64,000 bases of DNA from Chloranthus sessilifolius (taxonomy: Eukaryota; Streptophyta; Magnoliopsida; Chloranthales; Chloranthaceae). Under the pieces are notes generated by a model. It ran no database searches. It was not told the origin of the DNA and saw only the letters and a program-made list of their open reading frames with translations. The position numbers were made by a program, and so were the translations under genes. Below, piece after piece: positions 1 through 64,000 of the stretch (position 1 is its first letter; every line of letters starts with the position of its first letter). Location: the NCBI GenBank assembly GCA_021018995.1, contig CM037587.1:64747604-64811603 (forward strand), read 5' to 3'.

Positions 1-301
1 GCCTAAGAATTCATCAATGTGCTTATATGGGTCTTCCTTACTCAGGCCATGATATGAGGGCAACTTCTGTATGATGGAAGATTTAATCTCACGTTCCCTT
101 GGACAGCAGGGAATTGAATGCAGAAGGGGGAGTTGTATACCCCTGGTGCAATGAATTCTTTCAATGTCCTTGGCTGCTCTCCCATTACAATAATATCACA
201 ATTAACCACAGGTGTGTGTAGTGAATGCCTAGGTCTGAGAAGTCTTCAACTTCAAGATCTAAAGGAACAATCTCAAGATTGAGAGATCTTCTACCAAGCA
301 T
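1..301 (-). pseudogene. gag: gag N-terminal part of element A, frameshifted
   Basis: Gag is the structural protein that packages retrotransposon RNA in cytoplasmic particles. The start is set at 301-299 because the first residues, M-L-G-R-R-S-L, are shared with the gags of F (34254) and K (51084). Further on the frame gives QPRTLKEFIAPG and, after a 1-base frame change near position 80, PSYHGLSKEDPYKHIDEFLG, close to K's LPSFHGLSKEDPYKHIDQF. The second block is the beginning of the conserved Gag core. The copy is broken by the frameshift, with an in-frame stop near 190, and cannot give a full protein. The remainder lies outside the window. Confidence 0.75.
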
Positions 302-616
302 ACACACAGCAGAAACAAAGTACAACACACAAAATTACAGCACAGATGGCAGCAAAAAAATTGCAGAAACAAACAACTGCTGCTGCTGATCTAAAAATTT
401 ATAGATCTAAAAATATAAAAGAGTTAGGAAATGCAAACTTAAGCACAACTTGCTCCTTAGCACAATGCTCCTCTCAGAACTATAAATCTAGATCAACAAC
501 ACAAAATTAAACTACAAAAAACTATAGCAACAATTAGTCAAACACAAAATAGGCAATTATGAATCTAATTCTAAAATAAGAAAAACTTAGATCTACCCAT
601 TTCTAAAAACACAGAT

Positions 617-633
617 CCCCGGCAGTGATGCCA
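617..633 (-). other. Primer-binding site of element A (tRNA-Asp type)
   Basis: Seven bases inside the LTR, the minus strand reads TGGCATCACTGCCGGGG. It resembles TGGCGCCGTTGCCGGGG, the complement of the 3' end of plant tRNA-Asp and usual in Athila elements, with four mismatches consistent with age. Confidence 0.7.
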
Positions 634-1251
634 AAATCTTGTTGTATTGCTTACATTGTAATTATTAAAGGGTTAAAAACAACAAACTAACTAGAGGAAT
701 AATCATCTAGCTACAAGCTCAAATGTAAGGCATAAGAATCCAATCTGGACCAGAGAATTAGGTAGATCTTAAGGCTATGATCTGTCCACTTTAATGGTCA
801 CAGATCATCCTAGGGATTTTCTCCAATTCAAGGGTTTTAATTAGAATAATTAAATCATTGTAGATGTTGTGGATGCAAGGCTACAAGCTTAGGCATCCAC
901 AAGGATATTAGATCTAGAGAAATCAAATGGCCATCAAGAGATCTATGGATCTAAATTAACTTTTCAATCAATAATTAATGATTCAATACAACTTACAGTA
1001 TAATTGTAGTATAATTGTTCTCAGATCTGCAATCTGTGCAACATCTAATCCTTATACAAAGCCTTGAACCTCTCAATTTATAGCTCTCAACCTCACCCTA
1101 GCTGCTAAAGGTGTTTAGCCAACTATGGTTGGTCTAAAGAGTGAATGGGGAAGAAGGTAGAAGGAAGAGATTTTTGGAGGGAAAGGGGAATTTCAAATTT
1201 GGTCAGAGCTCTCTCAATTTTTGGATGGTTCTTCTATGAAATTTCTCTTCC

Positions 1252-1258
1252 ATTTATA
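1252..1258 (-). promoter_or_regulatory. TATA box of LTR A
   Basis: The minus strand reads ACTATAAATGG. The sister LTRs have TATAAAAG (5769-5762; 35572-35565) and TATAAATA (21184-21191) at the equivalent point, about 250 bp downstream of the palindrome array, so this is the likely core promoter for the genomic RNA. Confidence 0.65.
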
Positions 1259-1535
1259 GTCTTCCCCTCAATCCTCAGATTTATTTCAGCCAATCAGAGC
1301 TCCAGGGAATAATTTTGTTATTCTGAGCTACTGATGTAGCTGATTTTGCTTCTAGAAACTCTTCACCAATTGGTTCAAACTAAAAAAATACATGTGAGGT
1401 GGTTAGAGGGTTCCAATTCGTGCCCGTATGTATTCCAAAATTACCCTCAAACTAGATAAACCGCCTTAGGTCACATGTGCACAGAGCATTGAAGTGAGCA
1501 GCTAATGTAGCTGAGTTTGGGAAGTTCCCAAATTG

Positions 1536-2137
1536 TGTTTCGAGAGGTTCAGGGAACCTCTCGGCAGGTTCTGAGTACCATTTATGCTCCATTCGACAAG
1601 TTAGAGTAACCTTTCGACAGGTTGGAGGACTTCTTGACGGGATCTGTTGAACTGTTCGACCGAATGAAGACAATACCTAACTACTATCTTAGCTCTAGTC
1701 ATCCTCTCGACAGGTTATAATCTAACCTCTCAACATCTTATACAGCTCATGGTATCCTCTCGATAGGTTGAAGACATCTTCGTGAGAATGAATGCAGCTT
1801 TAGGTAAGTCTTCGACAGGTTGCCTCTTATTTCTCGATAGGTTCAGGGGAACCTCTCGATAGGTTCAATTCTAGCTTTCTAAACCTCATGAGAAACACTA
1901 CATCTGGTGACCTCTCGACAGGTTGTTCTACACTATTTGACAGGTCACTCTTTCCCTGCTCGAACCCTTCGATAGGTTTTGTAATCCTCTCGATAGGTCT
2001 TCTTCCTCATCTCAGCACCTCTCGATAGGTTCAAGTATACCTTCAAATCCTCTCGACAGGTTGAAGGAACCTCTCGATAGCTTCATATTTAAGCATGCAA
2101 ACCTATTGACAGGTTGAATTAACCTCTCGACAGGTTC
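1536..2137 (-). repeat. Array of about 20 TCGA-centred near-palindromes in U3 of LTR A
   Basis: Copies centre on TCGA at about 1540, 1593, 1614, 1656, 1707, 1760, 1812, 1834, 1856, 1915, 1969, 1990, 2022, 2053, 2074 and 2127, with decayed copies between. The best, 1849-1866, reads GAACCTCTCGATAGGTTC, with two 6-bp arms around TCGA. Spacing is irregular (about 20 to 60 bp), unlike a satellite. Confidence 0.85.
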
Positions 2138-2639
2138 AATCCTTTGCTTCCACAGCTGGCACACAGTTTTGGGGTGTTGTTCTTCTTTTGTCAAGCACTC
2201 AGCACCTTTTAAGGGGTTCAGTCTTTATCCATTGCAGCTGCTCTTAGTCCCAAGTATACCCAGTTGGACACATGCCATTCCCATGGACTTCTGAGGCCCT
2301 GTGAACTATTTGATGGCTAGCTTTTTAGGCTGTATGATAACATGTTGAGGAAGCAGGTCTCTTCTTTGGCATTTTTAGATGGATGGCTGCACTAAGATTG
2401 TATTTTATTGCTTAACTACAAAACACATTATTAATCAACTCAAAGGTTCATCAAAGGTCAGGTTAAGAGGTAAAAAATGGTATTTTTCATTGATTAACAG
2501 TAGCCTTAGGAGAAAAGTCTCGTTGTTGGTTGCTAATCAGGTCTGGGATGAAGGGCTTCCTCTCTTTTCTGAGGTTTTCTAATTTTTATGAGTTTTCTAT
2601 TTTCATATGTTTAGGGGTTTTAGGATTTTTTTTTTTTTT

Positions 2640-4072
2640 TTGATAGTAGATATGGTTCGAAGTCAGTTTCTGAGGCAGAATTTGCGAGGTTGCTGCTCAT
2701 AGTTAGGGAAACATGAAGGCTGTTGGAGCCGTTCGGGCGAGTCTTCGAAAGAGGTGGATTTGTTTTGAATTTAGCATTTTCTTTAATATAATCCTCATCT
2801 GAAGTGACCCTCCTAATGAGTGATGTTGGTGATGGCCTATCAGATGGTTCTTCTTCTTTCTCTTCTATGTGAAGTGCTTCATCGTCAAAGAGAGTTTGGA
2901 GGTGATAGTTGGCTAAGCTTTCATTGTCAGAATTGGACCGGAAGTACTCTTGCTGTTGATACACTTCCTTGGGTGAGTCTGACTGTGGTTCTTCCCTTTG
3001 CATTGATTGAATATACTATTTGAGAAGCCTGATCATCGACTCCGGATCGTCTTCAACCATCCTCCATAGTATTCGAAAGGGAATAGTCCGGCCTTCTAGC
3101 TCGAGGTCTTCTATTATCCTAGTGTAGGTCTGACAGTAAGGATGATATGGCTAAACAATGCATGGAAATTCTCGTGGGCATTCCCATGTAGTGAAGAAAT
3201 GCTCAAGGGTGTCATCATCGAAGTCGGAGTCTAGGAATTCCTTTCTTTAGATCTCGTAGTATGCGACAGCGAGGTTGGTATGGGTGAGATATGCAAGGAT
3301 ACTCCCAGGGGCATTCCCATCCTTCATGATTAGAGCCGGAATCGTGGTTGTTGAAGCTGAGGTTATCTTCTTCATCTGATTGTCCCTGAAAGCCTTATTC
3401 TAGTTGTTCCGCTAACTCGAGTGCAAGGAGATCTATCCAATAATCTTCATCGTCACTAGGAGGGGGTTGCCATTCTTCTTCTAATGACATCCAAAAGATC
3501 TGGGGCTGAGGTGCTTCCGGGGATTGAGGCACGTCAAGTTCTAACTCCTCTTCAACTTCTATGAAGGTGATATGAGACTCTTCTGACTTCACTGTTTGCC
3601 AAATTTCGTCCATGACTACTTTCTGGCACCTCAGTGTCATAGTTGTACATCGGCCACACTAAGGCTGTCTTGGATAGGAACATCGAAATGGGCATTGCCA
3701 ATTATCGAATATGTACTGGTAGTCGAAGCTATCATCAAGATCTGAATCTTCAACTTGGGAAGGATTTTCTTGTCCGAACCATTCTAGACGATCCATTCTT
3801 AGATGGTCTTCGAGCTCCATGTGGGTAAGGTTGATCCAATAGTCCCCCTCATCACTTGACATTGAGAGCGAATCCTTTCCTTGTGTCTTGTGAAGCTAGG
3901 ATGATTCCAGTTCTTTCGCCTCTTTGAGAGCGGTGATGTGGAAATATTCCTCATCCGTTGATTCCCAGTCTTCTATGTGTGGGTCAGGCTTCGGAGATTC
4001 CTTACTTAATTCCTTAGATATCTTGAATAGAGGTCCAACTCCTTTGAGAGGCTTGTCTACATCGTCGCTTTC
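2640..4072 (-). pseudogene. Acidic protease-RT linker of fragment H with repeated Cys/His modules
   Basis: Between G-patch and RT the frame is rich in Asp and Glu and carries a module that recurs two or three times: an SDDEDYWIDL-type stretch, an acidic run, then a Trp/Cys block. The best block (about 3340-3280) is EGWECPWEYPCISHPYQPRC; others are a damaged copy near 3700 (DNWQCPF) and WECPREFPCIV near 3210-3175. Element G has the same module twice. Spacing C-x5-C-x2-H-x5-C suggests metal binding, which is inference. Open frames at 3862-3659, 3640-3395 and 3003-2620 belong to it; stops and frame changes separate them. Confidence 0.6.
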
Positions 4073-4440
4073 CTAGTTTAAATTCGTCAAATCAGTGAAG
4101 GCCTTGGCCATTTGCTCGATCTCGGTTGTCTGTGATTTGATGAATGATGATTCCTTTTCCTTCTTTGGAACATTAGCCTTCTCAATAGTTCCATAGATGA
4201 AATGATCATAGAGTGACCATTTTGGTGAGGTGGGTAAGGTGTCGGCTTGCTTATCATCTGACCGGTAGCCTAATCTAGTGTGCTTGCGGATCTTCTTTGG
4301 GATGACTGGCTTTATGTGTCCTTGCTTGTCTTTGTTGAGGCCGGTGTTAGTAGCGTATCCTAGTTGATACATTAAGTCCCACACTTTTATCGCAGTGGGG
4401 CTTATATCATATAGCCGGGCGAGATCAAAACTGGCTTCTC
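4073..4440 (-). pseudogene. G-patch-like region of fragment H
   Basis: The open frame 4384-4073 gives YQLGYATNTGLNKDKQG, then a second glycine block TRLGYRS. This fits a decayed G-patch (hydrophobic, G, aromatic, then GLG), a glycine-rich RNA-binding motif that follows the protease in Tat elements. The later block SPKWSLYDHFIYGT matches KWSLYDHFVYGT in G (about 42330-42370), so the order PR, G-patch, linker is the same in both. The family assignment of the domain rests on glycine pattern and position. Confidence 0.6.
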
Positions 4441-4479
4441 TCCTTGTTACTTTTTACTAGTGGGTTAGAAGGGATCGGG

Positions 4480-4786
4480 GGTGGCTAACTTTCGCTACTG
4501 ATGTATCATCAAGGTCTTGCACTCTTTTGATGTGGCCTGTGCTTAGTATTGAGTTATGTGTTGTTGGGATACTTGTCACGCAGTCAGTGTCTATCTCTTT
4601 GAGAGGTGCGTCGGCGTCCTGACGATGGAGTCTTCTTTGGGGAACTTAATGTACTGATGATATGTCGATGCCACAACTTTCATGGAACCAGCTTTAAGGA
4701 TTGGGCATGCTGGAAGTTGATCTTGGGGCGTCGAAGGTCCTGCCATGGTGTTTGTCATGAATGGGGTGAAGTTCGACGAAGGAATG
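4480..4786 (-). pseudogene. Protease C-terminal remnant of fragment H
   Basis: The minus-strand translation near 4710-4620 contains ASTYHQYIKFPKEDSI, the counterpart of TSTYHQCIKFPYEDSI in element G (about 41878-41925), which follows the aspartic protease fold of Tat polyproteins. The catalytic part would lie upstream and was removed at the LTR B boundary. The rest of this stretch has no intact frame. Confidence 0.6.
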
Positions 4787-6172
4787 TGGTGTCTTGCTTA
4801 CCTTACAACTATTAAAGGGTTCAAACATCAAAATAAAAGGCCGAATCACAGAGAGATGGGATCAAGGTAAGCAAGCAGTCCTGCAAGAACCAGGGCTGTT
4901 GCAGCAAGCTTTAAGGGGTAAGTAAGGGTATGTCCATAGGGAAATGTGTTCTAAAATGCAGTATATCTCCAAATCTATAGCATATCTGGCGCTCTAGCCT
5001 ATCTTAGTTTAAAACAAATCAAAATAGGAAAGAGGAGAGGTTTCTAAGATCAGTCACTTTACTAAAAACTACAAAAATCAAATGCAAAATGATCCATAAG
5101 TTGATTGAAACTTAGATTTAAGGGCTCATAAGGTGGAGAACAATAGCTAGGGATTTTTGTCTTTATTGCAAATCGATTGGATCAAAGGCAATGCATAGGA
5201 CAGATGTGCTACAATCCTTCATCTGGCTACAAGCTCAGATGCAAGGTATAAGAATCTAATCTTAACCAAGAATTGGAGCAATCTAAAGGTTATGATCTGT
5301 CCACTCAAATGATCACAGATCATCCCAGAGATTGTTCTAATTCAAGGATCTTGATCAAAACATGTCAGCTATTGCAAATGCTATGGGTACCAGGCTACAA
5401 GCTCAAGCATCCACAGGGATATCTAATCCAGGGAAATCAAATACAAAAAAGTGAAATTTAGATTAGAATCAACTTTAAAAACCATAATTACACTGTAATA
5501 AAATAACTTACAATCCTATTGTGCTCAGATCTGCAATCTGTGCACCATACAATCCATCTACAAAGCGTTTGAAACTCTCAATTTAGAGCTCTCAACCTCA
5601 CCCTAGCTACTGAAGAGGTTTAGCCAACCATAATTGGCTAAGGAGAGAATGGGGGGGGGGGGAAGAAGGAAGAGAGATGGAATTTTTTGGAGGAAAATTG
5701 AATTTGGATTTGGCTCTGGTTCTCCCAATTTCTAGATGCCTAGCTCCGTAGGTTCCTCATGCTTTTATACTCTTCCTTTCTGTCTTCAGATCCGTTTCAG
5801 CCAATCAGAGCTTAAGAGAATAATTTTGTTATTTTGAGCTGCTGATGTGGCTGATTTCTCTTCTAGAAGCTCTTCACTGATTGGTCCAAAATGGACAATT
5901 GCATGTGAAGTGGTTAGGGTTCCCATTCATGCCCAGTTGTGTTTCAAAAATACCCCCAAGGGTCGCTAACATGCTTTGGAATGTGTTCACAAAGCACTGG
6001 AGTTGGCAGCAACTATGAAAGGAATCGAGAAGTACCAAATTCGAATGTCGAGAGGTTCAGGGAACCTCTTGACAGGTTCTGAGTCTTTCTTGGCCCTTCA
6101 ATCGACAGGTTCATGTGGTTTTCGACAGGATTGGCGACTTCTCAACAGGTTCAGTTGACTAGTCGACAGGAT
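4787..6172 (-). repeat. LTR B, truncated LTR of the TCGA-palindrome family
   Basis: The edge at 4787 reads TGGTGTCTTGCTTAC, matching the PBS-side end of LTR A. The sequence follows LTR F and LTR A through a TATA box (TATAAAAG, 5769-5762) into the first few TCGA palindromes (about 6045-6170) and then stops at element I. The distal U3 is missing. A G run lies near 5650-5663. No PBS follows on the left, where Tat fragment H starts, so this is a solo or recombinant LTR. Confidence 0.8.
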
Positions 6173-6179
6173 TGGAGCC

Positions 6180-7900
6180 CATTCACCCAAAGTATGAATC
6201 CCAATCAACCGCCCATAATTCATACCACCCAAAGCCCCTCCCATCAACCATGGGGCTATCCGAGTGGGCCTCAAAGGCCCAATACCCAATCCCAAGCTCA
6301 TCATGGCCCAAATCCAAGGGTCACATTTTAAAACCTCTACAAATTCCATAATTTCCCACTTACATCCACACCCAACAAACCCCCATTCCCCCTCAAACAA
6401 TAAACTCTTCTAACCCATTCCCTCAAACTGGCATGAGCCCCGTTTATCCACACCCAACCAAATATGAGAATCCAACCCATGCAATCAACCATCCCCAATT
6501 CACCCACCCTCTTACCTCCCAACTCGATCAGCAAAATCCTCACCAAATACAATGACCTCATAAGGAACCTGCCCAAGGCTTCCAAAATCCAATCAATACC
6601 ATTCTTCCCCCAATTATTGATACCAACAATCAATATGAGGAGGATCAAGCCCGAAATAGTGGGGCCTACATGGGAGCGTTTACCAATTTCATCCCCTCAC
6701 ATCCCATATTGACCAACCCATAGGCAGGCCAAAGTGAATGGAGATAGCCTGTTGAGGGACCAGCCCCACCATCTAGGGAGTCAGAGCTGCTAAAAGAATA
6801 GATGGACAAAATCCAAAAATAGCTGATGAAAAAGGGTGGAGCCGAAATTCATGCCACTGATTTTTCTGACCTATGCTTATTTGCAGAGGTACCTTTATCC
6901 CCAAAATTTAAGATGCCTACATTTCACAAATACAATGGCATGGGTAACCCTATTACACACCTCAAATCCTACTGTGGGGGCATGTGCCAGTACGGTGGAA
7001 ACGAACGACTCCTCATTAAAGTGTTCTAGAAGAGCCTCACAGGCCCAGCTTTGAGATGGTTCACTTCCTTGGAGCCATCTATGATAAAAACTTGGAAAGA
7101 CCTGACCCACCTGTTCTAAGAGCAATATGTCTATAACATAGGCATCGAGCCCCACAAATCTGATCTAGCTAAGCTAAAGTAGAAGCCCGATGAAACATTC
7201 AGCAACTACCTAGGGAGATGGAGTCCCTTGGCAGCCCAAGTAAGAAATCGAATACCCGACGATGAGCAAATCGAGATGATCTCGAAAAGCACTTTGCCAG
7301 TAATCTTGGATTTCTTGGTGTACCAGTAGTAATCTAGCTTTGTTTACTTGGTAAGGAATGCCAATCATTGGGAGGATGCAATAAGAGAGGGGCAGTTAAA
7401 CAAAATCATAACCCGGAGGTCCGCAAATTCACAGAGCAGAGGAACGAGAGAAGAACCAAGATAGATGTGCAGACAATCATAAATATGCAGCCCAGTACTA
7501 GCATAGCCCCATTCTAGTTCAAGGAAGCACAGCCAACCCCCAGCACCAGTCAAACCAGTGCAAAGAACAGGCAATGGGTAGGGGCACTGATGACCTCAAA
7601 ACAAAGAAGGGCCCGGATTAATTGAGTTTTTACGCCATTAGGGCAATCCTTGAACATCGTTTTTCGACTGCTGGTTGAAAAAGGTATTGTTACACCCTTC
7701 CAACCACGCCCGTCACCAAATCCAATCCTAAGAAATTTTGATCCTAATACTCATTGTAATTTCCACCAGGAGCCAGGTCACCCGACTGACCGATGCTTTC
7801 CCTTGAAGCATGCAATACATGATCTGATAGAAGCTGGGAAAATCATCCCTTTGGGACTTCCCCTAGAAAAATAGCATGCAAACATCCATCAGGTTTTGTT
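6180..7900 (+). pseudogene. gag: gag of element I
   Basis: The N-terminal part (6180-6780) is rich in Pro, Asn and Gln. The core (6826-7330) has KFKMPTFHKYNGMGNP, then ALRWFTSLEPS and DETFSNYLGRW, the usual order in Tat Gag (capsid-like fold). A knuckle-like CNFHQEPGHPTDRC follows at about 7755-7800, with two Cys, one His and a final Cys. In-frame stops occur near 7030, 7120, 7180 and 7330. The frames 6826-7029 and 7650-7874 are the longest unbroken pieces. Minus-strand frames over 6098-6648 are shadows of the proline-rich part. Confidence 0.75.
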
Positions 7901-8738
7901 GTCGCCACATCCACCAGGAGGAATGGACCCAAGGCCTACGATCAACATGATTGAAGAAGACAGGGAAGAGTTTGATCCTTCGAAATATATCAGTGTCAGG
8001 GAGAAATTCATAGCACCAAGGTAAGGAAATCAAGAGGATGGGGACATAGGAGTAATCGAGCCCTTAAACTTGGCTAATAACTCTCCAATCCAGCACCCTA
8101 AGCAGAGCCCTTAGATCTAAGGATGTATTTTCCAGCACCATCTCCCGTCAATTATATCTAGTCTAGCTTATCTCCATATCAACCTTATACAACACCAGCC
8201 CCTAGTAATTACTTGATGCCCGATATTTCCCCACTATCCCCTCCGACACAGATTAGCTACCATTGGCCTCACTCCGCCACATCACTACTAATGCAGTCAT
8301 CCACGATTTTTGTAGACCCCATTTGGCCCACTTTTACCGCTCCTCTAACCTATCCACCTCTAGCAGAATTTAACCATGTCATATCTAGTTATCCGGCACC
8401 ACCAATCCAGGAGCCTCCGATACCCTTGTCTAACCTGTTTCAGAGCCCAGGGCCAACCTGTAATCCCCACTAGATCCCACTCAATTACAATAAGATAGAC
8501 ATCAATGCAGGAAGCAGTAGAGAGGGGGCAATTGATTTCATTACATGATCCAAGATGATCTCTAAGCAACCCGAGGTACTAGTACCAGCTCGACTGGAAG
8601 AGAAAGGAACCCCTAGCAGTGCACCCATTTGAAAAAATGAGCCTAGAATAAGCGTTGGAAACACAGTTTAAAAGAATGCCAGCTCACATAACCGTCTGGA
8701 ACCTACTAATGACGTCTTCCTACCACTACTAAGCTGTA
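7901..8738 (+). pseudogene. gag-protease spacer of element I
   Basis: This stretch continues the polyprotein between Gag and protease. It is rich in Pro, Ser and Tyr (for example the frame 8213-8473) and has no recognisable domain. Several stops are present. It probably encoded a disordered linker, as in G at 40516-41346. Confidence 0.5.
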
Positions 8739-9182
8739 ATGGGAGCATTGAAAGACGCACATGTATCTAGCAAAGTGTCCCTAGATGAGGTAGGGCAGAT
8801 AATTGGGCAAGTATTGGCTCCTAACGCCATCTCATTTCCAGACGCTGATCTTTTGAATGAGGGAAACAATCATTCCAAACCCCTCAACATCACAGTAGAA
8901 GTAGGAGAATTGGTGATTCCATTAGTACTGATAGACAATGAATCGGCATTAAATGTGTGCCCTCTAAGAACTGTAACTAAGATAGGGGTGGATCCCTCCA
9001 CGTTCAGGCCAACCAGAACAAGTACGAGGGTATTCGATAACATAAGGAGAGTAATAATAAGAGAAGTCAATCTTGAGCTCACTGTTGGGCCGATGACCTT
9101 CTCCATCCCATTCCAAGTTATGGACTTCAAATCCACCTTCAATCTGCTGCTAGGGCACCCCTGGCTACATGAAATCAGGTAA
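8739..9182 (+). pseudogene. Aspartic protease of element I, damaged active site
   Basis: The 147-residue frame carries LIDNESALNVCPL at about residues 64-76 (8928-8966), where active Tat copies have D-N-G-S: the Gly is now Glu. The flap-to-C-terminal part ends FNLLLGHPWLHEIR, the ILGRPWL-type motif of retropepsins. The protease would cut the polyprotein in the particle. The Gly to Glu change at the catalytic loop makes activity unlikely. Confidence 0.8.
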
Positions 9183-9389
9183 TACCTTCAACCTTGCACC
9201 CAAAGCTCAGATTCCTATCAGATCAGAAGGTCATCACCATTTTAGGCAAAGGATGGGAGGAAGGAAAAAAGGTCACACAGAATCAAGAACCTTAAGGTGT
9301 TGGATGTGCCACACAAAGCTGAAGATAGAGATCTCCATAGTTTTCAATATGATGTCTCAGCAGTGGCACCCGAACCCCTCAAAAGAGTC

Positions 9390-9620
9390 TCCTTGAGTAT
9401 AGGAGGTGGAATGACTACAGTAGTTACCATGGTCTAGAAATGGGGCTACCAAAAAGGAAAGGGTCTAGGTCCTCGCCTGTAAGGAAGAAGATACCCGATC
9501 AGGGCCAAGGGCAGACAACGGATCAGATTCGGCTTAGGCTACAAGCCTACCAAAGAGGAGGTCCAGGATGCCAAGGAAAAGGCCCGCATCATAGCTTTAG
9601 CCATAGCCATTAGACCTAGA
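9390..9620 (+). pseudogene. G-patch of element I
   Basis: After the protease the frame reads KWGYQKGKGLGPRL (about 9438-9480) and then RFGLGYKPTKEE (about 9527-9562). The G-Y/F-x-K-G-x-G-L-G pattern is typical of the G-patch RNA-binding motif that follows the protease in Tat elements, and of some retroviruses. Two stops interrupt it. Confidence 0.65.
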
Positions 9621-10230
9621 GGATGACCCCCGGTCACGACCTCACATCTGAAGCACTTTCGTGAGCGCAGGGGTCATCAAAGTAGACTAGAATGGGGCAA
9701 CACAGCTGACAGTGCACAAACCAGCAATTGCTATCCACCAAACCAATCTCCAAATCATCCCCCCGATATGGAGATAAACTTAGCATCCCTGTCCCTTTTC
9801 GAGGAACAGGTACCCTCGCCAACGCAACCCTCTGTCATAAACCACCACAATCCCATGTTAATGTTTGAGGATCGGATCCTAGATGAACCAATGATAAACA
9901 TGATGGAGGCTAACTCTCAAAAGCCATCTCGATCATCTTCCTTCATAAGGCCAATTAAAGGCGCGACACCATAGGTGAGGAATTGGGCGTCAAGGCCCCT
10001 AACCGTGGAAGCATTAAGTGGCCATAAATATGGTACCACCATTTTAAAAAAAATGACCTATAAAAAGTGAGAGTAGCCCTTGGCAGGCAATACCCTGTGT
10101 ATATAGAGCCCTCCCTCGCCAAGGGTCCATCTCTGGAGAAAAGGAAAACCATAAAGAAATAGAAAAAAATATAAAAATCTCCAAAAATATTATCTTTTAA
10201 AACTCCCGATAAAATCAGAAAAATGATGCC
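9621..10230 (+). other. Spacer between G-patch and RT in element I
   Basis: Decayed linker coding sequence; a short acidic frame (9768-9974) is all that is open. It corresponds to the long acidic linker of G and H but is much shorter and lacks their Cys/His modules. The last 200 bases are A-rich. Confidence 0.45.
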
Positions 10231-11829
10231 TTGAAAGAAGAATCGGCCCAACATGAAGCAGACCACTTTCCTGTGGCAATACAAGGAGAGGTAGGGATCA
10301 CAGATTTGGATGGCAAGGACTTAATCGAGGAGCTTCCCAATGAGCTCCTCGAACAATTTGCCAATTTTGAACATGGTCCTACCCCGATCGTTGAAGAGAC
10401 TAAAGAAGTCAATTTGGCCACCGATGAGGTTCCTAGAATCACTAAGATCGGAATGTCATTGTCTCCCGAGGAAAGGAGAGGCATGATTGATTTCCTTCGG
10501 TCATACCAAGACGTCTTTGCATGGTCATATGAGGACATGCTTGGTTTGGACACTGATTTGGTCGAACATGAGCTATCATAATATCCAGAGGTTAAGCCGG
10601 TCAAGCAGAAGTTGAGGTGACCCAGGCTAGAATGGATGCTAAAAGTTAAGGATGAAGTCATAAAGCAGCACGACATGGGGTTTCTCATGGTCTCAAAATA
10701 CCCGCAATAGCTAGCCAACATCGTCCCGATATCGAAGAAAGATAGAAAGGTTCGCATGTGCATCAATTTTTGAAATCTCAATAAAGCAAGCCAAAAGGAT
10801 GACTTCCCTTTGCCACGCATCGACATCTTGGTCAATAACACTACCAGGCATGGAATGCTCTCATTCATGGATGAGTTTTTAGGTTATAATCAGATCAAAA
10901 TGGCAAAGGTGGACAGTGGAAAAATAGCATTCATCACCCCATTGGGAACCTTCTGCTATTGAGTCATGCCGTTCGAATTGAAAAATGCAGGGGCAACATA
11001 TCAGAGAGCGATGAGAACATTGTTCCATGACATGATACACCTAGAAATTGAGGTGTACGTCAATGACATGATTGCCAAGTCACCAGAAAGGAGTGATCAT
11101 CTGGTCAACCTCCAAAAGCTATTTGAGAGGTTGAGAAAATATAGGTTGCGCCTGAACCCTCAAAAATGTGCATTCGGTGCCATGCCAAAAAAAAATTTGG
11201 GCTTCATCTTCAATAGAAGAGGCATCGAGGTCGATCCGGTGAAGGTAAAAGCCATCATAGAATTGTCGCCTCCATCTACTGAGAAAGAAGTCAGAGGCTT
11301 CCTGGGCAAAATACAGTACATCAGTCGATTTGTTGCACAATTAACTCCCATCTGGACGCCAATCTTCAAGCTATTGAGGAAAGACTTGCCTGTTGAATGG
11401 AACGATGATTGTCAAGCTGTGTTCGATAAGATCAAAGGTTACCTTCTTAACCCTCTAGTTTTGGTACCACCAGTGCCCGGGAGGCCACTCCTAATGTATC
11501 TATCAATGACAGAATTCTCAATGGGATGTGTCATAGGGTGGCATGATGAGACTAAAAGAAGAGAGCATGCTATCTACTACCTCGGCAAAAAATTTATCGA
11601 CTATGAGACACACAATTCTCATCTAGAGAAAGCATGCTTCACTCTCGTATGGGTGACAAAGAAGCTCCGTCACTACTTGCTATCTCAAGTCATTCTTCCT
11701 CTAGCACGAATTGATCCATTGAAGTACTTATTTGAAAAGCCGGCTCTCACTGGCCAAACTGCACCCTGGCAACTTCTTCTATCTAAATTTAACATCACAA
11801 ATGTCACCCAGAAGTCAAACAAGGGGTAA
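10231..11829 (+). pseudogene. Reverse transcriptase and first RNase H of element I
   Basis: The N-terminal part (10231-10581) ends DVFAWSYEDMLGLDTDLVEHELS, the Tat RT entry block. Fingers and palm follow through several stops (near 10580, 10618, 10710, 10771, 10962) to VMPFELKNAGATYQRAM. The catalytic box is YVND at 11056-11067, with the first Asp changed to Asn. Thumb and first RNase H run to about 11829 (RRGIEVDPVKVKAI; SHLEKACFTLVWVTKKLRHY). That RNase H lacks a standard first Asp, as is usual in Tat where the second RNase H takes over. RT would copy element RNA into DNA; this copy cannot. Confidence 0.88.
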
Positions 11830-12330
11830 GCACTTGCCGATCATCTTATCGAGAATCCCTTACCTGATTACGAGCCTTTGAGAACTGAATTCCCTGATGA
11901 GGACATCTTGTTCATGACAGAGGATAACACAGAAGAAGCAGAAGAGTCTTGGGTAATTCACTTTGACGAGGCTACAAATGTTGAAGGTTAAAGAGGCAAC
12001 ACTATTCTAATCTTGCCAAAAGGGTCCCACGTACCAGTCTCCATTAAGCTCAATTTCCCTTGCACCAATAATATGGCCGAGTATGAAGCCTGTGTAGCCG
12101 GCATACAAGCATCTTTGGACCTGAGCTTAACTCATCTTAGGGTATTTGGTGACTCACAGCTGATCATATGCCAAACCAATGGAGACTGGAAAACCAAGGA
12201 TGAGAAGGTGATCATATACCATGAGCACCTCGAAGATCTAATTGCGTGCTTTGACAATGTTACTTTCTCATATGTCCCGCGAGCAAGAATCGGTTTGTTG
12301 GCGCACTCACAACCTTAGCATCAATGGTCA
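11830..12330 (+). pseudogene. Second (archaeal-type) RNase H of element I
   Basis: The frame shows WVIHFDEA (first Asp), NNMAEYEACVAGIQASL (Glu), VFGDSQLIICQTNGDWKTK (Asp) and a final block near FSYVPRARIG. This D-E-D pattern after a degenerate first RNase H marks the dual RNase H arrangement of the Tat lineage. It would remove the RNA strand during reverse transcription. One stop near 11990 breaks it; most of the domain is in the open frame 12013-12318. Confidence 0.75.
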
Positions 12331-13665
12331 TATGCCATCAACATGAAGCCTATCATGATTGAGCAAAGGAATGAGTCAAACTTTTGCCTCCAAATTGAGG
12401 GATCCACAAAGTTAGATGATGAGCCACCATGGTTCTCAGACATCAAGAATTTCCTCGAAGCTCGAGCTTTCCCTGAAGGTACGTCTAAGATGGATAAACG
12501 GACCATCCAATGTTTAGCGGCAAGCTATGCCATCTGTGGCGAGTGCCCCTACAAGCGATCATATAACAATATCTTGCTCAGATGCCTAACAAAACGTGAG
12601 GCAGCCAACATCATGAAAGAGATCCATGAAGGAGTATGCGGGGCCCACTTCAATGGGCACGTTCTTGCTAAAATGAATCCTACGACAAGGGTATTTCTGG
12701 ACCACCATGGGAACTATTCAAAAGTGCTACAAATGCTAAGATTATTCTAGTCTGATACATGTTCTAACCATAGATCTACACAGTATGACCACTCCATGTC
12801 CATTTGCCATGTGGGGCCTCAATGTCGTCAGAAAAGTCAATCCAAAAGCTTCTAACGGGCATCAGTTCATCCTCATCGCCATCAAATACTTCTCAAAATG
12901 GGTAGAGGCAGCATCCTATATAAATATTATGGCTAGTCATGTCGAGAAGTTTATCAAGAACAACAACATATGTTGATTTGGCATGCCCAAGGACATCATC
13001 ACAGATAATGGCACCAATTTTGTGAACAAGTGCATTAGGGCTTTATGCGAGCAATATAAGATCAAACAGCACCGCTCATCACCATATCGGTAGTAAACCA
13101 ACGGAGTTGTCAAAGTTGCTAACAAGACACTTATCTGTATCTTTAAAAAAATGGTCGTCACCTGTAGAGATTGGAGTGAAATGTTACCCTTCGCATTATG
13201 GGGCTATCAAACATTGATCTGTTCCACTACAGGGGCTACACCATTCTCCCTTGTGTATGGAAGTGAGGTCGTGCTACCAGTTAAGGTCAAAGTACCCTCC
13301 CTCCATATCCTCATCGAAATAGATCAACTTGAAGCTGAAAGAGAGAAATCCTATTTCAAACAATTAAGCCTGATCGATGAAAAGAGACTTCAAGCTTTGT
13401 GTATACTTAGGTCTATCAAGGGCTAATCACGTGCGCTTACAACAAAAGTGTTCACATTCGAGATTTGAAAGTGGGTGACACTGTACTAGAGAAAATCTTC
13501 CCATCTCTCCACACCAATTTGAGAGGGAAATTTAAGCCCAACTGGGAAGGGCCTTATGTCATCCGAGTAGTACTCCTAGGGTACGCGCTCTACCTCGCCA
13601 CCATGGATGGGGATCACTTTTCTCAGCCGATCAATGCTGGATACGTGCGTCGGTTCTACTCCTAG
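12331..13665 (+). pseudogene. Integrase of element I, two catalytic residues lost
   Basis: The N-terminal linker and zinc-binding area (12343-12750) retains HEGVCGAHFNGH. The core (12785-13430) reads MWGLNVVRKV, where the first catalytic Asp is Asn (12821-12823), then IITDNGTNF with the second Asp intact, then GVVKVANKTL, where the catalytic Glu is Lys (13112-13114). The C-terminal part (13465-13665) has KFKPNWEGPYVI and YLATMDGD, the GPY/F-type DNA-binding region. The enzyme would insert element DNA in the nucleus. Stops and the two substitutions exclude activity. Confidence 0.85.
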
Positions 13666-14292
13666 TCTCCGTAGCAAGGTGAGTATTAATGAAAACGGAT
13701 ATGTGACTGCTTAAGGATCTGTTAAAAGAGGTCATCATTTCAAAGCCAAGTAACCAAAAAAGTGTCCCTAAACACCTATACCCTTTGCTACCCCATTTGA
13801 GCCAATGTCCATTAAACCCTCCCAGAAAAAGGAAAATGTGTACATACCAACGAAAAAAAAAGAAGAGAGAGAAAGAGAGAAAAGACTCCTCATCTAAATC
13901 TAAAAAAATCAAAAAAGCAAAGCCCCAACAAAGAGATTGTCTGAAAAGAAAAAGAGCAAAAACATAGAAAAGAGAAGTGAGACATGTACAGTAAAAATCC
14001 CTCAAGGAAGAAGTGTATTATGGCAGCTGGAACCCAATTAAGAAAAACCTTTAAACCCAAGAATACCTTCAAAATTCTTAACTTCTTGTCCTAACCCGTG
14101 GCAGCGATTTATCCCTGAAGAAAGCCCTCTCTAAGGTTTACAAGCAGTCATAGTATCCATTGAAACAACATGAGCCAAGCTAAGAGATGACAGAAGAACT
14201 CTATCCAGCCGGCTATCATGGAATCAATAACCATGTCATGGCCTTTGAGAATAGGAAAAGAAAAAGAAAAGAAAATATATAATCTCAAAGCA
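13666..14292 (+). other. 3' untranslated region of element I
   Basis: A-rich DNA following the integrase stop, with runs of purine (13840-13980) but no domain. Short frames on both strands over 13631-14072 come from low-complexity sequence. Confidence 0.5.
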
Positions 14293-14495
14293 AAATGGAC
14301 ATGGTGAAAACCCGAAAGGGCGCCACGGGTAAAAAGAGTGAGCTTGTGCGGACCAGGTGAAAACCTAAAAGGGCACCTAGGGTAAAAATACAAAAAACCA
14401 TGGATGCAGTGAAAGCCCGAAAGGGTGCTATGGGTAAAAAAGAGGGTAATAGCGGGCATGGCGAAAACCTATCTCGGGTGCTGTGAGTAAAAAAG
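14293..14495 (+). repeat. Four tandem units of about 50 bp in the 3' region of element I
   Basis: Each unit contains a GGTGAAAACC-type stretch, then GAAAGGGYGC and GGGTAAAAA (units start near 14293, 14345, 14400 and 14453). Such repeats after integrase are common in Tat-type elements. Units differ by several substitutions. Confidence 0.8.
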
Positions 14496-14802
14496 GGTTG
14501 AAAAGGAAAAAGAGAAAGTCATCGGTTACTCCCTTATCTGGTCACCAATTGGGCTGCTAATGTTAGTTCCAATTGGGTCCTGACATAGAATGTCTTTAGA
14601 CCGCATCGTCAGATGCATGACTCGAGGTAAGGATAAAAGGCTGATTCAATTCGAAGGGATGGACGTTCCGACCTTGGTAAAGATTTCGATCCTCACTAAG
14701 GTCTGACCATATGAACGGATTTGACTATTCTCAAAATGGGACTCGTTACCTCCCCTAATGATTAAGGCATAAAAAAATTTCATATAAAGAAAACAAGCAA
14801 TA

Positions 14803-14935
14803 GATTATAGATTTCCCTTTTTCATTTTCATTTTGACACTTTGCTTACACATACAAAGAAAATAAGAAAAAGATAATAGATTTCCCTTTTCCATTTTCAT
14901 CTCTACACTTTGCTTACATCGCATCTTAAAAGGAT
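14803..14935 (+). repeat. Tandem duplication of about 65 bp
   Basis: Two adjacent copies share GATTTCCCTTTT, CATTTTCAT and ACACTTTGCTTACA (first copy to about 14855, second to about 14920), with differences in the A-rich part. It lies in the 3' region of element I. Confidence 0.7.
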
Positions 14936-14999
14936 AATCGGTGTGGCACCCTATATTTGATCTATGAAAAAAGGGTATGTGCAGGAACTGGTTATCGGC

Positions 15000-16241
15000 C
15001 CAGCTCACGCTCCAAGTTGTGAACTTTCACACGTAAGACATCTTCACGAATGTATCGCTCAGTCATCCATCGACCATGAAGGCCTTTATACAACTTTCAG
15101 GAATCACCAGTATGGCCAAGGACGTCGCTCAAAGTTTCTTCCAAGCGAGAAGCATCGGCTCTCATCTCCGCAATACTGGCTCTCACTTGCTCTTTATATA
15201 AGCGCTCGGACAACCGCTTTTTGTCAACAAGAAGCTCTATTAGGGTCAAAAGCGTTGCTTCCTTCTTTGGCCAAGGTTCCTCTGAATTACTGCTCTTAGC
15301 CAAAGCAAGCAGCTTCATCATAAACATCGTGGAAGATAACTAAATCTCATACTCTGGGGAAGTCAAGGGAGTGGTCCCCTGCTCCAAGCTACACATATGT
15401 GTCAACTGATGCATCTCCCAAAGTACTGTTATCTTCTCCAAATCCCCTAAAGACCCCGAGTAAAAATCAGGCCACATAGGGGAGGTCTCGCTGCACAAGG
15501 CACATGCTGAGTATAACAAAACTGGCACAAAACCTGAGAAGGAAGATAATGCCTACTACCACTCAACCCTAGAAGGGTTATACCCTCATGATCTCAGGAT
15601 CGTACTATCGGGAAGGTCCCCTCGAGTCATGGAAGCCTCCATATAAGCTCCGCCTTGATCAACCAAAGGCGCAGCTCGCGGGTATTCTTTTGAGGTAACT
15701 TGGAGCATCGACCCAGAAAGCAACAAGCAGCTTCTCCTCACACCACGTAAAAATGAGCGACAGATCCCAAAATAGCAAGATTCTCCCCAAGCCAAACCTC
15801 AAGAAGAACAGGGCATCCCCTGAAGCACTCCACCTTGCCCAAGGCAAAGGCATCAAGGCCCCGATAAAGCTCGGCCAGCACAAAATGCATCACAAAGCGG
15901 CCCTTTTCAAGCTTCGCCAGTACGCCACAGAGTGCAAGGGAGAAAATCTCTCCTCCCATGCAAAAGAGGACCTCCGAGAGAAGGCAAAGGGAAAAAGCAT
16001 TCATGTTATAAATATATCTGATCGACAACTTTTATAAACTTTCATCACTAAAAATATCTCTCAAGAATTTCACCGAACACCTGGTGGGCCCGCCAGCAAA
16101 GCTCTTATCATACTCACTTTTATTTAGGGCCAAAGTCGTATGGACGGTCTTGGCATAGCTTAGTTTTGGTACCACCTTAGCAAGACCGCGACATAACCTC
16201 AAACCCGACAAAACAGAGAGTTCTTCAAGTGTCGGAGTCAA
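15000..16241 (-). pseudogene. Antisense plant-mobile-domain (PMD) gene remnant of element I
   Basis: The minus strand starts MTPTLEELSVLSGL (16241), matching the PMD block in which a short conserved Thr/Leu stretch precedes the VAxLxGL motif. After a frame change, NAFSLCLLSEVLFCMGGEI, LAELYRGLDAFALGKV and LLEVWLGENL (16000-15740) match the later PMD blocks. Smaller pieces continue to about 15097. PMD proteins are plant nuclear proteins, and Tat elements are known to carry related antisense ORFs. Frameshifts separate the pieces; introns may explain some, as in element J. The plus-strand frame 15753-16037 is a shadow. Confidence 0.65.
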
Positions 16242-16296
16242 CTCACGGGTCTCAAAGTGGATGACATGGGTTTTTGCATCCTAATGAGAAACCACC

Positions 16297-17848
16297 TGAT
16301 TAGTCACATAATTTACCAATTTATCATTCATAACTTAGTGATGCTAGGCTTTAGTTTTCTACTAATGAGTTATTGACATGTAGATATTTAAGATAAACAG
16401 TAAAAGAGAGCCCTAATGTTAATCTTTGTCAATGTGAACTCAAAAAGTAGTAAGAAAGACGATTAAGCGTTAAAGGCGATTCACCGCTATTGAAAGATAG
16501 AAAATTGTAATTTACGATTGTGCGCTGCTGCTGAAGTAAAAGAAAGAAATAAGAAATCGTTATTTTAACGATTCCTTAAAAAGACGATTCTTCAGAAGGT
16601 GACAAAAGTGTAAAGATGATATAAGGAGAAAAGAGATTGTTTGAATAAGAAATAGTTCAATATGAAAGCCAAAGAGTAGAAAATCGTGAATTACGATTTT
16701 CCATATAAAAGGAAATAATCGTTATGTACGATTATATAAATAGAAGCTTTTATATTGTTGTTGCTGCTGCTGATCATGTGAGAACCATTACCGCCATGAA
16801 CAAAATTAGAAGATCTCTATAATTAGAAGTCGGGTGAAGTACGGATTTGAGAAGATTGATAAAGAAGAATATTAGAAGGACTTTGCTGCCGCTAAATAAA
16901 GAATATTTCATAAGCACATCAGCCATTCAAAGTAAAGGAAAAGATAAAAGAAGAAGTAGAATTATATTAGGATAGTTTTTATTTCTTTTATTAGAATTAG
17001 AACTTGTAAACTAACTCCTTATGATCTATGAATAAGAGAGCCAGGTCTAGGAATAAGTTTATTGAAGAATTCAGCATCAATTGATGCTTGAGGTTAGATT
17101 TTCTTCTGATCAAAGTAGTGTAAAATAGTTAGAGTAGTTTAGATATCCAAGGTTTCTCAAGAACAATTGACGCCTGCAATTGAGTGTTGAAGATTAGTGT
17201 AGATATCTATAGTTTCCCATAAGGAATTGACGACTCTGGCTGAGGGTTGAAGGATATATTTTTACTTTGCTTTCTAGATTAGATTTATATTTATGCAATT
17301 TAAAGCTTTGTAAATATCTCCAAGTTTTAATTTGAATTGATGACTCAGGTTAGAATTTGCATATTAGTGTAATGGTTTTTATTTTCCATCTTCAGTTTTC
17401 TAAAGTTTGATTGATGCCCAAATTTTAGGAAGTTGTTGATTAGATTGAATCTGTATTGATAGGATTTTAGCATTGATTGACACCCAATGCTAGGAAACTA
17501 GAAATATAGTGTAATAGTATTATTTAAATTCATAAATATCAAATAGCTAAAGATTAGGATTGACGACCTCAATCTGAAGAAGGAGGATTTAGATTTATTT
17601 TATGCATTTTAGTTTAATAAAAATTCTTTTATTCATATTTCTCTAGTAGATTAGATCTTAAGGATAAATAGAAGTTTTTAAGATAAGAATTTAATTAAGA
17701 GATATATATTAGGGATAAGAGATAAAGAAACTTCCTCATGTGAACGATCCTATGCTAGTACTATGATTTTCATGGTGCGCTTGCAATAGGTTAAGACTTG
17801 AAATTAAGATTAATATATATATATATATATATATAATAGATCAAGTCA
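16297..17848 (+). repeat. 5' LTR of element C (AATCGT-palindrome family)
   Basis: The right edge is firm: it ends CAAGTCA immediately before the PBS spacer. The left edge is placed at TGATTAGTCACA (16297) from the TG rule only. U3 contains AATCGT-n5-ACGATT palindromes (16503-16735) leading directly into a TATA box; U5 includes repeated ATTGATG/ATTGACG stretches around 17070-17560 and a TA run at 17816-17835. Confidence 0.7.
16503..16742 (+). promoter_or_regulatory. Palindrome cluster and TATA box of LTR C
   Basis: Four palindromes share AATCGT/ACGATT arms: 16503-16519 (one arm mutated), 16555-16573 (arms AATCGTTA/TAACGATT), 16680-16700 (AAAATCGT-n5-ACGATTTT) and 16715-16735 (ATAATCGT-n5-ACGATTAT). 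The last overlaps TATATAAATA at 16733-16742. Three have a 5-base centre. The closeness to TATA suggests binding sites for a dimeric factor at the core promoter, which is inference. Confidence 0.8.
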
Positions 17849-17854
17849 AGTTTT

Positions 17855-17871
17855 TGGTGCCACTACCGGAG
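17855..17871 (+). other. Primer-binding site of element C (tRNA-Asp type)
   Basis: TGGTGCCACTACCGGAG lies 6 bases after the LTR end. It is the tRNA-Asp primer site TGGCGCCGTTGCCGGGG with four substitutions, and marks the boundary with the 5' LTR. Confidence 0.75.
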
Positions 17872-18156
17872 AAGTGAAATTTATCTTTATTTCTATTTTT
17901 ATCTACTATTTTTATTCTTTTAGAAACCAATATTTATCTTTCCCTTTTTATATTTCTTTATATTTTTTATTTTTCTTTGATCACTTCTAATTCTTTTGTA
18001 GGTTTATTCAAAGTATCAGATTAGATTTTCAACACTTCTGAGGGCCCCAGAAATTACAAACTCAGATTTGCTTCTCCCCTTGCTTGCTAAAATAAAAAAT
18101 TAGAAAATATTACAAACAAAACTAACTGTTCTGACTGAAGTGTTTTGTCACTAACA

Positions 18157-19230
18157 ATGACAAACAACGGTCAGGACATTACTAAGACTAGGAGGGAGTG
18201 CTACGCCTTGACACCTCATACACCCCCTCATGTATCCAAATACCTCAAACTGCTGATAATAAGGATTTTAACATCATGCCCAAAATACTTCAATCACTTC
18301 CAATATTTCATGGGCTGATGAATGAAAACCCTTATTTGCATTTAAAACAACTTATAGAAGTGTGCAATGATATCCAAATCACAACTTTGCTAGATACATC
18401 TATTCGCTTGAGGCTATTTTCATATTCTCTTAGAGATGAAGCATTGAAGTGGATACATTCTTTGCCTCATAATTCGTTCAGTAATTGGGAGGACTTAGAA
18501 TGAGGATTTTTCATGGAGTACTTCCCAATGCATAGAACGAATCAAATCCGGTATCTTATCAGAACTTATAAACAATATCCAGATGAATCTCTTCAAGACG
18601 GGTGGATGCGCCTTAACGAGCTTTTGTATTCATGTCCTCACCATGAGATCCCAAAATGGAAAGTAGTCCTCACTTTCTATGAAGGTCAGAATGACACAAC
18701 ATGGCACATAATTGATGTTGCCTGTGGGGGGATGTTCTATTCGCTATCTGCAGAGACTGCGTGGGAATTCTTTGAAAACTTTAGTGAGGAACCAGTGCAA
18801 TGCCAAGCACTGGGTGAGACTGAATCGGAGACTGCAAGGAGTATACCACTTAGGTAGAAGGGATTATACAAATTAAAGAAAATGATGAATTGTTTCCCAA
18901 AATTAAAACTTTGGAAGACAAAAAAATCAATCTCTGTTGAGTGTAAAATTGCACCCAACATCTCAATGAGAAGAAGCATGTGAACCTAACCACGGCTTGA
19001 CCCAGAGAATTCCTCCGCAACCTCCTATATTTTGCCCCACATAGACCCAAGACCATATGGACATAGAGGAAGCCCTGATGTAGATAGTCGATAGCTGGCT
19101 GCAGCATGGCAGGATTCAAACACAATTACTCAAAAATCTCCTGGAATCCATTACACGGTTAGACACTCAAGTCAAGCAATTAATCATTTTGGCTAACTCG
19201 AGAGAGAGTAAATTTTCTTCCTCATGACCA
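18157..19230 (+). pseudogene. gag: gag of element C
   Basis: After a likely start at 18157 and a frame change before 18240, the frame gives FNIMPKILQSLPIFHGLMNE, then RLRLFSYSLRDEALKWIHSL, a stop, and EYFPMHRTNQIRYLIRTYKQ, GWMRLNELLYSCPHHEIPKW and DVACGGMFYSLSAETAWEFF. These are the ordered blocks of Athila Gag (compare K at 51300-51840). The C-terminal part past 18857 is broken by stops and has no clear zinc knuckle. Divergence from K and F shows a separate family. Confidence 0.78.
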
Positions 19231-19400
19231 GTTGGCACCCTAGGAGGACATATTTTTATGAGAGGCACATCAACTCCCCTTGATCGTTATTGAACCCCTC
19301 CTGAACTTGTCGAGCTACTGATGCATCTGCAGCAATCATGTGTAAAATATGTATCATTGTAGTGTTAAAATGAAAATTCTTTATGATTTATTAATTGTAT

Positions 19401-19738
19401 TAAATCGTACGAATCCTTTTCTTTATTTTAGAATCACTTGAAGAGTATGGATTTACATTTTCTTGTGAATGAAGAGTCCAATCGTAGCGAGTACGATTTA
19501 TAGAGTCCCATAGTCTCGTGATTGTTATCCAGAATTATAAAGTGACATTTCTGGGGAACAGGAGAACTGGTGATCAGTCCTATCGGTTACATTGGAAATC
19601 AACCTCATTTACACTTGTAGAGAGAACAGACATGCAATACATTCAATTTCACCACCTACCAACCATCCTATCCTAAGAACCTACACCTCAGCATTTAACC
19701 TAAAGTGATGGTTTAAAGCTTACATTTTCTCTATAAAT
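19401..19738 (+). promoter_or_regulatory. Internal promoter-like region of element C
   Basis: Between gag and the second ORF the LTR-type palindrome recurs: AATCGT-n7-ACGATT at 19480-19498 and AATCGTACGAAT at 19403-19414. A TATA-like CTATAAAT follows at 19731-19738, then a pyrimidine-rich leader (19755-19790). This parallels the LTR promoter of the same element. Confidence 0.55.
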
Positions 19739-19784
19739 CGATACCTATCCACAAACCAAATCCCACAACCTTTCTTCTTCCTCC

Positions 19785-19911
19785 GTCCTTAACCCTACAT
19801 CCCCTGACGGAAGAATATAACTCAAGTGATTCTAGCAAAATATTAGATAGAATTCTTGAAAAATATAGAGCTGAGGTCCTGGTTACACCACAGAAGATAG
19901 AAGATCTGAAG
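19785..19911 (+). pseudogene. First half of the unidentified second ORF of element C
   Basis: An open frame gives acidic, helical-looking sequence (SSKILDRILEKYRAEVLVTPQ) and is cut at 19911 by the solo LTR; the continuation is at 22173-22808. No start codon is certain, since the likely ATG region is mutated. No family is recognised. Position after gag, behind a promoter-like region, matches ORF1 of K and L. Confidence 0.45.
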
Positions 19912-20284
19912 TGTTTAGTGAAAAATACCATTTTTCACCTCCTAACCTGACCTTTGATGGACCCTTGAGTTGACTAATAAGGTATTTTAAGTGTGTTTTG
20001 TAGATAAGCAACAAATTGCAATCTTAGTACAGACATCCATCTAAAAATGCCAAAGAAGAAGTATACTGCTCAACATGTGCTCAAATAGCCGAAAGTCCAG
20101 CCAATCAAGTAATCCACAGAGCCTTATAAGTCCATGAGAATGTCATGGGCCCAACTAGGTATGCTTGGAACCAAGTGCATTTGCAAGGAATGTAGATTGA
20201 ACCTACCAAGAGGCTACTGTGTGCTGATAGATGAAAGACAACACACCAAAGATGTGTACAAACTATGGAAACTCAAAGCAGAAC

Positions 20285-20925
20285 ATCTTGAGAGGTTACC
20301 TCAACATGTCGAGAGGTTCTAGAGAGAAAAGACCAGCTATCGAGAGGTTCTATGAACCTATCGAGAGTAACTGAGGGTGTACTTGAACCTGTCGAGGAAT
20401 TAAAAGGTGAAGAATGTAAGCTGTCGAGATGTTCTGAAGTTGTTTTATAACCCGTCGAGAGGAGGTACTGGGGTGGAAATGTAAAGCTGTCGACAAGTTG
20501 ACGCAACCTATCGAAGGGTCTGAGGTGTAGTAGATGATCCTGTCGAGAGGATACCTAGAGGTGCAAGGGAGCTCGAGAGGTTCCCCTGAACCTATAGAGC
20601 AATGCATGGCAAGCTATCGATGACTTACCTGAAGCTACAATCAATGGTGTGAGGTTGAATCGACCTGTCGAGAAGTTGAGCACATCCTATCAAAAGCTCA
20701 ACTGGAGCCTTATAAGAAGTCGACAGGATCTTTATAACCTGTCGAGAGGATGTAAGAAGCTTAGATAGAAGGAGAAAATTCATCTCAATCCTATCGACGA
20801 GTTCAATAGAACCTGCCAAGGAGTCAAGCAACCTATCGAAAGCCTTCAGCAACCTGTCGACGTGAATATAAAGAGGACACAGAACTTGTCAAGAGGTTTC
20901 CTGAACCTCTCGACACTCAAATTTG
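20285..20925 (+). repeat. TCGA near-palindrome array in the solo LTR
   Basis: About 20 copies of the CCTNTCGANAGG core, in the same relative place as 1536-2137 of LTR A but with different spacing and decay. Examples: GAACCTATCGAGAG near 20354 and CCTGTCGAGAGG near 20738. Confidence 0.82.
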
Positions 20926-21183
20926 GAACTTCTCAGATCCTTTCACAGCGGCTGCTAACTCTCGTGCTTTGTGCACACATTCCAAAGCACGTTAGCGACC
21001 CTTGGGGGTATTTTTGGAACACAGTTAGGCACGAATGGGAAATCTAACCACTTCACATGTACTTACCAGCTTTGGACCAATCAGTGGAGAGCTTCTAGAA
21101 GAGAAATCAGCCACATCAGTAGCTAAGAATAACTATAATATTCCCTTGAGCTGTGATTGGTTGAAATATATCTAAGGGAAGAG

Positions 21184-21191
21184 TATAAATA
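21184..21191 (+). promoter_or_regulatory. TATA box of the solo LTR
   Basis: TATAAATA, about 260 bp after the last palindrome, at the position of the TATA boxes in LTRs A, B and F. Confidence 0.7.
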
Positions 21192-22172
21192 GAGGAGAAA
21201 TTTCACTAAAAATTCATCCAAAAATTGAGAGAACCAGAGCCAAATTCGATTTTCATTTTCCCTCCAAAAATTTCCTCTCTCTTCCTTCTTCCCCCATTCT
21301 CTCCTTAGCCAATCATGGTTGGCTAAACCTCTTCAATAGCTAGGGTGAGGTTGATAGCTGTAAATTGAGATTATCAAAGGCTTTGTAAATGGATTGTATG
21401 TTGCACAGATTACAGATCTGAGCATAATAGGATTGTAAGCTGTATTATTATAGTATAATTGTAGTTTTTTAAGTTGATTCTAATCCAAATTTTACTTTTT
21501 CGTATTTAGTTTCCCTGGATTAGATATCCCTATGGATGCTTAAGCTTGTAGCCTGGCACCCACAGCATCTGCAATAGCTTACTTGTTCCAATCAAGATCC
21601 TTGAATTAGAACAATCTCTGGGATGATCTGTGACCATTCAAGTGGATAGATCATAGCCTTAGGATTGCTCTAATTCTTTGGTTGAGATTAGATTCTTATA
21701 CCTTGCAACTAAGCTTGTAGCCAGATGAAGGATTGTAGCAAATCTGTCCTATGCATTGCCTTTGATCCAATTAATTTTCAGTAAAGACCAAAATCCCTAG
21801 CTGCTGCTCTCCACCTTTCGATTTTAATCTTTTTCTTCATTCTCTTGAATCTGAGTTCAATCAGTTCTGGATCATTTTGCATTCGATTTTTATAGTTTTT
21901 AGCAAAGTGACAAATCTTAGAAACCTCTCCTCTTTCCTGCTTTGATTTAGTTTAAATTAGGATAGGGTGTCAGATCTGTCATAGATATGGAGATTTACCT
22001 CATTTTAAAGCACATTTCCCTGTAGACCTACCCTGACTTACCTATTAAAGCTTGTTGCAATAGCCCTAGTTCTTGCAAGACTGCTTGCTTACCTTGAGCT
22101 CATATCTCTGTACTTTGTGCTCTTATTTTGATGTTTTAACCTTTTAATAGTTGTAAGGTAAGCAAGTCAATA

Positions 22173-22808
22173 TGAAGCGCTAGTGATTTATTCGAGATGT
22201 TGAATCATCCACCGAAACCACCTTTGACCCTAAACCTAACCCAAATTCAAACCCAGATTCGAAGAACCCATTTACCCCCACTTCCTAACCCTTATACCTT
22301 AACCACCCACCCTGATTGCATGTTCCTTTTCCACAAGGATGGGTTATGCTTTCCAGTGTCATCGTTCATCCCATCCTTGATCTCCTCGCCACCCATCTCC
22401 ATTGGTCCTAGTTCCCCCTTCCCAACTCTACAATCTCTTCGTATAATCTTCGCGGGAGAGTAGTATAGGCTGAATGGGGGGCTGAGATGTGTTCACTTTC
22501 CCACTCTTCAAGTCACTTCCATCTTCTCAATCGTAACTGCACTAAGGGTGCAGTTGGGGGATCAAGGGAGGGATTTTGAAGGCCAGTGGGGAGTGTTCGA
22601 TAGCTCTTGGAGTAGCAACTCTGATGAGGTGTGGAGATTCTTTTCTAAAGAAGAGGAGGGGAGGCAACCCTGCAAAGGCATGGATATGCCTTTGCTGGGA
22701 AGAAAGGATGTCGAGACCCTAGCAAAAGGTAGTTATAAGCCGATGACCGATCTTTATCAAAGACCTTTCATCTCAGACTTTGCCACCAGTATCTTAGTGT
22801 GTGTCTAG
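22173..22808 (+). pseudogene. Second half of the unidentified ORF of element C
   Basis: Two overlapping open stretches (22197-22463 and 22548-22808) give Pro-rich sequence, then FEGQWGVFDSSWSSNSDEVW and LLGRKDVETLAKGSYKPM. One stop and a frame change lie between. Together with 19785-19911 it would make one gene of about 250 codons interrupted by the solo LTR. No known domain is recognised. It is unlikely to be a protease or polymerase. Confidence 0.4.
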
Positions 22809-24720
22809 ATTTTTCCTAGGAATTTCATTGATGTAACTAGTTTTCTTTCCTTATTTCTATAATTAGTTCATATATATATATATATAATTTTTTTATGTTG
22901 TTGTTTCTATTTTTACTTTGTTACTAACATTTAACATTTTTCTTAGTTTAGTTCCATTAAAATCGGAAGTATTTTTCTCCTAAGTTTGGGGGGAAAATTT
23001 ATTGATTATTTTTATAGATTATAAACCCGATACATGAATAGTAAAATACGGTAAAATAATTCTTGTATGTCCCATGTTTTGCACAATGAGGACATTGTCC
23101 TATTTAAGTTTGGGGGGGATACAAGATATCAATTTTTTTTAGAAAATTTTTACAATTTTACAATCCTCAGTTAATCATTATATGAGATTTATGATGAGAA
23201 ATATGGAAATCCAAAATTCTTAGCAATCCATCATAGTAGTAGTTCAAAATATCAAAATAAAAATAGTTACAATTCAAGTAAAACATCTCTAGAATGTTGT
23301 ATCAGATGAATGTTTGAAACTATACAATTGATCTGAACTACAAAAATATTTTAGATTATAATTTCAAAATTATATAAGTAGTGAGCTATAGAGCCTATTT
23401 CCTCTTTTCTTTCAAGAGAGACTATTTTTATTCATGTTAAAATTTTCCTCGATCTTCTTTACTACTGAAATCTCATATTACTGAAATTAGAATCAAAATA
23501 TTCTAAAAATATGATTATTTATTTATTTAGAACTATCTAGTAAATATATCAAAGCAATAAGAAATCCATATTAATAAATCGTGAAAATGACCACAAGCCA
23601 TCTTTTGTTAAACCAGAGCCAAAAAGCCAAAAAACCCATAACATTTTACCTTTTGAACCCATATTAGAAGCTTGAATGAATTCTTTGTACCATGAAATTA
23701 TGTAAACCTTTAACCATATGTACTACCCAAAGTTTTCTACCTTTAACTCTTACAATTTTTGAGAGTTTAGAATGTAAAAGAAGGGAAGAAGAGGGAGTGA
23801 AAGGAGTATGCAAGTAATAGATAAAGGATATGCTGAAAAAATGGTACATGAGAGAATTTTTTTTTTTAAATGTATGGAAAAAGGAATGAAAAATCATAAA
23901 CAGACAATTTTATAGAAAAGAAGAGAAGCATGGATGCTTCTAAAGTGTGAGAAAAACAGAAAAAAATATGGGATTTATCTTAGAAAAGAAATGGGAAGAA
24001 GTTATCCAAAAATAAGGATACTTACTGAAGTACAAAATGAAGAAGATAGAAAAGGAAGTGTTAAATTCTTAGAAAAGAAATCTTTTGAATCCTATCTACC
24101 TTCCTTTAGACCTTAAACCCAATGCCCCATTACAAGTCAGAGGAAAGACCTTTGTGATTTACGATTTGCAAAAATATGAGTCTAGTAGAGATATATAAAT
24201 TAGATACTATGAATAAATGAAGAAGTTATATGAACAGAATTGATTATCCTTGACATGAGATTTATTTTTTTAGTTAATTGTCCTTTGAAATTCATATATA
24301 TATTGTGAGAACCCATAATTTTGATTATTTTTGAGGGTATGCCAAAAAGTGAGAGTTTGAATGAAAATATTTTCTAAAAACTGTAGTTTAGAAAAATCTA
24401 TGATGAATAAACTTTTTACTAATATACACACACTCTATGCTATATTGAATTGAAATTGTTGAGTTCTGATGAAGGGTAATTACGAGTTAAGGATAAAATA
24501 TTTGAAAATTTTTGAAAAAAAAATAATGAACATATAATGAATGGCTGGGTATTTAAAACTAGTTTATATTTTGAAGTTTTCTGAAAAATAATATTTTGAA
24601 AAATCCAAAAATATTGGAAGTTTGTACGTAACTTTACTGGAAACCTTCAGAAGACTACAACTCCTCTACTAGGGATCACCTAGGGGTTTAAAGGCTTGTT
24701 GCATCTGCTAGGGACTAGCA
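22809..24720 (+). other. AT-rich 3' tail of element C
   Basis: No gene is seen. G-run motifs AGTTTGGGGGG (about 22982) and AGTTTGGGGGGG (about 23107) look like polypurine tracts but no LTR follows. The end (24660-24720) matches the last 120 bp of L's internal region (56235-56360, opposite strand), including CTAGGGACTAGCA, then breaks off at 24720. Confidence 0.55.
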
Positions 24721-25407
24721 CCACTTCATGGATCAAATCCCAAAACGAAGGAATATCAAGGAAAGAAGAGAGATGAGCAAGCCCAAGATGATCTAAACCC
24801 GCGATCTCGCTCTTTGTCAGCCTATGAAGACAATGTTTCAAGAAAATGGGCCCTGTACCCAAGGTGGGAAGTATAAAAATCTCGCCCCCCCTATGGGGCG
24901 GGGTCGTGAAGCGGGACCATGGTCATACAAAACCATTTAAAGTAAACCACGATCCGATGCAGGACAATGGACCCACCCATGGGAGGAAAAGATAGGGAAA
25001 AAAAAGAAGAAGAAAAAAGAAATCAGAGCAAAATTATGAGCCCAACTTTAAAACTGAAAAATAGAATGCATTCCTGAGCCTTATAGGCCCATCAGAGACC
25101 AAAGGTGCCTTGTGTATACTTTATATACGCACGGCCAAAATTTCCAAGAAAATGCCTTGCGTATATAAAATATACGCAAGACTAAAAATCCATACAAAAT
25201 TGCCTTTCGTATACTTTATATACGCATGCCCAAAAAACCTCCAGAAAATACCTTGCATATATAAAGTATATGCAAGACCAAAAGACCAAAAAAAACTATA
25301 AATACGTATATATATACACATATAGGGGCTATTTCCCCCTTTACCTTTGTTGGACCTATCCACCTACACTCAATAAAATTTATTTCTTTCTTTATGGAGG
25401 GCACTCC
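24721..25407 (+). repeat. Partial 5' LTR of element J
   Basis: It contains four palindromes (25107-25276), TATAAATA at 25297-25304 and AATAAA near 25371, and ends CACTCCA before a PBS-like GACTGCGAGCTGGGACA (about 25409-25425), which resembles the tRNA-Arg-type site of G at 38598. The LTR 5' end is missing: element C meets it at 24720. Confidence 0.5.
25107..25304 (+). promoter_or_regulatory. Palindrome cluster and TATA box of the J 5' LTR
   Basis: Palindromes: 25107-25135 (imperfect), 25156-25180 (CTTGCGTATA-n5-TATACGCAAG, perfect arms), 25202-25230 (imperfect) and 25252-25276 (CTTGCATATA-n5-TATATGCAAG, perfect arms with both CpG sites lost). They are spaced about 48 bp apart. TATAAATA at 25297 starts 20 bp after the last arm. 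Confidence 0.8.
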
Positions 25408-25754
25408 AGACTGCGAGCTGGGACACCTAGGTTTACTACTTAACCCCTCTTATAGTTTCTTGTTTTAGGTACCATACTCAAAACAAATAAAGGAGGAATA
25501 TATGAACCTTGGCTATTTCAGCCAATGCATAACCTAGGGGTCATTTCCCCATTTGCCAAAACTCATGGCCCATCCTGCAAAAGAGCAAGCATATCACATC
25601 CAAAAAGAGAGATAACAAAAATAAAGGAAAATTAAAAACATCCACTCTATGAATTATCCCAATACACCGATCAGTCATTGTTATTACATTATTCCAAAAG
25701 TGCTCAAAAGTTCAAATGTTCATAAAAGGAAAAAACGAAAGCTGCTCCAGGTCC

Positions 25755-28700
25755 TCAAGAGTCCCTCCTCCGCCGGTGCTGAGACCTCTGAAATGTCTGG
25801 ACATCCCCTACCCATGACCATGCCTGGGATAGCCGGCTAAATAATGACCATTGCTCCTTCTCATGAGCGCGCTGAAAGCATCATTCCAGAAAGATCAGTT
25901 AAGGGGAAGCATAGGGCAACAAAGAAACTGACAGGGTAAGCCAACGCCATACTTACCACTTCATCTTCCCGAAGGTCATCAATATGACGGTAATAATCCA
26001 CCTGCCGAAAAACTAACTCATAAACCTGCGAGAAGGGAAGAAGAGAGAGGTCAACAATGCAGAAATATAGAAGAGAGTGACAATGTCCCTAAAGAATGGG
26101 TAAATAACTCGACCACAGGATTTCTTTGGAGGGAGTACTCTAAGCGCCTCGATAGAGGCGAAAGCAACCGTCACGTCGTCGATTACACAAATTCGAGAGG
26201 AGCTCATCATCGAATTTCTCCCCGTAGTAGATGTCCTCGAAGGTCCTACACACGTAGCTGCTGAAGGCCCTAGCACCACAAAAGGACGAGCATATGTGGC
26301 CACGTCGAGACCCTCACCCTCCTTAAACTGAAAAGAGAGAAAGAAAATCAATCAGCAAAGCACAACCTTAATGGGAAACCGACAAGCGAAGGAAAGAAAG
26401 GAAAAAGTACCTGGTCTCAAGGTCCCTCGAATGTAAAATAGTTGGCACTAGGTATAAAATGAGGGAAGAGGGACCGGTAGGGAAGAGACTTGTACCACTA
26501 CTAGTACCCTCCATGCTGGAAAAGGCCATTGGTTGGGATCCCATGATGGAGGAGCCCCTCTACAAGCTTCTCAACCGTACCCCCCAACTCCCTAATATCC
26601 TCAAGAGAACCCAGAGGCATGGCAAAGTAGTCACGATACTAGTAAACCACTCTCTCTTCCAAGTAGTAAGCTCGGGTCCAAGCACCATAAAAGAAAGTTC
26701 ATCAACAAAAGGAAGAGGGTGCATTAAACCTACTCTGAAATCATCACGTCAAAATGAAACCTCAGACCCAACTCCAAATGTTTCATTCCCACTTCTCGAT
26801 GATGATCCTTGTGCCGGCAACTCCAAAGAGGGTAAGTGTACTCGTCAGAAAAGAGGAGGGGATGGCCAGGTTGAAAGTGCAAATACCCCCAAACCTGAAA
26901 AGGTGGACAAGCAAGAAAATATATATGTCAACTCAAAATCAGGAGAATCAAAGGTGATAAACAAACAAGAGTGAATGAACAAGGCAAACAAATTACCTCA
27001 ATCACAGGCCAAAAGCCATAGATGGTGACGAGATCCCCAACTGAGGCTCTGGCTAGGCTACCCATCAAAATGGCATACCCGGGGCCACCCCAATCCAAAT
27101 GATGTACATTCTCCCAGTTCACCATCAGGCTGAGAAGGGAGAGGGAGATAAGACCTCCACTGGTGTTGGCAAGGATCGTCTTGCCCAGAATAATGAGGAG
27201 TGCAATCAGAGCCAGCATTAAAGCACGCTCAGGCTAGATAGCAATGTCCATATCAAGCTAGTCGGGGTCAATCATCTCCCCATCATCAAAAAGATCTGCC
27301 AGCCATGACAGCTTAACCTTGGACCCGGTCATGTGGGAGGAAGAAGGGTAAGCACCAATCAATCGAACTACCTCCTCGTAGTCAGGAGTGCAAGGGCAGA
27401 ACACTGGATCCCCTCTTATCGTGATCCCCATAATCATGGACCAATCGACGGGGTAACGGTCATCTCGGCCACAAATGTATGAAATGTCATGGTCTCTGGG
27501 CGAAGTCTCTCCACCAAGGCCTTCATGTAAGGCCAATCACCCCTCATGGTGGGAAAAGATAGGAAGTCCCCAAAGTTAGCTTGCACTAGAAAGAACCTCA
27601 CAATATGAGGAACACAACATAGAAACACTGAAGATCGAACCAGCCCCCAAGGAATGTGATTGGAGGGAAAGGCTGCATTAGAAAAAAGAAAGATGTCAGA
27701 CCCTGGGCCAAAGAATAACCAAAAATATATTTTTACCTGGCTAGCAATCCCAAAGTTATAAATATGGGTATACAGCTGGTGGAGTAACCCACTGCGAGCC
27801 GCCTCGCCCTGCATCTCATACCAACAACGAGAGGAGCACTGCACCTGAATGAGGCGCTCACCCCTGCTATCGAATATCCCGTCAAGGCTATCCTCACGTT
27901 CTTGGTCCTCATCACTTGATTGACTATGTGGCATCCTGAAAAGAGATATACAAATGACAAGTGTTAGGAGAAGATAATAAAAAGGTAATCAAGAACTTTG
28001 CTAGAAACATAAGACAAAATGAAGGTAAGTATGCCTCCTTCCTGCCAAAATTTCCAAGCAAAATCAAAGGAGGACATGCCCCGTCATTTAATTTCAACAA
28101 AAATGAACAAAAAATTGGGTTATTTACCTTTCAAAATCTTTGCCAAGAAAAATAAAGAAAATCTAATTACACATATGTACAAAAAGAGGCTAAAGTTTTG
28201 GCAAAGGGAGCCCCACCCCCCGCATTTCATGAAAAAACCCACACATACATGTTCATATTAGATTCGAAAAGGGGGGGTGTGTCAAATGGCAATTTTAGAA
28301 AAAGCCCCGCATTTTTAGTCATGAGGAAGGGCATTCAAATTTCAAATTTTAAAGCAAAATGTCCTCGCATTTCCTTGATCGAAATCCTCAAAAAGCGTGC
28401 ATAAAAATTGAGAAAAGCATCCATAAGAGTTTACATTCACAAGAAATATCATTTTGAGGCGCAAGCCCTAGCGCAAGGATATAAAAAATGTTAGGAAAAT
28501 TCACAAAAAAAGCGGGGGGGGGTGCCAAATGACAAAAAATCCCCACATTACTGGGCATTAAAAGCGATCGTATTTCCAAAATTTCTTCAATTTTCAACAA
28601 AAATCCCCTTAAGACATGCACATAAATCAAAAGAGGAATCAGAAGTGCCTTATATTCACAATAAATATCATTTTTGCAAAAGCCCTAATTACACTAATGG

Positions 28701-29050
28701 AATAAATCAAGAAAATAAAAAATGGGCACAAATTGATCAAGTTTTCACCAAAATCTATGCAATTGTACATGCAAATTAATCAAATGGATTACAAATAGTT
28801 ACATGTTTGCATGAAAAACCATCATTCTACCACCTAGAGAAAAAAATTCTAACTACATTGTGAAAAAAGTAAGAAGTTTAAGGAAAAAAGGGTTTAAAAT
28901 GGTTACCTTGGTTGAAATATAAAACCCTAGATCCGGCGTGGAATACGCGATTGATCGGCAATGTCAACACCGGCCATTGTCGAGGTTTGAATCAAATCAA
29001 TGACACACAAGGAAGGGCTCCCATTTCGGTTTGGAGAGAGGGAGAAGGAA
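25755..29050 (-). pseudogene. Antisense multi-exon plant-mobile-domain gene of element J
   Basis: Exons inferred from splice signals and coding: a leader ending near 28908 (CAAG|GTAACC); 27935-27737, with ATG at 27934-27932; 27672-26997; about 26734-26411; 26327-about 26108; 26025-25957; 25871-25755, with a stop at 25757-25755. Introns show GTAAAA/TGCAG (27736-27673), GTAATT (26996), GTACTT/TTTCAG (26410-26328) and GTAAGT/TTTCAG (25956-25872). PMD blocks: LVERLRPETMTFHTFVAEMT, then IMGITIRGDPV after a 1-base frameshift near 27440, then WGGPGYAILMGSLARASVGD and IYGFWPVIEV. PMD proteins such as MAIN and MAIL1 of Arabidopsis act in nuclear silencing and repair. Function here is unknown; the frameshift suggests a dead copy. 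Confidence 0.7.
27936..28906 (-). repeat. First intron of the antisense PMD gene, with a diverged tandem duplication
   Basis: The intron lies between CAAG|GTAACC (28907) and TCTTTTCAG|G (27936). Inside it two copies of about 240 bp (from about 28265 and about 28505) share a G run, CAAATGRCAA, and TTCACAA-AATATCATTTT. No gene is seen here. Confidence 0.55.
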
Positions 29051-29115
29051 GAATTTTGAAAAATACCCTGTTTTCGGGTCTCTGCTCATACTCGGCCGTT
29101 TTAAATGAAAATTTG

Positions 29116-29188
29116 GCCTTGGAGTATACAGAATATACGCAAGGCATAATTTTCCCCAGATTTAGCCTTGCGTATAGTTTATAAGTCC
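29116..29188 (-). promoter_or_regulatory. Palindromes at the probable promoter of the antisense PMD gene
   Basis: Two copies of the J-family palindrome lie just upstream, on the minus strand, of the PMD leader: 29116-29145 (GCCTTG...CGCAAGGC) and 29165-29188 (one arm decayed, giving ACTTATAAAC, a possible TATA). The same palindrome is in the LTRs of this element. Confidence 0.55.
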
Positions 29189-29990
29189 TATTGTGCTTCC
29201 AAAATGGCTTTGTTTTATCCAGGTTGGAGCCTTACAAACAGGTTTGAATGATTAAGCAAAAAGTGGCACACATCCCAAAAAGTGCATCGATCTCCATTCG
29301 ATCTGCTCAGGAAGTTGTGCTAAAATAAAAATCTTTAGGGTTGATGAGGACACTCAAAAACCTCAAACAAACATTAAAAATAATAAATAAATACATAAAA
29401 CATAAAAAAAACAAAAATATGTGGCTTGATAAGTGGCACACACTCCCAAAAAGCGTTGCGACATCCCTATTCGCTTCGCTCGGGTAGTTGTGCTAAAATA
29501 AATTTCGAGAACTTTTTGAGTTCACTCAAAATTTTTGAACGTTACCTCGCGTAGGGGCACCCGTGCCAATCAAAATGGGGCAATCAATGCCTCATGAGAT
29601 CGGCACAACCATTTGATCTTTGGGCCATTACTTTACGCCAATCTTTAAGTATAGGTCGATCACCCTCCCGCTTATGGGGTTGTCTTCTTTAAAACAAAAC
29701 TCAAACATCACACCTCATCAATCATATCGAGGAACAGACATTTTTTCCCAACACGTTGGGGTTCTGCTACTCGAACCATCACGGTCATGGCCAGTAATGT
29801 TGATAAGCGTTTGAAGACCGAAAGCCTTGAGGAACAAAAGTATTTTCACGACATAAAGGGCTTCCGTAAACTCACTATGTTACCATCTGATGTTTGAGGT
29901 TCGCTTTGAATGGGGCGGGCATGCTAGCGTGCCTTTGGCCTCTTCGGATGTCTATTTTTCTTTGGCATTTGATCATTAGTGATTGGATAC
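29189..29990 (+). repeat. 3' region of element J with a 170-bp-spaced duplication
   Basis: Two copies of about 70 bp (29261-29330 and 29431-29500) share AAGTGGCACACA, CCAAAAAG and AGTTGTGCTAAAATAAA. The rest (29501-29990) contains no convincing frame. Confidence 0.6.
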
Positions 29991-30005
29991 AAAGGAGGGG
30001 CATCT
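29991..30005 (+). other. Polypurine tract of element J
   Basis: ACAAAGGAGGGGCATC directly precedes TGTAGACACCC, the LTR start. A purine run plus CATC before the LTR is usual in Tat elements; it primes plus-strand DNA synthesis and fixes the orientation of J. Confidence 0.75.
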
Positions 30006-30797
30006 GTAGACACCCAAAATCAGCCCAAGGCCTGATTAATTTATACTTAGAGAAAGGCGTACCCTCTGAGCTTCCGAGAGCATTCCCCGAACCCTTAGAG
30101 ACCAATCTGAACCTTTAAGAACCCTTCTCGGACCACCCTTATAACTTTCCAAAACCATTAGGAATCAACCGTAATCTCATTGGACCTTAAGCGGATTAGC
30201 CTCGGGTCCAATATAGCCTGACCTGCTTTGGTTTAGCCCAGAATTGGGCATTGCGTATATTTTATATACGCAAGGTATATATTTTTTCCCAAACCCCAAC
30301 TACGGGCTCTGAACTTTCAGGTTTTTCTGAAAATCACTGTTCCTATACCTAGCGTATACTTTATATATGCAAGGCTTAGGAATAGTGCTTTTGGGAATTT
30401 GCCCAGATTTCGAATTTAGGGTTTGACTTGTTGACCACCCCAATGTTTGGGGTGGGTTTTGTTGAGACTATTGCACCCCCACTAGCCTTCTTTTTAACTC
30501 TTTTTTCCATTTAGAAAACTACCTTATCATCCACCATTAAACCCAAGTTCCCACCTATCCAAACCCATAAAAAAACCCAAAAACCTTAGATTAGAGATTA
30601 CCTAATTGCTAAACCCATTAGCCTTTAAGCATCCCTCTAATCTACCCTTCCTTTATAAATAGAGAGCCACCCACTCTTGATTGAAGGCCTGAAAAAAATT
30701 CCAAAAGCAAGAAACCTTTAGAGATTTCTCTCTCCCATTTCAGCGTTAGAACTCCAAAAATTCCAGAACCTTAGTTCACCCTTTAATATCTGATCTA
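30006..30797 (+). repeat. 3' LTR of element J, truncated
   Basis: It begins TGTAGACACCC, has J-family palindromes at 30249-30275 (TTGCGTATA-n5-TATACGCAA core) and 30348-30374, and a TATA box TATAAATA at 30654-30661. It breaks off at about 30797, where the minus-strand pol of element F begins. Confidence 0.75.
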
Positions 30798-30989
30798 GGA
30801 GAAGAACAGCTCCCTATCCATTTTGTTCCAATGTGGAGGAATCCTACCCACAGCCAAATAGTTCACTATATTTTCAAACCAAGGTGCAGAAGTGTTGATA
30901 GTAAACAACTGTTCATCAAAAAAAAAATCATTGATAGGCAGCCTATCAAACTCATCAGCTAGGATCTTAGATAAGTGGTCTCCAATCAC
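30798..30989 (-). pseudogene. RNase H-integrase connector of element F
   Basis: The open frame reads GDHLSKILADEFDRLPIND, DEQLF and NYLAVGRIPPHW, the block between RNase H and integrase in Athila-type Pol. It ends abruptly at the junction with the J LTR, so the integrase zinc finger and core are missing. Confidence 0.75.
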
Positions 30990-31065
30990 ATTTTCAACCC
31001 CTTTCTTGTCCTTAATCTTAAAATCAAACTCCTATAATAGGAGGATCCATCTGATTAATCTTGGC

Positions 31066-31503
31066 TTAGCATCCTTTTTTGACAAAAGGTACTTCAGAGT
31101 GGTCTGTGAAGACCACTATCCTAGATCCCAATACATATGACCTAAATTTTTTCAAAGCATAGACAATTGCCAATAGTTCCTTCTCTATTGTGATATAATT
31201 TAACTGAGCATCAATAACTGTCTTGCTTGCATAAGTAATCACGCAAGGTGCTTTGTCTTTTTTTTGCCCCAAAATTGCACCAATAGCAAAATCTGATGCA
31301 TCACATATTAGCTCGAATGGCAAAGTAAAATCAAGTGCTTGGAGGATAGGTGAAAAGGTTAAATAGCCTTTCAAAAGCTCAAAAGCAATAAGACATTCAT
31401 CATTAACTTCAAAAGGAACCTCTTGGCACAACAGGTGACAAAGGGTTTTTAAGATTTTACTGAAATCTTTGATGAATCTCCTATAAAAACCATCATGCCC
31501 CAA
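31066..31503 (-). pseudogene. RT thumb and RNase H of element F
   Basis: It starts GHDGFYRRFIKDFSKI (the RT thumb of Athila) and carries all three RNase H acids: FELICDASDFAIGA, TIEKELLAIVYALKKFR and VVFTDHSEVPF. The 145-residue frame is unbroken, ending in a stop near 31066 just after the last acid. RNase H degrades template RNA during reverse transcription. Only a single RNase H is seen, in contrast with the Tat elements of this window. Confidence 0.85.
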
Positions 31504-32063
31504 GAAAGATCTAACTTATTTCACAGTTTTAGGTGGGGACAAATGTTCAATCAAATCAATTTTAGCCTTGTCTACCTTAATGCCTCTACTGGAAACAACA
31601 TGGCCAAGGACAATGCTTTAATTGACCATAAAATGACTCTTTTCCCAGCTCAAAACCAAATTTTTTTCCTCACATCTCTGTAACACAAGGCTGAGATGGT
31701 GTAGACATTGACTAAAATGGTCCTCAAAAAAAAAAAATCATTCATGAATATTTCTAAAAACTGATCAATCATGTCAAAGAAGATGACATACATACACCTT
31801 TGAAAAGTTGTAGGGGCATTGCACAATCCAAATGGTATCCTTCAATAGGTAAAGGTGCCAAATGGACATGTAAAAGTTATCTTCTCTTGATCTTGTGGAT
31901 ACACAAGGATTTGGTTATACCCAAAATATCCATCAAGAAAGTAATAGAAAGCCTTGCCTGCCAACTTATCCAAAATCTGGTCTATGAAGGGCAAAGAAAA
32001 GTGGTCTTTTCTGATTTTCAAATTGAGCTTTCGATAGTCTATGAACACCCTCCAACCTGTTGT
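31504..32063 (-). pseudogene. RT palm of element F
   Basis: The frame 32048-31842 gives DYRKLNLKIRKDHFSLPFID and FLDGYFGYNQI, the A motif. Downstream the catalytic box reads FMND in place of the Athila FMDD (about 31755), so the first Asp is Asn. Several stops and a T/A run (31730) follow. The copy cannot make active enzyme. Confidence 0.8.
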
Positions 32064-33110
32064 TTACCTAGTAGGAATAATCTCACCAGAATCAGTTTTA
32101 ATCACAGTGATTCCAGATTTCTTAGGTACCACCTGAGTAGGTGCCACCCTTTCAGAATCTGAAATAGGATAGATGACTCTAGCATCTAACAATTTGACCA
32201 CCTCCTTCATCACCACTTCTTGCATGTGGGGGCTTAACTTTCTCTGCATCTCTCTAGAGGGTTTGGAACCCTCCTCCAAGTGGATCTTATGCATACAAAC
32301 AGCATGGCTGATGCCCCCAAGATTAGCAATAGTCGAGCCTATTGCTCGCTTGAGCTTTTTCAACACATTTAACAGCTCCTCTTCTTGCTCATCAGTGAGG
32401 GAGGAAGAAATGATCACTGACAACTTCTGATTTACCCCCAAAAAAGTATATTTCAAGGTCTTAGGCAGCTGTTTCAACTCCACAGTAGGTGAACTTATGA
32501 GTGAAGGCAATAAAGGTACCTTCGATGGTGGTGGAAGTGGCAACACAACTGGTTTCCAAGAAGGATACCTTCTTGCTGGCCCCACTTGAGATTTTAAGGC
32601 TTTCGCTTCTTGAACTATAGGTGTGGGGGCCTTCTCTTCCACTATTTCACTCCACACATTCTCAAAAACATCACACAAATCATCACAATGCAATAGCTTG
32701 GGAAAAGTCTCTTCCACAAGCTCGTCAAATAAATCAATCAAAAAGCAATCCTCACTATCCAAGTCAGGCTGACTTGCTACATTGTAAACATTCAATTTAA
32801 CTTTCATGTTTTCAAACGACACCCCCATCACACTTGATCTGTATTGTATATATGCATTGGCAGTGGCCAAGAAAGTCCTGCCCAAAATCACAGGAATGGA
32901 AGTGCTGCACTTGCTTGACTCCATGTCAAGAACCAGAAAATCTATTGGATAGAAAAACTTGTCAACCCCCACTAATACATCTTCTATCATTCCCACAGGT
33001 TTCCTTTCAGATCTGTCAATCAGCTGTAGCATCACATGTGTGGGCTTCAATTCTCACAAACCTAACTTCTAATAAACTGAATATGAAAGTAGGTTTACAC
33101 TAGCTCCTAG
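32064..33110 (-). pseudogene. Protease and RT N-terminus of element F
   Basis: At 33110-33050 the frame reads ALLDLGASVNLL, the Athila protease loop with D-L-G-A in place of D-T/S-G, then stops. The open frame 33050-32064 continues with VGVDKFFYPIDFLVLD and IPVILGRTFLATA (C-terminal protease block), an acidic linker, then VIYPISDSERVAPTQVVPKK, the RT finger block. It is one of the longest intact frames of the window (328 residues). The polyprotein order protease-RT is normal. Confidence 0.85.
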
Positions 33111-33166
33111 ATCTAACAAGGCTTTCTCAATGGTGTGATCCCCAATGGACAGCACTTGATTCACTT
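33111..33166 (-). other. gag-protease junction of element F
   Basis: The stretch includes a short duplicated GGACAGCACTTGATT (near 33150 and 33173), next to the tandem repeats in the gag C-terminus, suggesting slippage or a deletion between gag and protease. Confidence 0.4.
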
Positions 33167-34254
33167 TCAATGGACAGCACTTGATTCCAAGAAGGCTTTC
33201 ACTTCCTTGAGTGATTCCAAGAAGGATACCTCCTCAAGTGATTCCAAGAAGGTCTTTTGGTTTCCAAGAAGGGCAGCAAAAGGACTTTCCTCAAGGGAGT
33301 GAGTGGAGGGCTGGCATTTCATGCATGCCTCCTCCACTTTGGCAGCCATTGGAGATTGCATTGCTCCCATGAGATTATCAAATTTTCGAGTCAAGGTATC
33401 CACTTTCCTTTTCAAGTCATTGTATCTACTAGCCTCATACATTTTTCCTCTTATAGTGATCTCTCTCACCAACCTAACAGGGGTCTCAATGTCCCTTGAC
33501 AAGTTTCCCTTTCCATGGACTTTTTACTAATGATATCAAACAACTCTCAAGCCTCATCAGCTGTGTTGTGGAGGTAAGTGCCACCACATGAGGCATCAAC
33601 AATATCCTTACTCTTGGGATCAATTCCTTGATAAAAACTTTGAATAAGTTGCCATTTAGGAATTTGGTGATGGGGACATTGCTTTAAGAGCTCCTTAAGT
33701 CTCTCCCATGCTTGGTGAAAGTCTTCAGTTGGGGCTTGAGCAAATGAAATTATGTTCTTCCTTAGCTGATTTGTTTTAGACATGGGGAAAAACCTGGCCA
33801 AAAATTGACATTAAAGGTCATTCCAAGACTGAATACTATTGGTTGGGAGCATGGACATCCATGCTCTGGCTCTATCCTTTAATGAAAAAGGAAAGAGTCT
33901 CAACCTAGTTGCTTCCTCCCCCAAACCTGCAATGTTGATGGTAGTGCACAGTCCTAGAAATTCATCAATGTGCTAGTATGGGTCTTCCTTACTCAGGCCA
34001 TGATATCAGGGTAATATTTGTATGATGGAAGATTTGATCTCATAGTTCCCTTGGACAGCAGGGAATTGAATGTAGAAGGGGGAATTGTAAACCCCTGGTG
34101 TATTAAATTCCTTCAATGTCCTAGGCTGCTCACCGATTGCAGAAATCTCAGAATTAACCACAGGTGTGTGTGGGGACTACTTAGGTCTGAAAAGTCTCTC
34201 AACTTTAAGATCAATAGGAACAATCTCAGGGTTGAGAGATTTCTTACCAAGCAT
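33167..34254 (-). pseudogene. gag: gag of element F
   Basis: The start ATG (34254-34252) opens M-L-G-K-K-S-L as in A and K. Blocks: FFPMSKTNQLRKNIISFAQA, CPHHQIPKWQLIQSFYQGID and DASCGGTYLHNTADEA (33801-33547), then a stop, then the coiled stretch around DTLTRKFDNLMGAMQ and the knuckle CMKCQPSTHSLEES, where the last Cys is Ser. The C-terminus ends in FLESL repeats. N-terminal frameshifts near 34100 and 34000 break it. Confidence 0.82.
33175..33280 (-). repeat. Minisatellite encoding FLESL repeats
   Basis: Four copies of a GATTCCAAGAAGG-type unit (about 33183, 33212, 33240 and 33261) spaced about 21 to 29 bp. On the minus strand they encode FLESL-E-E-V and FLESL-K-E-V at the end of gag. Confidence 0.7.
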
Positions 34255-34572
34255 ACACACAACAAGAACCAAGTACAACACAGAAAATTACAACACAAAA
34301 TTCGGCAAAACAATCACAAAAACACAACTATTGTTGTAGATCTAAAAATGTGTAGATCTAGAAATGCAAAGGAGTTAGGAAATTTAAACTTTAGGCACAG
34401 CTTGCTCCTCTAATTAGCACAATGCTTCTTTCAGAATTCCAGATCCAGATCTGAAACACAAAATTAAACTATAAAAGCCTATAGCAGCAATTAGTCAAAC
34501 ACAAAACAAGCAATTATAAATCTAAATCTAAAATGAAAAAAACTTAGATCTACCAATTTAAAAACACAGATT

Positions 34573-34588
34573 CCCGATAGCGGCGCCA
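34573..34588 (-). other. Primer-binding site of element F (tRNA-Asp type)
   Basis: The minus strand reads TGGCGCCGCTATCGGG, nine bases inside the LTR. It has three differences from the tRNA-Asp site and is better kept than in A and C. Confidence 0.8.
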
Positions 34589-34597
34589 AAAACTAGT

Positions 34598-36173
34598 TGG
34601 CTTGCATACCTTACAATTATTAAAGGGTTAAAATAGCAAATTAAAAGGCTAAATCACAGAGATATGGGATCAAGGTAAGCAACCAGTCCTATAAGAACCA
34701 GGGTTGTTGCAGCAAGCTTTAAGGGGTAAGTCAGGGTATGTCCACAGGGAAATGTGCTTTAAACTATGGTAAACCTCCATATCTAAACCAGATCTAGCAC
34801 TTTATCCTAAACTAATGCAAGGAAAGGAAAGAGGAGAGGTTTCAAGGGTTCAGTTTACTGAAAATTACAAAAATCAAATACAAATGATCCAGAATTGATT
34901 AAACACAGATTTAAGAAGAATGGAGAAAAGGATTAAAATCAAAAGGTGGAGAGTAGCAGGTAGCGATTTAGGTCTTTACTGAAAATCAATTGGTTCAAAG
35001 GCAGTGCATAGAACGGATTTGCAACAACCCTTTATCTGGCTACAAGCTCAGATGCAAGGTATAAGAATCTAATTTAGACTAGAGAATTAGAGCAATCCTA
35101 AGGCCATGATCTATCCTCTTGAATGGTCATAGATCGTCCCAAAGATTCCTCTTCTTCAAGGATCTTAATTAGAACAACTAAACTATTATAGATATTATGG
35201 ATGCAAGGCTACAAGCTCAGCATCCACAGGGATATTAGATCTAGGGAAATCTGATGACAAACAAGAGATTTATGGATCCAAATTAACTTTATATTCAACA
35301 ATGACTGAATCAATACAACTTATAGGCCAATTGTGCTCAAATCTGCAATCTGTGCAATATCTAATCCTCCTATAAAGCTTTAAACCTCTCAATTTTACAG
35401 CTCTCAACCTCACCCTAGCTACTCAAGGGGTTTAGCTAACCATAATTGGTTAAGGAGAGAATGGGGGAAGAAGAAAGGGGAGAGTGATTTTGGAGGGAAA
35501 TGGAAATTTGAATTTGGCTCTGGTTCTCTCAATTTCTAGATGGTTCTTCTCTAAACTCCTTAGACTTTTATAGTCTTCCCCTCTGTCCTCAGCTCCGTTT
35601 CAGCCAATCAGAGCTCAAGGGAATATTTCAGTTATTCCCAGCTACTGATATGGCTAATTTTTCTTTTAGAAGCTCTCCCCCAATTGGTCCAAAATTGGTA
35701 AGTACATGTGATAAGTTTAGAGTTCTCATTCGTGCCCAGTTGTGTTCCAAAAATACCCCCAAGGGTCATTAACATGCTTTGGAACTCATGCACAAAACTC
35801 TAAAGCAAGAAACTTAAGTGGTTGGAACTGAGAAGTTCCCAAATTGAGTGTCAAAAGGTTGTGGGAACCTCTCGACAGGTTCTGAGTCCACTTTGTATTC
35901 ATTTCGACAGGTTGACAGTGGCCTTTGACAGCCATAGATAAGTTCTCGCTAGGATTGACGTGAATTCTTTCCTTCTGTCTAGGCTCCTTATATCCTCTCG
36001 ACAGGTTTCAGAAAATCCTGTCGACTTGTTATTCAGTCTCTAGGCATCCTCTCGATAGCTTACAAGTTGTGCTTGACAAGTTGCTTCAACTTCACGAGAA
36101 TGAGTGCAACTTTAGGTAAGTCCTCGACAGGATGACTTGCACTGCTCGATAGGTTCAGGGAACCTCTCGACAT
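34598..36173 (-). repeat. 5' LTR of element F, U3 truncated
   Basis: Starts at 34598 (TGGCTTGCATACC; CA end on the minus strand), matches LTR A through U5 and the TATA box TATAAAAG (35572-35565) into the TCGA palindromes (35880-36173), where it is cut by the TGTAGACAC start of element G. The last five bases, gacat (36169-36173), are the expected G target duplication. Confidence 0.85.
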
Positions 36174-38593
36174 TGTAGACACCCCCATTTTGCCTTCTCA
36201 GGATCTACTTTTTATTTGGTCAACCTTTGACCTCATAACCTTGATATGGGAACCATGCACTGAAACAATAGTACATGGCTGAACGCAAGCTAAAATAATA
36301 GCTCTGTGGCTCAGATCCTGACATGGGGAGACTATAAATTGAAACAATAGTATATAGTTGGAATACAGACTGAAACAATAGTCTTGCATTTCAGTCTAGA
36401 GACCAGACCCAGACAACCCCGAATTAAGCGCATGAAACCCCGCACGTAATTCGATTGCACCCACACCACAAGCATGCAATAGTCCCCCTTTTAAACAAAA
36501 CTTCCTTTCTCAAACCTATTCGAGACTCGATCACGCGCCTGAAATTAGACGCACGATCGAATTAAGCGCCACTCAATCAGTGCGTAATTGGCCTACGCCC
36601 GACCTAGTTCCACTACCCTTGACTCTTAAGTTTCCTTGATTAAGCACTTATGGCTAAACGCTTAATCAGGTTACGCACCTCCCATCAAGCGTGCAATTAG
36701 CCTTAATTTTGTTAGGACTGGGAAGCTCACTGAGCAAGTCAGCCGGTCGCTCACTGAGTCGGTGACCAACTCAAAGCGATTAAGCACCGGTAAGTAGGCA
36801 CGTAATTCAGTTAAACGCCAAAAATTTGGCGCGTAATTGAGGAAAAACCTATAAAAGCTTTTCTTCAATTCGACCCAGGGGTTGGACTTTTTTGGCTGGA
36901 CTCTTTTGGACTTTTTTCAGAATTCGAGCAATTGAAAACTCCAAGAATAGAACGAACATAGAGAGAGAGACCAAGCCATGATCCCGAGATTCAAATTCTA
37001 AGCTTTGGATGATTCTCCTCTACAGCCCCGACCCTAGGTAAGGATTTAATTTTTTTACGACCATAGCTTCTAGTCTCTAGATCTAGGAATTCTATTAATT
37101 TTTATTTTCAAGCCTTAGACTGTAACACCCTTTTCGGATTGAAACTCTATATATCTGATTCCAGTTCTCTGTTTCTAGAACCAGTCCTTAATCTGTCGGT
37201 CCGATACATTAATCCTAGACTTTAATGCAGCTCTAAAATCATGATCTACAGTCCTATCATTAATTTCTGGTTCTAATCTTCCGATTCAGAACCAGTCCTT
37301 AATCATATGGCCTGATTTTCTGATTTCGGACCCGAATTCAGTCCTCAAAATTTAAATTATAAATTTAATTCCCCATTTTAATACTTTCAAAAATCTTAAA
37401 TATTAATTCTAGTTTACAATTTAATCCATAATTATTATTCTGAAATTAACTATGAAAAGCCCAAAATACTATTTCACAGTCAAAATTTCAATTTATCTTT
37501 AATCTAGCCACCCAATTTGCCCAAGGGAGCTTACGAAGGGTACTCGAGAATGAGGCCAATCCTCCTTAGCATAGCAGCCCTAAACCCCTTTTTTTCTTTA
37601 GGAATTTTAGAATTAATTATTTGCTTTAGTTTTATACTTTTAGTATAATTGATTAGTAGGTTTATTTTATTTCAGCATGCTTAATCAATTAAGTGTCTTA
37701 AATCTTAGTACGACTGATTGATCTCTTTAAATCTGAATTTAATTGATCAATTCATTGCTTTAATTAGAATTTAATGGAATTAATTTCGTTGCTTCAATTA
37801 GATTTTTTTAGCATAGTTAATTCATTGCTTTAATTAGAGATTTTTATAAAATCAGTTTATCTATTTTAGTCAGATTTGGTAGAAAGTAGTTTATTCGTTT
37901 TAATTGGATTACAATAGCATTAATTCCTTTGGTCAAATTAGAGTTTCAATAAAATCAGTCTTTTATCTCAATTAGAATTCTAACAGGACTGTTATAATTG
38001 CTTTAGTTAGAACTTTAATAGAATTGTTATACCTGACTTAATCAGAATCTTAATACAATTAGTATGCCCGAACTAATTAGAATTTCACTAGAACTATTAC
38101 ACATGCATTCTTTGTACCAATAGGAGACTAAAACTAACTGGACTTCTAGTAGTATTGGGAAACTAATATTAATTAGACTTCTAATAGAATTAGGAAATCA
38201 ACATTAACTGGACTCCTAACTAGATTGGAATAAACCTATATAATAAAATTCATAACAGAATTAGGGAAGTCTAAACTGACCAAAATTATAACCATAATGG
38301 GAAATAAAAAGGAAATTAAACTATCTAACCTAAGAAAAAGAATGCTACTGACGTTCGTAGGCGTCTAATTTAGTATAGAAGTAACCCATACCGGCTCTTA
38401 AGCGTAATCATTGATGTGTTACAGCGTCGATAAATATCTACAGTTGGCAATCGCAATAAGTTAGAAACCTCCCTAGAATATTCCTTTATTTTTAACATTC
38501 CAAATGCCGCATCGCTAGAGTCCACAAGGACAGAATTGGAAGCCACTAATTCAACGGGAGCCGAGAGGAACCCAGAAAAAGCGCACACCAACA
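36174..38593 (+). repeat. 5' LTR of element G
   Basis: It runs from TGTAGACACCCC to CACCAACA, 2420 bp. U3 holds AATTAAGCG-type palindromes (36420-36840) with TATAAAA at 36850-36856. The long AT-rich U5 (37100-38330) contains repeated AATTAGA and TTAATTAGAATT stretches and no gene. Confidence 0.8.
36420..36856 (+). promoter_or_regulatory. Palindrome cluster and TATA box of LTR G
   Basis: Inverted pairs: 36420-36453 (CGAATTAAGCG...CGTAATTCG), 36560-36589 (AATTAAGCGC...GTGCGTAATT), 36639-36667 (GATTAAGC-n13-GCTTAATC, perfect arms), 36778-36809 (GATTAAGCAC...GCACGTAATTC) and 36811-36836 (CGCCAAA-n2-TTTGGCG core). TATAAAA starts 14 bp later, at 36850. Confidence 0.75.
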
Positions 38594-38597
38594 GACT

Positions 38598-38614
38598 GGT
38601 GATCGCGATGGGAC
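38598..38614 (+). other. Primer-binding site of element G (tRNA-Arg-like)
   Basis: TGGTGATCGCGATGGGA follows GAC and the LTR end by four bases. It resembles TGGCGACTCCGCTGGGGA, the site used by many Tat elements, with several changes. Confidence 0.6.
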
Positions 38615-38714
38615 TTTTTTGCAAACTCTATTTCCCTATTTTTTTCTCTTTTCCATTGTGTCGTTTAGATTCTCTTATATATATATATATATGAGTCGTC
38701 GCTAAAGACTCGAG

Positions 38715-40506
38715 ATGTCTGATATACGAAGAGTAAGTTTAGGAGACCCACCACTGTGGGGGTATCATGACAACCCCATGTACGGAGAAGAACCGTTTCA
38801 TAATTCTAGCCCACGACAACCTGAAATTAATATGGTTGGTGAGCAAGAGAACCCCTTCTCTACCCCATACATCGAGAACAATCATGATGGGAGAGATGGT
38901 GGCATTGAACAAAACCTTACCGCTCAACAAATCGTAGAACATAGTATCCAAAGAATAGAAAGAGGAGATGACGACTTTGAAGAATTGCTTCGAGGGTTAG
39001 CCACCGTATACGAAACTATTAGGTCACGATAATTTTCAGAAGAACAATAGAGACAAGAGAGGCTACCGCCCACCCCAAGCACGGTGTCAGCCTGCGCCAC
39101 CTCACTGAGACAACCTGCCCACATTATTCAACAATGACCCTCTGGATTAGGTTTGCTCATGGGTTGTTCCAAAAGACCATACCATTAAAATCAAAGATCT
39201 CCCTAAAATGTTCGATGAGTACATGGCTAAGAGAGAGCGCCCCGGTCATTCATTCAGATTCGACAAATTTTGTCGGGATATCGAATTCAACTTACCGATA
39301 GGATTTAAGCCACCAAAATTTACTAAATATAACGGCACCGGAAATCCGAACCATCACTTGGCCGTCTTTTGTAATGATTGCCGACCCATATGTGAAAATC
39401 AAAGACTTCTCATTCACTATTTCCAAAGTTCGTTAGAAGGAGAAGCTTTAGATTAGTTTGCGGGACTCCCGCTTTATAGGATAGAAACTTTTGACCAATT
39501 AGTTGGTCAATTCCTAGACCAATATAAATACTTGATCCAAGAGACAGTTAGTCTCAACGATCTAATGGCAGCCAAGCAAGGACCTAATGAAGAATTCATT
39601 GACTTCATTACCAGATGGAGAAAACTCGCTGCTAGGACCGACACTTAAATGAAAGAGAAGGACTCAATTGATATTATTATCAACACCAGGGAGCCATTAA
39701 AGAGCGCACTCGTCATAAGTGACTGCGCCAACTTCACTGCACTCCACTCTCGGGCATCCCGACTAGCACAACACATTAATGGTGGAGATCTCGCATTATC
39801 CACAGTCACATCAAAAATAGGCTCTTCTAGCGAATCGAAATAAAAAAGTAATAAGAAAGCCTTAGAAACTAAGCAAGTTAACACCGTTGTCAACCAAGGG
39901 TAAAACTCTAATAACGAAAACTTCCAATCGCGAAATTTCGGACATAACCAAAATCAATAATGGTATACCAACCAAAATCAAGGTGCTAGTCAGCATAGAT
40001 ACGTGAACCAAAACCAAGGCTAAAATCAAAATCAAGGCCAATACTAAAATAGGAACCAATACCCTAACACCTATCAAAACCAAAATGCGACACAGAACCA
40101 ACCGGCCCACACACCGAATTATAATAACGTACGCCCACCATAGAACTTGAACCCAGCCAGAGGCTCTTACCAACCGAGGCAGGAGCACTATCCCCCTTTA
40201 CCGAATACAATTCCCAATATTTTTCGTCTTCTTAACACTCAGAATCTCCTCTGACTCTTGCAAGAAAAACCTCACCCATGGCCTGCAAACCTAGACTATA
40301 GTAAATACTATGCCTTCCATCGATATGCGGGGCACGATTTAGAAGATTGTTGGGTCCTTAGGGACATCATCTATGATATGAACGACCAAAATCAAATTGA
40401 TTGGGAAGCGCTTAGAAATCCCAATCCTAATAATAACCAACCCCAACAGAGTTTAGGGATCATAAACAACCCTATGCCCAACCACAATCAAGCAACACCG
40501 GCCTAG
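38715..40506 (+). pseudogene. gag: gag of element G
   Basis: The start MSDIRRVSLGDPP (38715) opens an intact acidic N-terminus to 39032. The core (39208-39650) has KPPKFTKYNGTGNPNHHLAV, RLLIHYFQSSLEGEALD, a stop (TAG at Trp), and NEEFIDFITRWRKLAAR, as in Tat Gag. An Asn/Gln-rich stretch (39900-40140) precedes a knuckle-like YYAFHRYAGHDLEDC (40305-40350), whose first Cys is Tyr. The stops sit mostly at former Gln or Trp codons. Confidence 0.8.
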
Positions 40507-41441
40507 GTCACTACAGTGGATCTCCCCGACCAACGTTCCTTCCAACCCTTTACTTTAATCACTCGCATCCAACCCTCTGCCACTTCTGCCACACCAGCAA
40601 GTACTTCCTCACCCCTACTTCCCTCAGCCCTGATCACTCGAATCGCCCCGTCAAGCCCACCTCCATACCCAAGATTCACTCATATACGAGTCCATTCCTT
40701 TAGGGCCAGGAGACCATTCCTCCATCGTCACCCACTAGAACCTTCAACCCCTCCAAATCCTAAACCAACACCCTTACCACTCCCTTCATCTAATTCTGAA
40801 TCCGAGTACGGAGAGCATGTTCTCTAGACTGCAGCCCAAATCGCTGCATGGGTAGAAAGTGTCGCCCATGAGACTTTAAGCAGAGAGAGTAAAACAAAGA
40901 CTGAGAGTTTACTGAACACAATGGAAAGTGAGCAAGAAGAACGCCTTGACCTGTGTGAGACACTGGTCTTTGCTTTCATAGAAGAGGAAGATTGCATGCA
41001 GTATCTCCCACCTTGGAACGGTGTCGTGCAAGCACCCGCTCCAACATCCAATTTTGCTCGCTCTAAAAACACATCAACGTCGAGTCATGTCAGGTTTGGT
41101 CAACAACCGACTTGCCAGATTCTTAAATCAAGAACCAATTATCCACCTCCTCCCTTCTCTCAGAGTAAGGATTTCACGAGCGCACAACCGCCAGAGGGGA
41201 ATGTAAAGGGAAAGAGAGGTCAACTTGCCTCCCCCGCCTCATATCACCCCTCCACCAATCCCTACACCTCAATCACTCTAACCACCTGCACCCAAGACTC
41301 ATTGGCTAGGCAAAGAAGTGGCACTCGAGCCAGGATGAGAATATGACCTTCTGTGACACCTCCAGAAGATCTCGGCCCAGATATCCATATTAGAACTCAT
41401 AAAAAAATTTCCTGACCATCATCGACTGTTGATAAGAACAC
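40507..41441 (+). pseudogene. Pro/Ser-rich gag-protease spacer of element G
   Basis: Frames 40516-40827 and 40921-41346 give disordered sequence rich in Pro, Ser and Thr (SSPPPYPRFTHI), then acidic DLCETLVFAFIEEEDC. No domain is seen. A stop and frame change separate the two parts. Same place as 7901-8738 in I. Confidence 0.5.
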
Positions 41442-42000
41442 TTGAAGACACAAGTAGATGCGGATACGACTCTAGATGAGCTTCATCAAATCACTTCGGT
41501 CATGACGCAACCTCCGGCGCTCACTTTCACAGATACAGACATGCCTAAAGAGTCCCTCCACGGAAGTGCGGCCCCCATATATCTCACAGTCATAATTAGA
41601 GGATTCTCCATACCACACGGACTAGTTAACACAGAAGCGGGACTCAACATCTGCCCTCTCACCGTTAAAGATTCTTGAATACATAAAATAAGAGTTAGGC
41701 CCTCCGCCCTGTCACTTATAGCCTATGATGGCTCACGTCGTTTCGTGAAAGGAACTATTAAGCTACAGGTTTGCCTCGGACCCATGACGAAAGACATTAC
41801 TTTCCATGTTTCTGATTCAGCTAGTACAAATAATCTTATCTTAGGAAGGAAATGGCTAGAGTCCATGAAGGCCATCACATCCACATACCATCAATGCATC
41901 AAATTTCCATACGAGGACTCCATTTTCCATATATATGCCGATGCACCCCTCCAGGAGATAGACACTGATTACACCGCAAGCATACCAACTGCTCATGACT
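41442..42000 (+). pseudogene. Aspartic protease of element G, catalytic Asp lost
   Basis: The loop reads LVNTEAGLNICPL (about 41622-41660); the catalytic Asp is Asn (41628-41630) and the next Gly is Glu. After a stop at 41678 the frame resumes (41745) with QVCLGPMTKDITFHVSD and NNLILGRKWLESMKAITS, the C-terminal half of the fold. This copy cannot cleave the polyprotein. Confidence 0.8.
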
Positions 42001-42480
42001 ATGTATTGAACACATGCCATATTCAAAAGACTCAGACCCCTGATGACACAATCATCACAGAGGTCCATCCCCTTGACCGTCCTAGTTCTCCCCTAATGCG
42101 TCAACAAAACTCAGTGAGGAGAGTGGTCGGTCAAGACCTCGCCAAACTTTTGACATCAACCCTACCGCGACAAAAGGGTGGGATCTTATGTACCAATTTG
42201 GATATGTCCCCACACCGAACTCGGTAAGAATAAACAAGGTCGTATAGAACTCGTCATCCTAATGAAAATATGCAAACACATAGGGTTAGGTTATTAATCG
42301 GACGGCTCCTAGGCCGACTTATGCCTTGCCTCACTGAAATGGTCTCTATATGACCACTTTGTCTATGGGACCACTAAGAAAGCTGACGTGTGTAAGGAGG
42401 TGTCCTTCGCCAAATCCCAAGAAACAAATATTAAATAAATGGCAAAAGCATTTAACGATTTGACAAGTCTCAATGACGAT
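42001..42480 (+). pseudogene. G-patch-like region of element G
   Basis: After the protease come a spacer and a frame with TELGKNKQGRIELVI, then HIGLGY (about 42210-42300), the counterpart of TGLNKDKQGHIKPVI and TRLGY in fragment H. The following KWSLYDHFVYGTTKKADV confirms alignment. Several stops and shifts occur. Confidence 0.55.
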
Positions 42481-43814
42481 ATCGATAGATCGCTCAAAGG
42501 AGTCAAGCCGTTGTTTGACGATAAGTAATTTACAGATAAGAGGAGAGAAGAACCTCCAGAAATCAAACCACAATTAGAAGATTGGGAATCTATCGATGAC
42601 AAAGACTTTCATATAGCTTCCTTATAAGATGGCGAAGAGCACTTGCACTCAATATGGGGAGAGGATGACACCCCGCAAGAGAATCTTAACTTGTATAGCA
42701 TCCGCCTCGGCCTTGGCCTTGGAGAGTGGGAATGCCTGTGGGATTCCCCTTGTATCGTTCACCCTTGCCAGCCCCGCTGTAGGGCATGCACCAGTATATT
42801 AGAATGTTTCGCCAAGTGGACTCGACATCCTATGATGGAGGAATCGGACCATTCCAACCCCGCGATGATAGAAATCGGCAATGACCTACCAGCTCAGCTA
42901 CTGGCACCAGGAGTAGAGAATCTCGATGGTTATCCGATTGATCTAAAAGGAAACACTCAACACGCTCTTATAGAGTTTGAGGAGGAACTCAAACTAGACA
43001 CTTCTACATCCTTGGATTTGCCACAACTCAAAATATTTTAGAAATCTCTCGAAGAGGAATGGCAACATCTCTCGAGTGATGACAAAGACTACTGGATAGA
43101 TCTCCTTGCACTCGAGTTAGCGGAGCAAGCCAATTTAGGACTTCAAGCATTATCAGATCAAGAAGATGAGTTTGATACCATCTTCGATTCTAATTTAGAA
43201 GGATGGGAATGCCCTTGGGAATCCCCCTGCATTCTTCACCATTATCAACCTCGCTGTCGAGCATGCGCGCTCATCCCAACATATTACGAAGATCAAGGAA
43301 ATGAACTTGTTACCACTGAGGATCCTTCGGGAGATCCCCCTCAGTGGGAAGAACCACCATATTATGACTTAGAAGCGGATAGTTCGATCGACTACGATCT
43401 CCAGAGTTTCTTCGATGAAGAGGCCATTAACGTGATAGAGGAAATCTGAATATCGGTGCCACTATCACCCTCGTCACTCATTCAAAAGGTCTCATTAGCT
43501 GAGCACTCTAAAAAAAAATGCCAAATTTACAACAAGGCCATATTTCTCGAAGGATTGCTTGAACGGCTCCAGCAGCCGTCTCGCTCCCTCAATTAGAGGA
43601 AGTAATTCTCCTGGCGCCCCTTGATGCGAGTGACCCTATGCCATATTTATTATCAAAAATAAAAAAAATAGAAAAAATAGAAAACCCTAACAATCCAGAA
43701 ATATAATATCCAAAAAAATAAAAAAACTTCAGAAAAGAAAGGGAACCCTTCATCCCTAACCAGATTTGTGGCCAACAAGGAGACTCTTCTCCTAATGTTT
43801 CCATCCCATTCCAG
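42481..43814 (+). pseudogene. Acidic protease-RT linker of element G with two Cys/His modules
   Basis: A long acidic region, mostly open (42643-43041 and on to 43446). Two in-frame modules 477 bp apart each carry an acidic DDKDYWIDL or DDKDFHI stretch, an acidic run, and a Trp/Cys block: 42727-42789 (starts WECLWDSPCIVH) and 43204-43266 (starts WECPWESPCILH). Both fit C-x5-C-x2-H-x5-C-x2-C and end QPRCRAC. The same block occurs in H, so selection kept it. A small zinc-binding unit is the likely reading, but no family is recognised. Stops occur near 42630, 43041 and 43449. Confidence 0.7.
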
Positions 43815-45480
43815 ATGAGATACTTCGTGATCATACCAGATGAGATACTTCGTGACTTTAAGAGAAGAATCAATAGCCTTGACCTTTACCTTACCAAAGA
43901 TCTCTCGGTTATAAATTGCACCGATGATGGGTTACCTTTCACAAATTCAAATCCCCAATGTAGTGACTTCGCAATATACGAACTTACCGAGGACAAAGAA
44001 AGAGCACCAGTTGCCCAAGAGGCACTAGACTTCCAACGAGCTATCAAGCGTTTCGATGAGCAGACCCAAGCTGCCGCGGAACCCACAAAAGAACTTAACT
44101 TTGGCACTGAAGAGAAACCTAAGAAGCTATTGATTAGCGTAACGCTTAACTCTAAGGAATGCCAACAAATTACACAAGTCCTGGAAGAACACCTCGACTC
44201 TTTTGCATGGTCCTATGAGGACATGCCCGATTTAGACCCTAGTTTAGTAGAACATTGCCTTGTCATAGAACCCGATGCAAAGCCTGTTAAGTAAAAACTC
44301 TGTAGGATGCACCCACAAATTGCTCTCCAAGTCAAAGAAGAAGCTGACAAATTACATAAAGCCAAATTTATCCGAGTCGTTCTTTACCCTAAGTGCATCG
44401 CCAACATAGTACCTATCGCCAAGAAGGACAATAGAGTACGAGTTCACATCGACTTCCAAAACCTCAACCAGGCATGCCCAAAAGATGACTTCCCACTTCC
44501 ATACATTGACACGCTAGTCGACAACACCGCTGAACTCGAGTTCGTTGGATATAATCAGATCAAATTAGCAGAGTCTAACCAAGAGAAGACTTTTTTCACC
44601 ATACCATGGGGAACATACTGTTACGTCGTCATGCCCTTTTGGCTCAAGAATACAGGAGCCACGTATCAACGTGCCATGATGGCTATCTTTCATGGCATGA
44701 TGCATAACTGTATAGAAGTCTACGTTGATGACATATTAGTAAAGTCCCAAACACTAGCAGGACATGTTGAAGCGCTCCGACTAGTTTTATAGAAAGCTAA
44801 GAGATACCAACTAAACATAAACCCAAAGAAATGTGTTTTCGGAGTCACCTCCAAAAAATTACTTGGTTTTATGGTGAGTAAGCGAGGGATCGAAGTCGAC
44901 CCTGTAAAAGTCAGATCCATCCGCGAGATGCTGCCTCCTAGAAATATCAAAGAGTTACGAGACCATATAGAAAGATTGCAATTGATCAGGAGATTTATTT
45001 CCCAGCATTCAGATAGATGCGATCCTTTCTAGACTACTTAAAGGAGGAGCTGAATACAAATGGGATGACTAGTGTTAGCAAGCCTTCGACAATATCAAGA
45101 AATATCTTCTTAACCCACCAGTACTATCGCCACCTGTCCTCGGAAAACTCCTAATTCTATACCTCTCAGCGAGAGATAAAGTAATGGGAGTAATCCTTAG
45201 ACAATATGAAGAAGACGGCAAGAGAGAATAGGCAATTTACTACCTCAGTAGGATGATGGTCGAGTACGAACGAAAATACACGTCAATGGAGAAGACTTGC
45301 CTCACGCTGGTGTGGGCCTCTACCAAATTATGACACTACTTTAGAGCACATAAAATACTAGTAATAGCTCGAATGGACCCTCTGAAGTACGTATTTGAAA
45401 AGCCCGCAACATCAGGAAAGATCACTCGCTGGCATATGCTCTTGCTAGAATTTTGCATCACTTACGTCACGAAGAACTCG
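43815..45480 (+). pseudogene. Reverse transcriptase and first RNase H of element G
   Basis: The N-terminal frame (43815-44294) ends LDSFAWSYEDMPDLDPSLVE. The palm frame (44307-44792) carries VHIDFQNLNQACPKDDFPLP and the catalytic box YVDDILVK with both Asp intact (44721-44732), unlike I and F. Thumb follows a stop at 44790 (RGIEVDPVKVRSI). The first RNase H (about 45140-45480) reads LILYLSARDKVMGVIL and EKTCLTLVWASTKL without a standard first Asp. Stops near 44790, 45030, 45072, 45229 and 45332 inactivate it. Confidence 0.88.
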
Positions 45481-45559
45481 ATCAAAGGACAAGCAATCAT
45501 TGATCATCTCGCGGACCTCCCACTCTCGAATGACGAACCCATACACAGATTTTCTCGAC

Positions 45560-46290
45560 AAAGACCTATTCGCGATTCATAATGAAGAACCCAACAAGAC
45601 CTCATGGATCCTTTATTTCGACGGTGCTCTAAATCACAAAGGAAAGGGCATCAGGATAGTCCTCCTAAGCCCAGAAGGAGCTGTCATACCTAAAGCTTTT
45701 CAACTCGATTTCCATGTCACTAACAATGTCATAGAATACGAAGCTTTTATAGCGGGACTACGAGCAGCACTACAATTAGGTGTTAAATAGTTAAAGACCA
45801 TCGGTGATTCCAAACTAGTAATTTCACAAGTCATAGGAGAATGGAAAACTAAGGAAAGGGGACTAATGACATACTTGGAAACCGCTCAATATTTAGTAAA
45901 GAAATTTAAAAAAATCTCTTTCACGCATATCCCTAGATTAGAAAATGAGCTCGCAGATTCCTTATCCATGCTAGCCTCAGTCATCCAAATACCTACCGGA
46001 CAAAATACCAAGACCTTCTTTATTGAAAAACTAACAGTGCCCGCCCATGAGGTAGCATGGACCGTCAAGAGTGAATTATTCGTCCTCCTCACAAGTACAA
46101 GATCGAAGGAAGTAATCATCTCGGAAAAGCACGTCAAGGCAGAAACCGAAGTCGCTATGTTTAGATTTGAAAACTCACCGACTGACAATGGACAACCATG
46201 GTATTTCGACATCTCGAACTTCTTAAAACATCAACACATTCCTCCATACGCCATAAAGATCAAATGGAAGACTATAAGGAACTGATGCTC
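45560..46290 (+). pseudogene. Second (archaeal-type) RNase H and linker of element G
   Basis: Motifs: WILYFDGALNHKGKG (first Asp), NNVIEYEAFIAGLRAALQL (Glu), KTIGDSKLVISQV (Asp) and PRLENELADSLSM (last acid). The acids look intact, with one stop at 45788. The frame 45866-46285 continues into the linker towards integrase (WYFDISNFLKHQHIP). With the degenerate first RNase H this places G in the Tat lineage. Confidence 0.8.
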
Positions 46291-47412
46291 CCGATTCGGC
46301 ATACTCGGTGAAACATTATACAAAGAGGCCTTCACTGAAGGTGTACTACTATGATGCATTACAACCGTTGAAGGAGAATACATCATTTGAGAAGCACATG
46401 CCAGTGCCTGCGGTGCCCACTCCGGTGGACAGAGACTCGCCGATCAAAATACACGACAAGGTTACTTCTGGCCGACAATGATCAAAGATTACCACCTCTA
46501 TGTCCAATCCTACAACTAATACCAAAAACATGGCCATCAAAGCTCCATTAGTTGCATTGAACACTATGACCTCACCATGGCCATTCTCAATGTGGGCCTT
46601 CGATATCATTGGACCTTTCACTGACATGGTTCGAAACACTCACAAGCACGTGTTTATCCTTATAGCAATGGAATACTACACCAAATGGGCCAAAGCTGAA
46701 TCCTATGTCAGAATCACCGCTTTAACACTCGTGAGGTTTATCATTCGAAATATCATCACCAGATTTGGAGTACCCAGGATGTTTGTCACTAACAGTGGAC
46801 CACAGTTCATTGCGAAGAAGATGAAGAAGTTATGCAAGAAGTACGGCATCGATTTATGCCACTCATCACCATTTTACCATCAAGGCATTGGACAGGCAGA
46901 ACCTATGAATAAAATGCTGATTCGAATTCTAAAATACACAGTAGAAACAAGCAATGGAGTCGACTGGCCTAAACGACTACCCCTATAAGACCTCTATTCG
47001 TACGGCCACTGACCAAACTCCCTACCTCCTTACCTATGGGATGGAGGCAGTCTTACCATATGAGATACAAGTACGATACTTACTCATTCAACTCGATGAT
47101 GAGCTATCCTTAGATAAGAGGAGAATTTCCCTACTCACGCAGTTAGAGCAGCTCGATGAAACACGTCAAAGGGTAGCTGATCACGCTCAAGTATATCAGA
47201 GGAGAATGGCCAGGGCTTACGATAAGAAAGTCCTCGAACGAACCTTTAATATTGGAAAATTAGTCTTGAAGAAAATTATGCCTTCCAAACATGCCCACCC
47301 AAAAGGAAAACTGAAATTGAACTGGGAAGTTCCATATGTCATAACAGCCGCATACCCTGGAAATACCTATAAACTAGCGAACCAAGACGAGGAAGAACTC
47401 CCTAGTCCTTAG
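46291..47412 (+). pseudogene. Integrase of element G
   Basis: The N-terminal zinc-finger area (46291-46499) is broken. The core (46500-46988) reads MWAFDIIGPF (first Asp intact), FVTNSGPQFI where the second Asp is Asn (46791-46793), and GIGQAEPMNKM (Glu intact). A frame change near 46960-46988 leads to the C-terminal part (46954-47412) with RTATDQTPYLLTYGMEAVLP and KLKLNWEVPYVI, the GPY/F-type region. One lost acid and the frame break make it inactive. Confidence 0.85.
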
Positions 47413-48249
47413 AACGCCATGTAACTTAAAAAATATTACTCGTAACCCCATGATCATCACATCCCGTGGTTAGATACTTATATTTATCACCCCCGTAGTC
47501 GTCACGACCCATTCATTGGTCGCACGCCTTCAATTCTCTGAATATCCTTAAGTCCTCTAATTTATTACCCGCCTTTTCTCACTCGGGCAATTTGATCAAA
47601 GGACTAGTGACCTATCTAACCTCTTTCAAAAGCATAAGTAACACCTGATCCTCATTCCCCTTCCCCAGCCATTGGAGGAGACGTTGGAGCAAAAAAAATG
47701 AAGATGTTAGATTCAATCAAAACTCATTATTCTTGCGCTAGCAGGATGCTTTAAAAAAAAATTTGCATTTATACATCCAAAAAAAATTGATTGAGAGCAT
47801 TACGACAAATGAACAAGTCAATGAGCTCAGGAAAGCATAAGCAGGCCGTGAGGACATCTCTTGTAATTTCACTAGAAGTGTATAAGCAAGCTGCGAGGGC
47901 ACCCCTGATGTCCCCATACTACTAGATGCCATCGTAAGGTGGCAAGAGGAGGATAAACTCCTGCTAACCAAAGAATGAGATTTTGATAGTGCCGAAACAT
48001 GACAAAGAGCTCGATCATGGCATCCCATATCCCCCTGGAAAGCATTAGATTCAAACTACTCCTCGCACCACTGAGCCTTACCTCCCTCTGCTATTGTTAT
48101 TTTTTTGGATGATAAATCAGAAGCCTTGCAGGATATTTCAAGAAATGAAACCAAAAATTGATGAATGACGACTTGCGTAATCACTTACTATACATACCAT
48201 ACTTCTCCCTAATAACCATAGGATAGGATGACCACCACCCTAGGATAGA
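47413..48249 (+). other. 3' tail of element G
   Basis: No polypurine tract or LTR is found. It includes a weak 50-bp repeat (47830-47910, AAGCAGGCCGTGAGG / AAGCAAGCTGCGAGG). The minus-strand frame 47738-48028 lacks any known block. GCGTAATC, a half of the G-family palindrome, occurs at about 48176. It ends at LTR K; the five bases before it are ataga. Confidence 0.5.
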
Positions 48250-48479
48250 TGTTAAGACCTGAAAAGTACCACTTTTCACCCCTTAACTAGCCTTTGATTA
48301 GACCCTTAGCCATCTAATAAAGGTTTGTTAAGTGTTTTCTGTAGATAATAAATAGCAGTGCAATAAGGCCATAAATCATGTTAAGGAGCCTGTATTAGCA
48401 CCAGAAGTCCCTCAGAAGAATGAGCCATGAATTCAGACCTGAGGCAAGCCTCGTGCAGCTGACAAAGCTCCAGAGGATT

Positions 48480-49010
48480 TAGAAAAATATGCTTCACACA
48501 GTCCTCGCAAAGCCCCAAGACTTCACAACAACTTCTCGCGCAGTGCAGTGACAGAAGAGCTTCAGAAGCCTTAAGTTGCGTAGCCCTCGCAAAGTTCAGA
48601 AGTTAAAGGTCGCGCAGTCTCACACAGTTTAAGAGAACCTATCGCGCAGCTATCGCCCAGTAGCCGCGGGATGCAAATGTCAAGAGAACCTATCACGCAG
48701 TTCAGAAAAGCCTCAAAGCTATCGCGAGGATCCTTGCGAAGTTCCATTAAGAAGTGAACTTCTCGCGCAGTTCTCGCGCTGCTCAGGAAGAAAGCCGCCT
48801 CGCGAAGCCAGAGTTAGCCTCGCAAAAATTTATTGTGAAATGGAATGCTTGTGCAGTTCTTGCACTATTCATAAGTAGCAATCCAACTGTGCGAAGCCCA
48901 ATCCAGTGAGAGCATAACTATCCACCTCACGACTGCTCAAAGCATCAAGAAGCTGCAACCCCGTGACGTCTGAAGTTTTAATGCAAACTCATCCTCGCTA
49001 AGTCAGTGCT
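48480..49010 (+). repeat. CGCG near-palindrome array of LTR K
   Basis: Many copies of a CTCGCGCAGTTC-like unit, which is half of GAAC-CT-CGCG-CA-GTTC. The best, 48756-48773, reads GAACTTCTCGCGCAGTTC. Others decay by C to T. L has GAACTGCGCGAGGTTC at 55665-55680. Confidence 0.8.
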
Positions 49011-49234
49011 ACCATGCGACAAGTCTGGGAATCGACTGCAACCTGGCAAAGCTCTGAACTCCAACTTTCATCATTCTGTAGAGGACATTCTGAGGATTTT
49101 CAGCGATTAGGGCACGCACTTCCACGCTCAAATCTTTGTGCACGTGCCCCAAGGCATCCAAGGATCATTAATAGGCCATGTGGCATCGCTAAAATTAGGG
49201 TTTCCTAACCCTAATGCGCCGCCACACCCACTGC

Positions 49235-49242
49235 TATATAAA
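49235..49242 (+). promoter_or_regulatory. TATA box of LTR K
   Basis: TATATAAA within CACTGCTATATAAACC, about 230 bp after the CGCG array. The same box is kept in the LTR fragment at 63959-63952. Confidence 0.75.
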
Positions 49243-50734
49243 CCTAAGCCTGGTTTAGGTTTAGGGACTTTGGAGACGACCTTTTGTTTAGACTTAGACG
49301 CCCAGAAGAGCTCAGACCTTATCACTGATATGTGATCTGAGATCTTCTTCTTTTCTATTCTTCTGTAGTTATAAGTAGTTTTCCTTTTTCTTTTTCCTTC
49401 TCTCCATGGCCCAGCACTTGCTGGCCATGCCTATGCATGTTTATTGAGATTAGATTAATGGAATTTGTGATTGGGTATTGTACTTTTATGGGATTCATGT
49501 GTTTGTGAGTTGCTCTGTGCAAGGTTGCTGCCTTGTGATCGGCCATTGCTTTGGCTGTGATTCAAAGCAGTGGAGGACTGATTCTAAGGACCCATTCAGA
49601 TTCAAATGACCTGTGTGTCTGGGCTATCATGGTCCGATATAGCCTTAGCCCCACCACAAGACCCACTAGATCTGAAATCCCCATGGAAGCTTGAGCTGGT
49701 AGCCTTGTGACCATGGTGGTGGCAGCAATATTCTTATTTTGTTTTGGGCTCCGTGAGGAGGCTAGCCTCTGGGATAGTCTGTTACCATTCAAGTGGACAG
49801 GTTATAGCCTTAGGGTGAATCCAATCCGCCGATCCAAAATGGATCCTTCTTCTCCGAGCCTGAGCTTGTAGCCTGGTAGGAGATTGTATAGAGGCAGACT
49901 CCCCTATATTAGCATAAACCCGCCATCAGATGGCAGATCTAATCTAGGTATGGAGATTGCAGGCTTGTGACTGGACCATTGAAGCCCCACTCAAGCAATG
50001 GACAGCTAGATCTAAGGTGGTACTCAATCTCTTGCTGGTTCTATGTGTCAGGACTATCATGGTCCTATACAGCCTTAGCCCCACACATAGAGCTTTAGAG
50101 GTTGAGGTTCCCTATGGATTCTTGAGCTTATAGCCTAGATGAAGTAGTGCCTATAATGATTAACTTGTTTTGACCCATCTCTAGATTGTGGTTACCTTAT
50201 GAGATAGTCTGTGACCATTTAAGTGGGCAGGTTATAACCTTAAGGGATTGGATCATGGCACAGGGATGAGTTGGATTCTTTCTCCTCTTTGGTGATAATG
50301 TAGCCATTAGACAGGATTTCTATAACAGCAGACCTGGATCTGAGTCATAAATTCCAGCAGATCTGAACTCAATAGCATACTTCTGACCCTTTTATATTTA
50401 TTTTCCCACACTCCATCCATCTTCTCAACCCTTTCTCTAGTTAATTCATTAGGCTACCTTAGGATACTTAGAATAAGTGACCCTAAACTCCTCCTTAGAT
50501 GCCAGGATCAGAGTCGGATCCGGAGGGACTACTAGAGATGGCTCCTTGGAGCTATAGATCACTTTTCACGTGGGACAAACTCTTACTTATCAAAACTTGC
50601 TTACAAATGGACCTCAGATTCATGTGTCTAGGATTTCTTAGTTGTGCTGATTTCATCCCCTATTTTACTTTGATTTTAAATTGCTTTTACCACCAACAAA
50701 TAAAGTAAGCACACTAGAGATCGCAACAAGTTTT

Positions 50735-50751
50735 TGGCGCCGTTATCGGGG
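50735..50751 (+). other. Primer-binding site of element K (tRNA-Asp type)
   Basis: TGGCGCCGTTATCGGGG, six bases after the LTR end, differs at two positions from the tRNA-Asp site. It is the best kept PBS of the window. Confidence 0.88.
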
Positions 50752-51083
50752 AAAGATGATCTATTAGTAGACCCTTAGTTTTTGTATTTTTAGTGTTCTT
50801 TGTAGCTTTGAATAATTGATACTGCTGATGAAATTTTGAATCTTTCTTGCAGATCTAGACAAAGATCGAGAAGAACAAAGGATCCATTTGGAGATTAGCT
50901 ACCTCTATTTGCAAATTCTTTAAACCTTTAAAACTCTGTCTATTTCTCTTACAATTTCCATAGCGGTATTTAGGATAGTTGTAAATTTATGTTTTCTTAA
51001 ATAGCTGTAAATTTGTTAGATAAATTCTTTGAGTCAAGTGCAATGTGCCTGCAAGGAGTTGTCCCTCCTGGTGGTGTGTTTGT

Positions 51084-52624
51084 ATGCTAGATAGGAGATC
51101 TCTTAGTCCTACTTTAGAGCCTTTCAACCCTGAGCTAGAAAGGGGTAGAAGACTTAGAAGGAACAGGCACACCACAGTACAGCCCCCAATTGAATCTGAG
51201 ACAGTAGTAATGGGTGAAGAACAACCCAGAACTCTCAAGGAGTTGAATGCTCTAGATGACTATAACTCTCCATTTAGCATTCAATTCCCTGATGTTCAAG
51301 GGAACTATGAAATTAAAACTTCTATCATCCAGATGCTACCCTCTTTCCATGGGCTTAGCAAGGAGGACCCTTATAAACATATTGACCAATTTTCAGCCTT
51401 GTGCACCACATTCAATATCTCTGGTTTGAAACCTGAGGCCACTAGACTCAGGCTCTTTCCCTTCTCTCTGAAGGATAGGGTTAGTACCTGGCTGGCCACT
51501 CTTCCCAACAATAGCATTGCATCTTGGAAAGACCTACAGACCAAGTTCTTGACAAAGTTCTTCCTTGAGACCAAAACTAGCCAGTTGAGGAAGGAAATTC
51601 TTGCTTTTGCCCAATCCCCAACTAAGGATTTTAATCAAGCCTAGGATAGGTTTAAGGAAATGCTCAAACAATGCCCCCACCACAAGATCCCAGACTGGCA
51701 GCTTGTACAAAGCTTCTACAATGGGATTGATGAGAAAAATAGAGATATGGTTGATGCCTCTTGTGGTGGAACCTACATGCACAAGACCGCTGATGAGGCA
51801 TGGGAATTGTTTGAAGTAATCAGTGAAAATGCTTTTCAAAAGCTATCTCTGGCAAGAACTAGTTAGGAGTCTATGTCAAAAGTGGAGCCTGCTGCATTGT
51901 CAAGAGGAAAAGTTTATGAGGTGTCTGGGAACAATGATCTGCAGCTGCAGATGGCAAACCTCTCTTTGAAGTTTGATAAATTACTGACTGTGATGCAACC
52001 CAGAAGGGTTGCTCAAGTGGTGGAGGCATGTCTGATATGCATGCCCCCACAAAGACACTGAGAGGAATGTCCATCTCAGGCAATATCCCTAATTGGTATT
52101 GGAACATGCTGCCGCCAAGAATCTTTTGGCCAAAGAAGAAGTGGTGGCTAGAATGCATGTACCATATGGATACCAGTACCAAAATGCTGATTACCAATGG
52201 AGAGACCACCCAAATCTGAGGTGGAGGCAAGACAATTATATGCACAAAAGAATGTTGGCCTTACCTCAAGGCCACAAAGAGCTCAATCTGTGGATATGCC
52301 CCTAGGCATAATTTCCAACACCAGCAGCAGCCCCATCAGCAATAAAATCAATTGGTCTTACCCCAACCTTAGCCCAGAAATACTTCCTTCGACGACCAGG
52401 TCTTGACTTTATTGCAAAACCTGGGGTCCGTGGCTCAGACTGTGAATTCTCATGGTCAGAGCATAAAGAAGATTGAAGAACAGATTGGCCAACTAGCAAA
52501 TCTCCTAGCTAAAAGAGAGGAGGGGAGGTTGCCCAGTCAACCAGTGGTTAATCCCAAGGGCCAATTTTTGATTGGTGAAGGATCCTCAAACCTTGAGGGG
52601 CAGGGGGAACTTTCATTAAATTGA
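51084..52624 (+). pseudogene. gag: gag of element K
   Basis: The frame is open from 51045, but the start is set at 51084 (M-L-D-R-R-S-L) because A and F begin there. Blocks: MGEEQPRTLKELNALDD, LPSFHGLSKEDPYKHIDQF, RLRLFPFSLKDRVSTWL and SQLRKEILAFAQSPTKDF, then a TAG at 51642 (former Trp), CPHHKIPDWQLVQSFYNGID, CGGTYMHKTADEAWELFEVI, a second TAG at 51865, and a damaged CCHC knuckle (CLIC at about 52030). The C-terminus (52403-52624) has SIKKIEEQIGQLANLLAKR, a probable coiled coil, and ends GELSLN. L keeps the knuckle as CLICQSPQHTMEEC. Confidence 0.85.
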
Positions 52625-53489
52625 TTCACAGAAGTGTACATTTTGTATAATATGAACTTTAGTGTGGTTTGTTCTTTTTACTTTTTCTAGGAATGCTTCC
52701 TGAATATCAGATGCAGAATTTTCCTACCTGCTTTCGTTCTTATTCCCTTTGAATTGATGATTGTGATTGAACAAATGATGGTGGTACTATTTTGATAATG
52801 AGAATGCTGTTTGGATATGATGTTTTGATTAAATGCTTTTTGAGTAATTGCATGCTTAAATGTTGGGAACGCATGAGGGAATCCCTTTTAGAATGACTAT
52901 GGGTGTCCCCGGAAAAGAGACTGTGAGAGAATCCACCCACAAAACAAAGGAAAATGATAGACTAATGGGTGTGTGATCCTTGTCACTATTTTAGTTGTCG
53001 CGAGGTTTTAAAAAATAGGCATGGTTTCTTCTCACGCAGTTCATAAGATGTTATCCTGCTAAGCTGTCACGAGATTCAGTACAATTGTGTAGACTCTCTC
53101 GCGCGATCCAAATGAAAGTCCAATCTCGGGACCCACTCCTTCCCATCTAGCGAGCAGACATTTTCAAAGCGCGCCAAGCCTCGCAATTTATATAATCCAA
53201 CCTCACGCTACTTTCCTTTTCTATTTTCTCTTTCTTCTCCAGCCAGCGAAACCCTAGCTCTAACTCCCATTAATCTCTCTCCTCCAGCATCCATTTTACA
53301 GTCCATCATTCACCTTCTAATTCTAGGGATTTACTCCTACATCCTCCATCACCAGTTGCCCTCTTATAGGAGCTCTCGCGGTCTTTCGTGCATCAGATTG
53401 AACAGAACCCTAAATTTTAGGGTAAGACTCAGCTCTCAACCTTTGCTTTTCATTTTTTTCAAACTAAACATTCACAGAGGAGAAGTTCA
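52625..53489 (+). promoter_or_regulatory. Noncoding gap with internal promoter of element K
   Basis: No pol sequence is present. From about 53000 the CGCG motifs of the LTR reappear (GTCGCGAGG, CTCACGCAGTTC, CTCTCGCGCGATC, AAGCGCGCC), followed by TTTATATAAT at 53187-53196 and a pyrimidine-rich leader with GAAACCCTAGC. The ORF1 start lies about 300 bp beyond. L has the same order (62300-61808). A GTAAGA...ACAG stretch (53422-53476) could be a leader intron; in L the donor is changed, so this is uncertain. Confidence 0.6.
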
Positions 53490-53763
53490 ATGGCCCCTAA
53501 GGGCACACCTTTGAAAAGAGTAAGGGATAAGGCTCCCGTGGAGCCCACTCCCAAGAAGGCCAAGTCCTCAACGGCGCCGCAAAAAGGGAAAGAAATGGTT
53601 CAGGAAGTGGCTGCGCTAACACCTGATTACTCTACACCCTCTGAGCTCCTAACTCCCATTCCCTTGGAACCTAAAGCTGTTTTTGACCTATCTTTCTTTG
53701 AAACGAAACCTCTGTCCGCCCCTGCCATTGAGTTCATGCGCAAAGCTGGATTGACCCCCCTGC
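53490..53763 (+). pseudogene. ORF1 of element K, truncated by insertion of L
   Basis: The first 91 codons match ORF1 of L: KRVRDKAPVEPTPKKAKSS, TPDYSTPSELL and FFETKPLSAPAIEFMRKAG. At 53764 the LTR of L begins, so later codons of this open frame (to 53816) are LTR. The basic N-terminus suggests a nuclear or nucleic-acid-binding protein. See the L copy for the full domain. Confidence 0.8.
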
Positions 53764-56212
53764 TGTTGTTGTCCCAAGTGTGCTTCGCTTATTGGTTGGT
53801 GGTGAAAGTTATTTAAAAATCAAAAATAGAATAAAACAGGGGATGAATCAGCACAACTCAGAAATCCTAGACCTGCAAGATACAGGGTCCTTTGTAGCAA
53901 GTTTTGATAAGTAAGAGTTTGTCCCATGTGAAAGCAGGATCTAAGGCCCAAGGAGCTGCCTCTAGTCCCTCCTGATCTGCATGATCCGGCAAATCTAAAA
54001 GGAGGGGAGTTTAAGGTCACTTATTCTAAGTATTCTAATAACTAAATTACAGAAACGATTGAGAGGATGGGTGGAGTGTGGAAAATAATTATAAAAAGGT
54101 GAGAAATATGTTATTGAGCCAAGGTCAGAGGAGTTTTGTAACTCAGATTTAGATCTGATGTTATAGAAATCCTGTCCAGAGGCTACATTATCACCTCTGA
54201 GGAGAAAGGATCCAACCCATCTCTACTGCCATGACTCCACCCTTAGGGCTATAACCTGTCCACTTGAATGGTCACAGACTATCCCATAGGGGAGCCACAA
54301 TCCAGGGATGGGTCAGAACATAAATAAATCATTGCAAGCACTATTTCATCTAGGCTACCAGCTCAAGATTCCATAGGGAACCTCAACCTCTAAAGTTCTA
54401 TATGTGGGGCTAAGGCTAGAAAACCATGATAGCCCAGACACATAGAACCAGCAAGCGATTGAGTACAACCTTCGATCCAGCTGTCCATTGCTTGAGAGAG
54501 GCTACAATGATCCAGTCACCAGCCTACAATCTCTATAACCAGATCAGATCCAACATCTGATGGCAAATCTATACAAATATGGGGGAGTCTGGCTCTGTAC
54601 AATCCCTCACCAGGTTTCTACTAGCTCAGGTGAAAAGAAGAAGGATCCATCTTGGATCGGTGGATCAGAATCACCCTAAGGCTATAATCTGTCCACTTAA
54701 ATGGTCACAGACTATCCCAGAGGTTATCCTCCTCACGGAGCCCAAAATAAAACAAGATTGTCGCTGCTACCAACATGTTCACCAGGCTACCAGCTCAAGC
54801 TCCCATGGGGATTTCAGATCTAGTAGGTCCTGTGGTGGGGCTAAGGCTGGAAGACCATGATAGCCTAGACACACAAGTCACTTGGATCTGAGTGGCCCTT
54901 AAAATCTGTCCTCCATTGCTTTGAAACACAGCCAAGGCAATGGGGGATCACAAGGCAGCAACCTTGCACAGAGCATCTCACATATAAACAACAATCCCAC
55001 AAAGTACAAATCCTATTACAAAACTTCCATTAATCTAACTCAAACACATATACAAAGTCATAGCCAGCAATTGCTGGACTATGGAGAGAAGAAAAGAAAA
55101 AGAAAAAGAAAAACTACTTACTGCTAAAAAGGAAGAGAAAAGAAAAGCGATCTGAGATAGGTTCCCGATACCTAAACCTAAGATAGGCCTGGGTATATGT
55201 AGCAGTGGGGTGGCGGCGTATTAGGGTTAGGAAAACCTAATTTTAACGATGCCACGTGGCTTTATACTGATCCTTGGATGCCTCGAGGCGTGTGCACAGA
55301 GATTTGAGCGTGGGAGTGCGTGCCCTAGTCACTAGAAATTTCCAGAATGCCCTTTGCTGAAGAGATGGAAGTTTAGGTTTAGAGCCTCGCTAGGTAGCTG
55401 TAGTTTCCCAGACTTATTGCATGGTAGCTCATTGCTCTTCGCGAGGTTGATTTGACACTAAAGCTTCAACTGTCGTGAGGTTGCCTTGGTTTGCTCTTTA
55501 GGCAGTCACGCGGTAGAGAGTTAAGCTCTCGTTGGGTTGGAGTTCGCGAGGTTGAATAGAAAACATTTCCGGCCGCATAAAGTTACAATTCAAGCGATGC
55601 GCGATAGATTACATTTGGCGGTCAAGAACTGCGCGAGTTACCTCGCGAGGTTCTTTTAAGTTCTGAACTGCGCGAGGTTCTTTGTCTCACTCAATCTTTG
55701 CGAGCTTGGCTTCGCCTTCGCCGGGATGCTTTCTTTCTTGAATGGCGCGCGAACTGCGCGAGGTGTTCTTCTTCTGAGAATTGTACCCCGCGGCGACTGC
55801 ACGACAGTTGTGCGAGGAATCTTCTGAAGCTCTCTCTCCTCAGCTATCTTAAGCGAACTTCGCGAGATTGAGAGAGGTTTGCTTTGAACTGTGCGACACT
55901 GAGCGATGTGTTCTACTCTTGAGCTTCATGAGAGCTGCGCGAGGTTGAGTTTCTGAAGCTCCTCAGTCATTCATCTGCGCGAGAGGTTGCTGTAAAGCCT
56001 TGGGAAGCTCAGCTGATCTACATGAGGCTTCGAAGTGCATTCTTGCTGAGGGGCATCTGGTGCCAAAGCAGGCTCCATAATAGGATTCTTGGCCTTATTT
56101 CACCGCTGATTATTTCCTGAACAAAACACTTAAGAAGAGTTTATTAGGTGGCTAAGGGTCTAATCAAAGGTTAAGTTAAGGGGTGAAAAGTGGTACTTTT
56201 CAGGTCTTAACA
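53764..56212 (-). repeat. 3' LTR of element L
   Basis: 2449 bp. On the minus strand it starts TGTTAAGACCTG (56212) and ends GACAACAACA (53764). The CGCG palindromes lie at 55380-55990 (for example GAACTGCGCGAGGTTC, 55680-55665). The TATA region is decayed (CTACATATACCC at about 55200) while K keeps TATATAAA. It differs clearly from the LTR fragment at 63456-64000. Confidence 0.88.
55380..55990 (-). repeat. CGCG near-palindrome array of LTR L
   Basis: Over a dozen CTGCGCGAG/CTCGCGAG-type units, several in the full form GAAC...CGCG...GTTC (55665-55680; 55626-55653 as a pair). Confidence 0.82.
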
Positions 56213-56224
56213 CACCCCCAAACC
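56213..56224 (-). other. Polypurine tract of element L
   Basis: The minus strand reads AGGTTTGGGGGTG directly before the LTR TGTTAAG. It fixes the orientation of L. Confidence 0.85.
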
Positions 56225-58070
56225 TAATCTTTGCTAGTCCCTTAGCAAAGCTACATTAAATCTACTCTAAAAATTAAATGCCACTTTCGTAGGGAGCACG
56301 GATACATTTAGCATATGTACCAAGCCTTTTAAACCCCTAGGTGATCCCTAGTGGAGGAGTGAAGTCTCCTAAGGGTTTTCAGTAAAGACACCCACAAACT
56401 TTTTCAATGAAATGGTTAACTAAACTGTAATGTCATCCAATGAGCAGTTAAGGAATCAGATTTAGTCTACTCATGAATCAGCATAAAAGAAATTTAATTC
56501 ATTGGTTGCACAGGAACTTAGACAGCGTAAACTCTCATGTTTGCACAACATTTCCAAATAATTTGTGATCAAAGAAAACTGCACAAGCGTATGTCAGCAC
56601 TGAGCTTATCCTTATGTCAGACAATTAGGTTAAGGTCATACATAATGCATTCAAGTTCAGACCCAAAAGAAAGCTTTATAGGGCATACTCTCATCAAGGT
56701 TTGTTGAGGGGTTTAGTTTCTCACAGGCTCAAGAGCAGTTACATCCCCCAACTGGGTTTGTAAGCATGAGCATAAGCAGAGTTCTTAAGTGTTGGCTTCA
56801 TTGTCAGTTTCTCACCATAGATTGGATAATTCCTTATCTTCACATGACAGCTCACTCAATCTTTGGATCAGAAGGGCATTCAACTGGGTTGGAATGTGGC
56901 TTATGGAGTATGGTTAAAAAGAATGGAAGGTTTGAAAAGGGGTTCAAAATTTGAGAACTCAGTGGGTGCAGGAGGTCGTTCATGACTTCACCTTCCTGAA
57001 TTCAGCTCCCTTCATCTTCTTTAAGATTTTCAGATTTGAAGTGATCAGTTTCTCTTCTTGATTTTGATTTTCCAATGAAGGTTCCTCTTGACTTCTCTCT
57101 TATTCCTCTTCATTATTATTTTTTTTGTTTCTTTTTGCTGGAGTTTTCTTCTTTTTATTTTGTTTTTGCTTTTCAGAAATGCCACCATGTCCTTAGTTAC
57201 CACTCTGCCAGAGTAGATGCTTCTTCTCTATTCACCTAATGCTGACCATAGCTAGTCCATCTTCAACTCTTTCTCCTTTACCTTCTGAATTCTCAGAGTG
57301 AGGGTAGGTTGAATCAGGTTTATAGGTTCAGGTTCAAGTACTCAGGTGTATTTTGAAGAAATTTAGGATTTAAAGCTCAAAGGGGGTATGGACAAGGGCA
57401 GTTACTTTAGGATTGATCTTTTTAGGCTCAAACTGTCCAAGAGAAGGCCTTGATCCTTTCCTAGGTCTCATGAGTACTGTCAGTTGTTTCAACTTGGAGT
57501 TACCTAACTTCTAGTGAGCACAGTGACTCAGCCAGTCTTTAGAACTAGAAGAAATGCCTTAGTTACTCCTCAAAGAAAAAATTTTGTAGGCCCAATTCTC
57601 ACTGGTTATGGTCATCCTTTGAACTTTCAAGTATGTCCTCACCTTTTTCTCTCTCTAATGATTCACTAAGGGCAGATACAAGTGGGTTTTCTTGGTAAAA
57701 CTATTATGGAAATGTGGAATATTAGAAGTCTATAATGTTCAATGTTTGCATAAATTTTAAACTTTTTAATTTCATGATTCTTAAGTGAACAGAGGTCCAT
57801 TTCCATATTCACTGCACTTATGTTAACTATTCCATTGGTGGTCTCACGCTTATACCCCAAACCTATGAGGAGGAGTGTCCTCACTGGTTCAAGGTCAATG
57901 TGCAGCAGACTTATTACAACATAAAAGAAAAGGAAAACAAAACACACAGACAAAGTAAGACAATAAAGACAGGGGAAAAGTCTATGAAATATTAGAAATG
58001 TACAAAATACAAGAGAACATATGTAAAAGAAATAAAGGAAATCCTAGGTACAATCTAATCAGAATTTGGA
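56225..58070 (-). other. 3' noncoding region of element L
   Basis: AT-rich, no supported gene. The part next to the polypurine tract (56235-56360) is shared with element C (24660-24720, opposite strand). The minus-strand frame 57953-57666 has no known motif and no match in K or C within the window. Confidence 0.55.
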
Positions 58071-60922
58071 TTAAAATTTGTCCCAGCCCATCTTCCTTGC
58101 ATGTTCTTGAAGGAGAGCCTCTTCTTCTTTCTTCTTGCGTTCCCTCTCGGCCTTCCTCTTCTCTGGAGTTTTGGGTATGGTAGGAGCCTGGACCCTCATT
58201 TTTCTCTTCTTTGGCTCAGGAGGGATCTCCGAAGATTTTGCAGTGGGTGGCTCAGGGGGTTTGGTGGGGGATTTCCCGCTGGGGCCCGTACCTTTGGTGG
58301 CTTGCCCTAGCTGAGGCAGAGGTGGAATAAGAGATGATTGGGTTGGTGGAGGCTCAGGAGGGGCAATGGGAGATTTGGCTAGAGCTGGCATTTGAGACAG
58401 GAGAGGACCTTTCCCTTTTTCTGCTTTAGGGGGAGCCACAGGAGATGGAACTGGTAATTTCTCTGTATGCACGGCAGGGCTCTTCCCTTTCGCGGACTTG
58501 CTTGGTGGTGGTGCCTCCTCATACTGGGCAGATGGTTCTTTGCCAATTTTCAAAGAGCGAGTTGGGGGAGTGGTCTTCTTAGCAGCAACTTTTCGTCGCT
58601 AAGGATAGGATTTGGTCATAGGGCATCTCCAGGGGCAGCCATGAGGGTTGGGCACCGGGATCCGAGGGTGGTGCCTCATCGAGTCGTAATCAAGGAAAGA
58701 GCTCAGTAGGGTCCAATCCTAGGGCAGCAGCAGCCTGTCTGCGTTCTTCTTTGGAGAGGAGGCGCCCATGGGGATCATCCTAAGCGGAAGCTCGGGTGAC
58801 CTTTGGAGGTGGGGATGGAGGGGCCGGCCGTTTGCCTTTTGGGGCTACAGTGGCTCGCTTAGGAGTGGGCTTTTTCTTGGAAGGGGTGCATTTCCTTTGG
58901 ATAGCAGGAGAGGGAATAGGGGGGGCACTGATATAGGAGGAGGAGCTACAGTAGGGGTTGCAGTAGGAGCAACAGGTTTGTAGGTACTGCAGAAGGAACG
59001 GCAATAGGCATTGAAGGAGGAACAGGAGGGGCTACCGGAGTGGGGCTGTGGGAGTTGGGGGAACAGACTGTGTAGGGGTTGGTGTAGGGGTTGTGGAAGA
59101 AGATGGGCCTGGATGTGTGGAAGAAGATGGGCCTAGATGTGTGGAAGAAGATGGGGCTTCAGGGGGAGCGGTGGTGATGAGGGTGGCTTGGATAGGTTGG
59201 GACTGCAGGAAAGCAACTCTCTGTTCCAAGATGTCAATTTTCTTGTTAGCCCATAGGAGATTGGTATCCGCAAGCTCCTTACTGAGATGGGTGATCTCCT
59301 GAGCATTGTTCAATTTCTTCTCCAATAGCCGGGTATGCTTTTTCACCCTCTCAGCATTAGCCTTTTCCATCTCATCAGTCATTTTGTAGTAAGTTGCTGC
59401 AACCTTGTGCGCAGTTGATGTCTCCAGAATTGCCTCCCATCCTTTTGAAAAATCGCGCAGCTGCTCATTGTGAGCAAGCTTCACATCACTAAGCTTCTGC
59501 AGCAAGGGGTATTCAATGGCTTGGCGGAGTTGGGCCATGCCATGGAGAACATCCCTCTTGATATAAGGATTGTCCCTCATGGCATGGAGGAGGGTGAAGT
59601 AGGGAGGGGTGTAGTAGGAGTGTCTGGGCATGATTGGGAGAAATGAAGTGGAAGGAAGAGAGGGTGATGGAGCCTGGGGGGGAGAAGTGGGGGTTGTAGA
59701 AATGGTTTGGGTGGTCTGGGTGGAATGGTCAGTGAATTGAGGAGGGGTGGGAGGAGAGGGGAATGGAAGGTATGGGTGGAAAATGAAATGAAGGAAGGGC
59801 ACTGATGTGGATTGTCTGTGGGGAGGGAAGAAGGGTATGGTGAAGGGTTGAAATGGAAGGAGGGGGGGTGCAAATAGGGGGTTGAATGGGAAAGGTGGAT
59901 GGGAATGGAATGGGGTCGTCTGGTAGAAGTGTTGGTGAATTAAGGAGGGGGTAGTATTAGAGGTGGAAGGATAGGGAGAGAGGGAAAGGAGTGGTCAGGT
60001 ATGGTATCATGGAGGGGGAAGGATGGAGGCGAGTCAATGGGGGTAGGGTCTGGTGGAACAGGGGAGGCAGAGGTGGAAGGGGGTTGTGTTAGGATTGGTG
60101 GGTTTGTCAATGTGTGAAGGGTGGATTGGATGGTGGTTATGTCAGTTTGCATTTGGGCTTGGGTATCTATGGTGCTGGATAGTTGGGTTTGGAGGTCATG
60201 GATAAGGGAAAGGATATGAGTAAGGGAATTTGAGGTTGGTTGAGGGGGGTAGGAGGGTAAGAAGGAATAGGTTAGAAAGGGGAAGTGGGGGCATGATGGA
60301 AAGGGGTAGGGGGGAAGGGGGGGGGGTCGGGTGAATGATGTGGTGAAGGGAGAGGAGACTCAGGGAGAGGGATGTCTTGGGTGGGCAAGGTATCAAGCAA
60401 ACTGGTCATGAAGGCTTGATACCCAGAGGTGGTGGCTAGGTTGAAGTCCAGGTCATGGAGAGGTTGGTCACTAAGGGGTGTGGATGTGGGAAGGGTAGGG
60501 GTAGTGTGAGAAGTTTTCTTTTTAAGGTAGGTTATCAAGGGAGGGCTGTCAGGGTGAGGATCAGGGGTTATGAGAGAGACAGGGGCTGCTGATTGGGGTA
60601 GGGTGGGTGAAGGTGGAGTGGTGTCTTGGGGTTCAACACTTTCTTCCCAGGTTCGGATAATGGTTGGAGGGGGAATGGAGAAAGGAGAGGAAAGAAGAGA
60701 AGTGAGAGATGGAATGGGTGAAGAAGGTAGGGGAGAGGCCAGAGTAGTGTATGGAGGAATTACTGCAGAAGCAGAGGTGACAGAAGCTCGCGCCACCTTC
60801 TTTGGGGCAAGGGTTTTTGCCTCCTTTTTGGGGGCAGGGGTGGCAGTTGCCACAGCAACTTCCTCACCCTGCTCGGGGACCTCCTGAGCTACAGTCTTCT
60901 TCTTCTTCTTCTGGGGATCCAT
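58071..60922 (-). pseudogene. ORF2 of element L, Pro-rich and coiled-coil protein, frameshifted
   Basis: It starts at 60922 (MDPQKKKKK, a basic tail) and runs 2.85 kb in pieces: 60922-60272 (Pro/Ser/Thr-rich), 60152-59940, 59802-59032, 59004-58780 and 58553-58071. The third piece has a helical segment (about residues 95-200: EMEKANAERVKKHTRLLEKK, KKIDILEQRVAFLQ) suited to a coiled coil, then three SSSTH-G-P repeats. The last piece ends in a Lys/Glu-rich helix (EKRKAERERKKKEEEALLQE). At least three frame changes separate them. No family is recognised; such low-complexity ORFs occur downstream of ORF1 in pol-less Athila-type elements. Function unknown. Confidence 0.55.
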
Positions 60923-60982
60923 TAAGCTTCTGCTGATCCCCCATTGTCATTTAGCAAATGTGGTGGGAGTGAGGTCAGCGGA

Positions 60983-61807
60983 TCACTCCCCCACTGGTAT
61001 CTTATATCCTCCCCTCAGAAGTAGTCTGGTGATGAGTCTTCCATAGGGAAGTGTGTGGCTCTTCTTTTGCAGCCCCAGCTTCACCATTGTATCCTTCATG
61101 GCCTCGAAGATCAACCATGCTGCATTGAATCCATTGCCCAGAGAGAAGGAATATAGAGCATCAACAATTGGTGTCCTCCTTTCTTGCTGATGGCCGGAGC
61201 AATAGATGTTCTTCCTCAAAACTTGATCAATGAACAGCAGTTTAGGCTCCAAATATCTTCTTCTAATGGAGTCCCCTATGGCCTTCAAGCCTCTGATAAT
61301 GGCATGGGCAATTGTGTCAATGGGGGCACTCACAGGGGGACCATAACCGCAATTGGGATCAAATCTGGCAGGGATGCCCAAGACTTCAGCGATCAACTCC
61401 GGGCTAAGCAGCATCTCAAAGTTATCAACTAATGCAAGGAGGCCTGGCTGCCCTTGTGTGTTGGGTCTGAGCCTAAGGTGTTGGTAGAAGAGTTGCACTA
61501 ACCTAGGGTAGGCTAGTGCAGGAATCATTTGCAGCATGAGGAACAGACCAGCCTTACGCAAGAACTCGATGGCAGGTGCTGACAATGGTTTAGATTCAAA
61601 GAAAGAGATATAAAAAATGGCTTCAGGCTCTAAGGGAATGGAAAGGAGGAGCTCAGAGGGTGTAGAATAATCCGATGTTGGTGCAGCCTGCTCCAGTACT
61701 ACCCCCTTCCCTTTTTGCAGAGTCGTAGAGGACTTGGCTTTCTTAGGTGTAGGCTCCACAGTGGCCTTGTCCCTGGCTCTCTTCACAGGTGCGCTTTTAA
61801 GAGCCAT
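60983..61807 (-). CDS. ORF1 of element L, Athila-type accessory protein
   Basis: An intact 274-codon frame. Residues 1-40 are basic (KRARDKATVEPTPKKAKSS), perhaps a nuclear signal. Residues about 75-270 form a helical domain with FYQHLRLRPN, EMLLSPELIAEVLGIPARF, KLLFIDQVLRKNIYC, NAAWLIFEAMKDTMVKLGLQ and SHTLPYGRLITRLLL. The LPY-x-x-LIT-x-L ending and overall order resemble the ORF found in Athila-type elements and annotated as plant retrotransposon or putative plant transposon protein. Its biochemical role is not known. It lies about 290 bp behind an internal TATA and 60 bp before ORF2, and the K copy begins with the same sequence. Confidence 0.72.
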   Translation of the reverse strand: MALKSAPVKRARDKATVEPTPKKAKSSTTLQKGKGVVLEQAAPTSDYSTPSELLLSIPLEPEAIFYISFFESKPLSAPAIEFLRKAGLFLMLQMIPALAYPRLVQLFYQHLRLRPNTQGQPGLLALVDNFEMLLSPELIAEVLGIPARFDPNCGYGPPVSAPIDTIAHAIIRGLKAIGDSIRRRYLEPKLLFIDQVLRKNIYCSGHQQERRTPIVDALYSFSLGNGFNAAWLIFEAMKDTMVKLGLQKKSHTLPYGRLITRLLLRGGYKIPVGE

Positions 61808-62610
61808 CCCAACTTCCTTGGTGAGTGTGGAGTTACAAATTTGAAAGGAAATACCAGGAGCTGAGTCTAACCCTAAAAGTTAGGGTTCTATTTAATGGAA
61901 CGCATAAAGGATCTCAAGAGCTCTAAACAGGGGGCAACTATTAATGAGAGCTTGAAGAACAAAAATTTTGAAGTTCGATGTGAACAATGATCTGGGGACA
62001 AGGTGCTAAAGGAGAGAGGTGGAGAGGAGTGGGAGCTAGGGTTTCGCTGGTAAGAGAGGAAAGAGAAAGCAGTAAGGAAAAGCAGTGCGGGGTGAGATTT
62101 AAATATCGCAAAGCTCGGCGCGCTTTGGAAATGTCCGCCTGCTGGTTGGGAATGAATGGGTCGCGAGATTAGATGTTCCTTGAAACTGCGCGATGCAACC
62201 CACCCAGTTCTTTGAAACTCGCGACAGCACAACAAAGTAGTTCCTTATGAACTGCGCGAGATGGGACAAAACTCATTGTTCAGAACCCCGCGATGGCTTA
62301 ATCGAGGCAGATTCACTCACCCACCAGTCCACTTTTTGACCCTTACCAAAGGGGTGGATTCTCTCACAGACTCTCTTCAAGGGACACCCCTAATCATTAT
62401 AAAGCATTCACACTTCTTATACTCTCAAGGCAAGAAAGTCACATGTCCCGCAAAGCATTCAAATCATCATTCAATCACTTAAAATTATCACACAGGGGAA
62501 ATTGGTATCAAAGTAGGCATTAAAGCACTAAACTCAAATTCCAACAAGATTGCAAACTATTCCTACAAACTGTAAAATACATATTATACAACGATGCACA
62601 GTTCTTATCA
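61808..62610 (-). promoter_or_regulatory. Noncoding gap and internal promoter of element L
   Basis: Between gag and ORF1. CGCG motifs occur at 62250 (GAACTGCGCGAGA), 62210, 62190 and 62160, then TATTTAAAT at 62106-62098 and a leader with GAAACCCTAGC (62044-62033). Same layout as 52625-53489 of K. No pol fragment is seen. Confidence 0.6.
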
Positions 62611-63455
62611 TCAATTCAATGAAAGATCCCCTTCAGGTTCTGAGGATCCTTCACCAATCAAAAATTGGCCCTTAGGATTAACCACTGGTTGACTGGGCAA
62701 CCTTCCCTCTTCTCTTTTGGCTAGGGTGTTCGCTAGTTTTCCAATCTGCTCCTCCATCTTCTTGATGCTCTGACCATGAGAGTTCACAGTCTGAGCCAAG
62801 GAACCCAAGTTTTGCAATGAAGCGAAGACTTGGTCCTCAAAAGAAGTATTTCTTGGTTGAGAAGGGGATAGAACCAACTGATTTTGCTGCTGATGGGGTT
62901 GCTGGTGGTGCTAGAAGGTAGACCTCGGGGCATGCCCTTGATTGAACTGTTGCGGTGGCCTTTGTGGTAAAGCCAACATCTGCTGGGCCTGCATGTAGTT
63001 ATCTTGCTTCCACCTCAGATTTGGGTGGTCTCTCCATTGGTAACCAACATTTTGGTGCTATGTAGCCCCAGTTGTTCTTGGCCATAATAAGCGAAAGACA
63101 GATGTTCCAACATTAATTCAGGAAATTGCCCTGCAGATGGACATTCCTCCATTGTGTGCTGTGGGGACTGGCATATCAGACATGCCTCTGCCACATGAGC
63201 AGCCCTTCTAGGTTGCATCACAGTCAATAATTTATCAAACTTGATAGAGAGGTTTGCCATCTGTAGCTGTAGGTCATTATTCCCAGACACATCATAAATT
63301 TTTCCTTTGGATCCAGCAGCAGGCCCCACCTTTGACTCAGATTCCTGATGAGTCCTTGTCAGGGATGGCTTTTGAAAAGCATTCTCACTAATCACCTCAA
63401 ACAATTCCCATGCCTCCTCAGCAGTCTTGTGCATGTAGGATCCACCACAAAACAA
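62611..63455 (-). pseudogene. gag: gag C-terminal half of element L
   Basis: It begins in YMHKTAEEAWELFEVISEN, after the K-equivalent CGGTYMHK. The zinc knuckle CLICQSPQHTMEEC (C-x2-C-x4-H-x4-C) is intact, better than in K and F. After a stop at 63015 the C-terminal frame 62877-62611 gives SIKKMEEQIGKLANTLAKR and ends DLSLN. The N-terminal half, PBS and LTR end are missing: the sequence jumps into LTR interior at about 63455. Confidence 0.82.
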
Positions 63456-64000
63456 AACAACATTATCGCTGCTACCACCATGTTCACCAGGCTACCAGCT
63501 CAGGCTTCCATGGGGATTTCAGATCTAGTGGGTCCTGTCGTGGGGCTAAGGCTGTATCGGACCATGATAGCCCAGACACACAAGTCACTTGGATCTGAAT
63601 GGGTCCTTAGAATTTGTCCTCCATTGCTTTGAATCACAGCCAAAGCAATGGCGGATCACCAAACAGCAGCCTTGCACAGAGCAACTCACAAACACATGAA
63701 TCTCATAAAAGTACAACACCCAATCACAAATTCCATTAATCTAATCTCAATAAACATACATAGGCATGGCCAGCAAGTGCTGGGCCATGGAGAGAAGGAA
63801 AAAGAAAAAGGAAAACTACTTACAACTACAGAAGAATAGAAAAGAAGAAGATCTCAGATCACGTGTCAGTGATAAGGTCTGAGCTCTTCTGGGCGTCTAA
63901 GTCTAAACAAAAGGTCGTCTCCAAAGTCCCTAAACCTAAACCAGGCTTAGGTTTATATAGCAGTGGGTGTGGCAACGCATTAGAGTTAGGAAACCCTAAT
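63456..64000 (-). repeat. LTR fragment fused to the gag of element L
   Basis: Matches K's LTR from about 49740 back to 49199 (opposite strand), including the TATA box (TATATAAA, 63959-63952). It resembles K more than L's own 3' LTR: for example it shares CAAAGCAATGG and CCCATTCAGATTC with K where L has CAAGGCAATGG and GGCCACTCAGATCC. It runs out of the window. Confidence 0.85.

Follow-up and report, generated by a model that had tools for sequence, protein, structure and literature searches.

The stretch of DNA analysed here (the window), 64,000 nucleotides from Chloranthus sessilifolius, contains several LTR elements which in part interrupt one another. Segments B and J, the latter being the element J of the preliminary description, are the two halves of one Ty3/gypsy element, referred to below as BJ, which is interrupted by element C and gave Pfam matches to RVT_1 and RT_RNaseH. 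The features of BJ, C, K and L are presented below by position.

14960 to 16296, minus strand: remainder of the BJ second antisense gene (approximate), with weak PMD matches
16459 to 16735, plus strand: C LTR U3, nine AATCGT sites up to the TATA (about 16733)
19403 to 19498, plus strand: C internal cluster with palindrome AATCGT-N7-ACGATT (19480-19498); TATAAATC downstream at about 19732
19790 to 19911, plus strand: start of the C accessory ORF region (approximate), pieces of which resume after 22173
24726 to 25060, minus strand: 5' part of the BJ second antisense gene (approximate), which resumes at 16296 downwards with C in between
25107 to 25276, minus strand: BJ 25k site, four palindromes with a 48-bp period; TATA-like CCTATAAGGC on the minus strand at about 25078-25087
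25741 to 28985 (approximate limits), minus strand: BJ antisense PMD gene, frame broken
29116 to 29188, minus strand: probable promoter of the BJ antisense PMD gene, palindrome and half-site; TATA-like TTTAAAA at about 29099-29105
30005: start of the BJ LTR, TGTAGACACCC following a purine tract; TATA at about 30654
30249 to 30374, plus strand: BJ LTR U3 motif, two palindromes CTTGCGTATA-N5-TATACGCAAG with 1 and 2 mismatches
48537 to 48805, plus strand: K LTR U3, CTGCGCGAG/CGCG cluster; TATA at about 49235
52998 to 53196, plus strand: K internal site, CGCG cluster and TATATAAT (about 53189), 5' of ORF1 (ATG at 53490)
53490 to 53765, plus strand: 5' end of K ORF1, truncated by the LTR of L
55440 to 55981, minus strand: L LTR U3, fourteen CGCG; U3 start at about 56212, TATA-like box at about 55195
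60983 to 61807, minus strand: L ORF1, PF20167 (Transposase_32), E 3e-8, 34.2 bits against a curated cut-off of 45
62085 to 62310, minus strand: putative L ORF1 promoter, six CGCG; TATTTAAA at about 62098-62105

It had been proposed earlier that in C, BJ and K/L the palindrome of the LTR recurs near a TATA-like box 5' of an accessory gene, with a different word in each family (AATCGT in C, GCGTATA in BJ, CGCG-type in K/L) and comparable placement. Both parts of this proposal were confirmed, by comparison with shuffled sequence and by copies elsewhere in the 2.17-Gb genome, where the motif was kept in the copies examined (5 of BJ, 20 of K and 7 of C). At the internal sites, dinucleotide shuffles reached the observed motif count in only 0 to 12 of 5000 trials: 4 for C, none for either the J PMD promoter or the J 25k site, 2 for K, and 12 for L (3 with CGCG). 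Motif and TATA are separated by about 10-25 bp in the C U3, at both internal J sites (PMD and 25k) and at the internal sites of K and L; the interval is longer at the C internal site (about 235 bp), in the BJ LTR (about 280 bp) and in the U3s of K and L (at least about 245 bp). As a dyad predicts, the palindrome arms were better conserved than the spacers; the arms also scored higher than the flanks, partly since the motif match picked the arm columns, and L037 was omitted from one alignment. An unbiased scan found the U3s of C, A, D, I and L together with the J 25k site, and missed the K U3, the BJ LTR U3 and the internal sites of C, K, L and the PMD gene. Among its 12 hits, three were repeats in E and one was an AGATCT run.

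In element C, the 21 occurrences of AATCGT in the window comprise 9 in the U3 (16459-16728), where it is the top-ranked word, 3 in the internal cluster (19403-19493) and 9 elsewhere. Seven copies were taken from the 39 listed by similarity to the internal site; the internal stretch contained 2-5 AATCGT in all seven, and the U3 contained 5-8 in all five copies in which it was assessable. The accessory ORF which follows the internal cluster is interrupted by solo LTR D (about 19912-22172), and no protein family was recognised in its pieces by Pfam.

As read from the sequence, BJ carries its family motif at three sites, namely the LTR, the probable PMD promoter and the 25k site. The half-site CTTGCGTATA, with at most one mismatch, occurs 17 times in the window: 8 times at 25109-25267, twice at 29134-29167, 4 times at 30250-30364 and 3 times elsewhere. 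Genome-wide, the palindrome gave 110 forward and 126 reverse matches (a site may count on both strands), compared with 0 and 0 for the reversed control. Wherever one of the three sites lay within the fetched stretch, the five copies, picked for two or more exact palindromes 4-5.6 kb apart, kept its cluster, the weakest being the PMD promoter of L034. With respect to 25107-25276, which had been described as LTR, that assignment was wrong: it does not align with the J LTR and its flanks are internal in the five copies. It is an internal site, and most likely serves another antisense PMD-like gene as promoter. PMD pieces in the first antisense gene lie at 27434-27988 (E 4e-4), 27258-27536 (0.017) and 26928-27233 (0.004), all under the curated cut-off, and the weak matches in the second lie at 16032-16280 (E 0.01) and 15738-16031 (E 9e-4). 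The start codon of the first gene is uncertain, and the copies do not keep the ATG at 28977. GCGTATA ranked only second among 7-mers in the BJ LTR, after AAACCCA; this word was known from the preliminary description.

The 57 occurrences of CGCG in the window comprise 8 in the K U3, 5 at the K internal site (4 upstream of the TATA and 1 in the 5'UTR, at 53377), 14 in the L U3, 6 at the L internal site and 24 elsewhere. The palindromes of K/L had been given as CGCG; clusters were indeed found at the U3 and at the internal site, but the repeated word is nearer to CTGCGCGAG / CCTCGCGAGG than to CGCG alone. Three K words ranked first to third in their U3, and L words first, second and fifth. Twenty K copies were taken by similarity to the internal site from the 39 other matches listed; at least 4 CGCG were present at the ORF1 promoter in 20 of 20, and this promoter directly follows gag. 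Density and CpG content were counted in 12 of these, with 8 omitted as out of register, interrupted or without U3. CGCG occurred at 12.9 per kb in U3, 28.8 at the ORF1 promoter and 5.6 in the 5'UTR, compared with 0.00 in both R-U5/gag and ORF1, and the CpG observed/expected ratio was 0.83 and 1.34 at the two promoters and 0.13-0.15 in R-U5/gag and ORF1. GCGC was likewise enriched at the K arrays. Two of the omitted copies have CGCG outside the arrays: L014 has two, at 2212 and 3136, and L031 has one in its gag part, at 4223. Because the CpGs of the motif are lost after insertion at about the rate of other CpGs, they are probably maintained by selection in the replicating lineage, and shielding of fixed copies from methylation was rejected on the same observation as the main cause of K CpG retention. 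The motif sites of the K 5'UTR (6 of 80) decay less.

The same design was found in a Ty1/copia family outside the preliminary description, family S, with the word ACGGACGTCCGT. One copy (L039) has both clusters, in the LTR and upstream of the ORF; in another (L038), where RVT_2 adjoins the ORF, no array was found upstream of the ORF. Eleven further upstream stretches of PF20167 genes were hand-chosen for spread from the 150 listed, and an array was present in 7 of these, including one (L060) without the full CGGACGTCCG, and absent from the other 4 (L056, L061, L062 and L063). Words used as controls, CT[ACG]TCGA in A/D/I and GCGTAATT-like in E, cluster in the U3 and form no further cluster in the internal parts that lie within the window; a single CT[ACG]TCGA lies at 32031 in I. 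Among the accessory pieces, Pfam recognised PMD in BJ, PF20167 in L and S and no family in C. Of 1264 candidate homologues of the L ORF1 protein, none reached E 0.001; neither an S ORF nor a piece of BJ gene 2 matched a solved structure, and NCBIfam gave one match, at chance level.

The sequences compared, which include other copies and one more family, give good support to family-specific motifs common to the LTR and to sites upstream of accessory genes. The preliminary description had gone further with one reading in which both promoters are under common control; here the shared motifs stand firmly, and one common binding factor for both places would be the natural inference. We consider it likely that the arrays of CG-containing palindromes serve as sites for one dimeric factor, with joint activation of LTR and accessory promoters. 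Each family carries its own array at the LTR, in the sense direction, and at every putative accessory-gene promoter, the genes concerned being sense in C, K/L and S and including two antisense genes in BJ. The arrays would most likely be sites of one dimeric DNA-binding factor per family, by which gag-pol and accessory transcripts would be activated together. This factor could be a host transcription factor recruited via the family's own word or an element-encoded protein, with a slight lean towards the host.

The host version, in which each family built arrays for its own host factor and host transcription factors bind both promoters, was given slightly less than an even chance. Repeated, sometimes palindromic cis-elements are described in the LTRs of several elements (PMC10760457, PMC2829016), the words of Sireviruses are reported to hold mainly sites of stress-related factors (PMC2829016), and no accessory gene is needed, as in the Sireviruses without env. 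However, the same study found no binding site of a single factor common to them (PMC2829016), and host factors give no obvious reason for the words to differ among families within one genome.

The element-encoded version, that an accessory protein binds its family's palindromes both in the LTR and at the promoter of its own gene as a self-specific, VANC-like activator or anti-silencing protein, is possible and on balance unlikely. Repeats of a family's own motif recur at its accessory genes; the targets of VANC are likewise short, repeated, family-specific motifs of non-coding DNA (PMC5735166, PMC10398659), and an accessory protein of the Tat lineage, Grande gene23, is described as nuclear and as having a promoter of its own (PMC7264820). 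Against this, the accessory proteins match different families yet share the same design, no DNA-binding domain was recognised by Pfam in the accessory pieces tried, LTR motifs are reported in four Sireviruses without env (PMC2829016), and U3 arrays are present in A/D/I and E, in whose portions within the window no accessory gene was recognised. We hold it doubtful that the PMD, PF20167 and C proteins are all family-specific regulators of this kind, convergently VANC-like in copia and gypsy elements, with escape from host silencing driving motif turnover.

A role of the palindromes in forming RNA hairpins or as templates of small RNAs, in place of protein binding, seems improbable. While LTR palindromes of maize Sireviruses are reported to be hotspots of small RNA (PMC5311732, PMC10760457), the arrays here lie upstream of TATA-like boxes in both orientations, and the cost of small RNAs would leave K CpG retention unexplained. 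Still less probable is that the internal promoters are copied pieces of LTR U3 which share the motif by descent only. Such a duplication could have seeded an internal promoter, and in S one 74-nt match at 73% spans the arrays; however, U3 and internal stretches align over the motifs alone in K, L, C and BJ, the best matches (top four per pair) not exceeding 45 nt in BJ or 16 nt in any of K, L and C, and motif CpGs persist although CpG is low in the K body. Chance or base composition, for which the low word counts, 3 in C and 2 at the J PMD promoter, might speak, is rejected as next to impossible on the shuffles, on the other copies, which keep the motif at the same places, and on family S.

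The function of the extra genes of plant LTR elements, and the means by which they are expressed, are long-open questions. Should one palindrome govern the LTR together with all accessory promoters, the cis-sites to test are now named and the accessory genes are linked to control of the element. The arrangement suggests that one DNA-binding protein may activate the genes of an element jointly. A design called Sirevirus-specific is also present, with different words, in gypsy-type elements of one genome, and is therefore either convergent or older than thought.

With respect to known groups, a retrotransposon gag was recognised in K and C, and the LTR is followed by a TTTTTGGCGCC-like junction, at 17851 and 50731, of a kind that we take to mark Athila. 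No pol was recognised by Pfam in the C, K and L pieces, and no Athila ORF-1 (PF03078) in the L pieces scanned, where ORF1 matches PF20167. VANDALs are DNA transposons. The likeness to their VANC system is one of logic alone, that of short family-specific motifs repeated in non-coding DNA, and it differs in that protein binding is demonstrated there (PMC5735166, PMC10398659), whereas the present system is known from its sequence.

As in Grande gene23 and the antisense aORFs, an antisense accessory gene lies in the 3' internal region of BJ (PMC7264820, PMC11963269); in contrast, BJ has two antisense genes, and for the others the parts of the literature searched mention no motif in common with the LTR. 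PMD is reported in the extra ORFs of 57% of Ogre elements, and an additional RNase H domain in the Tat lineage (PMC6317226). BJ likewise combines a Ty3/gypsy pol with PMD-bearing extra ORFs, a Tat/Ogre likeness in domain content, with PMD below the curated cut-off, and differs in that each of its two antisense PMD-like genes has the LTR palindrome upstream.

The closest known system to C, BJ, K, L and S is the repeated motif of the Sireviruses (Ty1/copia), a comparison that the preliminary description did not make, and the repeated-palindrome design as such is already known from Bousios 2010 (PMC2829016), where it was named Sirevirus-specific relative to other Ty1/copia elements. Its presence in Ty3/gypsy elements and at antisense genes looks new relative to the literature searched. 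In the Sireviruses, element-specific palindromes occur in high copy in the LTR upstream of the TATA, extra palindromes lie in the linker of nine env-bearing elements, 77 of the 79 being upstream of env, and CpG islands are present; this arrangement was used there as support for an internal env promoter, and the core is CGG-CCG, Tnd-1 excepted (PMC2829016). Here too an array lies in the LTR upstream of the TATA in all five, with extra motif copies 5' of an accessory gene in place of env. CpG enrichment is clear in K and in the upstream stretches of S, and weak in BJ. The genus is also marked by multiple AGGGGGAG polypurine tracts ahead of the 3' LTR and by a Ty1/copia polymerase, which was not recognised in the BJ, C, K and L pieces. 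The differences are that the cores are AATCGT, GCGTATA and CGCG in C, BJ and K/L, that the design occurs in the Ty3/gypsy element BJ and in gag-bearing C, K and L without recognised pol, and that in BJ the motif stands at two antisense genes. Family S, with RVT_2 and, alone among these families, the CGG-CCG core, is of the Sirevirus kind.

The window was found to consist of nested LTR retrotransposons within a 2.17-Gb genome. In 5/5 copies the match extending downwards from window position 16291-16296 ran directly into that extending upwards from 24724-24727, and because this join was uninterrupted, with element C occupying the gap in the window, the elements previously read as B and J are, judged by sequence, a single element, BJ. 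Its polymerase matched RVT_1 and RT_RNaseH, which here are of the Ty3/gypsy type.

Features of the nested elements in the window
1540-2130, 20309-20907 and 35869-36164: dense CCTNTCGANAGG-like U3 palindromes of elements A, D and I
14960-16296 and 24726-25060, antisense: second plant mobile domain (PMD)-like gene of BJ, interrupted where C inserted
About 16297-24720: C, inserted in the BJ gap, with flanks CCACC and CCACT
About 19912-22172: D, a solo LTR splitting C within its accessory ORF region, TGAAG on both sides
30005: start of the BJ LTR, TGTAGACACCC following a purine tract
30249-30374: U3 cluster of BJ
36422-36831: repeated U3 word of E, GCGTAATT/GCGCTTAATT-like; RVT_1 at 44295-44792
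53765: end of K, where the minus-strand LTR of L starts

At the 3' end of C (24618-24720) no 3' LTR was recognised, yet the insertion looks exact; the C stretch 24618-24710 has its match in L at 56309-56401, some 100 bp short of that element's 3' LTR. Gag and ORF1 are present in K (50730-53765) and L (56212-63450), with no pol recognised.

The preliminary description held that a family-specific palindrome is common to the LTR U3 and an accessory-gene promoter in C, J and K/L. Word counts in the window upheld the presence and clustering of these words: 9/21 AATCGT lay in the U3 of C and 3/21 at 19403-19493, 14/17 J half-sites with at most one mismatch fell within three clusters, and 33/57 CGCG fell in the two U3s and two internal sites of K and L. 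When words drawn from the U3s were scored at the internal sites, the observed count was reached in 4 (C), 0 (both J sites), 2 (K) and 12 (L) of 5000 shuffles. Within their own U3 the C and K words ranked first, and the L words took ranks one, two and five; GCGTATA came no higher than second among the BJ LTR 7-mers. When 300-bp windows were scanned with no words set beforehand, 12 hits were obtained versus 0/639 simulated windows. Three of these were repeats in E; the J 25k site and the U3 of each of C, L, A, D and I were recovered as well, and the K U3, the BJ LTR and the remaining internal sites were missed. Only short matches linked U3 and internal stretch: none exceeded 16 nt in K, L or C, or 45 nt in BJ.

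Because the BJ LTR starts at 30005, the cluster at 30249-30374 is the U3 cluster, as had been described for J; the cluster at 25107-25276, also described as LTR, proved internal, as it could not be aligned with 30249-30374 and its internal flanks were kept across a further five copies, whose segments are 67-86% identical. To its left a minus-strand TATA-like box (CCTATAAG) was kept in the window and 4/5 copies, L033 differing. To its right, three copies have TA repeats in place of the window's plus-strand TATA, and the other two lack it. Since this cluster is internal, with a second antisense gene leftward that has weak PMD matches, we read BJ as carrying palindromes at three sites: the LTR, the PMD gene and the second PMD-like gene. 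The 25107-25276 cluster lay about 5.1-5.4 kb from the LTR cluster in the three copies with both fetched; the stretches from L035 and L036 stop short of the LTR cluster. The five copies were selected for exact palindromes recurring at 4-5.6 kb, so the selection itself partly accounts for their having two clusters, and the PMD promoter of L034 held only a four-mismatch palindrome. Among loci picked otherwise, L002 and L003 showed the LTR context, and L004-L008 (one locus) both the LTR and the PMD promoter; at L001 no BJ flanks were recognised around the palindromes. Genome-wide, the exact palindrome gave 110 forward and 126 reverse matches and its reversed control 0. Identity in promoter alignments was 0.82-0.89 for arms, a partly circular figure as arm columns were chosen by motif match, 0.70-0.76 for other columns and 0.51-0.75 for spacers.

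The 39 other matches to K among those listed, at 93-95% identity, suggest a successful non-autonomous family. All 20 copies fetched from these carried at least 4 CGCG and a visible TATA-like box at the ORF1 promoter. K-type LTRs also lie inside the ORF1 region of two of the K copies, L027 (6594-9035) and L030 (from 7949), in element orientation.

CGCG per kb and CpG observed/expected in the 12 K copies whose 5' part is in register, and post-insertion CpG loss
U3: 12.9; 0.83; loss 97/450 at motif sites, 49/160 at other CpGs
R-U5 and gag: 0.00; 0.13; other CpGs 20/107 (R-U5), 18/72 (gag)
Gap: 0.00; 0.22
200-bp promoter: 28.8; 1.34; loss 48/300 at motif sites, 4/40 at other CpGs
5'UTR: 5.6; 0.45; loss 6/80 at motif sites
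ORF1: 0.00; 0.15; other CpGs 34/236

CpG was retained where the arrays lie. The control word CCGG showed no enrichment, at 0.09 in U3 and 0 at the promoter; GCGC did (6.5 and 15.4), since it belongs to that CG-rich array. Loss at motif sites was much like that at other CpGs and, 5'UTR excepted, well above non-CpG C-to-T loss (0.027-0.061). As the motif is not clearly protected in settled copies, it would have been kept in the replicating lineage, presumably by selection. In C, the internal stretch held 2-5 AATCGT in 7/7 copies and the U3 stretch 5-8 in 5/5 assessable, the fetched stretches of the other two having ended before the cluster or failed to align.

A comparable arrangement was found away from the window. 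The ORF1 of L belongs to PF20167, and a genome search with this family gave 13,856 first-look candidates, of which 150 were scored and two loci, L038 and L039, fetched; both belong to a Ty1/copia family, S. L039 carries eight near-perfect ACGGACGTCCGT-type palindromes upstream of the ORF and a further cluster about 0.6 kb after it, ahead of a TATA-like box. DNA of this second region gave 40 matches, including five pairs 8.58-8.76 kb apart, spaced as LTRs would be. L038 retains a decayed 3' cluster only, and its ORF adjoins a Ty1/copia RT (RVT_2). One U3-internal match in S (74 nt, 73%) runs through the arrays. Seven of 11 further PF20167 upstream stretches bore the array (L060 in imperfect form only), falling into five groups that align at 0.56-0.66. 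None was found in four stretches: that of L056 seems to fall in copia gag-pol; those of L061 and L062 are CpG-poor ORF1s and may not reach as far as the promoter; L063 has the look of an unrelated sequence. As controls, the families A, D and I, with the word CT[ACG]TCGA, and E, with a GCGTAATT-like word, have U3 arrays and no second cluster in their visible internal parts; single-site arrays there fit motifs that follow promoters, the internal parts being incomplete and not fully annotated.

The data show the arrays, their placement, their conservation in other copies and the retention of CpG in K. We infer, as the most likely mechanism, that the arrays mark active promoters, at which one dimeric factor per family would bind the palindromes and, once bound, switch the element's promoters on together, co-regulating them. 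This factor could quite possibly be supplied by the host, a reading we hold tentatively. An element protein is a somewhat less likely binder; against the accessory protein as a general one stand the different families that these proteins match, and the env-less Sireviruses, which have LTR motifs (PMC2829016).

For the shared-motif design in Ty3/gypsy elements, no report was found in titles and abstract openings, in a search whose coverage excludes most subscription journals. In Grande, an antisense accessory gene is reported to have a promoter of its own (PMC7264820), and PMD is reported in Ogre (PMC6317226). The palindrome design was labelled Sirevirus-specific by Bousios et al. 2010 (PMC2829016), with a 2016 follow-up in maize (via PMC5311732 and PMC10760457). 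PMC2829016 reports that each Sirevirus element carries its own palindromes ahead of the TATA in the LTR, that nine env-bearing members have extra copies upstream of env, that CpG islands are present, and that an internal env promoter is supported.
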